64,000 nucleotides of DNA, taken from positions 1,426,001 through 1,490,000 of the forward strand of contig NZ_SHLI01000001.1 in assembly GCF_004217415.1 (NCBI RefSeq), written 5' to 3'. Below, one piece after another: positions 1-64,000 of the stretch (its first letter is position 1; each line of letters begins with the position of its first letter). Position numbers and translations under genes: made by a program. The notes under the pieces were generated by a model. The model was not told the DNA's origin. It did not search any database and saw nothing but the letters and a program-made list of their open reading frames with translations. The DNA is from Spiribacter vilamensis (GTDB taxonomy: Bacteria > Pseudomonadota > Gammaproteobacteria > Nitrococcales > Nitrococcaceae).

Positions 1-684
1 CCGCCAGGCCGACGCCGGGCTGGACATGCCCTGGCGATAGGTCTCGCCACGCGCATCCAGGAAGCTCTCCAGCAGCGCCTCGCCGGCCGCCCGACCGCCG
101 GGCTGGCGGCCGGGACAGGGGATGTCGCCCACGCCGAGCTGCGTGGGAAGGGCTTCAACGGGATGGGTGGCCGCCCGCACGGCGGGGCCCGGATCGAGCG
201 CCTCGCCCCGGCTCGGCAATGTTACCGGGCTCACCTTCATGCGCCGCTCCCAGTGCCCGGCCCACTCGTCGCGGCTCGCCAGTGGCCGGACCACGCCGAA
301 CTGCGGGACCTCGTGGAAGGCCATGCCGGTCTGGCGACAGATACGGCGCACGGCGCGATCACGCCGATAGGTCCAGTCGCTGCCGGTCTCCTCGTGGGCA
401 TGGATCGCCGCCACGCCGAGCGTCTCGTGCAGCCGGCGGAAGATGGCGGCGGCCTCGCCCTCGAACACCCACAGCCGCAGGCCGTAACCCGCCAGCGCGG
501 TGTCCAGCTCGATCAGGCTCTCGCGGATGAACGCCCAGTGGCGCTGCGCGGTATCCGGCTGGCGCCAGTAATCGGGCTCGATGACATAGACCGGCAGCAC
601 CGGCCCCGCGGCCATGGCCCGCGCCAGCGGGGCGTGATCGGCAATGCGCAGGTCGCGCTTGAACCAGACGATCTGCGCGCTCAC
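1..684 (-). CDS. Cryptochrome/photolyase family protein, N-terminal part (3' end outside window)
   Basis: The product starts [19 protein letters not shown], the signature opening of the photolyase alpha/beta antenna domain, and keeps the family segment [17 protein letters not shown] near residue 100. It runs open for 228 codons to the window edge at [16 protein letters not shown], where the FAD-binding domain would begin. The start is a GTG (682-684) overlapping the stop of the DUF2256 gene, implying translational coupling. The family repairs UV-induced pyrimidine dimers with blue light or acts as a light sensor; which applies cannot be told without the FAD domain. A separate class I phrB lies at 30380, so this is a second, distinct family member. 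Confidence 0.88.
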
Positions 685-881
685 GATCGCCGCCGCTTTT
701 TGCCGCCGGGCACGGCGCGCGGGGCGTCCGCCTCACCGCCCTCGTCCACAAGCTGTCGGTTACGCCGGCAGCGCTCCGAGCAGTAGCGCACGTTCTCCCA
801 GTCGCGCGCCCACTTGCGCCGCCACTTGAAGTCACGGCCGCAGACCGGGCAGGTCTTGCTGGGCAGGGGCTTTTGCGCCAT
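681..881 (-). CDS. DUF2256 small zinc-ribbon-like protein
   Basis: A 66-residue basic protein with a Cys4 core: CPVCGRDF then YCSERCRR, a probable treble-clef/zinc-ribbon fold. This matches DUF2256, whose function is unknown; family members often sit beside photolyase/cryptochrome genes, as here. Its ATG (879-881) overlaps the TGA of the upstream sirtuin gene by one base, and its TGA overlaps the GTG of the photolyase-like gene, so three proteins are probably made from one coupled message. The tail (KKRRRS) is strongly basic, compatible with nucleic-acid contact, which is inference. Confidence 0.85.
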
Positions 882-1762
882 CAGTTCGCCACCGCCCGGG
901 CGGGCAGCGCCCGGATGATCCGCGCCAGCCCGTCGGCACAGTCGGCAGTGAGCCGCCCGCTGGCCTCGGCATCGCCACGGGTAATGCCCAGCCCCAGCAC
1001 ATAGACGGGCTTCCCGGCGGCCGCCGCGGCCCGCACGAACCGATAACCCGACCACACCATGAGCGACGAGCCCACCACCCACAGCGCGGAGGCGCTCTCC
1101 AGCGCCGCGAATGCCGCCGCCACCCGCGGCTTGGGAACGGTCTCGCCAAAGAAGGTCACCGCCGGCTTGAGCATCCCGCCGCAGGCCTCGCAGGTCGGCA
1201 CCACGAAGCGGTCGTAGTCCACATCACCGAGCTCGACGTCACCATCCGGCGCGGTGTAGCGGGCCTGCGCCGCGGCGGCCCAGTCGGGGTTGGCGGCCTC
1301 GAGCTGCGCCTGGTGTAGCGATCGCGGAATGACCCGCGCGCAGTCCCGGCACTCCACCCGGTCGAGGCGGCCGTGCAGGTCGAGGACATCCCGGCTGCCG
1401 GCGGCCTGGTGCAGGCCGTCGACGTTCTGGGTGATGACCGGCCCCACCACGCCTAGCTCACCCAGGGTCGCCAGCGCCCGGTGAGCGGGGTTGGGGCGCG
1501 CCTGCTCCACCGTTCGCCAGCCCACCAGGCTGCGGGCCCAGTAGCGCTTGCGGCCATACTCGCTGCCGGTGAACTCGGTGATCTGCATGGGCGAGCCGCG
1601 TTTCCAGCTGCCGCGGTGATCGCGGTAGTCGGGGATACCCGAGCCGGTGGAGACCCCGGCCCCGGTGATCACCATCACCGGGGCATGCGCCTCGAGGGCC
1701 GGCGCGAGGTCCGCCACCGACCATTCATCGGCGGCCTCGGGGAGTGGCCGGGATCTCGCCAC
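881..1762 (-). CDS. Sir2-family NAD-dependent protein deacylase
   Basis: A 293-residue sirtuin. Visible motifs: NAD-binding [14 protein letters not shown] (about residues 34-47), TQNVDGLH (about 111-118), catalytic His in LHGRLD (about 130), and a Cys4 zinc site from ECRDC (about 138/141) and PTCEAC (about 191/194). The pattern resembles class II (SIRT4-like) sirtuins. I chose the GTG at 1762 because AGGAG precedes it by about 10 nt; an in-frame TTG at 1798 would add 12 residues. Sirtuins remove acyl groups from lysines, consuming NAD+. It heads the coupled sirtuin-DUF2256-photolyase set. Confidence 0.9.
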
Positions 1763-1866
1763 GATGGGGGAACTCCTCTGTCCGATCGGCCTCAACAAAA
1801 CCTACGTTATACTGACAGGTCGAGGCGACCGGAATTCGGTTGCCGCAGGCCCTGGAGACTCAACCC

Positions 1867-3087
1867 TTGTTCGGACCCGTCAAACCCGCCCGCGCCAATG
1901 GCGTGGCGATGATCGTCATCCTCGGTGTCATCACCGCGTTCGCGCCCCTGTCCATCGACCTGTATCTGCCCAGTCTGCCACTGATCGAGCAGGATCTGTC
2001 GGTCAGCCCCGGGCTCACCCAGCTGAGCCTGGCGCTGTTTTTCATCGGCCTCGCGGTCGGCCAGTTCTTCTACGGGCCACTGGCGGACCGTTACGGGCGC
2101 CGTCGGCCATTGCTCGTGGGCATCCTGCTCTACCTCGCAGCGACGCTGCTCTGCGCGTTCTCGATGAATATCGAGATGCTCCTCGCCGGGCGACTGACCC
2201 AGGGCTTCGGCGCCGCGGCCGGCCCCGTCATCGCCCGCGCCGTGGTCCGCGATCTCTATTCCGGCCGGCGGGCGGCCCGGGTGATGTCGTTCGTCATCCT
2301 GGTGATGACCGTTGCCCCGCTGATTGCACCGGTGCTGGGCGGCTGGATCAGCAGCCTGCTGGGCTGGCGGGCGGTATTCGGGGCACTGACGCTGTTCGCA
2401 CTCGCCTGCGGGGCAACGCTGCTGCTGGCGCTGCCGGAGACGCATCCCGTCGAACGGCGCCAGAGTGATCGTCTGGGACGGCTTTTCATGGGCTATGTAC
2501 CCATCGTCCGCGACCCGCTCAGCCTCGCCTACCTGGGCGCGGGCGGGATGGCGTTCGCCGCGCTGTTCGCCTATGTCGCCGGCAGCCCGTTCGTCTACAC
2601 CGAGGTGTTCGGCGTCTCGCAGGCGAATTTCGGGTATTTCTTTGCCCTCAACGTGGTCGGCCTGCTGCTCGGCAACCTCACCAACGGCCAGCTGGTCATG
2701 CGTTTCGGGCACCGGCGCATGCTCACCGCCGGCGTACTGACCATGGCGATGGGGACGACGGTGCTTGTCGCCATGGTCGCGGCCGGGATCCGCGGCCAGT
2801 GGCTGCTGACCCCGGTGCTTTTCGTCACGCTGAGCACGGTCGGGATCATCGCCGCCAACACCGTGGCCGGGCTGCTCAACCGCCATCCCGACCATGCCGG
2901 ATCGGCCTCGGCGCTGTTCGGCGTGGTGCAGTTCGGTTTCGGCGCAATGAGTGCCGCGCTCGTCAGCACCATCGGGGGCGATCAGCTCGTCACCATGGTC
3001 ATGGTCATGGCGCTGACCGCGGCGCTGGCGCTGGCCTCGCTCTCGGCGCTCTGGCACCAGCAGCGGCAAGTCGCCGCGGCGGGCTGA
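1867..3087 (+). CDS. Bcr/CflA family multidrug efflux MFS transporter
   Basis: About 406 residues with 12 predicted hydrophobic segments. Family motifs: APLSIDLYLPSLP in TM1, the MFS loop-2 motif GPLADRYGRRRPL, and GAAAGPVIARAVVRDL in TM4. This is the DHA1 Bcr/CflA subfamily, inner-membrane proton antiporters exporting drugs such as bicyclomycin or sulfonamides. Start is uncertain: a TTG at 1867 has a GGAG 9 nt upstream; TTG at 1840 and ATG at 1912 are alternatives. A TATACT box at 1808-1813 could serve as -10. The next gene begins 3 nt after the stop, suggesting cotranscription. Confidence 0.88.
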   Translation: MFGPVKPARANGVAMIVILGVITAFAPLSIDLYLPSLPLIEQDLSVSPGLTQLSLALFFIGLAVGQFFYGPLADRYGRRRPLLVGILLYLAATLLCAFSMNIEMLLAGRLTQGFGAAAGPVIARAVVRDLYSGRRAARVMSFVILVMTVAPLIAPVLGGWISSLLGWRAVFGALTLFALACGATLLLALPETHPVERRQSDRLGRLFMGYVPIVRDPLSLAYLGAGGMAFAALFAYVAGSPFVYTEVFGVSQANFGYFFALNVVGLLLGNLTNGQLVMRFGHRRMLTAGVLTMAMGTTVLVAMVAAGIRGQWLLTPVLFVTLSTVGIIAANTVAGLLNRHPDHAGSASALFGVVQFGFGAMSAALVSTIGGDQLVTMVMVMALTAALALASLSALWHQQRQVAAAG

Positions 3088-3090
3088 TCG

Positions 3091-3753
3091 ATGGCACGCG
3101 AAGACGACCGCATCGACAATCGCATCGCCTGCCTGCGCACGGACCGGCTGCCGGCCACGCTGATCTCCGATGCCGGTTATCACTGCGAGGTCTGGCGCAG
3201 CAGCGGTAGCGTTTTCCGCGATGGCGAGCGCCAGACACTGGATCGGGTCATCAAGGTCTCGCGCAGCCGCACGCCGGCCCGCGAGGTCGAGATCCTCAAC
3301 CGTGATCACCGGCGCCTGCGCGAGGCCCTCGGCGGCATCGTCCCGCCGACGGTGTTCGTGCGCACCCGCATCGATGGCGAGGAGAGCGTGATTGCGATGG
3401 CGCCCAACATCCGGCGCTGGTTCGACGTCGCCAACCCGGGCAACGAATCCGACCTCGCGCCCATGATCGCCCGGGACAAACGCCTGCGCGACGCCCTGGC
3501 GCATTTCATCGCCACCGCCGAGCGCTGGTACCGACAGGAGGATCGGGTGCTCGACCTCTACGGCATCGACAACCTCGTCCTCGACCGCAATCATCATCTG
3601 CACTACATCGACAGTTTCGGTGTTTTCTTCCATGCTGATCTGCTGGAAATCCTGCCCGATCCCGACCCGGGGCTCGCGGAGCGCATCCGCATGTCGCGGC
3701 TGCGACTGGAGTATCTCAATCACCTGCTGGAGATCGCCCATGACCCGAACTGA
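3091..3753 (+). CDS. Protein-kinase-like fold protein of unknown function
   Basis: A 220-residue soluble protein. It shows the skeleton of a protein-kinase/YrbL-like fold: a lysine in DRVIKVSRS (candidate ATP-binding Lys), LYGIDNLVLDRNHHL resembling a catalytic loop with Asp and Asn, and YIDSFGVFF resembling DFG. A glycine-rich loop is not obvious. I cannot assign a substrate. It follows the exporter by 3 nt and overlaps the MlaC-like gene by 14 nt, so it is probably translated as part of a three-gene operon. Alternatives are an aminoglycoside-phosphotransferase-like enzyme or an inactive pseudokinase. Confidence 0.6.
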   Translation: MAREDDRIDNRIACLRTDRLPATLISDAGYHCEVWRSSGSVFRDGERQTLDRVIKVSRSRTPAREVEILNRDHRRLREALGGIVPPTVFVRTRIDGEESVIAMAPNIRRWFDVANPGNESDLAPMIARDKRLRDALAHFIATAERWYRQEDRVLDLYGIDNLVLDRNHHLHYIDSFGVFFHADLLEILPDPDPGLAERIRMSRLRLEYLNHLLEIAHDPN

Positions 3754-4447
3754 TAACCTGCTGCCGACGCTGCAAGCGCTCGTTGCGGCCGCCCTCCTCA
3801 TGCTGGGGACGACCGTCGGCGCCACGACGTCGGCCGAGGACAACACCCCCGAGACGCCCGAAGCCGTCGTCGAGTACGTGGTAACCGATGCGCTCAACAG
3901 CATCGCCGAGCGTCAGGAGACCCTGGCCGCCGACCGGGACGCCGCCGTCGCAATCTTCAATGACCAGGTCCGGCCCTATGTGGACACGCTGCTGATGGCG
4001 CGCTTTGCGATGGGGCCCGCCGCACGTACCGCCGACCCGGCGGACATCGAGCGACTCGCCGAGGCGCTCGCCGATCGTGTCGCCAATCTCTACGCCGGCG
4101 CGCTGCAGCGCTATGCCGAGGATGCCGCCGACTTCGCCGAGAGCGGCAGCGTCGACCTGCGCCTGGTAAGCGAGAAGGACAATCGCGCGATTGTGAGTGC
4201 ACTGGCCGAGGGGCCGGGGATCGACAGCCTCAAGCTGCGCATCCAGCTCTACAAGCGCGATGATCGCTGGCGGGTGTTCGATATCGAGACCAGCGGCATC
4301 AGCATCCTGCTGGTCTTCCGCGACGCACTACAGTCGGCAGCGGGACGTGACGGCGGTGTGGACGCGATGATCGAGGCCCTCGAGGAAGGCGCCATCGATG
4401 TCGAGGATGAGTGGGAGGAGCAGACCGGCGGCGACGAGGCTCAGTAG
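3740..4447 (+). CDS. MlaC-like periplasmic phospholipid-binding protein
   Basis: 235 residues: an N-terminal hydrophobic signal segment (LVAALLMLGTTVGATT), then an MlaC/Ttg2D-like helical region (IFNDQVRPYVDTLLMARFAMG, LYAGALQRYAED) and a C-terminal sheet region ending in RWRVFDIETSGISILLVFRDAL. Family members carry phospholipids across the periplasm between the MlaFEDB and MlaA complexes. No other mla genes are nearby, so this is either an isolated paralogue or works with a complex encoded elsewhere. Start is the ATG overlapping the end of the kinase-like gene. It converges with and overlaps the lipocalin-like gene by 7 nt. The acidic tail EDEWEEQTGGDEAQ is unusual. Confidence 0.75.
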   Translation: MTRTDNLLPTLQALVAAALLMLGTTVGATTSAEDNTPETPEAVVEYVVTDALNSIAERQETLAADRDAAVAIFNDQVRPYVDTLLMARFAMGPAARTADPADIERLAEALADRVANLYAGALQRYAEDAADFAESGSVDLRLVSEKDNRAIVSALAEGPGIDSLKLRIQLYKRDDRWRVFDIETSGISILLVFRDALQSAAGRDGGVDAMIEALEEGAIDVEDEWEEQTGGDEAQ

Positions 4448-5589
4448 CCGGTCATCTCCAGGTAACCGACGCCGCTGGCGGTGCCCTCCACCGCCACGGC
4501 ACCCTCCCAGTAGCGCACGGTGGTGGGCATTTCCTGATCGTCCAGCCGCGCTTCCACCACCAGCGTCATGCCCTCTTCGGGCAGACGCAATTCCCAGGCC
4601 ACCGGATAGCGTGAACCGGTCCGCGGGCTCGTCCAGTAACGCTGGGCGGTCAGGCGGAAATCCTCGGCGGTGAGTGTGCGGCTGCTGCCGTCCGGCTCGA
4701 CGAGGATCCCCGCCGAGTGGCGATCGGTCTCGCCATCGTTACGTCGCAACCGGTAGACCATCAGATCGCGGCCGTCCTCGAGTTGCAGGGCGAACCAGTC
4801 CCAGCCGGCCTGATCGGCATCCAGGGCGCTCGTACTCCACTCCCGATCCAGCCAGGCGCTGCCGGTGACCGACGCGGTGGAGTCGGCGAATGCCACCTCG
4901 CCCTCGGCCGCGAGCCGGGTGTAGGAGTAGTAGCGCGAGGCATTGGCAGGGTCCTCGCCCTTCTGGCTGTAGCCGGCGTCGCCCTGCAGGACATGGGGCC
5001 TGGCGGCGTCGATGGCCAGATCGACGGCGATACCCGTCTGCGGATCGTCGGCCTTGATCGTGAGCGGGAAGAGCGTGTCCGGATCGTCGCTGCGGATCTC
5101 CCAGTCATCCATCCACACCCGCACCGGGCGGGTCGTGGCACCGGCCAGCCCCAGGGCCCCGCGCTGGTAGCGCTCGGCGGCGCGATGCTCGCCGCGGGCG
5201 AGGTCGGTCACGGCGAAATGCCCCATCCAGACCTGGCGGGTCGCCCAGTCGGAGGGGCGGTCTTTCGCCTCGGGCGCCAGCGCGGTCCGGAACAGCGTGA
5301 GCTGGAAGCCGTAATCGTCACCGGATTCGCTCGTGAGATTACCCGTGAAATACCACCACTCGGTGCGATGGTCGGGATGTGCGCCGTGGTCCGCGGGAAA
5401 GGACAGCGCTCGCGGTCCCGTCACCCGGGCATAGGCATCGGCATCATCGCTCGGCCCCATTGCCGCGGCCAGGCTTTGCGCCGCCGGGCGTGGCTCGCTA
5501 CCCGGCAGTCCGAAGCGGAACACCCCGATCACTACCGCCCCGATCAGCAGCCCCACCAATCCCATCAGACCGGCATCAATCCGTCGCAT
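4441..5589 (-). CDS. AttH-like lipocalin/CrtC-fold exported protein
   Basis: About 382 residues with an N-terminal membrane anchor or signal (GLMGLVGLLIGAVVIGVFRFGL). Body motifs HPDHRTEWWYFTGNL, YGFQLTLFR and GSAWLDREWS are typical of the AttH/CrtC (hydroxyneurosporene synthase-like) double-lipocalin family, often labelled predicted secreted hydrolase. Its ATG (5587-5589) overlaps the TGA of the upstream permease, so it is the third gene of an AttE-AttFG-AttH ABC set. The family probably binds or modifies lipids or other hydrophobic molecules handled by the transporter; the substrate is unknown. Confidence 0.85.
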   Translation of the reverse strand: MRRIDAGLMGLVGLLIGAVVIGVFRFGLPGSEPRPAAQSLAAAMGPSDDADAYARVTGPRALSFPADHGAHPDHRTEWWYFTGNLTSESGDDYGFQLTLFRTALAPEAKDRPSDWATRQVWMGHFAVTDLARGEHRAAERYQRGALGLAGATTRPVRVWMDDWEIRSDDPDTLFPLTIKADDPQTGIAVDLAIDAARPHVLQGDAGYSQKGEDPANASRYYSYTRLAAEGEVAFADSTASVTGSAWLDREWSTSALDADQAGWDWFALQLEDGRDLMVYRLRRNDGETDRHSAGILVEPDGSSRTLTAEDFRLTAQRYWTSPRTGSRYPVAWELRLPEEGMTLVVEARLDDQEMPTTVRYWEGAVAVEGTASGVGYLEMTGY

Positions 5590-8081
5590 CACTCCCCCTT
5601 GAGTCCGGCGGCGATTTGCAGCCGTGTTGCCCGCCAGGCGGGGTACAGCGTTGCCAGCAGCGCCGCGACCACCGCCAGCAAAACGCCCTCGACCACCGGC
5701 CCCACCTGCAGCTCGAAGCCCATGGTCCAGCCGTAGGCCCGGCGGTTGATGACAAATACCAGCAGCCCGGCCAGCAGCACGCCCAGTGGCACCGCCCAGA
5801 GCCCGGCGATGAGCCCCAGCAGGCCGCTCTGCCCGCCGATCAGTCCGGCGAGCCCGCCACGACTCAGCCCAACGGCACGGAGCATCGCGAACTCGCGCAG
5901 GCGATCGAGCTGCAGCGCCATGAGCGCCGAGATGACGCCGACGAACGCCACCAGCCCCGCCAGCCAGCGCAGCACCTCGGTAATGGCGAAAGTGCGGTCG
6001 AAGATGCGCAGCGACTGCTCGAGCACTGCCGCATTGTCGGTGACCCGGGCCCCCGGGACCCCGGCGAGCGACTGCTCCAGCTGCGGGATGAGGGCATCGC
6101 GATCGGCGGCATCGGTAACATGCACGCCGATCCCGGCCAGCCCGTCGTCTTCGTAGAGATCGCGGTAGAGCGCGCGGCGCATCAATACCGCGCCGGTGGG
6201 CGAGGCGTAGTCGCGGTAGACCCCGGCGACCTCCAGATCGACGGACTCGCTACCCACCGGCAGGGTTAGGGTGTCACCGGGCGCCAGCGACCGCCGGGCG
6301 GCGAAGGGCTCGCTGATCAGCACCGCCTGATCGGTGGCGTAGGCGTCGAGCGCGGTAGCGGGTTCGGGACGGCGGATGTCCACCTGCGGCGCGCGCTCCG
6401 CGGGGAGCTCCAGCGCCCAGATCGTGACCGGGCCATCGGCGGTGGGGAGGTCATACCACTGCGAGCGACTGACGAAGTCCACGCCGTTCAGGGCACCGAG
6501 GCGGTCGGCCTCGGCGTCCGCCAGCGTCGCCGGCGCCGAGATGTAGAAATCCGCCGCCAGCGAGCCCTCCAGCCAGTCGACGACGCTGGCGCGGAAGCTC
6601 GCGATCATCACCGCCACGCCGATCACCGCCGCCACCGCCACGGACAGGGCCGCGACGGCCACCCCGGTACGACTCAGCGAGGCCACGGCCCCCTCGACGA
6701 TCAGGCTGCCCACCGGCCGGCCGCGCATCAGCGGCCGCAGGGCCGCGCCGACGCCGAGGATAATGACCGGCGCGAGGAACGCCGCGCCGAGGATCAGGGC
6801 GAAAAGCCCGACGAATGCCGGCACCAGCCCCTCGCTCAGGGCAATGACCAGCGCGCCGGCGACCAGCGTGATGCCACCCGCGATTCCGCCGCGACGGGCG
6901 AGCTGCCGGGCGCGCTGCTCCAGGTCGGCCCGCGAGAGTGCCGCGCGCGGGGGCGTGGCGGCGGCCTCCCGCGCCGGCGCCAGGGCGGCCACCACCGAGC
7001 CGACCAGCCCCACCAGCAGGCCCGCCACCAGGCTCCAGGGCGAGAGCATGAGCTCGCCGGCGGCGCGCTCGAAATAGACATCGTTAACCGTCTGCAGGAC
7101 CAGGCCCACCAGTCCGTGGGCCAGCGCGAACCCGAGGCCCAGGCCGGCCAGCGTGCCGATGATGCCGATAAAAAGCGCATCGCCGAGCATCTGGCCCATG
7201 ATCTCGCGGCGCTGTACGCCCATGGCCCGCAGGATGCCGATGGTCGCCCGACGCCGGACCCCGAGGAAACTCAGGGTGTTGAACACCAGGAACGCCCCGA
7301 CCACCACCGCCAGCAGCGACAGCGCGGTCAGGTTGATATGGAAGGCCTGGCTCATCTGCAACACGGACTGGGCGCTGGCGGCCGCGGGCACGATCCGCAC
7401 GCCGTCGCCCAGATCATTGGCCAGGGCCTGGGCCCGCGCGTCATCCATGATCAGATCGATGCGGTCTAGCCGCCCCAGCTGGCCCAGCAGCTGCTGCGCC
7501 GCGGCGATGTCGGTGAGTAACAGCCCGCGGGCCTGGTCGTCGGGATCGTCCACCACCGAGACCACGGTCACCTGCCGGCGCTCGCCGTTGATGAGCAGAT
7601 CCATCGAATCCCCGGATTCCACCGCCAAGCGCTCGGCCTCGCCCCGGCCGACCACGACGGCATCGTCGCGCAGCATCAGGGCGTTAAAGGCGTCGCCGAG
7701 GTCGTTGGCGCCACCGAGCGGGCGCTGGAAGCCACCCTCGGCAAAGGCGTCCACGCCCAGCAGGGTCAGCGATCGCCGGGTATCGTCGGCACGGACCACG
7801 CCGCCCTGCACGATGGGCGCCGCCTGGCGCAGTCCCTGTTCGGTACGCAGCCGGGGGTAGAGGCGCTCGTCGACCCCCTCGGGCCCGGCGACGATCTGGT
7901 GCGTGGCGCTGCCGGTGACCGACTCGAGGGAGACGCGCATCGCCTCCCGCGCCGAGTGATTGGCGAGGTCCACGGCCACCACCACCGCCACGGCAATGGC
8001 GACCCCGAGCATGGCGAGCCCGGTCTGCAGGGGGTGGCGTCGCAGGTCGGCCCGGCCGATGCGCCCGATCAGTCGGTTCAT
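5589..8081 (-). CDS. FtsX-like ABC transporter permease (AttF/AttG-type)
   Basis: 830 residues with two FtsX modules. Residues about 1-400 contain an N-terminal TM helix, a large periplasmic domain and three TMs (LALLSLLAVVVGAFLVFNTLSFLGVRRRATIGILRAMG). Residues about 400-830 repeat the plan, with VLRWLAGLVAFVGVISALMALQLDRLREFAMLRAVGLSR. This is a MacB/LolCE-type mechanotransmission exporter that moves lipids or lipoproteins rather than small molecules through the membrane. Its start overlaps the ATPase stop (ATGA), and its stop overlaps the lipocalin-like gene, so all three are translationally coupled. Confidence 0.88.
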   Translation of the reverse strand: MNRLIGRIGRADLRRHPLQTGLAMLGVAIAVAVVVAVDLANHSAREAMRVSLESVTGSATHQIVAGPEGVDERLYPRLRTEQGLRQAAPIVQGGVVRADDTRRSLTLLGVDAFAEGGFQRPLGGANDLGDAFNALMLRDDAVVVGRGEAERLAVESGDSMDLLINGERRQVTVVSVVDDPDDQARGLLLTDIAAAQQLLGQLGRLDRIDLIMDDARAQALANDLGDGVRIVPAAASAQSVLQMSQAFHINLTALSLLAVVVGAFLVFNTLSFLGVRRRATIGILRAMGVQRREIMGQMLGDALFIGIIGTLAGLGLGFALAHGLVGLVLQTVNDVYFERAAGELMLSPWSLVAGLLVGLVGSVVAALAPAREAAATPPRAALSRADLEQRARQLARRGGIAGGITLVAGALVIALSEGLVPAFVGLFALILGAAFLAPVIILGVGAALRPLMRGRPVGSLIVEGAVASLSRTGVAVAALSVAVAAVIGVAVMIASFRASVVDWLEGSLAADFYISAPATLADAEADRLGALNGVDFVSRSQWYDLPTADGPVTIWALELPAERAPQVDIRRPEPATALDAYATDQAVLISEPFAARRSLAPGDTLTLPVGSESVDLEVAGVYRDYASPTGAVLMRRALYRDLYEDDGLAGIGVHVTDAADRDALIPQLEQSLAGVPGARVTDNAAVLEQSLRIFDRTFAITEVLRWLAGLVAFVGVISALMALQLDRLREFAMLRAVGLSRGGLAGLIGGQSGLLGLIAGLWAVPLGVLLAGLLVFVINRRAYGWTMGFELQVGPVVEGVLLAVVAALLATLYPAWRATRLQIAAGLKGE

Positions 8082-8743
8082 TCGGCGTCGACCAGGCGGC
8101 CGTCACGGATGGTGAGCAGCTGATCGGCGAGGCCCACCACCTCCTGGGCATGGGTCACCATGATCAGGGTGCGCCGCTCGGCCCGGCAGAGCCCGTCGAG
8201 GAGCGAGACGATGCGCTCGGCATTCTCCAGATCGAGGTTGCCGGTGGGCTCGTCGGCGAGGATGAAATCCGGCGCGTGGATCAGCGCCCGGGCGATGGCG
8301 ACGCGCTGCTGCTCGCCGCCCGAGAGCCGGTCCGGCCAGTCGCCGCTCCGCCCGCCAAGGCCGACGCGCTCGAGCCATTCCTCGACCCGGCCGTCATCCG
8401 CCAGGCCGTTGAGGCTCAGCGGCAGACGCAGGTTGTCGCCCACCGACAGGGTGGGAATGAGGTTGTAGGCCTGGAACACGAAGCCCATGCGCCGGCGCCG
8501 CAGCGCCGTGAGGGCGCGATCACCGAGGGCGGCGATATCGGTCCCGCCGATGCGCACCACGCCGTCACTGGGCGTCTCGAGCCCGCCGAGGAGGTTCAGC
8601 AGCGTGGATTTGCCCGAGCCGCTGCGGCCGACCACCACCACGAACTCGCCGGCGTGGATGGTGCCGGAGACGCGATCGAGGACCGTCCGCCGCGGCGCCT
8701 CACCATACCAGCGGCTCAGCGACTCGAAGGCAATATCGGCCAT
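8078..8743 (-). CDS. ABC transporter ATP-binding protein, LolD/MacB-type (AttE-like)
   Basis: 221 residues. Walker [11 protein letters not shown]-loop ([16 protein letters not shown]), signature [15 protein letters not shown], Walker [13 protein letters not shown] and the switch His in MVTHAQE are all intact. The ADEPTGNLD form is typical of LolD/MacB/FtsE-class ATPases. It is the first gene of the ABC set and energises the adjacent FtsX-like permease, with the lipocalin-like protein as the periplasmic partner. The substrate is not visible. Confidence 0.92.
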
Positions 8744-8856
8744 GGGGGTGGGCTCCGTTACAAGGTTGTCCGCCTAGAGTGACAGAGGCGCAGGCGTCGA
8801 TTCCAGCGATGCCTCTGGTATTCTCAGGGACCTACATTCGTGCAAGAGATTCCGTT

Positions 8857-9399
8857 ATGAGCGACTCCGAGGACCCGAGCGTCGGGCCACGCGTCTACCG
8901 TGTTCCCGACGGCGATGACCGCGAGCGGGCGACCTGCCCGGAATGCGGCTTCATCGCCTACGAAAACCCGCGCATTGTCGTCGGCGTGGTCGCGCGGGCC
9001 GATGATGAACGCATCCTTCTATGCCGCCGCGCCATCCCGCCGCGGATCGGCTACTGGACGCTGCCGGCGGGCTATATGGAGCTCAACGAGACCGCCGAGG
9101 CCGGCGCCTGCCGCGAGGCCTACGAGGAGGCCCGGGCCAATCTCAAACTCACCGGGCTGCTCGCGGTCTACAGCCTGGCACGCATTCACCAGGTCCAGTT
9201 GATCTATCGCGCCGTGCTCACCGACCCGCACGTCGAGGCGGGCCCGGAATCGCAGGAAGTGGGGCTGTTCCACTACTCGGAGCTGCCCTGGGACGAACTG
9301 GCGTTTCCGACGGTGAAATGGGCGCTGCAGCACGATCATCAGGCGCATATGGAAGGCCATGGCCAGGCCTTCGCCAACCCGACAACGGAGGAAGATTAA
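8857..9399 (+). CDS. Nudix hydrolase with N-terminal zinc-ribbon remnant
   Basis: 180 residues. The Nudix box GYMELNETAEAGACREAYEEARA fits GX5EX7REUXEEXGU except that the late Gly is Arg/Ala. An N-terminal CPECGFIAYENPRIVVG segment resembles the zinc-ribbon linker of NudC-type NADH pyrophosphatases, but only one CxxC pair is present. Likely hydrolyses a nucleoside diphosphate derivative (ADP-ribose or NADH class). The ATG at 8857 is preferred over an upstream in-frame codon because homologues begin near this point. The stop abuts the msrA start directly, so the two are probably cotranscribed. Confidence 0.87.
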   Translation: MSDSEDPSVGPRVYRVPDGDDRERATCPECGFIAYENPRIVVGVVARADDERILLCRRAIPPRIGYWTLPAGYMELNETAEAGACREAYEEARANLKLTGLLAVYSLARIHQVQLIYRAVLTDPHVEAGPESQEVGLFHYSELPWDELAFPTVKWALQHDHQAHMEGHGQAFANPTTEED

Positions 9400-9948
9400 A
9401 TGGCGACAGCGACATTGGGCGGCGGCTGCTTCTGGTGCATCGAGGCGGTGTTCCAGCGCCTCGACGGCGTCAACTCGGTGACGTCGGGCTATGCCGGCGG
9501 CGAGACCCCGAACCCGGACTACCGCAGTGTCTGCACCGGCCGCACGGGTCATGCCGAGGTGGTCCAGGTGGACTACGACCCGGCGGTGATCGATTTCGAC
9601 ACCCTGTTAGCGGTGTTCTTCGCCATCCACGACCCGACCACGCCCAACCGGCAGGGCGCGGATGTGGGCCCGCAGTATCGGTCCATCGTGCTGTACGAGG
9701 ACGACGACCAGCGCCAGACCGCCGACGCGCATATCCAGCGGCTGACCACGGAGGGGGCCTTCCACGCCCCGATCGTGACCGAAATCACGCGACTGGAGCG
9801 CTTCTACCCGGCCGAGGGTTATCACCAGGATTACTACCTGCAGAACGCCCCGATGCCCTACTGCCAGATGGTCATCGACCCCAAGCTGGAGAAGGCGCAG
9901 ACGCTGTTCGGCAACCGGATGCGCGATCAGGCCGCCACCGGCTCCTGA
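9400..9948 (+). CDS. msrA: Peptide methionine-S-sulfoxide reductase MsrA
   Basis: 182 residues, starting immediately after the Nudix stop. Active site GGGCFWCIEAVF near residue 8 contains the catalytic Cys and the following Phe-Trp; the motif GYAGGETPNPDYRSVCTGRTGHAEVVQVDYDP and the later YHQDYY are diagnostic. MsrA repairs oxidised methionine (S-epimer) using thioredoxin. It is short at the N terminus and shows no signal peptide, so it is cytoplasmic. Its 3' end overlaps the convergent DUF2288 gene by 22 nt. Confidence 0.95.
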   Translation: MATATLGGGCFWCIEAVFQRLDGVNSVTSGYAGGETPNPDYRSVCTGRTGHAEVVQVDYDPAVIDFDTLLAVFFAIHDPTTPNRQGADVGPQYRSIVLYEDDDQRQTADAHIQRLTTEGAFHAPIVTEITRLERFYPAEGYHQDYYLQNAPMPYCQMVIDPKLEKAQTLFGNRMRDQAATGS

Positions 9949-10232
9949 ACCAGCACCCAGGGGGCGGCGACCACCGCCCAGAGATCGGGATCGCGGGACA
10001 CCCAGTCCCGTGCATCCTCGGCCTCGGCCCGCCGGACCTGCCCGGCGGTCATCCACTCCATCACCGTCGCCTCGTCATCGCGCACGAAGGCCGCCGCGAC
10101 GGCCACCAGGTCGATTCCAGCGTCCACGCGCACTACGACGCCCCGCGCGAAGTGGCGTTCCAGCTCGCTCCAGCGCACACGGCCGGTCTCGGTATTGAGT
10201 TGTGTCTCCAGCGGGATCTCCGCATCGGTCAT
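9927..10232 (-). CDS. DUF2288 family protein
   Basis: A 101-residue acidic protein matching DUF2288 by eye: LNTETGRVRWSELERHFARGVVVRVDAGIDLVAVAAAFVRDD, then a Trp-rich end RDPDLWAVVAAPWVLVQEPV. No enzymatic motif, signal peptide or membrane helix is present, and the function of the family is unknown. It overlaps the end of msrA on the opposite strand. Confidence 0.8.
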   Translation of the reverse strand: MTDAEIPLETQLNTETGRVRWSELERHFARGVVVRVDAGIDLVAVAAAFVRDDEATVMEWMTAGQVRRAEAEDARDWVSRDPDLWAVVAAPWVLVQEPVAA

Positions 10233-10314
10233 GGCAAGGCTCCACTACGCTATTTGAATGCTCGGACCGGATTGTACTGGACGTTGTGACCTCTTCATCC
10301 TAGGCTCCGCATCC

Positions 10315-11202
10315 ATGAACGCCCGCGACTGGTTACTCCTCATCGTCCTGTCCACCGTCTGGGGTGGATCGTTTTTCTTCTTCGAACTGGCGCTGCAGAC
10401 CCTGCCGCCGTTCACGGTGGTGCTGGGGCGGGTGAGCTTTGCGGCCGTCACGCTGCTGGTGATTGCGCGGTTGCGCGGCGTAACGCTTCCCTTCAACGCC
10501 ACCCTGGTACGGCGTTACCTGTTGCTGGGCCTGATCAGCAATGCCATGCCGTTTTCCTTCATCGTCTGGGGGCAGACGCAGATCCCCAGTGGTCTTGCCT
10601 CGATCATCAATGCCATGACACCGATCTGGGCGATGCTCGTGGGGCTGATAATCGGCAGCGACGAGCGGCTGACGCCGGGGCGGGCGATCGGGATCCTGCT
10701 CGGGTTTACCGGGGTGGCGGTGCTGCTGGGCCCCGACCTGCTGCGCAAACTCGATCCCTACAGTCTCGGCCAGCTCTCGGTACTGGGAGCGACGATCTGC
10801 TACGGCTTCGCGGTGCATTACGGCCGCCGCTTCAAGGACACCTCCTCGCTGGTCAACGCCGCCTACATGCTGAGCGCGGCGACGGTCTGGCTGATCCCGG
10901 TGGCGTTTATCGTGGATCAGCCCTGGACGCTCTCGCCGGGACTATCGGGCTGGAGTGCGCTGCTGGGCCTTTCGCTGGTCTCCACGTCGTTCGCGTATCT
11001 GCTTTATTTCCGGCTGCTCGCCTCGGCCGGCGCCAACAACATGTCGCTGGTGACCTTCCTGGTGCCGGTCTCGGCCATCACGCTGGGGGCGGTGTTCCTC
11101 GACGAGCGCCTCGGCTCCACGGCATTCCTCGGCCTGGGCATCCTGTTCGTGGGCCTCGCAGTGATCGACGGCCGGCTCTGGCGGCTGTTACGGCGCGCCT
11201 GA
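10315..11202 (+). CDS. EamA/DMT-superfamily membrane transporter
   Basis: 295 residues with ten hydrophobic segments forming two EamA repeats. Repeat 1 opens with LLLIVLSTVWGGSFFFFELAL and contains ITLGAVFLDERLG in the second copy, both typical of the RhaT/EamA drug-metabolite transporters. Substrate unknown; relatives export amino acids or metabolites. I chose the ATG at 10315, which gives the usual family length and puts TM1 directly after the start; an ATG at 10258 would add a non-hydrophobic leader. Confidence 0.88.
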   Translation: MNARDWLLLIVLSTVWGGSFFFFELALQTLPPFTVVLGRVSFAAVTLLVIARLRGVTLPFNATLVRRYLLLGLISNAMPFSFIVWGQTQIPSGLASIINAMTPIWAMLVGLIIGSDERLTPGRAIGILLGFTGVAVLLGPDLLRKLDPYSLGQLSVLGATICYGFAVHYGRRFKDTSSLVNAAYMLSAATVWLIPVAFIVDQPWTLSPGLSGWSALLGLSLVSTSFAYLLYFRLLASAGANNMSLVTFLVPVSAITLGAVFLDERLGSTAFLGLGILFVGLAVIDGRLWRLLRRA

Positions 11203-11205
11203 CGC

Positions 11206-14200
11206 TTACTCCCGGGCGGGGTCCTCGCCGCCGAGGGGCGCGAACAGCGTCTCGATGGTTTCGGCATCCAGCGCCTCGCCCGAGCCGCTCGTGCTCCCCG
11301 TCTCCAGCAGCCGCTCGCCCAGCTCGGCCTTGTCGCGCTGCATGGCCATGATGCGGTCTTCCACCGTATCCCGGGTCAACAGGTGGTAGACGAACACCGG
11401 CTGATCCTGGCCAATGCGGTGGGCCCGGTCGGTGGCCTGGCGCGTCACCGCCGGATTCCACCAGGGGTCGTAGTGGATCACGCTGTCCGCCGCGGTCAGG
11501 TTCAGTCCCGTCCCGCCGGCCTTGAGGCTGATGAGAAAGATCGGTACCTCGCCATCCTGAAAGCGCTGCACCTCCCGCTCGCGATCGCGGGTTTCACCGG
11601 TCAGCTTCGCGTAGGTCATGCCCCGGGCCTCCAGCGCCGATCCGATCAGGGCGAGCATGCGGGTGAACTGCGAGAACACCAGGATGCGCCGATCGGACTG
11701 ACGCAGGTCGTCGATAAGCGCCAGCAGTCGGTCGAGTTTCGCGGAGCCATGGGCGGTTTGTGGCGCATCACGCACCAGGCGCGGGTCGCAGCAGGCCTCG
11801 CGCAGTTTCAAAAGGGCGTCGAGGATCTGCACGCGGCTCTGCGGCTGGTCGGGTCGCGCCAGCGCCTCGCGTACGCGGGGCTCCTGGCCGAGGCGCAGTT
11901 GCTCGTAGAGCGCGCGCTGATCACCGCCGAGCTCGGCGTAGACCGGGATCTCGGTCTTGGCCGGCAACTCCTCCGCGATCGCCCCCTTGGTCCGTCGCAG
12001 CAGGAACGGCGCCACCCGGTCGCGCAGCGCCGCCAGGCGGCTGTCGTCGCCGTCGTCCTCGATGGGGCGTCGGTAGACCCGCTTGAACGACGCGGCCGTG
12101 CCCAGCAGTCCCGGCGCGACAAAATCGAACTGCGACCAGAGCTCGCCGAGATGATTCTCCAGCGGCGTCCCGGTCAGGCTCAGCCGCTGGGTGGCCGAGA
12201 GCGTTCGGACCGCCCGGGCGGCCTGGGCCCGCGGGTTTTTCACCGCCTGCGCCTCATCGAGCACCAGCAGGTGCCAGGGCTGTGCCTGCAGGCGCTCGAT
12301 ATCGCGCACCACCAGGCTGTAGGTGGTGAGCACCAGGTCCTGATCGCCCAGGCGGGCGTAGTCGGCGTGCCGCTGCGGGCCATGCAACCGCAGCACGCGC
12401 AGTCCGGGGGCAAAGCGCGCCGCCTCGCGCTGCCAGTTGAACAGCAGACTGGTCGGTACCACTACCAGGCTCGGGGCCCGGGTCCGCCCGGCAGCCTTTT
12501 CGATCAGCAGGTGACTGATGATCTGCAGCGTCTTGCCAAGCCCCATGTCGTCCGCCAGCACCCCGCCGAGTCCCAGCCGCGCGAGCCGCTGCAGCCAGCC
12601 GACACCCTCGCGCTGGTAGGGACGCAGCGCCCCCTCGAGCCCCGGCGGCGTGGCCGGCGGCTCCGATTGGGGATCATCCCGGTTGAGCGCGTGGCCGAGC
12701 CGGCGCAGATCGGCCTCGTCCCGCCATTGCAGGGCATTGCCATCCGCCTGCTCCAGGTCATCAAGGACACCGGCGCGGCTGGTCGGCAGGATCAGCTGGC
12801 CGTCGCGTAGCCGCGTGGTCGGGTCATAGAGCTCGGTCAGCCCCTTGAGCATGGGGATCAGCCGGCTCGCCGGGATCGGCACGAGGCGGCCATCCCCCAG
12901 GTCCACGAGCAGGCTGCTGTCGGGATCGATGGCGTCGAGGTGACGGGTCGCCATCGCCTCGGGGTTGTCACGGATGAGCGTGAGCAGCAGCGGCATGACC
13001 GGGTGCCGTTCGCCCTCCACCTCGATGGTGAGCCCGAACCCGAACCAGCCCGGCTGGCTCGGCTGTGAGCGGGTCTGCGCCTGCCACTGATCGGGGGTAA
13101 CCAGCCGCCAAGGGAAGCCGCGCTCCACCGTCACCCGCCAGCCCTCGGCCTCGAGCTCGGGGACGGTCTCGACCACGAACTTCCGCCAGTCGCGGGTGTG
13201 ATCCGGTACCAGGCGACCCTCGGCCATGGTGCCCGTGGCATGCAGCCCGGCCTTCGCCAGTCGCTCACGGGCCCGGGATTCCGCCGGGATGTCGCGGCGG
13301 TAGTCCCGGATCTCGCCGGCCTCGAACACCGACAGCCATGAGCCACCGGTCCCGGCATCCACCCGATGACCGGCATAGTCGAAGTGCAGCTCGGCCATCG
13401 CCTCGCCGCGCTCGTCACGCGTGGCGCGGTTCGGGTCGCCGAGGCGGGTCAGACGCAGGACCGGCGTGGGCCGGACGTCATCAATACGTCGACGCCGGGG
13501 CGCCTCGGGGGCGGGAATGGGCAGGCTGTCAGCGCTGAGTGCCTCGGCCACCGCCGGCACCTCTTCGGGCGGGACCACCGGGCCGGCCTGCAACTGGGCG
13601 ACGAGCGCCGCCGAAACCCCGGTATCGATGACACCGAAGGTGCCTTCCTCCGGCGCCAGCCAGATGGGCGGATGGCCGGTCAGGGCGAGGCGCTGCGCCC
13701 CGGCGTCGACGGCCAGGTGCTGGCTGCCATCCGCGAGGGACTGCCACCGGAAGCCGCCGTTGATTGCCGCGGATTCGTGAATGGCCGGGGCCTCGGGACG
13801 CTGCCAGTGGGCGCGATCGGTGGCGGCCAGCGCCTGGAGCAGGAAGTGGACGTCGTCGGGCGCCACCGGACAGCCGTTCTCCGGGAGCAGCCGCAACAGG
13901 CGACGGTCCGCCGCCGTGAGCATCCCCTCCGGCGCCCGTCGGACACCGGCGAATGGCAGCAGCCGGCCATAGCCACCCCGGCGGCGCAGCCGGGCGCGCT
14001 GCGGCGTGACCGTCAGCTGACCATTGGCATCGCGATCGAGCAGGTAGATCAGCGCCTCGCCCCGCGGCGCCGAGGCGTTTTTCGCATTGTTGTCGGCCGC
14101 CAGGCGTCGGGCCCGGTCGAGCCACTGCGAGATCGCCGGGTTGGCGCGGATCATGCCGGCCGGCGCCGTGCGCCCCAGGTAGTAGAGGATCGCCGCGACG

Positions 14201-14469
14201 GCGTGCCCGCAACCGCCCCCCGCCGGGCAGCTGCAGAGCGTTGTCACCGGCCGGTGCGAGGGCAGCGGGTGGACCCGGATATCCACGGAGTGGATGTGAC
14301 GGCGATCGGCCTGGACGCGGGCGAAGAACCCCTGCCCGCCGGGGCTGCAGTCGAGCACCGCACGCGCCTGGATCAGCTGCTCGCCGGCCTCCAGCGACTC
14401 GCGCGGGAAGTCCGCCCAGATAGCGGCCTCACCATTTGTCGAGATCCATTCCGTGAGGGAGTCGGTCAA
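11206..14469 (-). CDS. SNF2-family DEAD/DEAH helicase with SWIM zinc finger
   Basis: 1087 residues. N-terminal SWIM finger CSCPAGGGCGHAVA near residue 80-93 binds zinc and probably DNA. A central SNF2 ATPase follows, with DDMGLGKTLQ (motif I), LDEAQAVKNP (motif II), LTGTPLENHLGELWSQF (motif III), and a C-terminal helicase lobe with FLISLKAGGTGLNLTAADSVIHYDPWWNP and QATDRAHRIGQ (motifs V and VI). Such proteins use ATP to move along or remodel protein-DNA complexes; bacterial members are linked to transcription or repair but the exact role is unknown. It converges with the EamA gene 3 nt away. Confidence 0.93.
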   Translation of the reverse strand: MTDSLTEWISTNGEAAIWADFPRESLEAGEQLIQARAVLDCSPGGQGFFARVQADRRHIHSVDIRVHPLPSHRPVTTLCSCPAGGGCGHAVAAILYYLGRTAPAGMIRANPAISQWLDRARRLAADNNAKNASAPRGEALIYLLDRDANGQLTVTPQRARLRRRGGYGRLLPFAGVRRAPEGMLTAADRRLLRLLPENGCPVAPDDVHFLLQALAATDRAHWQRPEAPAIHESAAINGGFRWQSLADGSQHLAVDAGAQRLALTGHPPIWLAPEEGTFGVIDTGVSAALVAQLQAGPVVPPEEVPAVAEALSADSLPIPAPEAPRRRRIDDVRPTPVLRLTRLGDPNRATRDERGEAMAELHFDYAGHRVDAGTGGSWLSVFEAGEIRDYRRDIPAESRARERLAKAGLHATGTMAEGRLVPDHTRDWRKFVVETVPELEAEGWRVTVERGFPWRLVTPDQWQAQTRSQPSQPGWFGFGLTIEVEGERHPVMPLLLTLIRDNPEAMATRHLDAIDPDSSLLVDLGDGRLVPIPASRLIPMLKGLTELYDPTTRLRDGQLILPTSRAGVLDDLEQADGNALQWRDEADLRRLGHALNRDDPQSEPPATPPGLEGALRPYQREGVGWLQRLARLGLGGVLADDMGLGKTLQIISHLLIEKAAGRTRAPSLVVVPTSLLFNWQREAARFAPGLRVLRLHGPQRHADYARLGDQDLVLTTYSLVVRDIERLQAQPWHLLVLDEAQAVKNPRAQAARAVRTLSATQRLSLTGTPLENHLGELWSQFDFVAPGLLGTAASFKRVYRRPIEDDGDDSRLAALRDRVAPFLLRRTKGAIAEELPAKTEIPVYAELGGDQRALYEQLRLGQEPRVREALARPDQPQSRVQILDALLKLREACCDPRLVRDAPQTAHGSAKLDRLLALIDDLRQSDRRILVFSQFTRMLALIGSALEARGMTYAKLTGETRDREREVQRFQDGEVPIFLISLKAGGTGLNLTAADSVIHYDPWWNPAVTRQATDRAHRIGQDQPVFVYHLLTRDTVEDRIMAMQRDKAELGERLLETGSTSGSGEALDAETIETLFAPLGGEDPARE

Positions 14470-14550
14470 CGCGTTCGCTCCGGGCGGCTTTCATGCACAA
14501 CCCGACAGCATACCGCTTATCGACCGCGAAGGGGCGAGCGTAGAACGTAA

Positions 14551-14790
14551 TCAGCCGCCACTGACCGGCGGCAACAGGACCAGGGTTTCACCGTCGTGAA
14601 CGGTGTCCTGCCGGGTACGCAGTTCGTCATCCACGGCACAGGCGACCCGGGGCAGGTGATCCTCAATAGCCGGGTGCTCGCCGACCAGCACATCCAGCGC
14701 ATCGGCGATACGGCAGGGCGTCTCGATTGGAAGATTAACGGTCTCGGTACCCGCTGCCTCGCGGAGCACGCCATAGAGTTCGATTTTCAT
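14551..14790 (-). CDS. MoaD/ThiS-family sulfur carrier protein
   Basis: 79 residues with ubiquitin-like composition, opening MKIELYGVLREAAGTETVNL and ending in LPPVSGG. The C-terminal Gly-Gly is the site that is adenylated and thiocarboxylated, so it is a sulfur donor, most likely the small subunit of molybdopterin synthase. No moaE lies next to it; moaB is at 23882. It stands just outside the left direct repeat of the GNAT module. Confidence 0.8.
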   Translation of the reverse strand: MKIELYGVLREAAGTETVNLPIETPCRIADALDVLVGEHPAIEDHLPRVACAVDDELRTRQDTVHDGETLVLLPPVSGG

Positions 14791-14794
14791 CGTT

Positions 14795-14814
14795 CAGTCC
14801 GCTCCGCTCCCTGT
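14795..14814. repeat. Left direct repeat flanking GNAT module
   Basis: CAGTCCGCTCCGCTCCCTGT here and CAGTCCGCTCCGCTCGCTGT at 15677-15696 agree at 19 of 20 positions in the same orientation. Together they bracket the AT-richer GNAT/antitoxin pair. This suggests att-like ends or a duplication from insertion; no integrase lies between them. Confidence 0.7.
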
Positions 14815-14841
14815 AAAACCAATGTGTTTTCGCTGTTCCGA

Positions 14842-15387
14842 TCAGACGAAAGGATGGAGATCCAGGAACAACACTGGACTGTCCTCATCCTCGTAGTTTT
14901 CCTGGATAGGCGTGAATCCGTATTTCAAGTAAAAGCCAACAGACGGTTTCTTGGCATCCACCACGAGGAAACGGCACCCGACCGCTGGCATGATGTCGCC
15001 GAGCGCGATTGCCAATGCCAGATCCAGGAGACTTCGTCCAAGACCGCTCCCCTGGTATCGCTTGTCCGTTGCAAGCCGGGCAACCTTGATCGAAGGAAGG
15101 GATTTGTAGGCAATCGGGCCTTTATTGCCCTCAGGGCGATGGTGCGCTTGAGCAATCTGGACCTGGCTGCATATAAGGGTAATGTATCCGCGCACGCGAT
15201 GACTTTCATCGACTGCAACGTAGCTCTTGGCCACATTTCGGCGATGAAAATCCGCAGCTTCGTTCTTGAGGAAAGCTTTCAGGGGCGTGAACTCGGGATC
15301 GCCGAGCGACAAGGACTTCGTATTGTCGTCGGAATTGATCTGACGGATTTCCAGCTCTTGTTGGCTGCCGTCTTCATCCTGACTCAT
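14842..15387 (-). CDS. GNAT acetyltransferase, TacT-like (candidate toxin)
   Basis: 181 residues of GNAT type. Features: SYVAVDESHRVRGYITL, acetyl-CoA loop VARLATDKRYQGSGLGRSLLDLAL (Q/RxxGxG/A), and the late segment VGCRFLVVDAKKPSVGFYLKYGFTPI. This matches the TacT/AtaT-like group whose members acetylate aminoacyl-tRNA and are toxins paired with small DNA-binding antitoxins. The companion gene lies 15 nt upstream. Base composition is visibly richer in A/T than the flanking genes. The role as a toxin is inference from subfamily and context. Confidence 0.8.
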   Translation of the reverse strand: MSQDEDGSQQELEIRQINSDDNTKSLSLGDPEFTPLKAFLKNEAADFHRRNVAKSYVAVDESHRVRGYITLICSQVQIAQAHHRPEGNKGPIAYKSLPSIKVARLATDKRYQGSGLGRSLLDLALAIALGDIMPAVGCRFLVVDAKKPSVGFYLKYGFTPIQENYEDEDSPVLFLDLHPFV

Positions 15388-15402
15388 ATGATCGAATGGC
15401 TT

Positions 15403-15603
15403 TTACTGCCCGGTAACCTTAACTCTAACCTTTAAGTTTCTTGTGCCGCTCGCACTTCGATCTGCGATCAGCTTACGCGCACGCTGAACCGCACCGCGAG
15501 AGCTGGCGTTAGGCTGATTTTCCTCACGAACGTATCTATTCAGCCGGTCGGCGTCATCACCGCTGACTTGCACGCTACCGAATGTGTCGGTTTTTACACT
15601 CAT
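15403..15603 (-). CDS. Small protein upstream of GNAT; candidate antitoxin
   Basis: 66 residues, MSVKTDTFGSVQVSGDDADRLNRYVREE through NLKVRVKVTGQ. It is basic toward the C terminus and has a plausible short N-terminal strand followed by a helix, loosely like a ribbon-helix-helix antitoxin, but I do not recognise a named family. It is 15 nt upstream of the TacT-like GNAT on the same strand and has the same low-GC composition. The order antitoxin-toxin fits a type II pair. Both sit inside the direct repeats. Confidence 0.6.
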   Translation of the reverse strand: MSVKTDTFGSVQVSGDDADRLNRYVREENQPNASSRGAVQRARKLIADRSASGTRNLKVRVKVTGQ

Positions 15604-15676
15604 ATCACCCTCCGACTCAGGACAGAAGAACGTAACAAGGATAGCTCAAGTTAGCTACATGCTGTCGCTTCAGCAG

Positions 15677-15696
15677 CAGTCCGCTCCGCTCGCTGT
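15677..15696. repeat. Right direct repeat flanking GNAT module
   Basis: Second copy of the 20-bp repeat (one mismatch to 14795-14814). It lies between the candidate antitoxin and the terminator of the tRNA-Gln transcript. A T-arm-like sequence (TTCGAACCC within a short inverted repeat, about 15704-15722) follows, possibly a degenerate tRNA 3' fragment. Confidence 0.7.
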
Positions 15697-15736
15697 CGAA
15701 CCTTCCAGCTTCGAACCCTGGCACTCACTTATCCAT

Positions 15737-15759
15737 AAAAAACCCCGCCTTTGGCGGGG
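15737..15759 (-). terminator. Rho-independent terminator of rplM-rpsI-tRNA-Gln transcript
   Basis: Read on the minus strand: a 7-bp perfect GC stem CCCCGCC/GGCGGGG with a 3-nt loop, followed by six T residues. It lies 11 nt beyond the 3' end of tRNA-Gln and would end that transcript. Confidence 0.92.
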
Positions 15760-15770
15760 TCCTTTATGGA

Positions 15771-15844
15771 TGGCTGGGGGACCAGGATTCGAACCTGGGT
15801 TGACGGATTCAGAGTCCGTAGTCCTACCGCTAGACGATCCCCCA
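15771..15844 (-). tRNA. tRNA-Gln (anticodon CTG)
   Basis: 74-nt cloverleaf on the minus strand, beginning TGGGGGATCGTCTAGCGG and ending with an encoded CCA. Acceptor stem TGGGGGA/TCCCCCA, anticodon stem ACGGA/TCCGT with loop CTCTGAA giving anticodon CTG (reads CAG, Gln), and T-arm CCAGG-TTCGAAT-CCTGG. It starts only 8 nt after the rpsI stop and is followed by the terminator, so it is probably processed out of the ribosomal-protein mRNA. Confidence 0.97.
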
Positions 15845-15852
15845 AAAACCTT

Positions 15853-16245
15853 TTAGCGCTTGGAGAACTGCGTCGCGCGCCGCGCCTTGTGGAGGCCGAT
15901 CTTCTTGCGCTCGACCATGCGGGCGTCGCGCGTCACGTAACCGGCCTTGCGCAGGCTCGGCTTGAACTCCTCATCGTAGTTGATGAGTGCCCGGGTAATG
16001 CCATGACGGATGGCGCCCGCCTGTCCGCTGGAGCCGCCACCGAAAACGCTGATCTTGATATCAACCTTTTCCTTGGTGTCGGTGAGCTCGAGCGGCTGGC
16101 GGACGACCATGCGTGCGGTCTCGCGGCCGAAGTACTCGTCAAGCGGCCTGCCGTTGACGGTAATCGTGCCTTTGCCGGGGCGCATATTGACGCGTGCCGA
16201 CGATTTCTTGCGCCGGCCGGTCCCGTAATACTGTTGAACTGCCAT
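15853..16245 (-). CDS. rpsI: 30S ribosomal protein S9 (uS9)
   Basis: 130 residues, normal length. Opens [33 protein letters not shown] and ends in the conserved basic tail [11 protein letters not shown], whose terminal Lys-Arg reaches the ribosomal P site. It follows rplM by 19 nt, the usual bacterial order, and is followed by tRNA-Gln 8 nt downstream. Confidence 0.98.
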
Positions 16246-16264
16246 CGGTTATCGTCGCTCCGAA

Positions 16265-16693
16265 TCAGATTTCCAGCGCCTGGGGCTGCTGGGCGTGGTG
16301 CTGGTGTTCGCCACCGCTGTAAACCTTGAGCTTTTTCAGCATCTGGCGGCCAAGACGGTTCTTCGGGAGCATACCCTTGACGGCGAACTCGACGGCGCGC
16401 TCGGGATGATCCCTGATCAGGGTCTCGAAGTTCATCGCCTTCATGTGACCGACGTATCCCGTGAACCGGTGATACATCTTCTGCTCGGCCTTCCGGCCGG
16501 TCACTTCCACCTGCTCGGCGTTCACGACGACGATGTAATCGCCCGTGTCGACGTGCGGCGTGAACTCCGCCTTGTGTTTGCCCCGTAGCCGGAATGCGAT
16601 TTCCGAGGCGAGTCTTCCGAGTGTTTTGCCGGCGGCGTCGACAACGTACCAGTCGCGCTGGACGTTTTCGGCTTTGGCGCTAAACGTTTTCAT
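16265..16693 (-). CDS. rplM: 50S ribosomal protein L13 (uL13)
   Basis: 142 residues, normal length. [52 protein letters not shown] and [22 protein letters not shown] are diagnostic of L13. First gene of the rplM-rpsI unit. A good promoter lies at 16739-16767, giving a leader of roughly 40 nt. Confidence 0.98.
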
Positions 16694-16738
16694 GGGTGCT
16701 GTATCTCCGAAGCCAATGCCCCCGAATTAAGATGCCAA

Positions 16739-16767
16739 AGTGTACAGAAAGGCCGTTAACGCGACAA
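16739..16767 (-). promoter_or_regulatory. Candidate sigma70 promoter for rplM-rpsI-tRNA-Gln
   Basis: On the minus strand a -35 TTGTCG (16762-16767) and -10 TACACT (16739-16744) are separated by exactly 17 nt and lie upstream of rplM. The -35 falls within the last codons of the OsmC-family gene. Confidence 0.55.
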
Positions 16768-17199
16768 GCCATCACTGGCCTCGCCTGCATCGACCACCTC
16801 ATGGCCGTGCGTCACCTCGCAGGCCTCGGCGAGCATGATCGTGGCGGAACAGTATTTCTCGGCCGATAATTGTACCGCACGGGCGACCGCGGCATCCTTG
16901 AGACCGTCGCCACTGACGCGGAAATGCAGGTGAATGCCGGTAAAGACCTTGGGCGGGGTGTCGGCCCGGCTCGCGTCGATATCCACCTCGCAGCCCGTCA
17001 CCGGATGGCGGCCGCGCTGGAGGATGTACACCACGTCTACGGCCGAGCATGTGCCCAGCCCCTCGAGCAGCAACTCCATCGGTCTCGGCCCCCGATCGCG
17101 ACCGCCCAGGTCCGGCGGCCCATCCACCGTTAGTCGGTGACCGCTGCCCGATTCCGCCTCGAATGCCATCCCGTCAAGCCAGCGTACATGCGCCTTCAC
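16756..17199 (-). CDS. OsmC-family protein (YhfA-like)
   Basis: 147 residues. Motifs: GGRDRGPRPMELLLEGLGTCSAVDVVYILQ with the conserved Cys of the OsmC fold, and a second Cys in SAEKYCSATIML. OsmC/Ohr proteins reduce organic hydroperoxides, but the YhfA subgroup has no settled function. It diverges from crp, the same arrangement as yhfA-crp in enteric bacteria, supporting the YhfA assignment. Confidence 0.88.
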   Translation of the reverse strand: MKAHVRWLDGMAFEAESGSGHRLTVDGPPDLGGRDRGPRPMELLLEGLGTCSAVDVVYILQRGRHPVTGCEVDIDASRADTPPKVFTGIHLHFRVSGDGLKDAAVARAVQLSAEKYCSATIMLAEACEVTHGHEVVDAGEASDGLSR

Positions 17200-17269
17200 G
17201 GCCTATCCTCCATGCCAGACCCCTCCATATGGGGCATTTCCCCGGTATTGAGCCGCAGTATAACGTCCG

Positions 17270-17287
17270 TCGTCGGGTAACCGACGA
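17270..17287. repeat. 7-bp inverted repeat in crp leader
   Basis: TCGTCGG (17270-17276) and CCGACGA (17281-17287) form a perfect hairpin with a GTAA loop, 26 nt upstream of the crp start codon. It could be a 5' UTR stem or a protein site in the osmC/crp intergenic region. A TATAAC box lies at 17259-17264. Confidence 0.4.
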
Positions 17288-17313
17288 AGAAACAAGAAAA
17301 CAGGGAGGGTTCC

Positions 17314-17952
17314 ATGTCACCCGCGAGCTATCGTTTTTTCCAGCGTCCGTCCATTGTCGAACTGTTGCGACACTGCGGTCGCAGCCGCTACCGCCCCCAC
17401 TCGACGCTCATCCACCAGGGCGCAGAGAGCGACCGGTTGTACCTGCTGCTGCGGGGCTCGGTGAGCGTGCTCGAGGAAGACAGCGACGGGCGGGAGCTCA
17501 TCCTTGCCTACCTCAATCCCGGCGACTTTATCGGCGAAATGGGGCTTTTCCTCGAGGCGCCGGAGCGCAGTGCGTGGATCCGGACGCGGACCACCTGCGA
17601 GTTCGCGGAGATCAGCTACACCCGCTTCGCGCGACTGCAGGACGATCACCCGGTGGTTCTGCAGCCTCTGCTCGAGCAGATCACGCGCCGCCTGCGCGAC
17701 ACCAACCGACGCTTCCGGGCGCTGGCGTTCGAGGACGTCCGCGGCCGGGTCATCGCCACCCTGCACGACCTGGCACGCCAGCCCGACGCCATGACCCACC
17801 CCGACGGCATGCAGCTCAAGGTCACGCGCATCGAGCTCGGACGCCTGGTGGGCTGCTCACGGGAAATGGTCGGCCGGGTACTGCGGGACATGGAGAACGA
17901 ACAACTCATCTCGGCGAAGGGACGGACCATCGTCGTCCACGCCGCCCGCTAG
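17314..17952 (+). CDS. crp: cAMP receptor protein-like transcription regulator (Crp/Vfr)
   Basis: 212 residues. The N-terminal cyclic-nucleotide-binding domain has GDFIGEMGLFLEAPERSAWIRTRTTCEFAEI, the cAMP phosphate-binding cassette with Glu and Arg-Ser. The C-terminal winged helix has KVTRIELGRLVGCSREMVGRVLRDMENEQLI, where R-E-V-R recognition residues are conserved as R-E-M-V-G-R. Length and order match Crp/Vfr. The AGGGAGG ribosome site precedes the ATG. It converges with trpC, whose stop abuts the crp stop. Confidence 0.93.
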   Translation: MSPASYRFFQRPSIVELLRHCGRSRYRPHSTLIHQGAESDRLYLLLRGSVSVLEEDSDGRELILAYLNPGDFIGEMGLFLEAPERSAWIRTRTTCEFAEISYTRFARLQDDHPVVLQPLLEQITRRLRDTNRRFRALAFEDVRGRVIATLHDLARQPDAMTHPDGMQLKVTRIELGRLVGCSREMVGRVLRDMENEQLISAKGRTIVVHAAR

Positions 17953-18759
17953 TCAGTCGAAGAGCTCGGCGAGCCGATCGCCGGGCGACTCGGCGCGCAT
18001 GAAGGCCTCGCCCACCAGGAATGCGTCGATCCCCCGGGCCCGCATCGTGGCCACATCGTCGCGGGTATGGATGCCGCTTTCGGTGACCAGCCGGACGCCC
18101 TCGGGTACCGAGGGCGCGAGACGAGCCGTGGTCTCGAGCGTGGTCTCGAAGCTGCGCAGGTCGCGGTTGTTAATGCCGATCAGGTCCCCGCCGAGGCGCA
18201 GCGCGCGATCGAGCTCGGCGCCGTCATGGACCTCCACCAGCACATCCATCCCCAGCGACCGCGCCCGTTGGTAGAGTGCGGACAGCTGCGCATCGTCCAG
18301 TGCCGCGACGATCAGCAACACGCAGTCGGCGCCCAGCACCCGGGCCTCGAGCACCTGGTAGTCATCGAAAATGAAATCCTTGCGGATCACCGGGCAGTGA
18401 CAGGCCGTGCGCGCCTGCTCGAGATGGGCATCGGCACCGGCAAAGAAATCCGCCTCGGTGAGCACCGACAGACAGGCGGCCCCGCCCCGTGCATAGCTAC
18501 GGGCGATGGCCGCCGGATCGAAATCCTCGCGCAGCACGCCCTTGCTCGGCGAGGCCTTCTTGATCTCGGCGATGACGCCCGCCTGCCCCACCGCGATGCG
18601 CGCCTCGAGCGCCGCGCGAAAGCCACGCACGGGCGGCGCGTCGGCGAGTTGCGATTCGAGCTGCGAGGCACTTATCTGCCGGCGGCGTTCCTGCACCCGC
18701 TCCACCTTGCTCGCGATGATGCGGCGCAGGATGTCCGGCGTGTCGGGCAGGCCGCTCAT
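17953..18759 (-). CDS. trpC: Indole-3-glycerol phosphate synthase
   Basis: 268-residue single-domain TIM barrel, not fused to TrpF. Visible: VIAEIKKASPSKGVLREDFDPAAIA, FAGADAHLEQAR, VIRKDFIFDDYQVLEARVLGADCVLLI, GINNRDLRSFETTLETT and ESGIHTRDDV. Catalytic Lys and Glu positions are in these blocks. It cyclises CdRP to indole-glycerol phosphate in tryptophan synthesis. Last gene of the trpE-G-D-C run; overlaps trpD by 4 nt. Confidence 0.96.
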   Translation of the reverse strand: MSGLPDTPDILRRIIASKVERVQERRRQISASQLESQLADAPPVRGFRAALEARIAVGQAGVIAEIKKASPSKGVLREDFDPAAIARSYARGGAACLSVLTEADFFAGADAHLEQARTACHCPVIRKDFIFDDYQVLEARVLGADCVLLIVAALDDAQLSALYQRARSLGMDVLVEVHDGAELDRALRLGGDLIGINNRDLRSFETTLETTARLAPSVPEGVRLVTESGIHTRDDVATMRARGIDAFLVGEAFMRAESPGDRLAELFD

Positions 18760-19784
18760 GCCGGTGCGCCAAGGCGCTGGCTGGTGGCCACGAAACGGTC
18801 AAAGCGCGTCCGCACCGCGCCGCTCGCCAGCAAACGGCGGGCGTGGGCGACACCGTCGCCGAGGTGATCCGCCAGGCCAGCGACATGGATGGCCGCCCCG
18901 GCATTCAGCGCCAGCAGGTCGGCGGCGGGGCCGGGCAGGCCGTCGAAGATCGCCTTGATCACCTCGAGGCTGCGCTCGGCGGAGTCGACCCGCAGATCCT
19001 CGAGTGACGCCGACTCGAGGCCGAAGTCCTCCGGCCGAATCGTATACTCGCGCACCTCGCCGTCACGTAGCTCCGCCACATGGGTGGGCGCGGCGATACT
19101 GATCTCGTCGAGACCATCCTCGGAATGAACCACCATGACGCGCTCGCTGCCAAGGCTGCGCAGCACCTCTGCCAGCGGCCGCACCCACTTCGCGTCATAG
19201 ACACCCAGCAACTGGTTGGGGGCGCCGGCGGGGTTGGTGAGGGGGCCCAACAGATTGAACAGTGTCCGCACGCCCATCTCCTTGCGCGGGCCGATGGCGT
19301 GACGCATCGCCTGGTGGTGCTGGGGCGCGAAGATGAACCCGACCCCGACCGTGTCGATGCACTCCGCCACCGCCGCCGGCTCCAGATCCAGGCGCGCGCC
19401 GGCGATCTGCAACAGATCGGCACTGCCCGAGGCGCTCGAGACCGAGCGATTGCCGTGCTTGGCAACACGGCCGCCGGCCTCCGCCACCACGAACGCCGTC
19501 GCGGTGGAGATGTTGAAGGTGCCGCGGGCGTCACCTCCCGTGCCGCAGGTATCGACCAGGTGCGTTCGGTCGACCTCCACGCGCATGGCCAGCTCGCGCA
19601 TCACCCCGGCCGCCGCGGCGATCTCGGTCACCGTCTCGCCCTTCATGCCGAGGCCGATCAGAAACCCGCCGATCTGCGCCGGTGTCGCCTCGCCGGTCAT
19701 GATCCGCTGCATCACCGCTGTCATGTCGGCATCGTCGAGATCACCGTGCGCCATCACCCGGCGAATCGCCGCCTGCATCTCCAT
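18756..19784 (-). CDS. trpD: Anthranilate phosphoribosyltransferase
   Basis: About 342 residues. VDTCGTGGDARGTFNISTATAFVVAEAGGRVAKHGNRSVSSASGSADLL contains the PRPP-binding and anthranilate sites, and NPAGAPNQLLGVYDAKWV is also diagnostic. Transfers the phosphoribosyl group to anthranilate. The ATG at 19784 sits 6 nt after GGGGGA; a GTG at 19790 is possible. Lies 16 nt downstream of trpG and overlaps trpC. Confidence 0.96.
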   Translation of the reverse strand: MEMQAAIRRVMAHGDLDDADMTAVMQRIMTGEATPAQIGGFLIGLGMKGETVTEIAAAAGVMRELAMRVEVDRTHLVDTCGTGGDARGTFNISTATAFVVAEAGGRVAKHGNRSVSSASGSADLLQIAGARLDLEPAAVAECIDTVGVGFIFAPQHHQAMRHAIGPRKEMGVRTLFNLLGPLTNPAGAPNQLLGVYDAKWVRPLAEVLRSLGSERVMVVHSEDGLDEISIAAPTHVAELRDGEVREYTIRPEDFGLESASLEDLRVDSAERSLEVIKAIFDGLPGPAADLLALNAGAAIHVAGLADHLGDGVAHARRLLASGAVRTRFDRFVATSQRLGAPA

Positions 19785-19800
19785 CGTCACTCCCCCTGGG

Positions 19801-20394
19801 TCAGGCCGCGGCCGCCGGCCGGGTCAGAAAATTGCGTAACAGATCATGGCCGGTCCGGGTCAGGATCGACTCGGGGTGGAACTGCACACCCTCCACGTCC
19901 AGCTCTCGATGCCGAACGCCCATGATCTCCTCGCGGTCGCCGTTATCCAGCTCGCTCCAGGCGGTGACGTCGAGGCAGTCCGGCAGCGTCGCCGATTCGA
20001 GCACCAGCGAGTGGTAGCGCGTCGCCTCGAGCGGGTTGGGCAGGCCCGCGAACACCCCCTGATCGTGGTGGTGCACCTGCGAGGTCTTGCCGTGCATCAC
20101 GGTCTTGGCCCGGATTACCGCCCCGCCGAAGGCCTGGCCGATCGCCTGGTGGCCCAGGCACACGCCCAGGATCGGCAGCCGCCCCGCGAAGCGCTCCACC
20201 ACCGCCAGCGAGATGCCCGCCTCATCGGGGGTACAGGGACCCGGCGAGAGCACGATACGCTCGGGCCGCAGCCGCTCGATCGTCGCCAGGTCGATTGCGT
20301 CGTTGCGGTGCACCTCGACATCGGCCCCCAGCTCGCCCAGGTACTGGACGAGGTTATAGGTAAACGAGTCGTAGTTATCGATCATTAAAAGCAT
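19801..20394 (-). CDS. trpG: Anthranilate synthase glutamine amidotransferase component
   Basis: 197 residues starting [26 protein letters not shown]. Class I GATase features: [12 protein letters not shown], nucleophile Cys in [17 protein letters not shown], and the His-Glu pair in [10 protein letters not shown]. Supplies ammonia to TrpE; the same subunit may also serve p-aminobenzoate synthase. AGGAGG precedes the ATG. It begins 13 nt after the trpE stop. Confidence 0.95.
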
Positions 20395-20407
20395 GGGCGC
20401 CTCCTGC

Positions 20408-21898
20408 TCAGCGCTGATCGAGGCCGGCTTCCGCCATGGCGACCGCCCGGAACAGTGCCCGGCCCTTGTTAACCGTCTCTTCCCACTCCGCCGCCGGATC
20501 CGAGTCGTGGACCACGCCGCCGCCGGCCTGCACATGGACCCGGCCGTCCTTGATCACGGCGGTCCGAATGGCGATGGCGGTATCCATGTTGCCCGACCAG
20601 GAAAGATACCCCACTGCCCCGCCGTAGACGCCGCGCTTGACCGGTTCGACCTCGTCGATGATCTCCATCGCCCGGATCTTGGGGGCACCGCTCAGGGTAC
20701 CCGCCGGATGCGTGGCGCGCAGCAGATCCATCGGCCCCAGGCCCTCGCGCAGGCGCCCGGTGACGTTGGAGACGATATGCATGACGTGGCTGTAGCGCTC
20801 GATGGTCATGCGATCGGTGAGTCGCACGCTGCCCACCTCGCTCACCCGGCCGATGTCATTGCGCCCCAGGTCGATGAGCATCAGATGCTCGGCGCGCTCC
20901 TTGGGATCGTCCAGCAGCTCCGCCTCCAGCGCCCGGTCTTCCTCCGCCGTGGCGCCGCGACGGCGGGTCCCGGCGATGGGTCGCAGGGTCGCCTCGCCGT
21001 CCTCGAGCCGGGCGAGGATCTCCGGCGACGAGCCCACCACCTGGAAATCGCCGAAGTCGAGAAAAAACAGGTACGGCGACGGGTTGGTGCAGCGCAGGGC
21101 CCGGTACAGATCCAGCGGCCGGCCGTGGTAATCGGCGCTCATGCGCCGCGACGGCACGACCTGCATGCAGTCGCCGTCGATAATGTAATCGCGGATCCGC
21201 TCGACCATCGCCTCGTAGTCTTCGCGCTCGATGGAGGAGTCGAAATCCTCCTCGGCCACCACCCGCGGCGGCGTGCGCTGCCCGTCACTCAGGGCCTGCA
21301 CGCGCAGCTGCTCGGCGAGCGTATCGAGCCGTGCCTCACCGCGGTGGAGCCCGTCGGCTTCCGCCGGGTCGATATTGACCACCAGGTAGAGCCGGCCGGC
21401 GAGGTTGTCGAAGACCAGCACCTCCTCGGACTCCATGAGCAGGATATCCGGCACGCCCAGCGTATCCGGGTTGGGGCACTCAGCCAGCCGCGGCTCGATG
21501 TAGCGAATGGTGTCGTAGCCGAAGTAGCCCACCAGCCCGCCGATAAAGCGCGGCAGTCCGGGGAGGTTTTCCGGGGGCGCGGCACGCACCGCCCGATGAC
21601 GGCGCTCGACCCAGTCGAGGGGATCGTCCACGGACTCCTCGTGGCGGCAGATCCCGTCTTCCCAGGTCTCGATACGATGACCGTGAATGCGGTACTGACG
21701 CTGGCAGGGCAGCCCGATGATCGAGTAGCGCCCCCACTTCTCGCCGCCCTGGACCGACTCGAAGAGATAACTGCCGGCCCCGGCCGCCACCTTGAGGTAG
21801 GTGGACAGCGGAGTCTCCAGGTCCGCGAGCAGCTCGCGGACCAGCGGCACACGGTTATAGCCCTCGCGGGCATGCTCGGCGATGGTTTCCTCGTTCAT
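20408..21898 (-). CDS. trpE: Anthranilate synthase component I
   Basis: 496 residues of the chorismate-binding family. The N-terminal feedback region includes the LLES-like element YLFESVQGG. The catalytic C terminus carries [104 protein letters not shown]. Converts chorismate to anthranilate with TrpG. Its ATG overlaps the gph stop, and I see no leader peptide or attenuator, so expression is tied to rpe-gph. Confidence 0.96.
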
Positions 21899-22587
21899 GG
21901 CATCTTCCTGGACTCTGTCGCCAGGCCCGCGGCGAGCTGGTCGACGGTGAGGGTCATCGCGGCCGAATGGTCGGCAAAGATAGCATCGTCACCGGGATAG
22001 CCGTAAGGCACCCGCACCAGTGGCGAGCCCGCGGCCTCGGCCGCCGTGCGATCCGCCGCCGAGTCACCGACATAAACGCAGTCCCCGATCGCGACACCGA
22101 GCCGCTCCGCGGCGTGGATGAGGGGAGCCGGGTCGGGCTTTTTCACGCCCAGGGTGTCGCCGCTCACCGCCACGCCGAAGTAGCCGGCGATCCCCAGCGC
22201 CTCCATGAGCGGCGTGGTAAAGGCCGCCGGTTTGTTGGTCACGACCCCCATCGGCAGCCCCATCGCCCGAAGCTGGTCGAGCCCCTCGAGGACTCCCGGA
22301 TAGAGGCGGCTGTGCTCGCACAGGCAGTCGTGGTAGTGGACGAAAAACCGCGCCACGGCGGCGTCGGTCGCCGGCGGCTCGACCGTGATGTCGCGCTCGC
22401 CCGCCAGCGCCCGGGCCACCAGCAGCCGCGCACCATTACCGATCCAGGCGCAGACCTGGTCCTCGGTTAGGGGCGGGCGATCGATATCGGCGAGACTGCG
22501 GTTGACGGCGGTGGTCAGATCCGGCGCGCTATCCACCAGCGTGCCGTCCAGATCAAAGAGGACGGCGGCGGGACGGGACAACCTCAT
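21895..22587 (-). CDS. gph: Phosphoglycolate phosphatase (HAD superfamily)
   Basis: 230 residues. HAD motif [16 protein letters not shown], motif [10 protein letters not shown], motif III Lys in [15 protein letters not shown] and motif [19 protein letters not shown] are all present. Removes phosphate from 2-phosphoglycolate, a by-product of DNA repair and photorespiration-type chemistry. Coupled to rpe and trpE by 4-nt overlaps on both sides, as in other gammaproteobacteria. Confidence 0.93.
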
Positions 22588-23258
22588 GAACCGGCCCTTG
22601 CGGCGCGATCGCGCATATCGTTGATCACGGTGGCGTAATCGGGCTGGCCGAAGATCGCCGAACCGGCCACCACGGTATCGGCCCCGGCAGCCACTACCTC
22701 CTCGATATTATCAGGTCCGACGCCACCATCCACCTCGAGGCGAATCGGCCGCGCCGAGGCGTCGATCATCGCCCTCGCCTCGCGCAGCTTGTCGAGGGTG
22801 CCGGGCAGGAATTTCTGGCCCCCGAACCCCGGATTGACGGACATGAGCAGGATCAGATCGACCTTGTCGAGCACATGGCGCAGGCAGTCCAGCGGCGTCG
22901 CCGGGTTGAAGACCAGCCCGGTCTGGCAGCCCTGGTCGCGGATCAGCTGCAGGCTGCGGTCGACATGCTCGCTGGCCTCCGGGTGGAAGCTGATCAGGTT
23001 GGCCCCCGCCGCGGCAAAGTCGGGAATGATGCGATCCACCGGCTTGACCATCAGGTGGACGTCGATCGGTGCGGCGATGCCATAGCGGCGCAGGGCCTGG
23101 CACACCGGCGGGCCGAAGCTGAGGTTGGGGACGTAATGATTGTCCATGACGTCGAAGTGCACCCAGTCGGCACCGGCACGCAGGACATGATCGACGTCCT
23201 CGCCCAGGCGGGCGAGATCGGCGGCGAGAATCGAGGGGGCGACAATCAGATCTTTCAT
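22584..23258 (-). CDS. rpe: Ribulose-phosphate 3-epimerase
   Basis: 224-residue TIM barrel. [61 protein letters not shown] and [11 protein letters not shown] contain the metal ligands His/Asp/His/Asp and catalytic Asp pair. Interconverts ribulose-5-phosphate and xylulose-5-phosphate. First gene of the rpe-gph-trpEGDC run. Confidence 0.96.
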
Positions 23259-23285
23259 GGGCGCGAATCGTAGCAGAACCGGGCG

Positions 23286-23882
23286 TCAGACGCCCCGTGA
23301 CATCACCCCCGCGAGGATCGCCCGACGCACCGCGGCGAAGTCACTGCGGCCATGAATCCGGGCCAGCTGCAGAGCGCCCTGGGCCGCCGCCATGATGGCG
23401 CAGGCCTGATCGCCGGCGTCACCGGGGAAATCGAGCCGACCTGCTGCCCGACCGGCGACCAGGGTGGCCGTCAGCCAGTCGATCAGATCATCGCACAGGG
23501 CCTCGGCCTCGGCGCAGGCCGCGGACGGCAGACTGGCGTATTCCACCGCCGCGATCCCCAGCGGGCCAACGTGTTCGCCCTCGAGATCGCGGGCCTCCAG
23601 ATCGAGGAACCGCTCGATCCGCTCATCGGGCTCGAGTCGGGCGTCCGCCATCTGTGCCCGCCACCCGGCGAGCTCGTCGCGGTACTGGCGAAACAGCGCC
23701 GTTGCCAGGTCGGCCTTGGTCGGGAAGTGATAGTGGATGGCGCTGCTCTGCACCTCCAGCGCCTCGGCCAGCTGACCGAAACTGAAGCCGTGATAACCGC
23801 GCTGCTGGAGCCAGTCGGCGGCAAGCCGGAGGATGCGCCGCCGCATCTGACCCCGGGGGCGCTGCCGGTGCACCGCCGCCAT
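23286..23882 (-). CDS. TetR/AcrR-family transcriptional regulator
   Basis: 198 residues. N-terminal TetR helix-turn-helix: RRRILRLAADWLQQRGYHGFSFGQLAEALEVQSSAIHYHFPTKADLATALF. The C-terminal ligand domain is variable and gives no clue to the effector. The ATG (23880-23882) overlaps the moaB stop, so it is cotranscribed with moaB. Targets unknown. Confidence 0.88.
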   Translation of the reverse strand: MAAVHRQRPRGQMRRRILRLAADWLQQRGYHGFSFGQLAEALEVQSSAIHYHFPTKADLATALFRQYRDELAGWRAQMADARLEPDERIERFLDLEARDLEGEHVGPLGIAAVEYASLPSAACAEAEALCDDLIDWLTATLVAGRAAGRLDFPGDAGDQACAIMAAAQGALQLARIHGRSDFAAVRRAILAGVMSRGV

Positions 23883-24385
23883 CAAACGCCCAGGGCGAGC
23901 TCGGCGAGGTTGCAGGGCCGGTGAGAGGCGTCGAGCTGCTCGCGGAGGATGCCCTGCCAGCCATCCCGACAGGCACCGGGCGAGCCCGGCAGCGCGGCGA
24001 TCAGGGTCTGGTTGGCGATGCCGGCCACCACCCGCGACTGCAGCGTCGATGTGCCGATACTGGCGTAGGAGATCTGCCGGAACAGTTCGCCGAAGCCGGG
24101 GATCGGGCGATCGAAGAGCACCTCGACGGCCTCGGGCGTGACATCGCGTTCGCTGAACCCGGTCCCGCCGGTACAGATCACGGCGTTCACCGCCGCATCG
24201 GCGATCCAGGCCGAGACGGCCGCGCGAATGGCATAGCGGTCGTCGATGACGATGGAGCGCGCGGCGATGCGGTGGCCATCGGCCTCGGCCCGTTCCACCA
24301 GCACCTGCCCGGAGCGGTCGTCCTCGGGCCGCCGGGTGTCGGAGATCGTCAGTATCGCCAGGTTGAGCGGGGTGAATTCATGCAT
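23882..24385 (-). CDS. moaB: Molybdenum cofactor biosynthesis protein MoaB/MogA-like
   Basis: About 167 residues. [82 protein letters not shown] and [13 protein letters not shown] are the MoaB/MogA molybdopterin-binding blocks. Likely adenylates molybdopterin, or is a paralogue with unclear role. Start placed at the ATG 24385; a GTG at 24394 is also in frame. Coupled to the tetR gene downstream. Confidence 0.92.
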
Positions 24386-24478
24386 GGGGGTCACGGTCTA
24401 CTCCGGTGTCATGATCGCGCCATCGATGGCCTGTAAAGGTTGTAGAATGCGGCGTCCTTAACCAATGGTGAGTATTGC

Positions 24479-25765
24479 ATGGAATCTCGGAAAATCGCGG
24501 TGGTGGGTGGCGGTGTCGCCGGTCTCGGTGCCGCCTGGCTGCTCTCGCAACGTGATGAAGTCACCCTGTTCGAGGCGGCCGACCGGCTCGGCGGACACAG
24601 CAACACGATCGCCTGTGACCTGCCCGAGGGATCAATCCCCGTCGATACCGGTTTTATCGTCTACAACGACCCCAACTACCCGCAACTCAAGGCGCTGTTC
24701 GAGCATCTCGACGTGCCCACGCAGGACTCGAACATGTCGTTCGCCTTTGCCGCGACCGATATCGATCTGGAGTATGCCGGTAGCGGCCTGGGGACATTGT
24801 TCGCGCAGCGCCGCAACCTGGTCCGCCCGCGTTTCCTCGGCATGGTGCGCGATATCCTGCGCTTTAACAAAGCGGCCAACGAGCGGCTCGAGAGCGGTGA
24901 GCAGGGTGACGACATCAGCCTGGGCGAGCTGCTCGATCAGCTGGGCATGGGCGAGGCGTTCCGACGCTATTACCTGCTGCCCATGAGCGCGGCGATCTGG
25001 TCCTGCCCGCAGGACGTCATGCTGGCGTTCCCGGCGCGATCCTTTCTGCAGTTTTTCCGCAACCACGGACTGATCCAGCTCAAGGACCGCCCCCAGTGGC
25101 GGACCGTCAATGGCGGCAGCCGGGAATACATCCAGCGCATGCGTCCCGCCATCGCCCATATCCACACCTCGACACCGGTGCGCTCGGTGCGCCGCACCGA
25201 AACGGGGGTGCGACTCGCCGGCAAGGACGGGGAGCTGGGCGAGTTCGACGAGGTGGTCATTGCCGCCCATGGCGATCAGACCCTCGCGATGCTTGACGCC
25301 CCCCACACCGAGGAGGCCAACCTGCTGGGCGCATTCGGCTACCAGACCAACGACGCCTGGCTGCATACCGACCCGCGCCTGATGCCGAAGCGGCGCGCCG
25401 TGTGGTCCTCGTGGAACCATCTGACCACCGAGAGCGTCGATGGAAAGCGACCGGTGTCGGTGACCTACTGGATGAACCGGCTGCAGACCCTTGCGACTGA
25501 GACGGATGTATTCGTGACGCTCAACCCGCTGGAAACGCCCGAGCCGGAGACGGTGATGCGCCGCATGCGCTACGACCACCCCGTGTTCGACCAGGCGGCC
25601 ATTGATGCCCAGGCGGGTCTGCCGGGCATTCAGGGCAATGATCGGATCTGGTATTGCGGCAGCTATCACGGCTACGGCTTTCACGAGGATGCACTGGCAA
25701 GCGCCATCCGCGTGGCCGGGCAGCTCGGTGCCCCGGCCCCGTGGCGGGGAGCGACGATGGCATGA
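24479..25765 (+). CDS. FAD-dependent amine-oxidase-like protein
   Basis: 428 residues. N-terminal dinucleotide-binding motif IAVVGGGVAGLGAAWLLSQRDEVTLFEAADRLGGHSNT, followed by VDTGFIVYNDPNYPQLKALFEHL and a C-terminal FAD-contact segment WYCGSYHGYGFHEDALASAIRVAGQLG. This is the NAD/FAD-binding amine-oxidase/desaturase-like family that heads clusters with DUF1365 and Cfa. The substrate is probably a membrane fatty acyl chain, by context. TAGAAT at 24443-24448 may be a -10. The stop overlaps the DUF1365 start (ATGA). Confidence 0.9.
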   Translation: MESRKIAVVGGGVAGLGAAWLLSQRDEVTLFEAADRLGGHSNTIACDLPEGSIPVDTGFIVYNDPNYPQLKALFEHLDVPTQDSNMSFAFAATDIDLEYAGSGLGTLFAQRRNLVRPRFLGMVRDILRFNKAANERLESGEQGDDISLGELLDQLGMGEAFRRYYLLPMSAAIWSCPQDVMLAFPARSFLQFFRNHGLIQLKDRPQWRTVNGGSREYIQRMRPAIAHIHTSTPVRSVRRTETGVRLAGKDGELGEFDEVVIAAHGDQTLAMLDAPHTEEANLLGAFGYQTNDAWLHTDPRLMPKRRAVWSSWNHLTTESVDGKRPVSVTYWMNRLQTLATETDVFVTLNPLETPEPETVMRRMRYDHPVFDQAAIDAQAGLPGIQGNDRIWYCGSYHGYGFHEDALASAIRVAGQLGAPAPWRGATMA

Positions 25766-26544
25766 CGGCGGACGACGCACTCACGCTCTACGGCGGGGAG
25801 CTGATCCACGAGCGCCGGATCGAGCCGAAGTATCGCTTCAGCTACCGGGTATTCAGCCTGCTGCTGGATATCGACCGACTGGACGAGGCCGCACGTCGTC
25901 ACCGGCTGTTCTCGCATAACCGCTTCAACCTGATCGGATTCCGCGACCGCGATCACGGCCCCAAGGACGGCTCGCCGCTGCGCCCGTGGATCGATGCGCG
26001 GCTGGCCGAAGCGGGCATCGACCTTGATGGCGGGCGGGTGCAGATCCTCTGCTATCCGCGGGTGATGGGGTATGTATTCAATCCGCTCACGCTGTGGTTC
26101 TGCCGACACGCGGACGGATCGCTGCGTGCCGTGCTCGCCGAGGTCCGCAACACCTTCGGCGAATGGCATGGCTACCTGCTGCACGAACAGGGCGCGGCGC
26201 TTCCCGAGCGCCTGCGCGATTCGGCGAGCAAGGTCTTCCACGTCTCGCCGTTCCTGCCCCGCAACGGGCACTACCAGTTCCGCATCCAGGTTCCGGGCGA
26301 GCGCTACGGGGCCACCGTGAACTGGCACAACGTCGACAACCCCGAGACACCGGCGCTGATCGCGGTGCAGTCCGGTGAACGTCGGCGCGGCGGTGATCGG
26401 GGCTTGCTCCGCGCTGCGGTGACGGTACCATTCATGACGCTGAAAGTGATTGCTGCCATCCACTGGCAGGCCCTCAAAATCTGGCTCCGGGGTGGACGCT
26501 ACCACCGCAAATCGGCGCCGCCGGATTCGGAGATTAGCCAATGA
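25762..26544 (+). CDS. DUF1365 family protein
   Basis: 260 residues. LYGGELIHERRIEPKYRFSYRVFSLLLDIDRLDE, RVQILCYPRVMGYVFNPLTLWFC and AEVRNTFGEWHGYLL are DUF1365 hallmarks. Function is not established; it is repeatedly found between the amine-oxidase-like flavoprotein and Cfa genes, implying a role in fatty-acyl modification. The ATG overlaps the previous stop and its own stop overlaps cfa, so translation is coupled. Confidence 0.9.
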   Translation: MTADDALTLYGGELIHERRIEPKYRFSYRVFSLLLDIDRLDEAARRHRLFSHNRFNLIGFRDRDHGPKDGSPLRPWIDARLAEAGIDLDGGRVQILCYPRVMGYVFNPLTLWFCRHADGSLRAVLAEVRNTFGEWHGYLLHEQGAALPERLRDSASKVFHVSPFLPRNGHYQFRIQVPGERYGATVNWHNVDNPETPALIAVQSGERRRGGDRGLLRAAVTVPFMTLKVIAAIHWQALKIWLRGGRYHRKSAPPDSEISQ

Positions 26545-27755
26545 CGAGTCATCAGGAGTCGGTCATCGACCTGCCCTCGCCCCTGCCCCTGGCCGGACGC
26601 ATTCTGCTGGGATGGTTCAGCCGCCTGCGCCGGGGCCGGATGGAAGGACAGATGCCCGACGGCGAGGACTTCCTCATTCAGGGCGGCGAGGCCGGCCCCA
26701 CCGGCATCTTGCGGCTGCATCGGCCAATGCGAATGATGATGCGGATCGCGACGCGCGGGTCGGTGGGCTTCGCCGAGAGCTACATGGCCGGCGAGTGGTC
26801 GAGCCCCGATATTGCGCATCTGCTCGAGCTGATGCAGCGCAACGAGGATGCCTTCCAGCAGCGCATGGAGCCGTCGTGGCTGCATCGCCTGCGCCTGTCG
26901 CTGCATCACCGCGGGCGCCGCAACACCCAGCAGGGCAGCCGCCGCAACATCGCGGCGCATTACGATCTGGGCAACGAGTTCTATCGCCACTGGCTCGACG
27001 AGACGATGACCTATTCGGCGGCGATCTTCGAGCGCCCCGATCAGCCCCTCGCCGAGGCCCAGCGCAACAAGTACGACCAGCTGCTCGATACCCTCGGTGC
27101 CCAACCCGGCGAGCATATCCTAGAGATCGGCTGCGGCTGGGGTGGCTTTGCAATGGCCGCGGCGCGTCGCGGCATCAAGGTCACCGGTCTGACCCTGTCC
27201 ACCGAACAGCTCGCGTGGGCGCGTCGCCAGATCGCCGAGGCGGGATTCGCCGACCAGGTGGATCTGCGGCTCGAGGACTACCGCGATACCCGTGGCCGGT
27301 ACGATCACGCCGTTTCCATCGAGATGCTCGAGGCGGTGGGCGAAGACTACTGGCCCGCCTACTTCCGGATGCTCCATGACCGGGTACGCCCCGGCGGGCG
27401 GATCGGGCTGCATGGCATCACCATCGAAGAGGACCGGTTCGAGGATTACCGCCGCCGACCCGATTTCATTCAGCGCTACATCTTCCCCGGTGGCATGCTG
27501 CCAACCCCGGAGCGGCTGGAGCAGGAGAGCACCGGCGGCGGCCTCGAAGTGCTCGAGTCCACCGGCCTCGGTCAGCACTATGCGACCACGCTGCTGCAAT
27601 GGGATGCCCGCTTCGTCCAGGCACTGTCACGGATTCGGGAGCTCGGCTTTGATGATTACTTCATCAACATGTGGCGCTATTACCTCGCCTACTGCTACGC
27701 CGGGTTCCGCACCGAGAGCATCGACGTGAAACGCGTGTTGCTGCGCCGGCCGTGA
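26541..27755 (+). CDS. Cyclopropane-fatty-acyl-phospholipid synthase family methyltransferase
   Basis: 404 residues. QGSRRNIAAHYDLGNEFYRHWLDETMTYSAAIF and the SAM-binding motif ILEIGCGWGGFAMAAARRGIKVTGLTLS are present, then RYDHAVSIEMLEAVGEDYWPAYF and a C-terminal YYLAYCYAGF. Cfa enzymes methylenate unsaturated acyl chains in membrane phospholipids; some paralogues in this gene context make methylated or furan fatty acids instead. Which product forms here is open. Confidence 0.92.
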   Translation: MTSHQESVIDLPSPLPLAGRILLGWFSRLRRGRMEGQMPDGEDFLIQGGEAGPTGILRLHRPMRMMMRIATRGSVGFAESYMAGEWSSPDIAHLLELMQRNEDAFQQRMEPSWLHRLRLSLHHRGRRNTQQGSRRNIAAHYDLGNEFYRHWLDETMTYSAAIFERPDQPLAEAQRNKYDQLLDTLGAQPGEHILEIGCGWGGFAMAAARRGIKVTGLTLSTEQLAWARRQIAEAGFADQVDLRLEDYRDTRGRYDHAVSIEMLEAVGEDYWPAYFRMLHDRVRPGGRIGLHGITIEEDRFEDYRRRPDFIQRYIFPGGMLPTPERLEQESTGGGLEVLESTGLGQHYATTLLQWDARFVQALSRIRELGFDDYFINMWRYYLAYCYAGFRTESIDVKRVLLRRP

Positions 27756-29083
27756 GCCTTACCCGCGGTCAGATCCTGTTCTACGGCCTGCCGGCGGTGC
27801 CGCTGGCCGTCATGGGCGTACCCATGTACGTCTTCCTGCCGGGTTTCTATGGCGAGACACTCGGTCTCGCCGCGGTGGGCACGGCATTGCTCGTCGCGCG
27901 GCTCTGGGATGTGGTCACCGATCCGCTCATCGGCAGCCTCGGTGATCGCCTGCAGACACGCTGGGGGCGCCGCCGCCCGCTCATCGCCGCGGGCATGCCG
28001 ATACTGCTGGTCAGTGCCTGGGCGCTGTTCCGCCCCCCCGAGGCGGTCGGGCTGGGGTACCTGCTGGGCTGGGGCCTCGCCGCCTACCTGGGCTGGACGC
28101 TGATGTCGCTGCCCTATACCGCCTGGGGTGCCGAGCTCTCCGAGGACTATGACCAGCGCGCCAGCCTGACCGCGAGCCGCGAGGGGCTCATGCTCGCCGG
28201 CACCCTCCTCGCCATCGCCTGGCCCACCCTCGCCGGCGCGGGTCGGGCCGATGCCGAGACGCTGTCGGGTCTCGCCTGGCTGCTGGTGCTGGTGCTGCCG
28301 CCGGTGGTGGCACTGACGCTATGGCGGGTCCCGGAGTACCGGCTCACCTCGCATAGCGTCGGCTGGCGCGAGGGCTGGCAACTGCTTCGACACAACCACC
28401 CCTTTCTGCGCCTGCTCGCGGCCTATGTCATGAACGGCCTCGCGAACGGCCTGCCGGCGTCGCTGTTCACGCTGTTCGTTATCCATGTCCTGCGCGCCGA
28501 GAGCTGGACCGGCCCCCTGCTGCTGATCTATTTCGTGGTGGGAATCGCCGCGCTGCCGGGCTGGCTGTGGCTGTCACGGAAAATCGGCAAGCACCGGGCC
28601 TGGGCGCTGTCGATGCTGTGGACTTCGCTGATCTTCGCGGCGGTACCGTTCCTCGGCCCCGGGGACACCACCGCGTTTCTGATCATCTGCCTGCTCTCCG
28701 GGGTGGGCGTGGCGGTGGATATGGCCCTGCCGGCGGCGATCCAGGCCGACCTGGTGGACCTCGACACCGCCGCCGGCGGCGGCCGGCGCACTGGACTCTA
28801 CTTCGGCATCTGGAACATGGCGACCAAGCTCGCCCTCGCCCTGGCCGTCGGCATCGCCTTTCCGCTGCTGGAGTGGTTCGGATTCGATGCCACGCAGGTC
28901 GAGGACCGCGACGGCACCTTTGCCCTGGCACTGTTCTACGGCGCCGTCCCGATCGGCTTCAAGCTGGCCGCCACCGCGCTGATGTGGAATTTCCCGCACG
29001 ACCGGCGGGCGCAGGTTGCGACCCGGGCCCGGGTCCGTGATGCGGAGGCCGGGCACCCCGCCACGCCGAACCCGGCGGACTAG
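27752..29083 (+). CDS. MFS transporter, GPH/MelB-like
   Basis: 443 residues with 12 hydrophobic segments. The segment FLPGFYGETLGLAAVGTALLVARLWDVVTDPLIGSLGDRLQTRWGRRRPLI carries the sodium-sugar symporter-like WDxxxDP motif. The true start is the GTG at 27752 that overlaps the Cfa stop. It belongs to the lipid cluster; a role as a lipid or lipid-precursor carrier is inference. Confidence 0.87.
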   Translation: MSLTRGQILFYGLPAVPLAVMGVPMYVFLPGFYGETLGLAAVGTALLVARLWDVVTDPLIGSLGDRLQTRWGRRRPLIAAGMPILLVSAWALFRPPEAVGLGYLLGWGLAAYLGWTLMSLPYTAWGAELSEDYDQRASLTASREGLMLAGTLLAIAWPTLAGAGRADAETLSGLAWLLVLVLPPVVALTLWRVPEYRLTSHSVGWREGWQLLRHNHPFLRLLAAYVMNGLANGLPASLFTLFVIHVLRAESWTGPLLLIYFVVGIAALPGWLWLSRKIGKHRAWALSMLWTSLIFAAVPFLGPGDTTAFLIICLLSGVGVAVDMALPAAIQADLVDLDTAAGGGRRTGLYFGIWNMATKLALALAVGIAFPLLEWFGFDATQVEDRDGTFALALFYGAVPIGFKLAATALMWNFPHDRRAQVATRARVRDAEAGHPATPNPAD

Positions 29084-29511
29084 TCGGTCGCCACCGCGAG
29101 CCTCGAGCGCAGCCAGCGCATCAGCCCGCCGATAACCGGGAACTGCTCGTAGAGCTCGCCGGCGGCATCCCAGTAGTCGACATGCTCGCGGACACGCCCA
29201 TCATCGGCGAGCACGATCCGGGAGACGCCGTCGACCGGGCGCCGCGCGGCCTTGTCCCGCTTGAGCCGGAAGTGGAAGCGCCAGCGCAGATAGCCGATAT
29301 CGTCCTCGCCCACCGACTCAAGCACCTCGAAGCGCGCCTCGGCGCAGTTGGCGTACATATGCTCGAACACCGCCCGGATCGCGGCGATGCCCTCGACATC
29401 ATTGAACGGGTCGCGGAAACGGGCGTTGTCCACGAACACATCGTCCAGCCGATCCAGGTCCGCCGGCTGCATACCGGCAAAGAATTCGCCATAGCGCTCG
29501 AGCGCCGTCAC
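29080..29511 (-). CDS. NTF2/SnoaL-like protein
   Basis: 143 residues with the cone-shaped SnoaL-like pattern: LERYGEFFAGMQPADLDRLDDVFVDNARFRDPFNDVEGIAAIRAVFEHMY, then YLRWRFHFRLKRDK and HVDYWDAAGELYEQFPVIG. No catalytic residues can be assigned. It converges on the MFS gene (4-nt overlap) and starts within the last codons of the SDR gene, with which it is cotranscribed. Confidence 0.85.
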   Translation of the reverse strand: MTALERYGEFFAGMQPADLDRLDDVFVDNARFRDPFNDVEGIAAIRAVFEHMYANCAEARFEVLESVGEDDIGYLRWRFHFRLKRDKAARRPVDGVSRIVLADDGRVREHVDYWDAAGELYEQFPVIGGLMRWLRSRLAVATD

Positions 29512-30284
29512 GACTGGACCATGCGCCGGGTCAGCGCGAAATAGAGCTTGTAGGGCAACAGTCGCAGGAACTTGAGCGTGTAGGCGAAGCGCTTGGGAAA
29601 CACGATCTCGAAGCCCTCGTCGTCGATTTCGTCGTGGATGTAGTCCGCCGCGCGCTCCGGCGAGATGAGCTGCGGCATGTGGAAGCGGTTCTTTTCGGTG
29701 AGCCGGGTCTTCACGAAACCGGGGTTGATCACGCGCAGTGATACGCCCGTTCCCTGCAGCGCCGGTCGCAGGGACTCGGCCATGTTCAGCACCGCCGCCT
29801 TGCTGGCGCCATAGGGCGCCGCCTGCGGCAGGCCGCGATAGGCCGAGAGACTGGCGGTCACCAGGATCTGGCCCCGTGCGCGCGGGCGCATCAGTGACAG
29901 GGCCGCGCCGACGCCGTTGACCGTGCCCAGGTAGTTGACCTCCGCCAGGCGCCGGAACACCGCGGGGTCGAAGTCGTCGAGGGGCATGGGGTCGTAGTCA
30001 CCGGCATTGAGAATTACCGTGTCGAGCTCGCCGATCTCGGCTTCCACCGCAGTGAACACCCGTTCACAGGCCTCAGGGTCGGTGACGTCCAGCGGGTAGG
30101 GGTGGATCCGGTCGGCGATGTCCGGGTGGGCCTCGCCGATGGCGCGCAGCGCCTCCTCGCGACGAGCGCTGACGACCACCTGCCAGTGGTCGCGTGCCAG
30201 CTTGATGGCGAGCGCCTCGCCAATCCCGGCGCTGGCCCCGGTGATGAGGACGACGCGTCCGCCCTGTGTCGTTGTTGCCGTCAT
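29508..30284 (-). CDS. Short-chain dehydrogenase/reductase
   Basis: 258 residues. Rossmann motif VVLITGASAGIGEALAIKLA, NAG in TVILNAGDYDP, Ser in TASLSAYRG and catalytic YGASK (YxxxK), so all four SDR catalytic elements are present. Start placed at ATG 30284 with AGGGAA just upstream; a longer reading exists but lacks a ribosome site. It may act on a lipid intermediate, as part of the surrounding cluster. Confidence 0.9.
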   Translation of the reverse strand: MTATTTQGGRVVLITGASAGIGEALAIKLARDHWQVVVSARREEALRAIGEAHPDIADRIHPYPLDVTDPEACERVFTAVEAEIGELDTVILNAGDYDPMPLDDFDPAVFRRLAEVNYLGTVNGVGAALSLMRPRARGQILVTASLSAYRGLPQAAPYGASKAAVLNMAESLRPALQGTGVSLRVINPGFVKTRLTEKNRFHMPQLISPERAADYIHDEIDDEGFEIVFPKRFAYTLKFLRLLPYKLYFALTRRMVQS

Positions 30285-30379
30285 GATTCCCTGTGCCCCT
30301 GAACTGTGGATCGGTATGATTATGAAGTCAGACAGCCCTGGCTGGCCAATGGCTCCGCGCAACACAAGGACCTCTCACC

Positions 30380-31867
30380 ATGCACCCTGCCCTCTACTGG
30401 ATCCGTCGCGACCTGCGTCTTGCCGACAACCCGGCACTGCATGCCGCGGCACGGTCCGGACGGGCCGTGATCCCGGTGTATATCCACGCCCCGGCGGAGG
30501 CCGGTGACTGGGCGCCGGGCAATGCCAGCAACTGGTGGCTGCACCACAGCCTGCGGGCGATGGCCGACGCCCTCGCCGCGCACGGCCTGCCGCTGATCAT
30601 CCGCGAGGGCGACAGCCTGGGCGCGCTCATGGACCTGGTGGCCGAGACCGGCGCGGAGGCGGTGCACTGGAACCGCCTCTACGAGCCGGCGCGGATCGCG
30701 AGCGACACCCGGGTCAAACAGGGCCTGAAGGCCGAGGGCATTGACGCGCACAGCCACAATGCCGCGCTGCTCCACGAGCCCTGGACCATCCAGACCGGCA
30801 CCGGCGGCGACTACAAGGCCTTTACGCCGTTCTGGCGGGCCTGCCGGCGACAGCCCGAACCGGCCCCGCCGCTCGGCGTCCCGGCGGATCTGGCCACCAC
30901 CGATGGCGCGCACGGCCTGACCGGCAGCGTCGTCCCCTCGGCGGGCATCACCGCCCCGCTGGATGCGCTCGACCTGCTACCGCCGAGCGACTCGGCGGAG
31001 GGACTCCAAAGCACCTGGCGGCCCGGCGAGCAGGGCGCCCATGACCGGCTCGAGGGCTTCCTGGAGATGGCCCTGGCGGAGTATCGCGAGGGTCGAGAGC
31101 GGCCGGCTGTCGCCGGCACCTCGCGACTCTCGCCGCATCTCCACCATGGCGAGATCAGTCCCCGGCAGATCTGGCAGGCGGTACAGGCGCAGCTCGCGCG
31201 CCATGGCGCCGAGGGCGATCGGCTCGACAGTGCCGAGATGTTCCTCTCGGAGATCGGCTGGCGCGAGTTCGCCCAGCATGTGCTGTATCACCATCCCGAA
31301 TTCCCCGATGAGCCCCTGAACCCGCGGTTCGCCGATTTCCCCTGGCAGGAGGATCCGGGCGATCAACTCCTCGGGGCCTGGCAGCGCGGCGAGACCGGCA
31401 TCCCGCTGGTGGATGCGGGCATGCGCGAGCTCTACACCACGGGCTGGATGCACAACCGCATCCGCATGGTGGTGGGCTCGTTCCTGGTCAAAAACCTGCG
31501 CCTGCCCTGGCAGGCCGGCGAGGCCTGGTTCTGGGATAAGCTGGTGGATGCCGACCTGGCCAGCAACAGCCTCGGCTGGCAGTGGGTGGCGGGCAGTGGC
31601 GCCGATGCCGCGCCCTACTTCCGCGTGTTCAACCCGATCCGCCAGGGCGAGCGCTTTGATGCGGAGGGCGCCTACATCGCGCACTGGCTGCCGGCGCTCG
31701 CCGGGTTACCCGCCAAACACCGCCAGGCCCCCTGGCAGGCCCCGGCCGGTGTCCTTCGTGACGCGGGTGTCACCCTGGGGGTCAACTATTCGCATCCGCT
31801 GGTCGACCTGAAGGAAAGCCGTCAGGCGGCGCTGGCGGCCTTCGAGCAGATCAAGAAAGGAGCCTGA
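30380..31867 (+). CDS. phrB: Deoxyribodipyrimidine photolyase, class I
   Basis: 495 residues. N-terminal antenna domain [18 protein letters not shown]-terminal FAD domain with [69 protein letters not shown] and [21 protein letters not shown], including the Trp residues of the electron-transfer chain. Uses blue light and reduced FAD to split cyclobutane pyrimidine dimers. It diverges from the SDR gene, placing photorepair next to lipid-protection genes. Confidence 0.96.
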
Positions 31868-31868
31868 A

Positions 31869-32762
31869 TTGCCGCCCGAGCGCCTCTACCAAAGCGAGAT
31901 CCAGAGCCTGCCGTTACTGCAGCGGGGCAAGGTCCGCGACATCTACACGGTAGATGACCGCACGCTGCTGGTCGTGACCACCGATCGGCTCTCCGCCTTC
32001 GACGTGGTACTGCCGGATCCGATCCCCGGCAAGGGGGCGGTACTCAACCGGCTGTCGGGCTTCTGGTTCGAGCAGCTCGCCGGCCGCCTCCCGGATCAGC
32101 GCCTCGGCCTGCCGCTCGAGGCCGTCCTCAGTGATCCTGCCGAGCGTGAGCAGATTGCCGGTCGGGCCACGCTGGTCAAGCGGGTCGATCCGCTGCCCTT
32201 CGAGGCCATTGCCCGCGGCTATCTCATCGGCTCGGGCTGGAAGGACTACCAGGCGACGGGGCATCTCTGCGGCATCCGCCTCGAGCGTGGCCTGCGCCAG
32301 GCCGATCCGCTCCCGCAGCCGCTGTTTACGCCGTCGACGAAGGCCGAGGCGGGCGATCACGACGAGAATGTCGGCTTCGAGGCGGTTGTGGAGGGCCTCG
32401 GCCGCGACATGGCCGAGCGGCTGCGCCGCATCACCCTGGGGCTCTACAGCGAGGCGGCGGCGTATGCCCGCAGGCGCGGCATTATTATCGCCGATACCAA
32501 GTTCGAGTTCGGCCTCGACAGCGCTGGCGACCTGGTCTGGATCGACGAGGCGCTGACGCCCGACTCCAGCCGGTTCTGGCCGGCCAGTGAGTACCGGCCG
32601 GACAGCTCCCCGCCCAGCTTCGACAAGCAATACATCCGCGATTACCTGGAGACGCTGGACTGGGACAAGACGCCGCCGGCCCCCGATCTGCCGGCGGCCG
32701 TGATCGATCAGACGGCGGCGAAATACCGCGAGGCGGAGAGGCGGCTTACCGGCGCGAGCTAG
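31869..32762 (+). CDS. purC: Phosphoribosylaminoimidazole-succinocarboxamide synthase
   Basis: 297 residues, longer bacterial/fungal form. [70 protein letters not shown] and [12 protein letters not shown] are typical of SAICAR synthase. Step 8 of purine synthesis: joins aspartate to CAIR with ATP. Starts at a TTG with AAGGAG six bases upstream, just after phrB stops. Converges with pyk (4-nt overlap). Confidence 0.95.
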
Positions 32763-34198
32763 ACGATCTCGCTGACCTTCACCACCTTCATGGCGTTGGT
32801 CCCGCCCTGCTCACCGGCGAGGTCGCCCTTGGTGATCACCACCAGGTCATCATCACCGACGGCACCCATCCCCTTGAGCTCGGCCACCGCCTCGCGGTTG
32901 ACCGCATCGTGCTCGCGCTGGGTCGGATCAAACCGGATCGGGTTGACGCCCCGGTAGAGGGTGACCTTGCGACGCGTCCGCGGCTGCTCGGAGAGGGCAT
33001 AGATGGGGATATCCGTCCCGATCCGCGACATCCACATCGCGGTGGCACCGGACTCGGTCAGGGCGGCGATCGCCCTGGCACCGAGGCTGTTCGCCGTGGT
33101 GATCGCGGTCTTGGCGATGGCCTCGTCGATACGGTCGAAATGCACGCCGGATGGCAGCCCGACGGTAGGACGCGTCTCGTCGGCATAGGTCTCGGCCCCC
33201 ACGCAGACCCGCGACATGGCGCCCACCGTTTCCGCCGGATAGTGCCCCATCGCGGTCTCTTCGGAGAGCATGACCGCATCGGTGCCGTCGAGGACGGCGT
33301 TGGCCACGTCGAGCACCTCGGCCCGGGTCGGCATGGGGCTCTCGACCATTGACTGCATCATCTGTGTCGCGGTGATCACCACGCAGTCCCGCTCGCGGGC
33401 CATGCGCATGATGCGCTTCTGCACACCGGGGAGCTGAGCATCGCCGATCTCCACCGCCAGGTCGCCGCGGGCGATCATCACCGCATCGGCGGCCTCCATG
33501 ATCTCGTCGAGGGCCTCCACCGCCTCGTGGCGTTCGATCTTGGCGACAATGCCGCCATGACCGCCGGCCTCGCGCAGCAGTGAGCGTGCCTCGTCGATAT
33601 CCGCACCGTCGCGGGGGAAGGACACGGCCATGTAGTCGGCCTCGAGCTCGGCGGCGAGCTTGATATCCACCCGGTCCTTGTCGGTGAGGGCGCGCACCGA
33701 CAGGCCGCCCCCGAGCCGGTTGATGCCCTTGCGGTCACCGAGCGTACCGCCGACCAGCACGGTGGTGTGGATGCGGGTGCCCTCGATGCGCTCGACCTGC
33801 AGGCGGATCAGCCCGTCGGCCAGCAACAGGATATCGCCGGCCACCACGTCCTCGGGCAGGCCGGCGTAGGCCACGCCCACCCCCTCGGTATTGCCGGCAT
33901 CGCCGTCGAGTTCCGGATCGAGGAAAAAGGCGGCGCCATCCTCCAGCTCCACCGACCCGCCGACGAAGTGCTCGACGCGGATCTTCGGGCCCTGCAGGTC
34001 GCAGAGCATGCCGACCACCCGGCCGGCGGCCCGCGCGGTACGACGCAGGGTCTGCTCGCGGGCACGATGCTCGTCATGATCACCATGCGATAGGTTCATT
34101 CGCACCATGTCGACACCGGCGTCGACGATCCCCCGCAGCGACTCCTCGTCCGTCGTTGCCGGGCCGAGGGTTGCCACTATTTTTGTCTGACGGCTCAT
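32759..34198 (-). CDS. pyk: Pyruvate kinase
   Basis: 479 residues. [40 protein letters not shown], catalytic Lys in [40 protein letters not shown] and [44 protein letters not shown]. Makes pyruvate and ATP from PEP and ADP. Last gene of the tkt-gap-pgk-pyk glycolysis/pentose run. Confidence 0.97.
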
Positions 34199-34215
34199 TG
34201 GCCCTGTCCCCTTTT

Positions 34216-35385
34216 TTATCGATCCAGTATCGCCACTGCGGGCAGCTCGCGGCCCTCGAGGAATTCGAGGAACGCCCCACCGCCGGTGGAGATGTATGAA
34301 ATGCGATCCTCGACGCCGTACTTCGCCACCGCGGCCAGCGTATCGCCACCCCCCGCGATGGAAAACGCCGCGGAATCCGCAATGGCGTTGGCCAGTGCCT
34401 GCGTGCCTGCAGCAAAGGCCTCGATCTCGAACACGCCCACCGGGCCGTTCCAGACCACCGTTCCGGCCTGGCGCAGGCGCTCGGCATAGGCGGCCGCGGT
34501 CTTCGGGCCGACATCGAGAATCATCTCGTTGTCACCCACGGCATCGACGTCGCGCACCCGCGCCTCGGCGGACTCGCTCGGCTCGTCGGCAACGATCACG
34601 TCCTCGGGGACGGGGATCTCGCCCCCCGCGGCCCGGGCCTTGTCCATCAGCGACCGGGCGGTATCGATGAAATCCGCCTCGACCAGCGACTTGCCCACTC
34701 CGTAGCCGGCCGCGGCGATGAAGGTATTGGCGATGCCACCACCGACGATCAGCTGATCCACGCGATCGGTCAGCTGCTCGAGGACGGTCACCTTGCTCGA
34801 GACCTTGGAGCCACCGATGATCGCGACCAGCGGCCGGGCGGGGGATTCCAGGGCCTTGCCGAGCGCCTCGAGCTCGGCGGCGAGCAGCGGCCCGGCCACG
34901 GCATCGGGCGCAAAGCGTGCCACCCCGTGGGTCGAGGCCTGGGCGCGATGGGCGGTGCCGAAGGCGTCCATGACGAACAGATCGCAGAGTTTCGCCATGC
35001 GCCGCGAGAGATCCTCGTCGTTATCCGTTTCGCCGTCGTTGAAGCGCACGTTCTCGCAGAGGACCAGTTCACCGGCCGCCGGGACGGTCTCGCCGTCCAG
35101 CCAGTCGCGCACCACCGGCACCTCGCGGCCCAGCAGCTCGCCGAGCCGCCGGCCCACCGGCGCCATCGACGCCTCGGGGTCGAAACCACCCGCCTTCGGC
35201 CGGCCCAGATGGCTCATCACCATCACCCGGGCGCCGGCGTCGAGCAGGCGCTGAAGCGTTGGCACCGCGGCCCGCAGCCGCGATTCGTCCACGATCTCGC
35301 CCGCCTTCAGCGGCACGTTCAGATCCTCGCGCACCAGCACCCGCTGATCGGCGAGGCTGACGTCGTCCAGTGTCCGAACCGTCAT
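34216..35385 (-). CDS. pgk: Phosphoglycerate kinase
   Basis: 389 residues. [64 protein letters not shown] and the nucleotide site [14 protein letters not shown] and GGGDTLAAV. Start at ATG 35385, which overlaps the gap stop codon by one base. Runs 3-phosphoglycerate phosphorylation or its reverse. Confidence 0.97.
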
Positions 35386-36395
35386 TACTTGGCCTTCATC
35401 ATGGCGATAGCGGTATCGAGCATCCGGTTGGAGAAGCCCCACTCGTTGTCATACCAGGCGCAGACCTTCACCAGTCGGCCGCCGACCTTGGTCATGGTCG
35501 CGTCGAAGCTCGAGGAATGGGCATCGTGATTGAAGTCCACCGACACGTAGGGACCGTCGCTGTAGGCGAGCACACCCTTGAGCTCGCCCTCGCTGGCCTC
35601 CTTGACCACGCGGTTGATCTCTTCCACCGAGGTATCCCGCGATGCGATGAACGACAGATCCACGATGGAGACGTTGATGGTCGGCACGCGCATGGCATAG
35701 CCATCGAGGCGGCCATCCAGCTCCGGCAGGATCAGCCCGACCATGGCGGCCGCACCGGTCTTGGTCGGGATCTGCGACATGGTCGCGCTCCGGGCGCGGC
35801 GCAGATCCTTGTGGTAGACGTCGGTCAGCACTTGGTCGTTGGTGTAGGAGTGAATGGTCGTCATCAGCCCCTGCTCGATGCCGATGGCATCGTTGAGCGG
35901 CTTGGCGAGCGGCGCCAGGCAGTTGGTGGTGCAGGAGGCGTTCGAGACCACCTGGTGCTCGGCACGCAGGATGCCGTGGTTGACGCCGTAGACCACCGAG
36001 GCGTCGACATCGTTACCACCGGGCGCGGAGATCAGCACCTTGCGGGCCCCGCCCTGCAGGTGGGCCGAGGCCTTTTCCTTGCTGGCAAACAGCCCGGTGC
36101 ACTCCATGACCACGTCAACGTCCAGATCGCCCCAGGGCAGCTTGGCCGGGTCACGCTCCGCCATGACCTTGATCTCGTCACCGTTGACGACCAGGTTGCC
36201 GTCACGGACCTCGACGGTGCCGGGAAAGCGGCCGTGGGCCGTGTCGACACGGGTCAGGTGGGCGTTGGTTTCGGCATCGCCCAGATCGTTGATGGCAACG
36301 ACCCGGATCTCGTCACTGCGGCCATTCTCGTAGAGCCCGCGCAGAACGTTACGGCCGATTCGGCCATAACCGTTGATTCCTACCTTGATCGCCAT
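35385..36395 (-). CDS. gap: Glyceraldehyde-3-phosphate dehydrogenase, type I
   Basis: 336 residues. N-terminal Rossmann [17 protein letters not shown], active site [17 protein letters not shown] with catalytic Cys, and [16 protein letters not shown]. Oxidises GAP to 1,3-bisphosphoglycerate with NAD+. Cotranscribed between tkt and pgk; an 18-nt gap separates it from tkt. Confidence 0.97.
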
Positions 36396-36412
36396 ATTAT
36401 AAACTCCTGTTT

Positions 36413-38413
36413 TTACTGGCTTAGTTGTTGCTCGAGGGCATCAACCACCGTCTCGGCGGTTAGCCCCATGTGTTCATAGACGGTATTACCGGGTGCCGAG
36501 GCACCGAATTGCCGCAGCCCGACCAGACCCGCCTCGTTGCCCACCAGCGCCCGCCAGCTGTCGGGGACTGCCGCCTCGACCGCGGCGCGCGCACCGATTG
36601 CCGCCGGCAGCACCGCCTCCCGATAGTCGGCGGGCTCGGCGAGGAAGCGCTCGAGACACGGGACCGAGACGACCCGTATCGCATAACCCCTGGCTTCGAG
36701 GGCATCGGCGGCCTCCACCGCCATCCCCACTTCGGAGCCACTCGCCATGACGATCCCCTGCGGCGTCACCGCCGGCTCACGCAGTATATAACCACCGCGG
36801 CGGATACCTTCGATCGCGTCGTTCTGGCGCGGCTGGTGCGGCAGCTTCTGGCGCGACAGGGCCATCGCACTCGGGCCGCTGGTGCGCGTCAGCGCCATCT
36901 GCCAGGCGACGGCGGTCTCGGTGAGATCACAGGGCCGCCAGACATCGAGATTGGGGATAAGGCGCAGGCTCGGGAGCTGCTCGATCGGCTGGTGGGTAGG
37001 GCCATCCTCGCCCAGCCCGATGGAATCGTGGGTGTAGACGAGGATGCTGCGCACCCCCATCAGGGCCGCCATGCGGATCGCGTTGCGGGCGTAGTCCGAG
37101 AACACCAGGAACGTCCCGGCGTAGGGGATGATGCCGCCGTGCAGGCTCATCCCGTTCATGATGGCGGTCATGCCGAACTCGCGAACGCCGTAGGACAGGT
37201 AGTTGCCGCCGTCGGCCGCGGCGCTTATCGGCGAGCAGCCCTTCCACCAGGTGTTGTTGGAGCCGGTCAGGTCCGCCGATCCCCCGACCAGTTCGGGCAG
37301 GTGCGGACCGAAGCCGTTGAGTACGGCCTGGGAATGCTTGCGGCTTGCGTCGTTGCCGCCCTCTGCCTGGGCTTTTTCGATAAACGCCTGGGCATGTTCC
37401 TCGAAATGGGTTGGCAGCTCGCCCGCCATGCGGCGCTCGAAGTCGGCGGCCAGTTCGGGATGGGCCTCGCGGTAGGCGGCAAGGGTCTCCCGCCACCGGG
37501 CCTCGGCGGCGTTGCCGCGGGCGCGGGCGTCCCAGCGATCGTAGATGGCGTCGGGGATCTCGAACGGCGCGTGGGTCCAGCCGAGGAATTCACGGCTGGC
37601 CTGGATCTCCTCGTCGCCCAGCGGCGCGCCGTGAACACCGTGGGTCCCGCAGGCATTGGGGGCTCCGAAACCGATGGTCGTCTTCGCGCAGATCAGCGAT
37701 GGCCGGTCGGTGACCGCCCGGGCTGTCTCGATGGCGGCGCGAACCGCCTCGGCGTCATGGCCGTCGACATCCTCGACGACGTGCCAGCCGTAGGCGCGGA
37801 AACGTGCGGGCGTGTCGTCGGTAAACCAGTCCCGGACCTTGCCATCAATGGAGATGCCATTGTCGTCGTAGACCGCGACCAGCTTGCCAAGGCCCAGTGT
37901 GCCGGCGAGGGAACAGGCCTCGTGGGAGATTCCCTCCATCAGGCAGCCGTCACCGAGAAAGCAGTACGTGTAATGGTCGACCAGCGGATGGCCGGGGCGA
38001 TTGAACTGGCCGGCGAGGATATGTTCCGCCAGTGCCATGCCCACCGCGTTGGCCAGCCCCTGCCCCAGCGGGCCGGTGGTCGTCTCGACGCCGGGCGTGT
38101 CACCGACTTCCGGATGCCCGGGCGTGCCCGACTCGAGCTGGCGGAAGTTGCGCAGCGCGTCCATGGGCACGTCGTAACCGGTCAGGTGCAGCAGCGAGTA
38201 GATCAGCATCGACCCGTGACCGTTGGAGAGCACGAACCGGTCGCGGTCGGGCCAGTACGGGTTGGCCGGATTGTGCCGGACGAAATCATTCCAGAGGACT
38301 TCGGCGATGTCCGCCATTCCCATGGGAGCGCCCGGGTGACCGGACTGGGCGGACTGGACGGCGTCCATGGAAAGGGCGCGGATGGCATTCGCGAGGTCGC
38401 GACGAGTGGGCAT
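36413..38413 (-). CDS. tkt: Transketolase
   Basis: 666 residues, standard length. [40 protein letters not shown], thiamine-diphosphate motif [45 protein letters not shown], and [18 protein letters not shown]. Transfers two-carbon units in the pentose phosphate pathway. I chose the ATG at 38413; an upstream extension into the metK leader has no support. Confidence 0.97.
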
Positions 38414-38545
38414 GGGGCGGATTCTCCGGCGCAGAGGCTTTGGATTAAAGGCTTCAATTCTCCAGAACTTCCCGCATGCAGGCAACCAACGGTACACTTC
38501 GCGCTCGTATATAGCGTCCTCATCACAGGGAGCCAGCAACCAGGC

Positions 38546-39706
<1,161 letters not shown>

Positions 39707-39729
39707 CAACCAACCCGATCGCCCGGGTA

Positions 39730-39806
39730 TCGAGGAGCGCTGCACTGCGCCGGACGCCGGCACAGGAGGCTCGATGCCGGGGTTTTTAATGAACAACGGC
39801 GCTCAA
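39730..39806 (+). promoter_or_regulatory. SAH (S-adenosylhomocysteine) riboswitch
   Basis: Lies between metK and ahcY. P1: CGAG (39731-39734) pairs with CTCG (39770-39773). P2: GCCGG/CCGGC (39749-39753 / 39757-39761) with CTG/CAG below. Pseudoknot: GAGCGC (39735-39740) pairs with GCGCTC (39799-39804). The conserved strings CGAGGAGCGCTGC, GGCTCG and CAACGGCGCTC match the known class, which senses SAH and raises expression of SAH-recycling genes such as ahcY directly downstream. Confidence 0.93.
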
Positions 39807-39828
39807 CCACAACACATGGAGTTAACCC

Positions 39829-41241
39829 ATGAACGCTGTCGTTGAGACGAAGCTTTCCGGATCGATGATCGCCGACGCGAGCCTGGCCCCTTTCGGCCGT
39901 CGCGAAATGGACATCGCTGAAACCGAAATGCCCGGCCTGATCGCCCTGCGCGAGAAGTATGCCGGCGAGAAGCCGCTGAAGGGTGCCCGCGTGGCGGGAT
40001 CCATCCACATGACCATTCAGACGGCGGTACTGATCGAGACCCTCGAGGCGCTCGGTGCCGAGTGCCGCTGGGCGAGCTGCAACATCTACTCGACCCAGGA
40101 TCATGCCGCGGCGGCCATCGCCGAGAATGGCACTCCGGTGTTCGCTTACAAGGGCGAGTCGCTGGAGGATTACTGGGAGTTCACGCATCGGATCCTGGAG
40201 TGGCCCAACGCCGAGCCGAACATGATCCTCGATGATGGTGGCGATGCCACGCTCGCCGTCACCCTGGGTGCCAAGGCCGAGCAGGACCCGTCGGTCCTCG
40301 ACAACCCGGACAGTAACGAGGAGCGGGCCCTGTTCGCGGCGATCCGCCGGCGTCTGCAGGATAACCCCGGTTTCTACGCCCGCACCCAGGCGGCGATCAG
40401 GGGCGTCACCGAGGAGACGACTACCGGTGCCAAGCGCCTCTACGAGATGCAGCAGACCGGCGAGCTCCCCTTCCCCGCGATGAACGTCAACGACTCGGTC
40501 ACCAAGACGAAGTTCGACAACCTCTATGGCTGCCGCGAGTCGCTGGTGGACGGCCTCAAGCGGGCCACCGACGTCATGATCGCCGGGAAAATCGCGGTGG
40601 TGGCCGGATACGGTGACGTCGGCAAGGGCTGTGCGCAGAGCCTCAAGGCCCTGGGTGCCAACGTCTGGGTCACCGAGATCGATCCCATCTGCGCCCTTCA
40701 GGCGGCCATGGAGGGCTACCGCGTGGTCACCATGGACGAGGCCGCCGACAAGGGCGACATCTTCTGCAGTGCCACCGGCAACTACAACGTCATCAACCAC
40801 GACCACATGGTGGCGATGAAGAACGAAGCCATCGTCTGCAACATCGGGCATTTCGACAACGAGATCGACGTGGCCGGCCTGCGCCAGTACGAGTGGGAGA
40901 ACATCAAGCCGCAGGTGGATCACATCATCTTCCCCGACGGCAAGAAGATCATCCTGCTGGCCGAGGGTCGCCTGATGAACCTGGGCTGCGCCACCGGTCA
41001 TCCGAGCTTCGTGATGTCGGCGAGCTTCACCAACCAGGTGCTCGCGCAGATGGCGCTGTTCAACAATGACGGTAGCTACGAGAACAAGGTGTACGTCCTG
41101 CCGAAGGATCTGGACGAGGAAGTGGCGCGCCTGCACCTCGACAAGATCGGTGCGCAGCTGACGACGCTGCGCGAGGATCAGGCCGACTACATCGGTGTGA
41201 CCGTCGATGGACCGTTCAAGCCCGAGCACTATCGCTACTGA
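39829..41241 (+). CDS. ahcY: Adenosylhomocysteinase
   Basis: 470 residues, the long bacterial form. [108 protein letters not shown] (NAD-binding) and the C-terminal KPEHYRY. Splits SAH into adenosine and homocysteine, relieving methyltransferase inhibition. Under the SAH riboswitch 22 nt upstream. The usual neighbour metF is absent. Confidence 0.97.
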
Positions 41242-41965
41242 GCCGTCGACCCGCCTGCATGTGACAGGCATCCCGCCGGTCGGGGAGGCGATGGACCTCC
41301 CCGAGACGGCGGTCCGACATATCCAGGCCCGTCGACTGCGAAGCGGTGACGGGCTTGTTCTTTTTGACGGCACGGGGGGTGAGTACATCGCCACCCTTGT
41401 CACCCTCGAGCGCCGCCGGGCCCACGCCCGTATCGACCGATTCCTCGACCGCGACGCCGAATCACCGGTTGCCGTCACCCTCCTGCAGGCCATCAGCAAG
41501 GGCGAGCGCATGGACTACGCCGTGCAGAAGGCCACCGAGCTGGGCGTTGCACGGATCATCCCGGTGATCACGGCCCGCTGCGTGGTACGGATTGACCGCG
41601 AGCGCTGGGAGAAAAAACAGCGCCACTGGCAGGCCGTGGCGGTGGCGGCCAGCGAGCAGTGCGGACGCAACCGGATACCGCCCGTCGCGACGCCCTGCTC
41701 ACTCGAGCCGGCCCTGGCGCAGGTTGAGGATTCATCCGGCGTTATTTTCGATACCGATGGCGATCATGCGGCCAGCGACCTCCGGCCCGGCGACCGACTC
41801 GCGACCCTTATCGGCCCGGAGGGCGGCCTCACCCCCGACGAGATCCGGCGCGTGGCCGACCTCGGCTGGCAGCGTTTGCGCCTTGGCCCGCGGATTTTGC
41901 GCAGCGACACCGCCCCCGTGGCGGCACTGGCGGTCATCCAGACCGTGATCGGGGATATGGGATAG
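41207..41965 (+). CDS. rsmE: 16S rRNA (uracil1498-N3)-methyltransferase
   Basis: 252 residues of the SPOUT/trefoil-knot class. [61 protein letters not shown], and the SAM knot [13 protein letters not shown] with [18 protein letters not shown]. The ATG at 41207 overlaps ahcY by 35 nt; no better start is visible, though homologues usually begin just before the TRLHV segment. Confidence 0.92.
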
Positions 41966-42029
41966 CCGCAGGCGGCGGTATAGACTCGGGCGATCAATCA
42001 CCGACATCCAACCCGGAGCGACTCGAACA

Positions 42030-42713
42030 ATGAACAGATTCACACGGATTACGGCCTCTGTGGCCGCGGCAGCCATGCTTGCGGGCTGCGCCACCACCGA
42101 TTCGCAGAACGGCCAGAGCGAGCGCAGCAAGACCGGGACCGGCGCGGCCATTGGTGCCGCTGTCGGTGCCGCCGTTGGCGCACTGAGCGGCGATGGCAGC
42201 ACCAGCCGGCGCGATCGCGCACTGCTGGGCGCCGCTGCCGGAGCAGCCGCGGGTGGCGGTATCGGCGCCTACATGGACCGCCAGGAAGAGGAGTTGCGGA
42301 AGAGCACCCAGGGCACCGGTATCGGCGTCGACCGACGCGGTGACGATATCGTGCTCGACATGCCGAGCGAGGTGACCTTCGGCTTCGATTCGAGCTCCCT
42401 GACGGCAAATGCGCGCAACGCCCTCAACGACGTGGCCTCGGTACTGCAGGAGTACGCGGCCACACGGGTCAACATCGCCGGCCATACCGACAGCACGGGC
42501 GATGCGGACTACAACCAGCGGCTCTCCGAGCGGCGTGCCTCCTCGGTGGGCAACTACCTGGCACAGACCGGTGTTTCCCGTAATCGCCTGAGCATGCGCG
42601 GCTATGGCGAGAACCAGCCGATAGCCAGCAACAACACCGAACAGGGACAGGCACGGAACCGTCGGGTGGAAATCACCCTGTCGGCGATCGAGGACCGTTT
42701 CGAGCAGCAGTAA
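42030..42713 (+). CDS. OmpA-family outer membrane lipoprotein (YiaD-like)
   Basis: 227 residues. Signal peptide ending in lipobox LAGC with Cys20; a glycine-zipper region (GTGAAIGAAVGAAVGAL and GAAAGAAAGGGIGAY, about residues 36-80); then an OmpA C-terminal peptidoglycan-binding domain (FGFDSSSLTANARNALNDVASVL, NIAGHTDSTGDADYNQRLSERRASSV, GYGENQPIASNNTEQGQARNRRVEI). Probably tethers the outer membrane to peptidoglycan. Confidence 0.94.
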   Translation: MNRFTRITASVAAAAMLAGCATTDSQNGQSERSKTGTGAAIGAAVGAAVGALSGDGSTSRRDRALLGAAAGAAAGGGIGAYMDRQEEELRKSTQGTGIGVDRRGDDIVLDMPSEVTFGFDSSSLTANARNALNDVASVLQEYAATRVNIAGHTDSTGDADYNQRLSERRASSVGNYLAQTGVSRNRLSMRGYGENQPIASNNTEQGQARNRRVEITLSAIEDRFEQQ

Positions 42714-42733
42714 CACGGAGATGGCAGTAGACG

Positions 42734-43273
42734 ATGAGCTCCAGGATCTCAGCGCATGGGTTCAGCCCGATCCCACGCCCCATTCACCCATCGCCGAACC
42801 GACCGGTAAGCGATTTGTTTCGTCTCGTGCCAGCAACACCGGACTGGGTGGAAGAAGATTTTGCAGCGGTCGTGGAAAGCCGCCCTGCAATACGCGGACT
42901 CTTTGGCCCGGAGGTGGACTGGCCACCGTTTGACTTGACCATTCAGGAAGATCGCGACGATCTTCGATGGCATGCGGACGAATTTGAGGAAGGCACATCT
43001 TTCGCCTTCCTGGTTATCGCCCCTCGTCAACGTCTCTGCAATGGCTGTCTCTACCTGTTCCCGACCCAAAGCCCCGACCACGACATCGAGGCCTATCTAT
43101 GGATCCGATCCGACTTGGATGGCGTAATCGCCAAGCCGATGGAAGAACAGATCATTGCCTGGGTGACAGATGCATGGCCGTTCCAGCATGTGGCCTGGCC
43201 AGGTCGGGACTGTGCGATCGAGGACTGGTATCAACGCGGTTATGCTAACTACTATTCCCGACTGCGAGATTAG
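42734..43273 (+). CDS. GNAT-like acetyltransferase
   Basis: 179 residues. LRWHADEFEEGTSFAFLVIAPRQRLCNGCLYLFPTQSPDHDIEAYLWIRSDLDG resembles a GNAT core with the beta-4 strand, but the acetyl-CoA Q/RxxGxG/A loop is not seen in textbook form. The substrate is unknown. Composition here begins to fall below that of the preceding core genes. It overlaps the convergent MarR-like regulator by 29 nt. Confidence 0.55.
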   Translation: MSSRISAHGFSPIPRPIHPSPNRPVSDLFRLVPATPDWVEEDFAAVVESRPAIRGLFGPEVDWPPFDLTIQEDRDDLRWHADEFEEGTSFAFLVIAPRQRLCNGCLYLFPTQSPDHDIEAYLWIRSDLDGVIAKPMEEQIIAWVTDAWPFQHVAWPGRDCAIEDWYQRGYANYYSRLRD

Positions 43274-43649
43274 CGTCCGTTGCCGATGGTGCACGCAGAA
43301 TTTCCAGAGAGCGGTCAAGGAACGACTCGATCCGCTCGAGTAGCTCCGGTGACAGAGATACCCGCTTCGATCGCCGATCGGCTGGATCGGTCTCCTGCAC
43401 TAGAAGCCCCTCCCGAATAGCTCGATCGACGTACTTGACTGCGGTCCGACGACTAACCCTTGGCATGAAATCGTAGAGCTCGGTCTTGCGCGGTGACCGA
43501 TCTCGAGACAACCACAGGCGGGTAAAGAGATCTGAATAGTGGAGGTCATAATAGGCCTCGCCGCCCACGATCTCACCCCAGGATGCGTCGATGTTCTGCA
43601 GTGTCAGCACAAACCAGCAGCGGTCCGAGTCGGAGTACGTCCTTGTCAT
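43245..43649 (-). CDS. MarR-like winged-helix regulator
   Basis: 134 residues. Central helix-turn-helix and wing: SPRKTELYDFMPRVSRRTAVKYVDRAIREGLLVQETDPADRRSKRVSLSPELLERI, with the Asp/Arg-rich wing typical of MarR proteins. It is divergently transcribed from the TIM-barrel gene across a 103-bp gap that holds a TGCA-N4-TGCA inverted repeat overlapping a TATAAA box. It is therefore the best candidate local regulator of the guanidino catabolic block. Effector unknown. Confidence 0.75.
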   Translation of the reverse strand: MTRTYSDSDRCWFVLTLQNIDASWGEIVGGEAYYDLHYSDLFTRLWLSRDRSPRKTELYDFMPRVSRRTAVKYVDRAIREGLLVQETDPADRRSKRVSLSPELLERIESFLDRSLEILRAPSATDANLAVGNSS

Positions 43650-43721
43650 GGAATCTCGATCGTCCTCTTCTATGTGAGTTGACCTCTCATCCCTTTACAG
43701 TGCCGCAGATGGGTGAAACTA

Positions 43722-43742
43722 TAAATGCACTTTTGCATGTAT
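43722..43742. promoter_or_regulatory. Candidate operator (motif copy a)
   Basis: ATGCA-CTTT-TGCAT inverted repeat (43725-43738) between the divergent regulator and TIM-barrel genes, overlapping a TATAAA sequence at 43720-43725. Related sequences occur at 44761, 51089 and 51245. Repressor binding here would block transcription of the TIM-barrel gene. Confidence 0.5.
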
Positions 43743-43752
43743 CGGTGTCAAT

Positions 43753-44601
43753 TTGAAACTTGAAATCTTCAGGGCACTCTGGGGAACCGACGGAAACCTG
43801 ATGAAAGCGGCACAAGAGGCTCTAGATGCCGGTTTTGATGGTATTGAGTCCCCCGCGCCTGAGGATGACCATGGCTATCGTCAGATCATGGATATGCGGG
43901 AAAAAACAGGGCTTTTATGGAACGCTGAAATTTGTAGCGGTGGGGGCTATGTACCCCAACGCAACTTGAGCGTTCATGAGCACTTGATGAACCTCCGATC
44001 CGCTTTTACTTATCTGAAAGCACTGGAACCCCAACGAATCAATTGTATTGCAGGTCTGGATGCCTGGCCTTCCGACGTTGTCGTTGATTTCTACCAACGC
44101 GCACTTGACCTTGCCGATAGCAATGCGTTGAACGTCTTGTTTGAAACGCATCGAAGCCGCCCGATGTTCACACCCTGGGGTACACAGCGGTTGCTGGAAA
44201 TCCTACCCGAGTTGGAGATTACCGCTGATATCAGCCATTGGTGCGTTGTCAGTGAACGACTAATGGATACAGAGCTGGACATCATCCATGACATTGCCCC
44301 ACACGTGCGCCATATCCACGCCCGCGTGGGCTACGACCAAGGGCCTCAGGTGCCCCACCCGGCAGCGCCAGAGTACGCAGATGCACTGGCGAGCCATGAA
44401 TGCTGCTGGACATTATTCTGGGAAGCTCAAAGAGCGAGTAGCCACGATACGATCACAATGACACCCGAGTTCGGTATTGATGGCTACCTCCACCACTTGC
44501 CATTCACAGACGTTCCGGTCGCCGATCTTTGGTCGGTAAACCAATGGATGGCAAATCGATTGCGCGCACAGTTTGGCAAGTGGCAACGAGCGAGTGACTG
44601 A
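43753..44601 (+). CDS. Sugar-phosphate isomerase/epimerase-like TIM barrel
   Basis: 282 residues of the xylose-isomerase-like family. Candidate metal ligands: Glu131 in VLFETHRSR, Asp159 in TADISHW, His189 in RHIHARVG, and Glu near 239 in MTPEFG. It starts at a TTG because the frame is closed upstream. Family members isomerise sugars or act on related hydroxy compounds, so it may process the carbon skeleton released from a guanidino substrate. Lower GC than the core genes. Confidence 0.72.
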   Translation: MKLEIFRALWGTDGNLMKAAQEALDAGFDGIESPAPEDDHGYRQIMDMREKTGLLWNAEICSGGGYVPQRNLSVHEHLMNLRSAFTYLKALEPQRINCIAGLDAWPSDVVVDFYQRALDLADSNALNVLFETHRSRPMFTPWGTQRLLEILPELEITADISHWCVVSERLMDTELDIIHDIAPHVRHIHARVGYDQGPQVPHPAAPEYADALASHECCWTLFWEAQRASSHDTITMTPEFGIDGYLHHLPFTDVPVADLWSVNQWMANRLRAQFGKWQRASD

Positions 44602-44605
44602 CCAA

Positions 44606-44651
44606 GCACCATCCTGTTGCACAACGCCGCCCGGTTGCCACCTGATGGTGC
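44606..44651. repeat. Nested inverted repeat after the TIM-barrel gene
   Basis: GCACCATC (44606-44613) and GATGGTGC (44644-44651) pair perfectly over 8 bp, with an inner CAAC/GTTG pairing in the loop. No T-tract follows, so it is not a standard terminator. It could be a processing or attenuation structure between the TIM-barrel and transporter genes. Confidence 0.4.
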
Positions 44652-44760
44652 AGAGACGGCCTTCATAAGGATTCCCTGCTTCTCCCGTTCCCGCGCAACC
44701 CCCTGAAACCAAAGCGCAGGCTGCATTGGCATCCAAATTGCAACGCCTTATGTGTTAGCA

Positions 44761-44780
44761 ATATTACATGCAATAAAACC
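44761..44780. promoter_or_regulatory. Candidate operator (motif copy b)
   Basis: ATTACATGCAATAAAACC about 35-50 nt upstream of the substrate-binding-protein start. It shares TTACATGCA with the copy at 51089. A second TTGCAAC half-site lies at 44739-44745 and could also serve as a -35 element. Confidence 0.4.
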
Positions 44781-44812
44781 ACCACTATCAGGTTCTCATC
44801 AGGGAGTTCATC

Positions 44813-45892
44813 ATGATTTTCAGCACCCGCTTGAAAACATTCGTTGCGGCGTCAACGCTAGGCATCGCCGCAATCGGGCCGTCTTCGACGATGGCCCAGG
44901 AGACACCGACCTTCGACATCGGCTGGACGGTTTATGTTGGCTGGATGCCTTTTGCGTACATGGAACGAGAGGGGATTATCGATAAATGGGCCGACCGTTA
45001 CGACATCGATATCAACCTGATTCAGGTCAACGACTATATCGGTGGAATTAACCTGTATACGTCGGGCCGCTATGACGGCGTGACCATGACCAATATGGAC
45101 GCCCTCACCATCCCCGCGGCCAACGGCAAAGACTCAACATCCCTTTTCATTACCGATTACTCAAACGGCAATGACGCGGTTGTACTCAAAAACGGGGACT
45201 CGATGAGTGATATCGCAGGGCGTGACGTTTACCTCGTACAGTATTCGGTATCTCACTACACCCTCGCGCGCGCCCTACAGAAGGCCGACATGAGCGAGCG
45301 CGATATCAACACGATCAACACCTCGGATGCCGATATTGTCGGGGTTTTCGAACAGTCAGGCGTCAATGCAGTAACAGCCTGGAACCCACAACTCGGTGAG
45401 ATCGCCGAGCACCCCGATGCCAACGTGGTTTTCGACTCAAGCGAGATCCCGGGCGAGATTCTCGACATGATGGTCGTCGATACCGAAACCCTGGAGGAAT
45501 ACCCGGAGTTGGGTAAAGCGTTGACGGGTGCCTGGTATGAAACCATGGCCATCATGTATGGCGATGATCAGGGTGCGCGCGAATCGGCGCGGTCCCTAAT
45601 GGCTGAGGCCGCCGGAACCGATCTTGCAGGCTACAACACGCAGCTTGAAGCGACATTCATGTTCGATACACCCGAGAAGAAACTCGCGTTCGCGACGGAC
45701 GAGGAGCTGGTCGAGTCGATGGACTTCGTCCGCCAGTTCTCTGCCCGTCACGCCCTGCTCGGTGAGAGTGTCACCGATCCAGGTTTTATCGGCATTGCTT
45801 TCCCTGAAGGCTCAACGCTCGGCAATGAGGACAACATTCAGCTGCGCTTTAGCAACGAGTACATCCGCATGGCGGCTGAGGATGAGCTCTGA
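44813..45892 (+). CDS. ABC transporter substrate-binding protein, guanidine (urea carboxylase-region) type
   Basis: 359 residues with signal peptide (about 1-29, cleaved after STMAQ). The mature protein reads DIGWTVYVGWMPFAYMEREGIIDKWADRY, TNMDALTIPAANGKDSTSLFITDYSNGNDAVV, INTSDADIVGVFEQSGVNAVTAWNPQLGEIAEHPDANVVFDSSEIPGEILDMMVV and AWYETMAIM. These match the NMT1/TauA-like binding proteins encoded beside urea/guanidine carboxylases. Its permease and ATPase are not next to it but at 51518 and 52336, which lack a binding protein of their own. Its stop overlaps the creatininase-family start (TGATG). Confidence 0.88.
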   Translation: MIFSTRLKTFVAASTLGIAAIGPSSTMAQETPTFDIGWTVYVGWMPFAYMEREGIIDKWADRYDIDINLIQVNDYIGGINLYTSGRYDGVTMTNMDALTIPAANGKDSTSLFITDYSNGNDAVVLKNGDSMSDIAGRDVYLVQYSVSHYTLARALQKADMSERDINTINTSDADIVGVFEQSGVNAVTAWNPQLGEIAEHPDANVVFDSSEIPGEILDMMVVDTETLEEYPELGKALTGAWYETMAIMYGDDQGARESARSLMAEAAGTDLAGYNTQLEATFMFDTPEKKLAFATDEELVESMDFVRQFSARHALLGESVTDPGFIGIAFPEGSTLGNEDNIQLRFSNEYIRMAAEDEL

Positions 45893-46725
45893 TGCTCCAG
45901 ACCACCGGATACTTTGGCGTCGGTGGAGGGCTGGCTGGCCGCCAGCCCGTCCTCTGGGAGCGCATGACGTGGAAAAGCATTCAGGCGATGCACGCCAGAG
46001 GGGAGAGGCTGGTCGCCCTCCCGGTCGGTGCGACAGAACAGCATGGTCCGCATCTTCCCCTATCCACGGATACAGCGATTGCATCCGCAGTCTGCGGTTA
46101 TGCCTCGGCTTTAACAGGTGTACCGGTCTTACCCGCCATTTCTTATGCGGTCTCAGTTGGTCACACCCAGCACTGGCCCGGAACGGTGTCACTAACGCAT
46201 GAAACACTCGCCCTTTCCATACGCGAAGCCTACGAATGGATCCATTCAGCGGGTTTTGACCGGATCCTGATCGTCAATTCCCACTTCGGCAACGCCGCCA
46301 CACTCCAGGTCGCAATAGACCGACTGCGATACGAGTACGGGGAAAAGCTACAGATCGGTCTTGTCGAAACCTACTTCGTGACGGATCAGGTTAAGGAATA
46401 TTTTCTGAGCGATGGGGACGACATTCATGCCAACCGGGCTGAAACCGACCTGATGCTCCATATCGATCCGGACGCCTGTGTCATGGAAGCGGTGGAGGAT
46501 GACGAGGACCGAACAGCCGGAACCGTTTTCAGTTACGTCGTACCGCGAACCAGCCGTAACGGCGTGACTGGACGCCCAAGTCTCGGCAACGCGGATCGCG
46601 GTGCCGAACTACTCGAAGAAATGGGCCAAGGCCTTGCTTCGATACTTGAAACGGCACGTACCGAGGAGGCACCGCTCCAGTGGTCCTCACAGCAAGGCAA
46701 CCAACAAGGAACGACGCAAAGATGA
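45892..46725 (+). CDS. Creatininase-family amidohydrolase
   Basis: 277 residues. The metal site of creatininases is complete by eye: GATEQHGPHLPLSTD (Glu49, His51, Asp60), NSHFGN (His131) and HANRAETDLM (His179, Glu184). Family members hydrolyse cyclic or linear amide bonds, such as creatinine to creatine and formamido-pyrimidines. In this setting it may open or cleave an amide on a guanidino compound. Coupled to its neighbours on both sides. Confidence 0.85.
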   Translation: MLQTTGYFGVGGGLAGRQPVLWERMTWKSIQAMHARGERLVALPVGATEQHGPHLPLSTDTAIASAVCGYASALTGVPVLPAISYAVSVGHTQHWPGTVSLTHETLALSIREAYEWIHSAGFDRILIVNSHFGNAATLQVAIDRLRYEYGEKLQIGLVETYFVTDQVKEYFLSDGDDIHANRAETDLMLHIDPDACVMEAVEDDEDRTAGTVFSYVVPRTSRNGVTGRPSLGNADRGAELLEEMGQGLASILETARTEEAPLQWSSQQGNQQGTTQR

Positions 46726-48176
46726 GCGCCACCATTAGTGATCAACGCATCAACCGACTGATCGAGTCGGGTAATCCGTCTCCCGGTGCGCCCGCAGACA
46801 TTGTCGAAGATCCGGAGCGAGTCGCTGCGGTTAAAGCCGAATTGCAGGCAGCCGGCGTGGAATACTGCTACGCGAGTTACGTGGATATCCATGGGCGCCC
46901 CAAAGCGAAGTGCACTCCCATCGAGAAGTTCGAGAAGATGTGCGCGGGCTCCGAACTCTTCACTGTCGGTGCCATGGAGGGGATGGGCCTTTCCGGACCA
47001 CAGGAAGACGAGTGTGCCGCGGTGCCGGACCTCGACACCGGCGTCATATTGCCCTGGGACCGTTCTCGCGCCTGGTTTACCGGCCAGCTCTACTACCATG
47101 GCGAGCCATATCCCAACGATAGCCGGGTCATTCTCAAGAGGATGGTTGAACGGGCCGAAGCCCGGGGCATAAGAGTCAACCTGGGGTTTGAGCCGGAGTA
47201 CTACGTCCTGCGCGGCGAGTCGGGCAACGGGCTCGACACCATCACGCAGGATTATTTCGGTGTTTGTCCTGCTTACGACATCGACCTCACCGAAGACGCC
47301 TTCCCTTACCTCTCTCGCATGCGCAAATACATGGATGAGCTGGGCTGGAACGTTTACTCATTCGATCAGGAGGGCGGTAACGGCCAGTACGAGTTCGACT
47401 TTGGTTATACCGATATCATGAGCAGTGCCGACCAGTTTGTTTTCATGCGGCTCATGGCCAAACGGGTCGCTCATGACTTTAATGCTCGTGCGAGTTTCAT
47501 GCCGAAACCGTTCGCGACCGAGTTCCGCAGCGGTGCACACTTCAATATTTCCCTTGAGGATATGGAGACCGGCGAAAACCTGTTCGCACCGGGGGACAAT
47601 CCCGACCCGATGGCACAGATGCATGGAATCAACTTCTCGCGCCTGGCCTTCAACTTCACTGCCGGAGTCCTCCGACATGCCGGCGCCATCACGGCCCTGA
47701 CCTGCCCCACCTACAACTCCTACCAGGGCCTGCTCGCGCAGGGCGAGATGGTGGATCAATCATGGGCGCCGGTTGTTATCGCCTACGGCCGCAATAATCG
47801 CTCTGCCATGCTACGCATGCCAGCCAATCGTTATTGCATTGAAAACCGCGCACCGGATATGAGCTGTAACCCGTATCTGGCAGCCGCTATGCACATCGCA
47901 GCGGGACTGGAAGGCATCGATGAAGACCTCGATCCAGGCAAGCCACTCAACGACAATGCTTACGATCTCGGAGATATGCCTCTGTCGGAGCAAAAGGAGG
48001 CACTACTGCCTCGCACGCTACTTCACGCGCTTGAGGCGTTTGATGCCGATCCGCTGGTCGAGGACGTGCTCGGCGAATTCAAATCTATTTACGTGCGCCA
48101 GAAGCTGGGTGAATGGGAAAGCGAATTCTATCGGATCGGTGACGAGCATCGGCGCCGGACACTCTGGACCGTTTAA
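46722..48176 (+). CDS. Divergent type-III glutamine-synthetase-like ligase
   Basis: 484 residues, glutamine-synthetase fold. The beta-grasp part has YASYVDIHGRPKAKCTPIEKFEKM; the catalytic part has LGFEPEYYVL, GNGQYEFDFGYTD, RSGAHFNISL and NRSAMLRMPANRYCIENRAPDMSCNPYL. It is closest in style to GlnT/gamma-glutamylmethylamide synthetases. Two core positions differ from typical members: NSYKRL reads NSYQGL (residues 332-337), and HxHxS reads HFNIS (His273, Asn275). Probably ligates a carboxylate to an amine or guanidino group using ATP, rather than making glutamine. Confidence 0.85.
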   Translation: MSATISDQRINRLIESGNPSPGAPADIVEDPERVAAVKAELQAAGVEYCYASYVDIHGRPKAKCTPIEKFEKMCAGSELFTVGAMEGMGLSGPQEDECAAVPDLDTGVILPWDRSRAWFTGQLYYHGEPYPNDSRVILKRMVERAEARGIRVNLGFEPEYYVLRGESGNGLDTITQDYFGVCPAYDIDLTEDAFPYLSRMRKYMDELGWNVYSFDQEGGNGQYEFDFGYTDIMSSADQFVFMRLMAKRVAHDFNARASFMPKPFATEFRSGAHFNISLEDMETGENLFAPGDNPDPMAQMHGINFSRLAFNFTAGVLRHAGAITALTCPTYNSYQGLLAQGEMVDQSWAPVVIAYGRNNRSAMLRMPANRYCIENRAPDMSCNPYLAAAMHIAAGLEGIDEDLDPGKPLNDNAYDLGDMPLSEQKEALLPRTLLHALEAFDADPLVEDVLGEFKSIYVRQKLGEWESEFYRIGDEHRRRTLWTV

Positions 48177-48194
48177 AATACTCGAGGGTTTTCG

Positions 48195-49160
48195 ATGAGT
48201 GAAAAGACTGCCTCATTCGGGCGATTTCTGCATTCCGGAGGATTCCCCGGCAGCTTTCTGGGCGCACCACGCGTGGTGCCTACGCCAGAGGCTCTGGCGG
48301 AACACCCCGGCGCCGCCGCCGTCCTCGGCGTCCCCTTTGACGGGATGTGCATCAGCCGCTCCGGGGCTAACCACGGCCCAAAGGCGATTCGCGAGGCAAG
48401 CGAACAGAGTTCGTCATTCAACGCCAGCCGTGGCATTGATCTGCTCGAGCACTTCCCCGTCATCGACTGCGGCGATGCTGCCGTGGTCCCCGGCGGGCCC
48501 GAGCGGACCTTTGCGGAAGTTGAGACAATCATGGACAACTTCCATGCTCAACAGATGCGACCCGTCACACTGGGTGGAGATCATTCTGTTGCTATTCCAT
48601 GCCTCAGGGCTTTTGCACGTCATCACCGCAAGCCAGGGCTTATTCTCGTTGACAGTCACTACGACACCGCGGAGGAACTCGGTGGTGAACCGCTCAGCCA
48701 CTGCTGCCCAATCACTCGGGCCGTGGATGCCGGTTTCGACCCTGCCAATATCGTGATCGTTGGTATCAATGGATGGATGAATCCCTCTAACGAAGTGGAA
48801 TACGCCCGAAAGCACGGTATGACGGTCATTCACCAGGAGGAGGTTATCACTCAGGGCATCGAGGAAACCGCACGACGCACCCGTGAGTTGGTCGAGGCTG
48901 GTACGGACGGGGTCTACATGTCCTTTGATATCGATGCCATCGATGCAGCGTTCGCTCCCGGCACCGGAGTGCCCGCTCCAGGGGGATTGACCAGCCGCGA
49001 AGCCATCAAGTTGGTGCGACTACTTGGCGCCGCCGGGGGTGGCCTTGGCGGCTTTGACCTGGTGGAGGTTTCGCCACCGTACGACACCGCTGGTATTACC
49101 TCGCGACTGGCTTCCACACTCATTCTCGAGACGCTTGGTTCTATTGCAGTCGCCGGATGA
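48195..49160 (+). CDS. Arginase/agmatinase-family ureohydrolase
   Basis: 321 residues. Both metal-site motifs are kept: GGDHS (His130), DSHYD (Asp153, His155, Asp157) and SFDIDAIDAAFAPGTG (Asp245, Asp247). Two positions differ from the usual DAHxD and DPxxAPGTG forms. The loop HCCPITRAVDAG, normally a substrate contact region, is distinctive. Predicted to cleave urea from a guanidino substrate; guanidinobutyrate-like, guanidinopropionate-like or free guanidine are all possible. Arranged between the ligase and amidase genes. Confidence 0.88.
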   Translation: MSEKTASFGRFLHSGGFPGSFLGAPRVVPTPEALAEHPGAAAVLGVPFDGMCISRSGANHGPKAIREASEQSSSFNASRGIDLLEHFPVIDCGDAAVVPGGPERTFAEVETIMDNFHAQQMRPVTLGGDHSVAIPCLRAFARHHRKPGLILVDSHYDTAEELGGEPLSHCCPITRAVDAGFDPANIVIVGINGWMNPSNEVEYARKHGMTVIHQEEVITQGIEETARRTRELVEAGTDGVYMSFDIDAIDAAFAPGTGVPAPGGLTSREAIKLVRLLGAAGGGLGGFDLVEVSPPYDTAGITSRLASTLILETLGSIAVAG

Positions 49161-49981
49161 ATTCTCAACGCCACGACCAGAAGCCCGGCGTCACCATCGC
49201 GATCGCGCAGGCGTCGACCGAGATGTCTGGCGGTGCCGAGCGCTTGCCGGTAATCAGTGCTATCGCCTCGTCGCTGTCACAGCACCGGCGCAAAACCTCG
49301 GTGATGTTAATCCTGCCCGAACTATTTCTCAGCGGATACGTGCGGACCCTCCACGATCCCGCACAAGCCGCAAGCGCAGATAACCGCTATCTCTCACTAA
49401 TCTGCGATATCGCCCGAACCCAGCAACTGTGGATTGTTACTGGTCTTGCTCGTAGTCGACCGAACGGCATCGCGAACAGCGCTGTAGCAATCCACCCAAA
49501 CGGACAGGTGATCGCGGAGTACGACAAGATCTGCCTTTTCGGTAACGCCGAGAAAAAAGCCTTTGTCGCAGGACGCCGGACGATTGTTTTCGACTCGCCT
49601 TTGGGCCGTACAGGGCTCGCTATCTGCTTTGATGTGGAACAGGCAGACCTGGTTAAAAAGATGGCGAGAGCGGGAGCAGCCAATTTACTGGTGCCGACGG
49701 CGAATATGTCGCCCTATAACCAGGTTCCTGTAAAGACGCTACCAACAAGGGCTGTAGAAGCCGGGGTACGTATAGTCTATGCGAACTATGCGGGCATTGA
49801 TGGTGACTTGACGATGCTCGGACAAAGCACCGTGATTGATTCCAGGGGCAATATTCTGGCGCTGCTCGGGGATAGCCCCGAGCTCGCGATTGTTCACCTG
49901 GATCAGGATCAGGCCGACCGGTTGGGTACAATGTCCCAACCGGCAGACGATCCATCTTTGAGCCAGTTACTCGACGATTGA
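49157..49981 (+). CDS. Carbon-nitrogen hydrolase (nitrilase superfamily amidase)
   Basis: 274 residues with the nitrilase catalytic triad: Glu55 in LPELFLSGY, Lys124 in YDKICLFG, Cys157 in LAICFDVEQADL. It should hydrolyse an amide, possibly the product of the upstream ligase (an omega-amidase-like role). ATGA overlap with the ureohydrolase indicates coupling. Last gene of the rightward block, converging on the oxygenase gene. Confidence 0.85.
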   Translation: MNSQRHDQKPGVTIAIAQASTEMSGGAERLPVISAIASSLSQHRRKTSVMLILPELFLSGYVRTLHDPAQAASADNRYLSLICDIARTQQLWIVTGLARSRPNGIANSAVAIHPNGQVIAEYDKICLFGNAEKKAFVAGRRTIVFDSPLGRTGLAICFDVEQADLVKKMARAGAANLLVPTANMSPYNQVPVKTLPTRAVEAGVRIVYANYAGIDGDLTMLGQSTVIDSRGNILALLGDSPELAIVHLDQDQADRLGTMSQPADDPSLSQLLDD

Positions 49982-49996
49982 TTAAACACAGAGGAT

Positions 49997-51067
49997 TCAG
50001 CCGGTCGTGGCATCCTTGTGGCGGCCGTGTTGCCCCAGGCTGCCAGTCTCCAGGGCGCCATCAGGCATTTTGACCTCCCCTCGCTCCAGACGCTCTCTCA
50101 GATAGCGGAAAGTCTGAATGGTCTGGGCATAGAGATGGTCGCCGGCTTTTAGCGCTGCATACCGCGGTGTCCCATTCACGCCAACGATCTCCGGCAAAGG
50201 CTCAACCACCGTTTCATAGTCGCAGGCGAAGAAGAACGGGAACGAATAGCGCTCCTCTTTTACCTTCCGCACCCGGTGGGATGTCGCAATAAATTCGCCG
50301 TTCGTCCACACCTCAAGCATGTCGCCGGTATTCACTACCAGGGCGTCGGGTCGAAACGGCACGTCAATCCACTCGCCGGCGCCGTTCATAACCTGCAGCC
50401 CGTCAGTGGTAGGCAGCAAGAGCGTGAAACACTCATAGTCCGTATGGGCGCCGATTCCCTCAGCATCTTCGGCCAGCGGGTCATGGGGGTAATGGATCAG
50501 CCTAAGCTGGCTGGGCGGCTTATTCACGTGTCTCAGGAAACGGTCTTCAGGGAGGCCAAGCGAGCGGGCGAAAGCGCCCATTAACTCCCGGCCAACCTGG
50601 TAGACACTGTCGTAGTAGGTCTCGACGGCCTCCCGGAAACCCGGCAGCTCGGGCCAGGGGTTTGGCCCCAGCAATGGTGCTTGAGGAGTTACTGCAGGAT
50701 CCTGCGGATCAAGCTCCATCGCAAGGTCGAATGCCTCTTTCAGGTCCCGCTTGTTCGGATCTGGCGACTCCTCCCCCTGCGGGACATATCCCCGGTGATT
50801 CGAGTAGTTGCCAATATACAGTGACATTTTGTCATCGAGCGGCTGCTCGAAGAACGCGCTCGCTTGAGCTTTCAGCTCATCGCGCATTGATGCATCAATA
50901 CCATGACCAACGATCTGGAAGAATCCGATATTGCGCGCCGCTTCTCCAATCTCTTCCGCGATCGACTGCCGTGTATCCGCGTCACCGTGAAAAAGGCCGG
51001 AGATATTGATCACCGGAATCGACTGGAAATCCTTGTGCACGTCTCCACCCGTTTGGCTGCTCATCAT
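49997..51067 (-). CDS. 2-oxoglutarate/Fe(II) oxygenase, EFE/IPNS-like
   Basis: 356 residues. Double-stranded beta-helix with iron ligands His208 and Asp210 (GIGAHTDYE), His264 (TSHRVR) and 2-oxoglutarate Arg273 (ERYSFPF). N-terminal IPVINISGL and GFFQIVGHGI are typical of the IPNS/ethylene-forming-enzyme class. Known EFE and homoarginine hydroxylases hydroxylate next to the guanidino nitrogen and release guanidine, so placement beside a guanidine operon is suggestive. GAGGAAG precedes the ATG. Confidence 0.87.
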   Translation of the reverse strand: MMSSQTGGDVHKDFQSIPVINISGLFHGDADTRQSIAEEIGEAARNIGFFQIVGHGIDASMRDELKAQASAFFEQPLDDKMSLYIGNYSNHRGYVPQGEESPDPNKRDLKEAFDLAMELDPQDPAVTPQAPLLGPNPWPELPGFREAVETYYDSVYQVGRELMGAFARSLGLPEDRFLRHVNKPPSQLRLIHYPHDPLAEDAEGIGAHTDYECFTLLLPTTDGLQVMNGAGEWIDVPFRPDALVVNTGDMLEVWTNGEFIATSHRVRKVKEERYSFPFFFACDYETVVEPLPEIVGVNGTPRYAALKAGDHLYAQTIQTFRYLRERLERGEVKMPDGALETGSLGQHGRHKDATTG

Positions 51068-51088
51068 GACTTCCTCGCTATAAGTTCA

Positions 51089-51110
51089 TTTACATGCAGT
51101 ATTGCAACTA
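51089..51110. promoter_or_regulatory. Candidate operator (motif copy c)
   Basis: TTTACATGCAGTATTGCAAC: ATGCA-GTAT-TGCAA, the same TGCA-N4-TGCA plan as 43725-43738. It lies 22-43 nt upstream of the oxygenase start and overlaps a possible minus-strand -35 (TTGCAA). Confidence 0.5.
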
Positions 51111-51208
51111 AATACACTGTCGTAAAGCGCGCCGTCCAGTGCACCCATGTTGGTCATAAGCCGGAGAAAATGCTCCAGATTGGTGCTCAGTAGAATAGGC
51201 CGGCCGTC

Positions 51209-51231
51209 CGCTCCCATGGCTTCAGGGAGCG
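51209..51231. repeat. 7-bp inverted repeat between oxygenase and riboswitch
   Basis: CGCTCCC (51209-51215) and GGGAGCG (51225-51231) with a 9-nt loop and no T-tract. It may be a weak hairpin or a binding site in the 450-nt region between the divergent oxygenase and guanidine operons. Confidence 0.35.
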
Positions 51232-51244
51232 TCAGCCATTGGCA

Positions 51245-51261
51245 CCTAAATTGCATTTATG
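51245..51261. promoter_or_regulatory. Candidate operator (motif copy d)
   Basis: On the minus strand CATAAATGCAATTTAGG, sharing ATAAATGCA followed by N-TTT with copy a (43722-43734). It lacks the second TGCA half. It lies about 70 nt upstream of the guanidine-I riboswitch, in the region where the operon promoter should be. Confidence 0.3.
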
Positions 51262-51327
51262 TTGGTGAGACAGCTGAGCGATGACGGACCGACGGTCTGA
51301 GTCGACTGCTCAAACAATCTGGTAATA

Positions 51328-51420
51328 GCGTTGCTAGGGTTCCGGCTTGAAGAGGCGACTGGTCCAAGAGCAACCGACCTCTCTCGAGGGGTTACACGGC
51401 GGGACAAAAGCCCGGGAGGT
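51328..51420 (+). promoter_or_regulatory. Guanidine-I (ykkC) riboswitch
   Basis: Conserved strings of the class occur in order: GCTAGGGTTCCGGC (51333-51346), CTGGTCCAAGAGC (51359-51371), and ACACGGCGGGACAAAAG then CCCGGGAGG (51394-51419). The class binds guanidinium and turns on export or degradation genes. Here it precedes the permease, ATPase, deiminase, carboxylase and allophanate hydrolase genes. The remaining non-coding DNA 51068-51327 holds motif copies c and d and an inverted repeat, and no gene that I see. Confidence 0.93.
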
Positions 51421-51473
51421 TAGAGCATCGCTCACCTGTCCTTGCCGTTGAGCAAACTCGAGAGGAGATCGTT

Positions 51474-51521
51474 ATGCCACGCCCGAAGCCTGTGCCACCT
51501 TCCGGCGACGCCCAGTCATGA
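51474..51521 (+). CDS. Candidate 15-residue leader peptide overlapping permease start
   Basis: ATG at 51474 has the strongest ribosome site in the leader (GAGAGGAG, 7 nt upstream) and encodes MPRPKPVPPSGDAQS before a TGA that overlaps the permease ATG (ATGA). The permease itself has no clear ribosome site, so translation may reach it only through this short frame. Could be a coupling peptide, part of the riboswitch output, or chance. Confidence 0.45.
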   Translation: MPRPKPVPPSGDAQS

Positions 51522-52339
51522 AACGACTGATCAATCAAAAGCCGACCAAAACACTTGCAGTCGCGGTCGCGGCAGCGCCTTTTCTGCTTGCAGTAGGATT
51601 CTATGTGGTTGCCTCGGTTGAGAGACTTGCCGAGAACCCCAACGATAAGCTTCTGCCTTCCCTGGGAACACTCGCAGCTTCCGTTGATCGCCTGACCACA
51701 GAGCCCAGTCGTCGTACCGGCGACATCCTTCTGTGGGCGGACACTCAGGCGAGCCTGTTCCGTATCGGCAGTGGAGTGGCCATAAGCATGGTATCTGCGC
51801 TTCTGGTAGGGGTGCTGACCGGACTGATCCCTTATGTCAACCGCACGCTTTCAACCTTCATTGCGGCTGTTGCAATGATCCCGCCTCTTGCCGTCCTCCC
51901 GATCTTTTTCATCGCTTTTGGCGTCGGCGAGCTCTCGAAGATCATGCTCATTATCTTCGGCATCCTGCCAGTGATGATTCGTGACCTTCAGCAACGCGTC
52001 GAGGGATTGCCCTCAGAGCAGTTAGTCAAGGCCCAGACGCTAGGGGCATCGAGTTGGCAAGTCTTTCTGCGTGTGGCGATTCCTCAGACTTTACCGCGAC
52101 TGTTTGATGTGACGCGGCTCGCGCTAGGGTCTGCCTGGTTGTTTCTGATTGCCGCAGAAGCCATAGCGGCTGAGCAGGGCCTTGGTTACCGGATCTTTCT
52201 TGTCCGACGCTATCTCGACATGCAGACCATCATCCCCTACGTGGTCTGGATCACAATCCTTGCGTTCTTGTTCGACTGGTTGCTGCGCCACATTAATCAA
52301 TGGCTCTTTCCTTGGTATACCGCCGGGAGATCAGAATGA
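51518..52339 (+). CDS. ABC transporter permease, guanidine uptake (TauC-like)
   Basis: 273 residues, about six membrane segments (KTLAVAVAAAPFLLAVGFYVV; FRIGSGVAISMVSALLVGVLTGL; STFIAAVAMIPPLAVLPIFFIAF). The EAA loop, which contacts the ATPase, is EQLVKAQTLGASSWQVFLRVAIPQTLP. Belongs to the SsuC/TauC type commonly encoded with urea/guanidine carboxylase. Composition is lower in GC than the downstream enzyme genes. Works with the ATPase at 52336 and probably the binding protein at 44813. Confidence 0.87.
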   Translation: MKRLINQKPTKTLAVAVAAAPFLLAVGFYVVASVERLAENPNDKLLPSLGTLAASVDRLTTEPSRRTGDILLWADTQASLFRIGSGVAISMVSALLVGVLTGLIPYVNRTLSTFIAAVAMIPPLAVLPIFFIAFGVGELSKIMLIIFGILPVMIRDLQQRVEGLPSEQLVKAQTLGASSWQVFLRVAIPQTLPRLFDVTRLALGSAWLFLIAAEAIAAEQGLGYRIFLVRRYLDMQTIIPYVVWITILAFLFDWLLRHINQWLFPWYTAGRSE

Positions 52340-53130
52340 GTGCGATCGAGATTTGTAGCCTCTGGAAAGAGTACGGGTCCACCGTTGTATTGGAGAATAT
52401 CGATCTTCAGGTTAGTGCTGGAGAGTTTGTCACCCTCGTGGGTGCCTCAGGCTGCGGTAAAAGCACCTTCCTGCGCATGCTGCTCGGCGCGGAGTCGCCA
52501 ACCCGGGGGCAACTGCTGCTTGATGGCGCACCGATGACCCCCGAACCCGGCCCCGACCGTGGTGTGGTGTTCCAGAAATATTCGGTATTTCCACACCTGA
52601 CGGCCATTGCCAACGTGCTGATCGCCGAGGAGATGGAACAGGCCCCATGGCTGGGCAGGTTGTTTGGCAGCGCGCGACACGAGGCCCTGGCACAAGCCCA
52701 CGACATGCTCGAGCGGGTCGGCCTGGGCCCCGCCGCAGATAAATATGCCAGCGAGCTGTCGGGCGGCATGCAGCAGCGTCTCGCCATTGCCCAGGCGCTC
52801 ATGAAAAACCCGCGCATCCTGCTGCTCGACGAGCCCTTCGGCGCCCTCGACCCGGGCATTCGCAAGGATATGCATGCGCTCATCCTCGATCTGTGGGAGC
52901 GCAGCGGTATCACCATCTTCATGGTTACCCACGACCTCAAGGAAGGCTTCGATCTGGGCACCCGGCTGCTGGTTTTCGACAAGGTCCGTGACGATCCGCA
53001 GGCCCCGGAGGCCTACGGCGCCACCATCACCTATGACATCCCACTGCAGCACGGCGGCCAGCAGCCCGCTGAACTGGCACCGGCGCTGCAGGCCCGACTC
53101 TCATCCACGCATAACAAGGAGAATGCCTGA
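52336..53130 (+). CDS. ABC transporter ATP-binding protein, guanidine uptake (TauB-like)
   Basis: 264 residues. Walker A GASGCGKST (about 38-46), signature LSGGMQQRLAIAQAL, Walker B ILLLDEPFGALD, switch His in MVTHDLKE. The start is the ATG overlapping the permease stop. The first ~130 nt have the moderate GC of the upstream island; the rest matches the high-GC host style, so a composition boundary falls inside this gene near 52470. Confidence 0.92.
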   Translation: MSAIEICSLWKEYGSTVVLENIDLQVSAGEFVTLVGASGCGKSTFLRMLLGAESPTRGQLLLDGAPMTPEPGPDRGVVFQKYSVFPHLTAIANVLIAEEMEQAPWLGRLFGSARHEALAQAHDMLERVGLGPAADKYASELSGGMQQRLAIAQALMKNPRILLLDEPFGALDPGIRKDMHALILDLWERSGITIFMVTHDLKEGFDLGTRLLVFDKVRDDPQAPEAYGATITYDIPLQHGGQQPAELAPALQARLSSTHNKENA

Positions 53131-53870
53131 TGCCTGCGACTCCCATCGCCGAATCGCGCATCGTGCACCATGAACACGTCCCAGGCGGACGCTACTGGTC
53201 GATGGTCGTGCGGCGCGGCTTCACGCTCCGCCTGGTGGACACCCACGGAACCGCCAACGTGTCCCTGCTCGGCTACAACCCCATGAACACGCTCGAGCGC
53301 TACAACATGGCCGATACCCTGAAAGGCCAGCATGTCAGCCGCCTCACCCAGGGCGACATGCTGTTCTCGGACATGGGCCGCGTCATGCTCTCGATCGTCG
53401 AGGATACCGTTGGCTGGCACGACCCCATTGGCGGGATCAGCGATGCCGACTCCATCCATGAGCGCTTTGGCGAGGCCCGGTTCCAGGAGCATCGGAACGA
53501 CTTCTACCGCAATGGCCGCGAGCTGTTCCTCATCGAGCTTGCCAAGTGGGGGCTGGGGCCGCGGGACCTGGTGAGCCCGGTGAATTTCTTCCAGAAAGTC
53601 AGCGCCGATGACGACGGTGATCTGCACTACAGCGCCGATCACAGCCATCCCGGCGCCAGCGTTGATCTGCGTGCCGACAGTGACACGCTGGTCATCCTGA
53701 CCACCGCCCCGCACCCGATGGCGCCGGGCCCGGACTACAACCCCGGCGCCGTGGACCTGTCGATCTACCGCTCGGCACCGGTCCGGGATGACGACGCGTG
53801 CATCCACCGCCGGCCCGAGAATGCCCGTGCCTACGCCAATTCACTCATCGCCAACTGCCAGGAGTCATGA
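53130..53870 (+). CDS. Carboxyguanidine deiminase subunit, first DUF1989 protein
   Basis: 246 residues of the urea carboxylase-associated (DUF1989) family: [55 protein letters not shown] and [18 protein letters not shown]. The Cys-bearing version of the second motif (CxRHD) is replaced by GWHD, so this may be the non-catalytic partner. Related proteins form the two-subunit CgdAB deiminase that converts carboxyguanidine to allophanate. Coupled to its neighbours by ATGA. Confidence 0.87.
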
Positions 53871-54523
53871 CCGTGCCTGCAATGAACCTCAAGCCAAGCG
53901 ACCTCGAGCCCGAGGATGCCGTCCAGCGGACCGTCGTCCCGGCCGGCGACTGGTGGATGGCGGAGATCCGTCGCGGCCAGACCCTGCGTATCGTCGATGT
54001 CGAGGGCAACGAAGCCGCCGACACCCTGTTCTACGGGCTGGACAATCCGCAGGGCGAGCATTACAGCGCGATCGATACCACCCGCCGCCAGGGCAATGTC
54101 TACCTGACAACCGGCACACGGCTGGTATCGAACAACGGCAACGTCATGCTCACGATCACCGCGGATACCTGCGGCCGTCATGACACACTCGGGGGCGCCT
54201 GTTCGGCCGAGGCCAACCAGATGCGCTACGCGCTTGATAAAAAGCCCATGCACTCCTGCCGGGACAATTTCCTGCACGCCATCCAGGAGAGCGGTTACGG
54301 GCTGACCAAGCGCGATGTCGCGAGCAATATCAACTTCTTCATGAACGTGCCGCTGACGGATGCCGGCAGCCTGCGCTTCGAGGACGGGATCTCCGGACCC
54401 GGCAAGTATGTCGAGATGCGGGCCGAAATGGACGTGATCGCCCTGGTCTCGAACTGCCCGCAGCTCAACAACCCCTGCAGCGGGTTCGATCCGACGCCGC
54501 TCGAGATGATCATCTGGGACTGA
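53867..54523 (+). CDS. Carboxyguanidine deiminase subunit, second DUF1989 protein
   Basis: 218 residues. [63 protein letters not shown] and CRDNFLHAI carry the Cys/His residues expected to bind metal and catalyse. This is the likely active subunit of the CgdAB-type complex, partnered with the gene just upstream. The ATG at 53867 follows AGGAG and overlaps the previous stop; the next gene begins 2 nt after its own stop. Confidence 0.88.
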
Positions 54524-54525
54524 CC

Positions 54526-57500
54526 ATGTTCAGCAAAATACTGATTGCCAATCGCGGCGCCATTGCCTGTCGCATCGAGCGTACCCTCAAGCGCCTCGGC
54601 ATCACCGCGGTGGCCGTGTACTCGGAGGCCGATCGCGCGTCCGCCCATGTCCGCGACGCCGACGAGGCGATCCTCATCGGGGGTGCCCGCGCCAGCGAGT
54701 CCTACCTCGACGCCGATCGCATCCTCGCCGTCGCCCGCGAGCATGGCGTCGACGCGATCCACCCCGGCTACGGCTTCCTCTCCGAGAACGCGGAGTTTGC
54801 CGAGGCCTGCGAGCGGGCGGGCATCGCCTTTATCGGCCCGACGCCGGATCAGATCCGACGCTTCGGGCTCAAGCACACCGCCCGCGAGCTGGCCGCCGCC
54901 AACGAAGTCCCGCTGCTGCCCGGCAGCGACCTGATTACCGACGTCGAGGCGGCCGCCACCGAGGCCGATGCCATCGGCTATCCGGTCATGGTCAAGAGCA
55001 CCGCCGGCGGCGGCGGTATCGGCATGGCGGTCTGCGATGATGAGACGGCCCTGCGCACGGCCCATGCCTCGGTGGAGCGGATATCGCAGAACAATTTCGC
55101 CAATGCCGGCCTGTTCGTCGAGCGCTTCATCCGCCACGCCCGCCATATCGAGGTGCAGATCTTCGGCGATGGCGAGGGCACGGTCATCGCGCTGGGCGAA
55201 CGCGACTGCTCGCTGCAGCGCCGCAACCAGAAAGTCGTCGAGGAAACCCCCGCCCCGGGTATTGATGCCGAGACCCGGGCGGCGCTGATGAAGGCCGCCG
55301 AGCGGCTGGGCCGTAGCGTGGCCTATCGATCGGCGGGCACGGTGGAGTTCATCCTCGACGCCGACACCGGCGCATTCTTCTTCCTGGAAATGAACACCCG
55401 GCTGCAGGTGGAGCACGGCGTCACCGAGGCGGTCACCGGCGTCGATCTGGTGGCATGGATGGTCGAGGCGGCCGCCGGCACCCTTGATGACCTCGGCGAT
55501 CGGCGGCCCGGCCCTGCCAACGGCCACGCCATCCAGGCCCGTGTCTATGCCGAGGATCCGGGCAAGGATTTCCAGCCGGCGACGGGCCTGATTACCGATG
55601 TCATCTGGCCCGAGGACACCCGCGTCGACACCTGGGTGGAGGCCGGCACCGAGGTGACGCCCCATTACGACCCCCTCCTCGCCAAGGTCATTACCCACAG
55701 CGCCGATCGCGAGGCCGCGCGCGAGGCGATGGGTCACGCCCTGGCCAGCACCCGCATTGACGGCGTAATGACCAACCTGGCCTATCTGCGCGCCATCATG
55801 ACCGACGCGGTGTTCATCGACGGGCAGGCGACCACCACCCGGCTCGCCGACTTCCGACCCCGCGAGGCGCGAATCGATGTCGTCAGCGCCGGGACACTCA
55901 CCACGGTCCAGGATTGGCCGGGTCGAACCGGCTACTGGGATATCGGTGTGCCGCCCTCGGGCCCCATGGACGAGCTGTCGTTCCGGCTGGGCAATCGGCT
56001 CCTGGGCAATCCAGACGGTGCCGCCGGGCTGGAGATCACCGCGCAGGGGCCGACGCTACGCTTTGCCGAAGCGACCCACGTGGTCATCACCGGCGCCGCC
56101 GTCCCCCTTGCCTGCGACGGCGATCCGGTAGCCGCCGGCGAGGTGCTGCGGATCCCGGCCGGCGCGACGCTCGCCATGGGCAGCGCGCGGGAGACGGGCA
56201 TCCGCAGCTATCTGCTCATCGAAGGCGGGATCGACGTGCCGCTACACATGGGCAGCCGCGCCACCTTTGCGCTGGGCCAGCTGGGCGGTCACGGGGGTCG
56301 CGCCCTGCAGGCGGGGGATGTCCTGCACCCGCTGCCGGTCGCGGCGACCGCCGAGTCACCCGCCGGCCGGCAACTGCCGGCGGGCCTGCGGGCGAACGAC
56401 CTGATGCCCGCCACCGACGAGGCCTGGACGCTGCGGGCCATGTCCGGCCCCCAGGGCGCACCCGATTACTTCACCCGCGAGTTCATCGAGACGTTTTTCG
56501 ACACCGACTGGACGATCCACTACAACTCCAGTCGCACCGGCGTGCGACTCATCGGGCCGGCACCGCAATGGGCCCGCGAGGACGGTGGCGAGGCGGGTCT
56601 GCATCCGTCCAACATCCACGACAACGCCTACGCGATCGGCAGCGTCGACTTCACCGGCGACATGCCGGTCATCCTGGGTCCGGATGGCCCCAGCCTGGGT
56701 GGCTTCGTCTGCCCGGCGACGATCATCGATGCCGATCGCTGGAAGATCGGCCAGCTGCGGCCGGGCGATCGCATCCGTTTCCGCGTGGTGGATCGCGACG
56801 AGGCGGCCATGGCCGATGCCGAGCGCACCGCCATGATCACCACCCTGCAGCCACCGACACCGCGGCATACCGCCACCCTGACCAACCCGCCCGATCCGGT
56901 GGCCCTGCATCGGCCGGATCGCCGCCACGCCCCGCGCGTGAGCTACCGGGTCGCGGGCGATCGCTACCTGCTGGTGGAATACGGACCCATGATGCTCGAC
57001 CTGGGGCTGCGCTTTCGCGTGCAGGCGCTGCTCGACTGGCTGAGCCAGCGGCCCGTTCCCGGCATCATCGAGATGACACCCGGAGTGCGCAGCCTGCAGA
57101 TCCACTTCGACCCCCGCCAGCTGCCGGCCGATCGGTTGATGGAGATCCTCGAGCAGGCGGAGCGGCGCATCGAAGCCATGGCGGACAGTGCGCTCCCCTC
57201 GCGCATCATCCATCTGCCGCTGGCCTGGGATGACAGTCAGACCCGGCTGGCGACCCGCAAGTACATGCAGTCGGTGCGCGAGGATGCCCCCTGGTGCCCC
57301 GACAACATAGAATTCATTCGCCGCATCAATGGACTCGAGCGCCGCGAGGACGTTAAGCGTATCGTCTTCGACGCCTCCTACCTGGTCATGGGGCTGGGGG
57401 ATGTGTACCTCTCGGCACCGCTCGCCACCCCGGTGGACCCGCGGCATCGCCTGGTGACCACCAAGTACAACCCGGCGCGCACCTGGACACCCGAAAATGC

Positions 57501-58155
57501 CGTGGGCATCGGCGGATCGTACATGTGCATCTATGGCATGGAGGGTCCCGGCGGCTATCAGTTCGTCGGCCGGACGCTGCAGATATGGAACCGCTACCGG
57601 ACCACGCCGGAGTTCCAGCAGCCCTGGCTGCTGCGCTTTTTCGATCAGGTGCGCTTCTACGAGGTCTCCGAGGAAGAGCTCATGGAGATGCGCGCCGCCT
57701 TCCCGGCCGGTGGCATGCGGCTCGACATCGAGGAGACCCGCTTTTCACTGGCCGACCACGAGGCGTTCGTGGCCGCAAACGCCGAGTCGATCGACACCTT
57801 CAAGGCCCGCCAGCAGGGGGCGTTCGAGGCCGAACGGCAGCGCTGGATCGACAGCGGCCAGGGGGACTTTGCCGCGAGTGTGCAGGCCGCGCCCACCGTC
57901 GATACCGATAGCCTTGAGCTGGATGACGACGAGTACGCCGTCGAGGCCGGCGTACAGGGGAGCGTCTGGGCGATCGAGGCTCGGGTGGGTGAACGCGTCG
58001 ATGCCGATGCGACCCTGCTGGTCGTGGAATCCATGAAAATGGAGATCCCGCTGCCCTCGCCCTGCCAGGGCACCGTGAGCCGTGTCCTCTGCGAGCCCGG
58101 CACCTCGGTGGCGCCGGGGCAGACCCTTGTGATCATCCGTCGGGAGTCCACGTAA
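54526..58155 (+). CDS. Guanidine (urea-type) carboxylase, biotin-dependent
   Basis: 1209 residues. Biotin carboxylase domain 1-450 ([57 protein letters not shown]); AHS2 and AHS1 carboxyltransferase domains about 450-990; a further urea-carboxylase region; and a C-terminal biotinyl domain with ESMKMEI, Lys near residue 1170. It carboxylates guanidine (or urea) with ATP and bicarbonate. Guanidine is preferred because of the riboswitch and two DUF1989 genes, which pure urea pathways do not need. Confidence 0.93.
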
Positions 58156-59909
58156 TGGAGACCATCGCCGACCGTCTCAACGCCTATCGCCATGCCGGGC
58201 ACCCGGTACGCGATCACCTGCTGAAAAGCCGCGACGCCATCGCCGCTGCCGATCCGCACAACGCCTGGATCAGCGTCATCGACGAGCCCACCCTGGCGGG
58301 AATGATCGACTGGCTGGAGCGGCAACCGCCATCGCTGCCGCTCTACGGCGTGCCTTTCGCGGTCAAGGACAATATCGACGTGGCGGGGCTGCCCACCACC
58401 GCGGGCTGCCCGGCGTATTGCTACTGGCCAGACGCGCACGCCGCCGTGGTCGAGCGGCTGGTCCGCGCCGGTGCCGTGCCACTCGGCAAGACCAACCTCG
58501 ATCAGTTCGCCACCGGCCTGGTGGGCAGCCGCTCGCCCTACGGCGCCTGTCGCAACGCCTTCGACCGCGACCGGATCTCGGGCGGCTCCAGTGCCGGCTC
58601 GGCGGTGGCCGTGGCGCTGGGGCAGGTCGCCTTTGCGCTGGGTACGGATACCGCCGGCTCCGGGCGCGTACCTGCCGCCTTCAACAACCTCACAGGTCTC
58701 AAGCCGACCCGCGGCCGGCTGAGTACCCGCGGCGTGGTGCCCGCCTGTCGCAGCCTCGACTGCGTGACCCTCTTCGGACTCTGCAGCGACGACGTGCGCC
58801 GCGTCTTCGAGGTGGCGGACGGCTATGACCCCCTCGACCCGCAGGCGCGCCGTCCCGGACCGCCCACGTCTCTGCCGCCGGCGATCCCGACGGACGGCTT
58901 TCGATTCGGCGTCCCCCGCGACGAGGACCTGGAATTCTTCGGTGACGAGCACAGCGCCGCCGCGTTCCAACGCAGCATCCAGGCCCTGGAGGCCCTCGGT
59001 GGCGAGGCCCGGCGCATTGACCTGACGCCCTTCCTCGAGACCGCCCGCCTGCTCTACGAGGGCCCATGGGTGGCCGAGCGCTACAGCGCGATCCGCGGAT
59101 TTATCGAATCAGAACCCGATTCGCTACTGCCCGTGACCCGCCAGATCATCGGCGCCGGCGCCCATCCGAAGGCCTGTGATCTGTTCGATGCCGAGCACCG
59201 GCTGGCGGAGCTGCGGCGGACGACCGAAGCGGTCTGGGACCGGGTGGACTGCCTGGTCACCCCCACCGCCGGCCATCTGCCGACGCTGGCGGCGGTCGAG
59301 GCCGATCCGGTGGGCGTGAACAGCCAGCTCGGGTATTACACCAACTTCATGAACCTGCTCGACCTGAGCGCCGTCGCCGCTCCGGGCGGCTTTACCCCCG
59401 ACGGGCTGCCGTTCGGCCTTACCCTGGCGGCCCCGGCGTGCATGGACAGGGCGCTCATCGACCTGGCCGAGCGGCTGCAGCGTCACAGCCGGTTACCGCT
59501 CGGTGTGGGTGGCGGTGAAGATCGGATGGCGATCGCCGTGTGCGGCGCACACATGAGCGGCCTGCCCCTCAATCCGATGCTCACCGAGCGTGGCGGGCAT
59601 CACCTGCAGACCACCCGGACCGCCCCGTTGTATCGGCTCTATGCCCTGCCCGGCGGGCCACCCGAACGCCCGGGACTGGTCCGCGTCGACGCCGATGGCC
59701 AGGCGGTGGAAGTGGAGGTCTGGACGCTGCCCCGGCATCGCGTCGGGGATTTCCTGCAGACCATCCCGGCACCGCTGGGCCTGGGGCGGATCACGCTTGA
59801 GGACGGCAGCGACGTCACCGGCTTTGTCTGCGAGGCCTATGCCACCGAACAGGCCGAGGACATCTCGGCACTCGGATCGTGGCGGCGGTATCTGACGCGC
59901 TTGAAGTGA
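58155..59909 (+). CDS. atzF: Allophanate hydrolase
   Basis: 584 residues. Amidase-signature domain with Lys71 (FAVKDNID), the Ser pair in ISGGSSAG (145/146) and Ser169 (GTDTAGSG). The C-terminal domain ([43 protein letters not shown]) is the AtzF-type decarboxylase. It turns allophanate into ammonia and carbon dioxide, completing guanidine nitrogen release. Starts at the last base of the carboxylase stop. Confidence 0.94.
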
Positions 59910-59931
59910 TGCCTTCAGTAATTGTGGATGA

Positions 59932-60180
59932 TCATTCGGACAAGTCCGGCGGCTCTCGCATCGGCTCCCGCCGGGGAACATCCAGCTCCACGCCACCCAG
60001 CGGCTCGACACGGCGACGGATAGTCTCGTAGAGCGATCCCGCCTCGGCATCGTCGCTGCTCAGGGCGACCCGCAGGATGTCCCGGGCCTCATCCTCCATG
60101 GAACGACCATGCTCGGCCGCCTGTATACGCAAGCGGTGCTTCAATGCTTCGTCGAGATGACGAATTGTCATTGCTGCCAT
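59932..60180 (-). CDS. FitA-like ribbon-helix-helix antitoxin, no toxin adjacent
   Basis: 82 residues. MTIRHLDEALKHRLRIQAAEHGRSMEDEARDILRVAL is the FitA/VapB-like ribbon-helix-helix. Normally a PIN-domain toxin follows with an ATGA overlap. Here an ATG does overlap the stop at the expected place (59933-59935), but it reads only MIIHNY before a TGA and the atzF end. The antitoxin is therefore an orphan or a remnant. Confidence 0.8.
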   Translation of the reverse strand: MAAMTIRHLDEALKHRLRIQAAEHGRSMEDEARDILRVALSSDDAEAGSLYETIRRRVEPLGGVELDVPRREPMREPPDLSE

Positions 60181-60300
60181 GACGAGCGCCTCTTTGCAGT
60201 CAGTGAGTGCAAACTATCCCCTGATATCAAGGCAAGCAAGGCGCTGGCGACGCGTCCGGAGTGATGCCTTATACTGCGGCCTTCCAAAGGAGTGCCTGCT

Positions 60301-61257
60301 ATGCCCCATCACCTCGGCGTTGTCATGGATCCCATCGAGGGGATCACCCCGTACAAGGACACTACGCTTGCCATGCTGCTCGAGGCGCAGCGGCGCGGCT
60401 GGACGATCCATTACTACACGCTCGCCGATTTATCCCTGCGCGACGGCGTGGCCTGGGGCGACGGGACGCGGCTTGAAGTCCGCGATGACAACCACGACTG
60501 GTTCACCATCGGCGAGCGCGAGGAGGCGCCGCTGGACCAGCTCGATGTCCTGCTCATGCGCAAGGACCCGCCGGTGGACAGCGCCTTTGTGTATGCCACA
60601 CATATCCTCGAGGTGGCCGAGCGCGCCGGTGTCCAGGTCATCAACCGCCCGTCGGGTCTGCGCAACGTGCAGGAGAAACTCGCCATCGCGAATTTCCCGC
60701 AGTGCTGCACCCCGACGGTGGTGGAAATGCGGGCCGCCCCGCTGCGGGCATTCATCGACGCCCAGGGGCAGGCCGTCCTCAAGCCGCTGCATGGCATGGG
60801 TGGCGAGGCGATCTTCGTCGTGAAGGCGGGCGACCCCAACACCAGCGTCATTATCGAGCAGCTCTCCGAGCGCGGGACACGCTATGTCATGGCCCAGCGC
60901 TATCTGCCGGAGATCAGTGACGGCGATCGCCGCATCCTGGTGGTGGACGGCCAACCAGTGGACTATGCCCTGGCGCGCCTGCCCGCCGCCGGCGAGAGCC
61001 GCGGCAACCTGGCCGCCGGCGGGCGGGGCGTCGCCCGACCGCTCACCGAGCGCGAGTACTGGATCGTCGACCAGGTCCGGCCGCTGCTCGCCGAGCAGGG
61101 GATCGTCTTCGCGGGGCTGGACGTTATCGGCGGCTATCTCACCGAGGTCAACGTCACCTCCCCGACCTGCGTCCGCGAGATCGACACCCAGCAGGGTGTG
61201 AACATCGCCGGTGAGCTGTTCGCCGTCATCGAGCGGCGGCTGAACGCCGATCGCTAG
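60301..61257 (+). CDS. gshB: Glutathione synthetase
   Basis: 318 residues. ATP-grasp enzyme: LGVVMDPIEGITPYKDTTLAMLLEAQRRG, LLMRKDPPVDSAFVYATHILE, VLKPLHGMGGEAIF and VTSPTCVREIDTQQGVNIAG. Joins gamma-glutamylcysteine and glycine. ATG 60301 follows AAGGAG by 8 nt. A TATACT box at 60270-60275 may be its -10. First gene of gshB-tonB-ruvX-pyrR-pyrB-pyrC. Confidence 0.96.
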   Translation: MPHHLGVVMDPIEGITPYKDTTLAMLLEAQRRGWTIHYYTLADLSLRDGVAWGDGTRLEVRDDNHDWFTIGEREEAPLDQLDVLLMRKDPPVDSAFVYATHILEVAERAGVQVINRPSGLRNVQEKLAIANFPQCCTPTVVEMRAAPLRAFIDAQGQAVLKPLHGMGGEAIFVVKAGDPNTSVIIEQLSERGTRYVMAQRYLPEISDGDRRILVVDGQPVDYALARLPAAGESRGNLAAGGRGVARPLTEREYWIVDQVRPLLAEQGIVFAGLDVIGGYLTEVNVTSPTCVREIDTQQGVNIAGELFAVIERRLNADR

Positions 61258-61263
61258 TCACTG

Positions 61264-61845
61264 ATGGAAGATGCCGCCCTGGTCCGTGATCGCCTGCTGA
61301 TGGCGATATTCGTGTCGGCGCTGGTGCACCTGATCGTGATTTTCGGGCCCGTCGGACCCGCCGGCCTGTCAGTACCCCGAATCGAGACTCGGGAGCCGCT
61401 CGAGGTGACCGTTCAGCCGGCTTCGACAACCCGGCAGCCGTCGCTGCGCCTGGTCACCGGCGCGGCCCGCGAGTCGTGGCCGACCCCATCGGCATCCAGC
61501 CCCCGGCAGCGCGCCGTCGACGGCACCACCGAGGATGCACCGACGGCGCGCTATTTGCGCGACTGGATCGTCCATACCGAGACGCTCGGCAACCGGGAGT
61601 ATCCGCGCGAGCTGATCGAGGCCGGCATCACGGGCCGTGTCGTCGTCGCCATCACGCTGACCGCGGATGGGGAGGTTGTCGATACACGGATCCTCGGCGG
61701 CAGCGATCATCCCGCCCTGCAGGATGCGGCCCGTTCACTGGTGCAGAGTGCCGCCCCCTACCCCGCGGTACCGCCCGAGGTCCTGCAGGGCAACGACGAG
61801 CTGATCGTCACCCGCACCTGGTCGTTCGGCGAGGGAGAGCGATGA
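61264..61845 (+). CDS. TonB-family protein
   Basis: 193 residues: short cytoplasmic start, one membrane helix (LLMAIFVSALVHLIVIFGPV), a short linker, and a C-terminal TonB domain (REYPRELIEAGITGRVVVAITLTADGEVVDTRILGGSDHPALQDAARSLVQ). The proline-rich spacer of classical TonB is brief. Probably couples to outer membrane processes. Stop overlaps the ruvX ATG. Confidence 0.88.
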   Translation: MEDAALVRDRLLMAIFVSALVHLIVIFGPVGPAGLSVPRIETREPLEVTVQPASTTRQPSLRLVTGAARESWPTPSASSPRQRAVDGTTEDAPTARYLRDWIVHTETLGNREYPRELIEAGITGRVVVAITLTADGEVVDTRILGGSDHPALQDAARSLVQSAAPYPAVPPEVLQGNDELIVTRTWSFGEGER

Positions 61846-62252
61846 GCAGTGGCACCTACCTCGGGTTCGATGCCGGCAGCAAGCGCCTCGGCATCGCCGC
61901 CGGTGAGGCCATCACCGGTAACGCCCGTGCGCTCGAGGTGTTCGAATGCCACGAGGGCACGCCCGACTGGTCACGACTCGAATCGCTGATCCGTGAGTGG
62001 CGCCCCACCGCGCTGGTGGTCGGCATCCCGCGTCACGCCGATGGCAGTGCCTCGCACAGTACCCGCCTCGCGGAGCGGTTTGCGGGGGAACTGGCGCGAC
62101 GCACCGGCTGCAGCGTCCATCGCATCGACGAGCACCTGTCGAGCCACGAGGCGCGGAGCGACCTGCGCCAGCGCGGTCGCCCGGCGAAGGTGATCGATGC
62201 CGAGGCGGCGCGTATCATCCTCGAGACTTGGCTAAGCGAGCAGACCCCGTAA
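61842..62252 (+). CDS. ruvX: Holliday junction resolvase-like RuvX (YqgF)
   Basis: 136 residues, RNase H-like fold. YLGFDAGSKRLGIAAGE, ALVVGIPRHADGSASHSTRLAERFAGEL, and IDEHLSSHEARSDLRQRGRPAKVIDAEAARIILETWL. Involved in pre-16S rRNA 5' end maturation. The usual upstream yqgE is not present. ATG overlaps the tonB stop; its own stop shares a base with pyrR. Confidence 0.93.
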   Translation: MSSGTYLGFDAGSKRLGIAAGEAITGNARALEVFECHEGTPDWSRLESLIREWRPTALVVGIPRHADGSASHSTRLAERFAGELARRTGCSVHRIDEHLSSHEARSDLRQRGRPAKVIDAEAARIILETWLSEQTP

Positions 62253-62761
62253 TGACAGACCTGCCCGACATCGAACCGCTATTAACCACCCTGACCGAGC
62301 GTGTCGCCGCGCTTGCCGAGGCGGAAGGCCCCGCACGATGCACGCTGGTCGGCATCCACCAGGGCGGCGCCTGGCTGGCACAGGCACTCCAGCAACGGCT
62401 GGGCTGGCAGGAGGCGCCGGGGACGCTGGATATCGCGTTCTATCGCGACGATCTTGCCCGGGGCGGCCTACCCGGCGCCGTAAGGCCATCGAAGATGCCG
62501 CTGGATATCGATGACCGGGTGATAATCCTCGTCGACGATATCCTCTACACCGGCCGGACCATTCGCGCCGCCCTGAACGAGATATTCGATTATGGCCGCC
62601 CGGCGGCGGTACGACTCGCGGTGTTGCTCGAGCGTCCGGGCCGCCAGCTGCCGATCGCGGCGGACATTGTCGCAGCGCCCATCGACCTCGCACCGGGCCA
62701 GCGCGTCAAGCTGCGCGGTCCCGATCCGCTGCACCTGGTGATCGAGGAGGCAAGCCCATGA
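62252..62761 (+). CDS. pyrR: PyrR bifunctional regulator/uracil phosphoribosyltransferase-like
   Basis: 169 residues. PRPP motif [28 protein letters not shown] and [16 protein letters not shown] are characteristic. In Gram-positive bacteria PyrR controls pyr mRNA attenuation; in gammaproteobacteria it is located with pyrB and its regulatory role is less clear. No attenuator is visible here. Overlaps pyrB by 4 nt. Confidence 0.93.
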
Positions 62762-63726
62762 GCGTCCAACTCAACGAACGGGGCGAACTGCGCCATTTCC
62801 TGACCACCGAGGGGTTGGACCCGCGCCTGCTCACGCGCATCCTCGACACCGCCGAGTCGTTTGCCGGGGTCATCGGCAAATCGGTCAAGACCGTCCCGCT
62901 GCTGCGCGGTCGCACGGTGGTCAACCTGTTCTTCGAGTCGAGCACCCGCACCCGGACCACCTTCGAACTCGCCGCCAAGCGCCTCTCCGCCGATGTCCTC
63001 AACATCGCCGTCGACACCACCACCACCAAGGGCGAGAGCCTGCTCGACATGCTGCGCAATCTGCAGGCGATGCAGGCCGACATGTTCGTCATTCGCCATG
63101 ACCAGAGCGGCGCTGCGGAGTATTTCGCACGGCACGTCAACCCGGGCGTCGCCGTGCTCAACGCCGGTGACGGCTGGCATGCCCATCCCACCCAGGCGAT
63201 GCTCGATGCCTACACCATTCGGCAGCACAAGGGTGCGTTCGAGCCGTTGCGGATCGCCATTGTCGGCGACATCCGCCACTCGCGCGTGGCGCGCTCGCAG
63301 ATCCATGCCCTCAATGGCCTCGGCGCCGGCGAGGTCCGGGTGATTGCACCGAACACCCTGCTGCCGGCCGATGTGGATACGCTTGGCACGCATGTCTACA
63401 ACGACCTCGAGGCCGGACTGCGGGACGTGGATGTGGTCATCGCCCTGCGCCTGCAGCATGAACGCATGCAGGGGGCCCTGCTGCCCGGCGAGTCGGAATA
63501 CTTTCGCCACTACGGGCTCACCGAATCGCGTCTGCGCGCCGCCCACCCGGAGGCGATCGTCATGCACCCGGGCCCGATCAACCGCGGTGTAGAGATCGAC
63601 TCCGAGCTCGCCGACGGGCCGCGCTCGGTCATCCTCGACCAGGTCACCAACGGTATCGCGATCCGCATGGCGGTCATGACCATGGTGCTGGGCGTGCAGC
63701 CCGACAATCCGCGGGAGGCCTCATGA
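62758..63726 (+). CDS. pyrB: Aspartate carbamoyltransferase catalytic subunit
   Basis: 322 residues. Carbamoyl-phosphate site [46 protein letters not shown]. Starts pyrimidine synthesis from aspartate. It is coupled to the following dihydroorotase-like gene, as in Pseudomonas, where the two products form a complex. Confidence 0.97.
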
Positions 63727-64000
63727 GCCGCATCCTGATACGCAACGGCCGGTTGATCGACCCCGAGAGCGGGCTCGACGAAGTCGGCGATGTCGCCGTC
63801 GCGGATGGCCGCATCGTCCAGCTTGGTGGCCCCATCGACGACTTCACCCCGGACGAGTCCGTGGACGCCACGGATCGCTGGGTCATACCGGGACTGATCG
63901 ACCTGAGCGCACGGCTGCGCGAGCCGGGTGGTACCCGCAAGGCCGATATTGTCAGCGAGACCCGTGCCGCGGCCGCCGCGGGCATCACGACGCTGGTCAT
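63723..64000 (+). CDS. Non-catalytic dihydroorotase-like protein (pyrC'), 5' part
   Basis: Runs off the window after 92 codons: [30 protein letters not shown] and [36 protein letters not shown]. In active dihydroorotases the segment reads DLHVHLREPG; both zinc His are replaced ([10 protein letters not shown]). This marks the inactive DHOase-like partner that stabilises PyrB in Pseudomonas. The ATG overlaps the pyrB stop. Confidence 0.9.

Follow-up and report, generated by a model that had tools for sequence, protein, structure and literature searches.

A putative substituted-guanidine module joined to a guanidine riboswitch operon in Spiribacter vilamensis

The window analysed here, a 64,000-nucleotide stretch of the Spiribacter vilamensis genome (contig NZ_SHLI01000001.1, positions 1,426,001 to 1,490,000), contains a block of genes located directly in front of a Guanidine-I-riboswitch operon. 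We favour the reading that this block is an acquired module for N-substituted guanidines, with methylguanidine as the leading candidate, which has probably been recombined onto the front of the resident guanidine carboxylase (Gca) operon. Most likely, the block takes up a substituted guanidine and removes its alkyl group by oxidation. The parts, a break in composition and synteny, a transporter split between the two halves, the Gca residues and recurrent gene pairs are features of the sequence itself.

Organisation of the locus

The left block and the operon that follows it are made up of these elements:
42734..43273, + strand: open reading frame without a known family, which opens the low-GC, presumably acquired block
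43245..43649, - strand: MarR-like regulator (HTH_27), divergent from TIM
43726..43740, + strand: putative MarR operator, TGYANNNNTRCATGY, upstream of TIM; motif defined by eye
43753..44601, + strand: TIM, AP_endonuc_2 TIM-barrel enzyme (Pfam, 33.6 bits)
44757..44771, + strand: possible third operator, differing from the motif at one position and located 41 bp ahead of the SBP gene
44813..45892, + strand: SBP, NMT1-type ABC substrate-binding protein of the guanidine/urea operon type (TIGR03427)
45892..46725, + strand: CRE, creatininase-family amidohydrolase (PF02633, 205.8 bits), scoring under the NCBIfam cut-offs for creatininase and MftE
46722..48176, + strand: GSL, Gln-synt_C glutamine-synthetase-like ligase (PF00120, 253.4 bits)
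48195..49160, + strand: ARG, arginase-family ureohydrolase, agmatinase type (Pfam and NCBIfam profiles)
49157..49981, + strand: NIT, nitrilase-superfamily amidase (CN_hydrolase, PF00795, 122.2 bits)
49997..51067, - strand: MgdH-like 2OG-Fe(II) oxygenase (DIOX_N and 2OG-FeII_Oxy)
51092..51106, - strand: putative MarR operator, which lies 25 bp upstream of the start of the oxygenase gene
51323..51420, + strand: Guanidine-I riboswitch (Rfam RF00442, 83.4 bits, E 2.2e-13)
51518..52339, + strand: ABC permease (GC3 0.62), by composition in the acquired block
52300..53130, + strand: ABC ATPase (GC3 0.75); the block boundary lies about here
53130..53870, + strand: UAAP1, carboxyguanidine deiminase subunit CgdA (TIGR03425, 324 bits)
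53798..54523, + strand: UAAP2, carboxyguanidine deiminase subunit CgdB (TIGR03424, 318 bits)
54526..58155, + strand: Gca, guanidine carboxylase, urea-carboxylase-type (TIGR02712, 1820 bits)
58155..59909, + strand: AtzF, allophanate hydrolase (TIGR02713, 754 bits)

Profile searches found all the families that an earlier note had placed beside the riboswitch operon. The SBP, CRE and GSL genes overlap successively, as do ARG and NIT, and GSL is separated from ARG by 18 bp. The ATG of GSL at 46722 lies 4 bp inside CRE, with a GTG at 46680 as an alternative start. A motif check of the window proteins located the expected motifs in the oxygenase, NIT, CRE, ARG and TIM; the residue roles in them are our assumption. 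The first open reading frame has no Pfam match, and the regulator scores 19.8 bits with HTH_27, under the Pfam cut-off of 22.2.

In the right half, alignment to 5i8i places D708 and D959 of Gca where the published criteria for a guanidine carboxylase call for aspartate (K. lactis 1330 and 1584; PMC11410670). Both UAAP subunits exceed their cut-offs (324 versus 206 and 318 versus 285 bits), and the CgdA/CgdB assignment is made by these profile cut-offs. No internal Guanidine-II riboswitch above threshold is present in the window's operon, and the operon itself is without a binding-protein gene. The SBP of the left block, with 474.7 bits against a TIGR03427 cut-off of 333.9, is the single match to this profile in the whole genome (E <= 0.001). 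The importer is thus split across both halves, which literally joins the left block to the riboswitch operon. In a tree, the SBP clusters with that of another ligase locus, L029 (support 97/95).

Probable acquisition of the left block

The block genes have a GC3 of 0.56–0.69, while that of the flanking genes is 0.79–0.87; the first open reading frame has 0.61, against 0.79–0.80 in the two genes preceding it. In three genomes of the same genus, a canonical guanidine operon is located at the same site. Composition and synteny together indicate that a block of about 9.6 kb was horizontally acquired and that the native binding protein was displaced. An OmpA gene at 42030, although native in composition, is also absent from the site in the three relatives, so the extra DNA starts before the low-GC block. 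No direct repeats of at least 18 bases were found at the block ends. The earlier note mentioned neither the apparent acquisition of the block nor the likeness of TIM to a partner enzyme of the oxygenase.

Related loci in other genomes

Partial sets of these genes recur together with guanidine carboxylase operons in five loci (L074, L075, L076, L081 and L103). One of them, L076, has ten gene families in common with the window and carries, on one strand, genes for SBP, EamA, MgdL, MgdH, MBL, CRE, GSL, Gcw_chp, permease, ATPase, CgdA, CgdB (a match spanning 74 residues only), Gca and AtzF, with no riboswitch at threshold. Locus L081 contains SBP, permease, ATPase, CRE, GSL, a Guanidine-II riboswitch, CgdA, CgdB, Gca and AtzF, and in Paraburkholderia (L103) MarR, TIM and oxygenase genes immediately precede a CgdA-CgdB-Gca-AtzF operon that carries Guanidine-I and Guanidine-II riboswitches. 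The co-occurrence that the earlier note proposed to look for is therefore partial, the complete set being found nowhere else among the genomes searched; the tie it drew between left block and guanidine use is supported by these five loci, and also by the clade of the oxygenase. A search of the open-access literature, with subscription papers and preprints outside its scope, returned nothing joining a guanidine riboswitch with creatinine amidohydrolase, with glutamine synthetase plus either creatininase or allophanate hydrolase, or with xylose isomerase plus oxygenase, and nothing on a creatininase as gamma-glutamyl amide hydrolase in a gene cluster.

The oxygenase

The window oxygenase is 60–64% identical to six MgdH candidates from genomes of one family (probably Salinisphaera), all of which have an MgdL relative encoded alongside. 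Its likeness to MgdH was judged by homology to these MgdL-adjacent oxygenases. The guanidine-operon context was checked in one of the six, L041, where the oxygenase gene is located within a guanidine operon with Guanidine-I and Guanidine-II riboswitches and the MgdL relative carries a D-x-R pair; this neighbourhood matches the published methylguanidine operon mgdH/mgdL (PMC12508155), and MgdH-like proteins release guanidine. In a tree, the window oxygenase falls in a clade of 16 (support 96/89) that also contains TIM-paired oxygenases, its placement being in a poorly resolved part of the tree. A search of the window's genome with the L041 MgdL gave no match at E <= 0.1, a search that very diverged members could escape.

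Identity with the ethylene-forming enzyme (EFE) is not supported: entries that we take to be Pseudomonas EFE, such as 5v2t, score only about 68–77 bits against the window oxygenase. Among solved structures, 9ovh scores highest (204 bits); it has an EFE-type name. Of the MgdH-like and Pseudomonas EFE proteins compared, the former stand closer to the window oxygenase, so the substrate of this enzyme may be small, an N-methyl or N-alkyl guanidine, and need not be larger. The earlier proposal of an EFE-like oxygenase acting on a larger guanidino compound is supported in its link to guanidine and corrected on these points.

The TIM-barrel protein and the putative operators

Neither NCBIfam nor the PDB sequences (E <= 0.001) yielded a match to TIM, which keeps the E, D-x-x-H, H and E positions, presumably with metal roles. 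All 13 other TIM loci have an oxygenase neighbour, directly adjacent in 12 and one gene away in the other, and these oxygenases are of three unrelated types (ten 2OG, two FA_desaturase type and one Rieske). A search with the TIM profile gave eight other genomes, and the same holds for all eight; one of them, L078, is also in the profile. MgdL was detected in none of the 13 loci, and TIM in none of the ten distinct MgdL loci (eleven counted, with L033 and L041 being the same place, and five with flanks of no more than about 1.5 kb). The window's own TIM and oxygenase genes lie apart, about 5.4 kb from each other and on opposite strands. TIM may replace MgdL as the partner enzyme of the oxygenase, and a role as hemiaminal (N-hydroxyalkylguanidine) lyase is plausible, with about even chances.

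A Gca gene is near one of the 13 other TIM loci (L103), and no guanidine riboswitch was found at L128–L134, L042 or L078. An SBP_bac_3-type binding protein gene accompanies six of the ten other TIM-2OG pairs (L042 and L128–L132), L104 has an annotated amino-acid ABC transporter, and some TIM-2OG loci hold class II aldolase and GhrA-type genes. These loci may share a substrate other than methylguanidine, and the carbon product may be what TIM acts on.

A MarR-family gene is located beside TIM in L103 (by annotation) and in L134 (46% to the window's regulator), and the operator motif recurs between MarR and TIM in the window and at both these loci. The window has only two exact sites, where 0.10 are expected, one ahead of TIM and the other ahead of the oxygenase gene. 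Allowing up to a single mismatch raises the number to ten, against 3.9 expected; the one at 44757..44771 is only suggestive of a third operator, before the SBP gene.

The ligase, its partner and the two remaining hydrolases

In a tree, GSL forms a separate clade outside the rows with GmaS-type residues (support 100/99). Its best solved relative is 9qur, named a glutamate-methylamine ligase, followed by RhGmaS (7cql). On mapping to 7cql, all 17 residues named in PMC7948447 fall in place. GSL keeps the catalytic Arg312, Asp177 and Glu186 of GmaS and the magnesium ligands (R374, D229, E238, E171, E173, E231, H287 and E388). Two residues of the methylamine site differ: Gln175 is replaced by serine (S227) and Asn188 by aspartate (D240) in 20 of 20 members of the new clade, which have threonine at the Ala48' position and keep Lys30' and Tyr147. 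In subclade A, to which the window's GSL belongs, the glutamate-site residues Gly231 and Arg288 of RhGmaS are changed to arginine (R283) and glycine (G350) in nine of nine, making glutamate itself uncertain as acyl donor.

CRE is found in 11 of 17 other GSL loci and in none of eight control loci; Gca is near four of the 17 and none of the eight (p 0.27), counts in which the loci are not independent, L022/L023 and L074/L075 being close pairs. Loci L022 and L023 have CRE and GSL with no Gca match in the stretch examined. Oxygenase genes in GSL loci are Rieske (L022, L024, L025 and L027), FA_desaturase type (L078) and 2OG (L076). The earlier note had paired the ligase with the nitrilase for glutamylation and deglutamylation; comparison gives that pair no support and points to CRE as the recurrent partner. 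NIT is absent from the other GSL loci searched, and at E <= 1e-35 none of the 368 further genomes of the class yielded a relative, its own being the only one among 369.

ARG passes the agmatinase profile TIGR01230 (196 bits, cut-off 174.3), which suggests an agmatinase type, and is under the PRK02190 cut-off (209 versus 302). Identity with the nickel-dependent guanidinase (GdmH) is not supported: of the diagnostic Thr, His and Trp at PF00491 positions 15, 134 and 223, two are missing by an approximate mapping (C52/I53, H169 and V259).

Proposed pathway and alternatives

We infer all left-block reactions from the sequences. The acquired SBP, with the permease and ATPase, would import a substituted guanidine. 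The MgdH-like oxygenase would then, as we think likely, hydroxylate the carbon adjoining the guanidine nitrogen to a stable hemiaminal, which the TIM metal enzyme, in place of MgdL, could plausibly cleave to guanidine and an aldehyde. Guanidine would turn on the riboswitch operon and be consumed by Gca, CgdAB and AtzF. More tentatively, GSL and CRE might convert a related amine or guanidine to an amide and hydrolyse (or rearrange) that amide, so widening the substrate range, with ARG and NIT handling a side branch. A wider proposition, which as a whole we regard as less likely than not, is that TIM represents a new, non-homologous hemiaminal lyase family that frees guanidine from hydroxylated alkylguanidines together with 2OG, Rieske and desaturase-type diiron oxygenases, that GSL is an ATP-dependent ligase for a guanidine-type nucleophile with CRE as its hydrolase, and that the GSL subclade uses a non-glutamate acid or a new glutamate pose.

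The oxygenase and TIM could instead take as substrate a guanidino acid, be it guanidinoacetate, creatine or something resembling arginine, and give guanidine or methylguanidine and an oxo acid such as glyoxylate. TIM would then process the acid product or a hydroxy acid, with CRE and ARG feeding the same substrate. The SBP_bac_3-type genes at TIM-2OG pairs favour this, as do class II aldolase genes accompanied by glyoxylate/hydroxypyruvate-reductase-type genes in L042, L104, L105 and L131 (the aldolase also in L132) and ARG directly upstream of TIM in L042, L105 and L131. The window block has neither an aldolase/reductase pair nor an SBP_bac_3 gene, its oxygenase is closest to MgdH-like proteins, and CRE is below the NCBIfam cut-off for creatininase (118 versus 235 bits); we consider this alternative unlikely. 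The scheme of the earlier note, with glutamylation of a large guanidino compound by GSL, oxidation by an enzyme of the EFE or homoarginine-hydroxylase type and deglutamylation by the nitrilase, would follow the glutamylate-oxidise-hydrolyse logic established for aniline and isopropylamine. The conserved GmaS catalytic residues and the oxygenase genes in several GSL loci agree with such a route, but the absence of the nitrilase from GSL loci elsewhere, the MgdH-like oxygenase and the subclade A changes at Gly231 and Arg288 make it distinctly improbable.

A methylamine route, in which ARG splits methyl- or dimethylguanidine into urea and (di)methylamine and GSL captures the amine as a GmaS, has a slim chance. 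It is suggested by the best solved relatives of GSL and by the dimethylguanidine and metformin hydrolases of the ureohydrolase superfamily (PMC12508155; PMC11399263), but GSL stands outside the GmaS-type rows with a changed amine pocket, no N-methylglutamate genes were recognised among the neighbours typed, and ARG matches occur in only four of the 17 other GSL loci. Chance assembly of unrelated acquired genes would account for the lack of another genome with the whole set and for a NIT without close relatives in the class genomes searched. The overlapping genes and the short GSL-ARG gap, the recurrence of SBP-CRE-GSL in G041, the shared putative operators before TIM and the oxygenase, and the parts of the set in L076, L081, L103 and L134 leave it a very small probability. 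The substituted-guanidine reading is the one we retain.

Guanidine riboswitches are widespread, yet few guanidine-releasing enzymes are known (PMC12508155). The locus connects a known guanidine sink with candidates for its source and puts forward two enzyme families open to testing, which may have chemistry not yet assigned to them. Exchange of the SBP at one constant chromosomal position amounts to a natural experiment on the way importers track newly gained catabolic genes.

Comparison with known systems

The right half resembles the canonical guanidine carboxylase operon, including both diagnostic aspartates; here, acquired DNA replaces the riboswitch/SBP/permease segment and the SBP is located in the left block. 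With the mgdH/mgdL operon of Vreelandella boliviensis and Salinisphaera (PMC12508155), the window shares the Guanidine-I riboswitch, ABC importer, CgdAB, Gca, AtzF and a homologous 2OG oxygenase. It differs in having a TIM barrel and no detected MgdL, in an oxygenase gene that lies apart from the riboswitch operon and is preceded by a putative MarR operator, and in the additional CRE, GSL, ARG and NIT. EFE and the plant homoarginine-6-hydroxylases have the 2OG-Fe(II) superfamily and guanidine release in common with the oxygenase as proposed. TIM belongs to the superfamily of xylose-isomerase-like TIM barrels (AP_endonuc_2), with the E, D-x-x-H, H and E positions conserved, but its family is a constant neighbour of oxygenases. 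GSL shares with GmaS (RhGmaS; PMC7948447) the fold family, the catalytic triad of Arg312, Asp177 and Glu186, the magnesium ligands, Lys30' and Tyr147, and both have tryptophan where the flap of glutamine synthetase has glutamate; they differ in the amine pocket, in which GSL has serine, aspartate and threonine for Gln175, Asn188 and Ala48'.

The guanidine carboxylase operon and the adjoining block

The gene list that the earlier note had given for the left block and the riboswitch operon is correct, with every family present, and the Guanidine-I riboswitch is real; overall, its observation is confirmed, the reactions proposed for the block being predictions from sequence. In the guanidine carboxylase (Gca), D708 aligns with K. 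lactis N1330 and D959 with D1584. According to the available part of PMC11410670, Asp at both K. lactis positions, 1330 and 1584, separates guanidine from urea carboxylases. The right half of the locus is thus a guanidine carboxylase operon, its Gca having Asp at both discriminating positions. The link of the block to guanidine that had been proposed is strengthened. No Guanidine-II riboswitch above the Rfam threshold is present in the window or in same-genus locus L115; one is kept before Gca in the same-genus operons L116 and L117. A tRNA placed by ARAGORN at 56265-56357, inside the Gca gene, lacks a proper anticodon and is almost certainly false. Elsewhere in the window, an SAH riboswitch (RF01057, 50 bits) is located at 39726-39811, directly 5' of a gene at 39829 that presumably encodes S-adenosylhomocysteinase; such a riboswitch also precedes the relative of this gene in L115.

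The riboswitch operon encodes a permease and an ATPase without a binding protein, and the single TIGR03427 match in the host genome (2.08 Mb, completeness 100%), the substrate-binding protein SBP, is sited in the left block. Both halves are therefore predicted to share one transporter. Gca matches are present in 4 of 13 same-genus genomes, three of them full-length and the fourth partial, at the end of a contig. In the three with full-length Gca, whose surroundings were compared, the order is riboswitch-SBP-permease-ATPase-CgdA-CgdB-Gca-AtzF (CgdA and CgdB being the DUF1989 proteins UAAP1 and UAAP2, and AtzF allophanate hydrolase), at the same site as in the window and flanked, within the stretches compared, by the same genes. 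GC3 is 0.56-0.69 in window genes 42734 to 52339, 0.79-0.87 in the genes before and after, and 0.75 in the ATPase gene. In a tree, the window SBP and the one from ligase locus L029 group together (97/95), apart from the same-genus SBPs. To judge from the composition break, the same-genus synteny and the SBP grouping, the native segment with riboswitch, SBP and permease seems to have given way to an acquired block of about 9.6 kb. Direct repeats of at least 18 bases marking the block ends were not found, and the OmpA gene at 42030, which has native composition, is likewise absent from this site in the three same-genus relatives. This apparent horizontal acquisition, with its exchange of the binding protein, goes beyond the earlier note, as do the ligase clade with altered binding sites and the pairing of the TIM barrel with an oxygenase.

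The ligase clade

Rows for the tree and alignment of the glutamine-synthetase-like ligase (GSL) had E < 1e-60 and > 380 aligned residues, loci duplicating longer ones being left out. In the tree, GSL clusters with 19 relatives in a group (100/99) separate from the other 34 GS-like rows, which have GmaS-type residues. As reference we used 7cql, recognised as the gamma-glutamylmethylamide synthetase RhGmaS because all 17 residues named in the available part of PMC7948447 fit. According to that text, Gln175 and Asn188 are part of the methylamine pocket, Ala48' is the equivalent of Asp50', and Gly231 and Arg288 bind glutamate. GSL keeps every catalytic and Mg residue of RhGmaS and differs from it in the methylamine pocket and, in subclade A, also in the glutamate site. 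The Ala48', Gln175 and Asn188 positions hold T, S and D in 20/20 of the group, versus A (34), Q (33; A in one) and N (34) in the other 34 rows. In subclade A (the window, L029, the first copies of L022 and L023, and L024-L028), Gly231 is replaced by Arg and Arg288 by Gly in 9/9; in subclade B (n=11) both positions are unchanged. The Akkermansiaceae loci L022 and L023 have one ligase copy of each subclade, and in L022 a Rieske oxygenase gene stands between the two; the copies may catalyse separate steps of the same pathway.

Compared with 0/8 control loci in each case, the 17 other ligase loci contain SBP in 13 (p 0.0005; a weaker match lies beside control L085), the creatininase-family amidohydrolase (CRE) in 11 (p 0.003), DUF1989 with the UAAP2 query in 8 (p 0.026), Gca in 4 (p 0.27), the agmatinase-type ureohydrolase (ARG) in 4 (p 0.27), the TIM barrel in 2 (p 1) and a 2OG oxygenase in 1 (p 1). 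Locus L081 reads SBP-permease-ATPase-CRE-GSL-(Guanidine-II riboswitch)-CgdA-CgdB-Gca-AtzF. L076 has, on one strand, the lyase MgdL, the methylguanidine hydroxylase MgdH, CRE, GSL, an importer and the genes of the Gca pathway, but only a short match to CgdB and no riboswitch at threshold. In L074 and L075, GSL sits between two guanidine units, each led by a Guanidine-I riboswitch, one before permease/ATPase and the other before UAAP1-UAAP2-Gca-SBP:

L075, 1908-2032, Guanidine-I riboswitch
L075, 11970-12083, Guanidine-I riboswitch
L074, 7822-7935, Guanidine-I riboswitch
L074, 17936-18050, Guanidine-I riboswitch

In L074 and L078, alpha/beta-hydrolase and TetR genes adjoin GSL instead of CRE. A NikR-type nickel regulator gene (L077:10705-11253) is located 3' of CRE and GSL, a hint that L077 may encode a nickel enzyme. 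GSL is predicted to join an acid to an amine that is guanidine-like or related, giving an amide for later hydrolysis; in subclade A the acyl donor may be glutamate or another acid. The nitrilase-superfamily amidase, which had been paired with the ligase, gave no match in any of the other genomes and loci searched, leaving that pairing unsupported. ARG scores above the agmatinase cut-off and lacks two of three guanidinase residues; it occurs in ligase loci L024, L025, L027 and L028 and directly upstream of the TIM barrel in L042, L105 and L131.

The TIM barrel and its oxygenase partners

A profile search with the AP_endonuc_2 TIM-barrel enzyme (TIM) in 398 genomes of the phylum found it in 9 (E <= 1e-50), window included; one of the other eight (G505, L078) was already part of the profile. 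An oxygenase gene is directly beside TIM in 7/8 and one gene away in L134. With L022, L042, L103, L104 and L105, found via ligase or oxygenase and three of them refound in the plasmid search with TIM, TIM has an oxygenase neighbour in 13/13 other loci: 2OG in 10, fatty-acid-desaturase type in L078 and L133, and Rieske in L022. That plasmid search gave six matches, two of which (<=29% identity) are outside the 13-locus count; a second Klebsiella match (H44) adjoins oxygenase match H9, judged by coordinates.

Because TIM is the constant neighbour of three unrelated oxygenase types, the simplest reading is that its substrate is what the oxygenase produces. By analogy, a hemiaminal-cleaving enzyme is the natural proposal, with MgdL as precedent; alternatively, TIM would act on the carbon product instead. 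MgdL was detected in 0/13 TIM loci, where a diverged MgdL could escape detection, and TIM in 0/10 distinct MgdL loci, five with short flanks only. Gca is near TIM in just 1/13 other loci (L103), and TIM loci L042, L078 and L128-L134 have no guanidine riboswitch; both results speak against the idea that all the pairs serve in guanidine metabolism. The pairs in L042, L128-L132 and L104 have amino-acid-type binding protein or ABC genes alongside, and that in L105 an ABC binding protein gene; among these loci, class II aldolase genes are present in five and GhrA-type genes in four of those. In these gammaproteobacterial genomes and records of the plasmid collection, they make up an uncharacterised catabolic cluster of their own.

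Inspection by eye of the gap between the MarR and TIM genes showed one motif, TGYANNNNTRCATGY, in the window, L103 and L134 alike. Two exact sites occur in the 64 kb window versus 0.10 expected (two reached in 0/100 shuffles): one 5' of TIM, among the sites that defined the motif, and one 25 bp 5' of the oxygenase gene, independent of that definition. With <=1 mismatch there are 10 sites versus 3.9 expected (10 reached in 1/100 shuffles), one of them 41 bp 5' of the SBP gene and further ones inside genes. Exact matches are present in 14/134 loci, several within ligase genes, and absent from L042, where the MarR-like gene is further off. TIM and the oxygenase may thus be under shared control via a putative operator.

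Comparison with the MgdH/MgdL system

The oxygenase, previously called EFE-like, is nearest to oxygenases encoded beside MgdL relatives: its closest matches (60-64% identity) come from six genomes of one family, probably Salinisphaera, and an MgdL relative adjoins the oxygenase in 6/6. No MgdL relative was found in the genome of the window, G041 or G197. In the tree, the window oxygenase is inside a 16-row clade (96/89) with MgdL-associated and TIM-paired oxygenases, the inner order being poorly supported. MgdL-like proteins with the D-x-R motif are also encoded in L076, L107 (Novosphingobium), L108 (Acinetobacter) and ligase locus L024.

In L041 (genome G223), the oxygenase gene follows Gca in an operon with Guanidine-I and Guanidine-II riboswitches, and 3' of it a 221-residue protein without Pfam match is encoded, carrying D45-x-R47. 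The available part of PMC12508155 describes a Vreelandella boliviensis operon, reported from Salinisphaera too, in which mgdH and mgdL sit between gca and atzF and MgdL has a catalytic D49/R51 pair. Compared with that description, L041 has the same gene content and its D45-x-R47 answers to the catalytic D49/R51 pair, but an AtzF match was not found in the L041 stretch.
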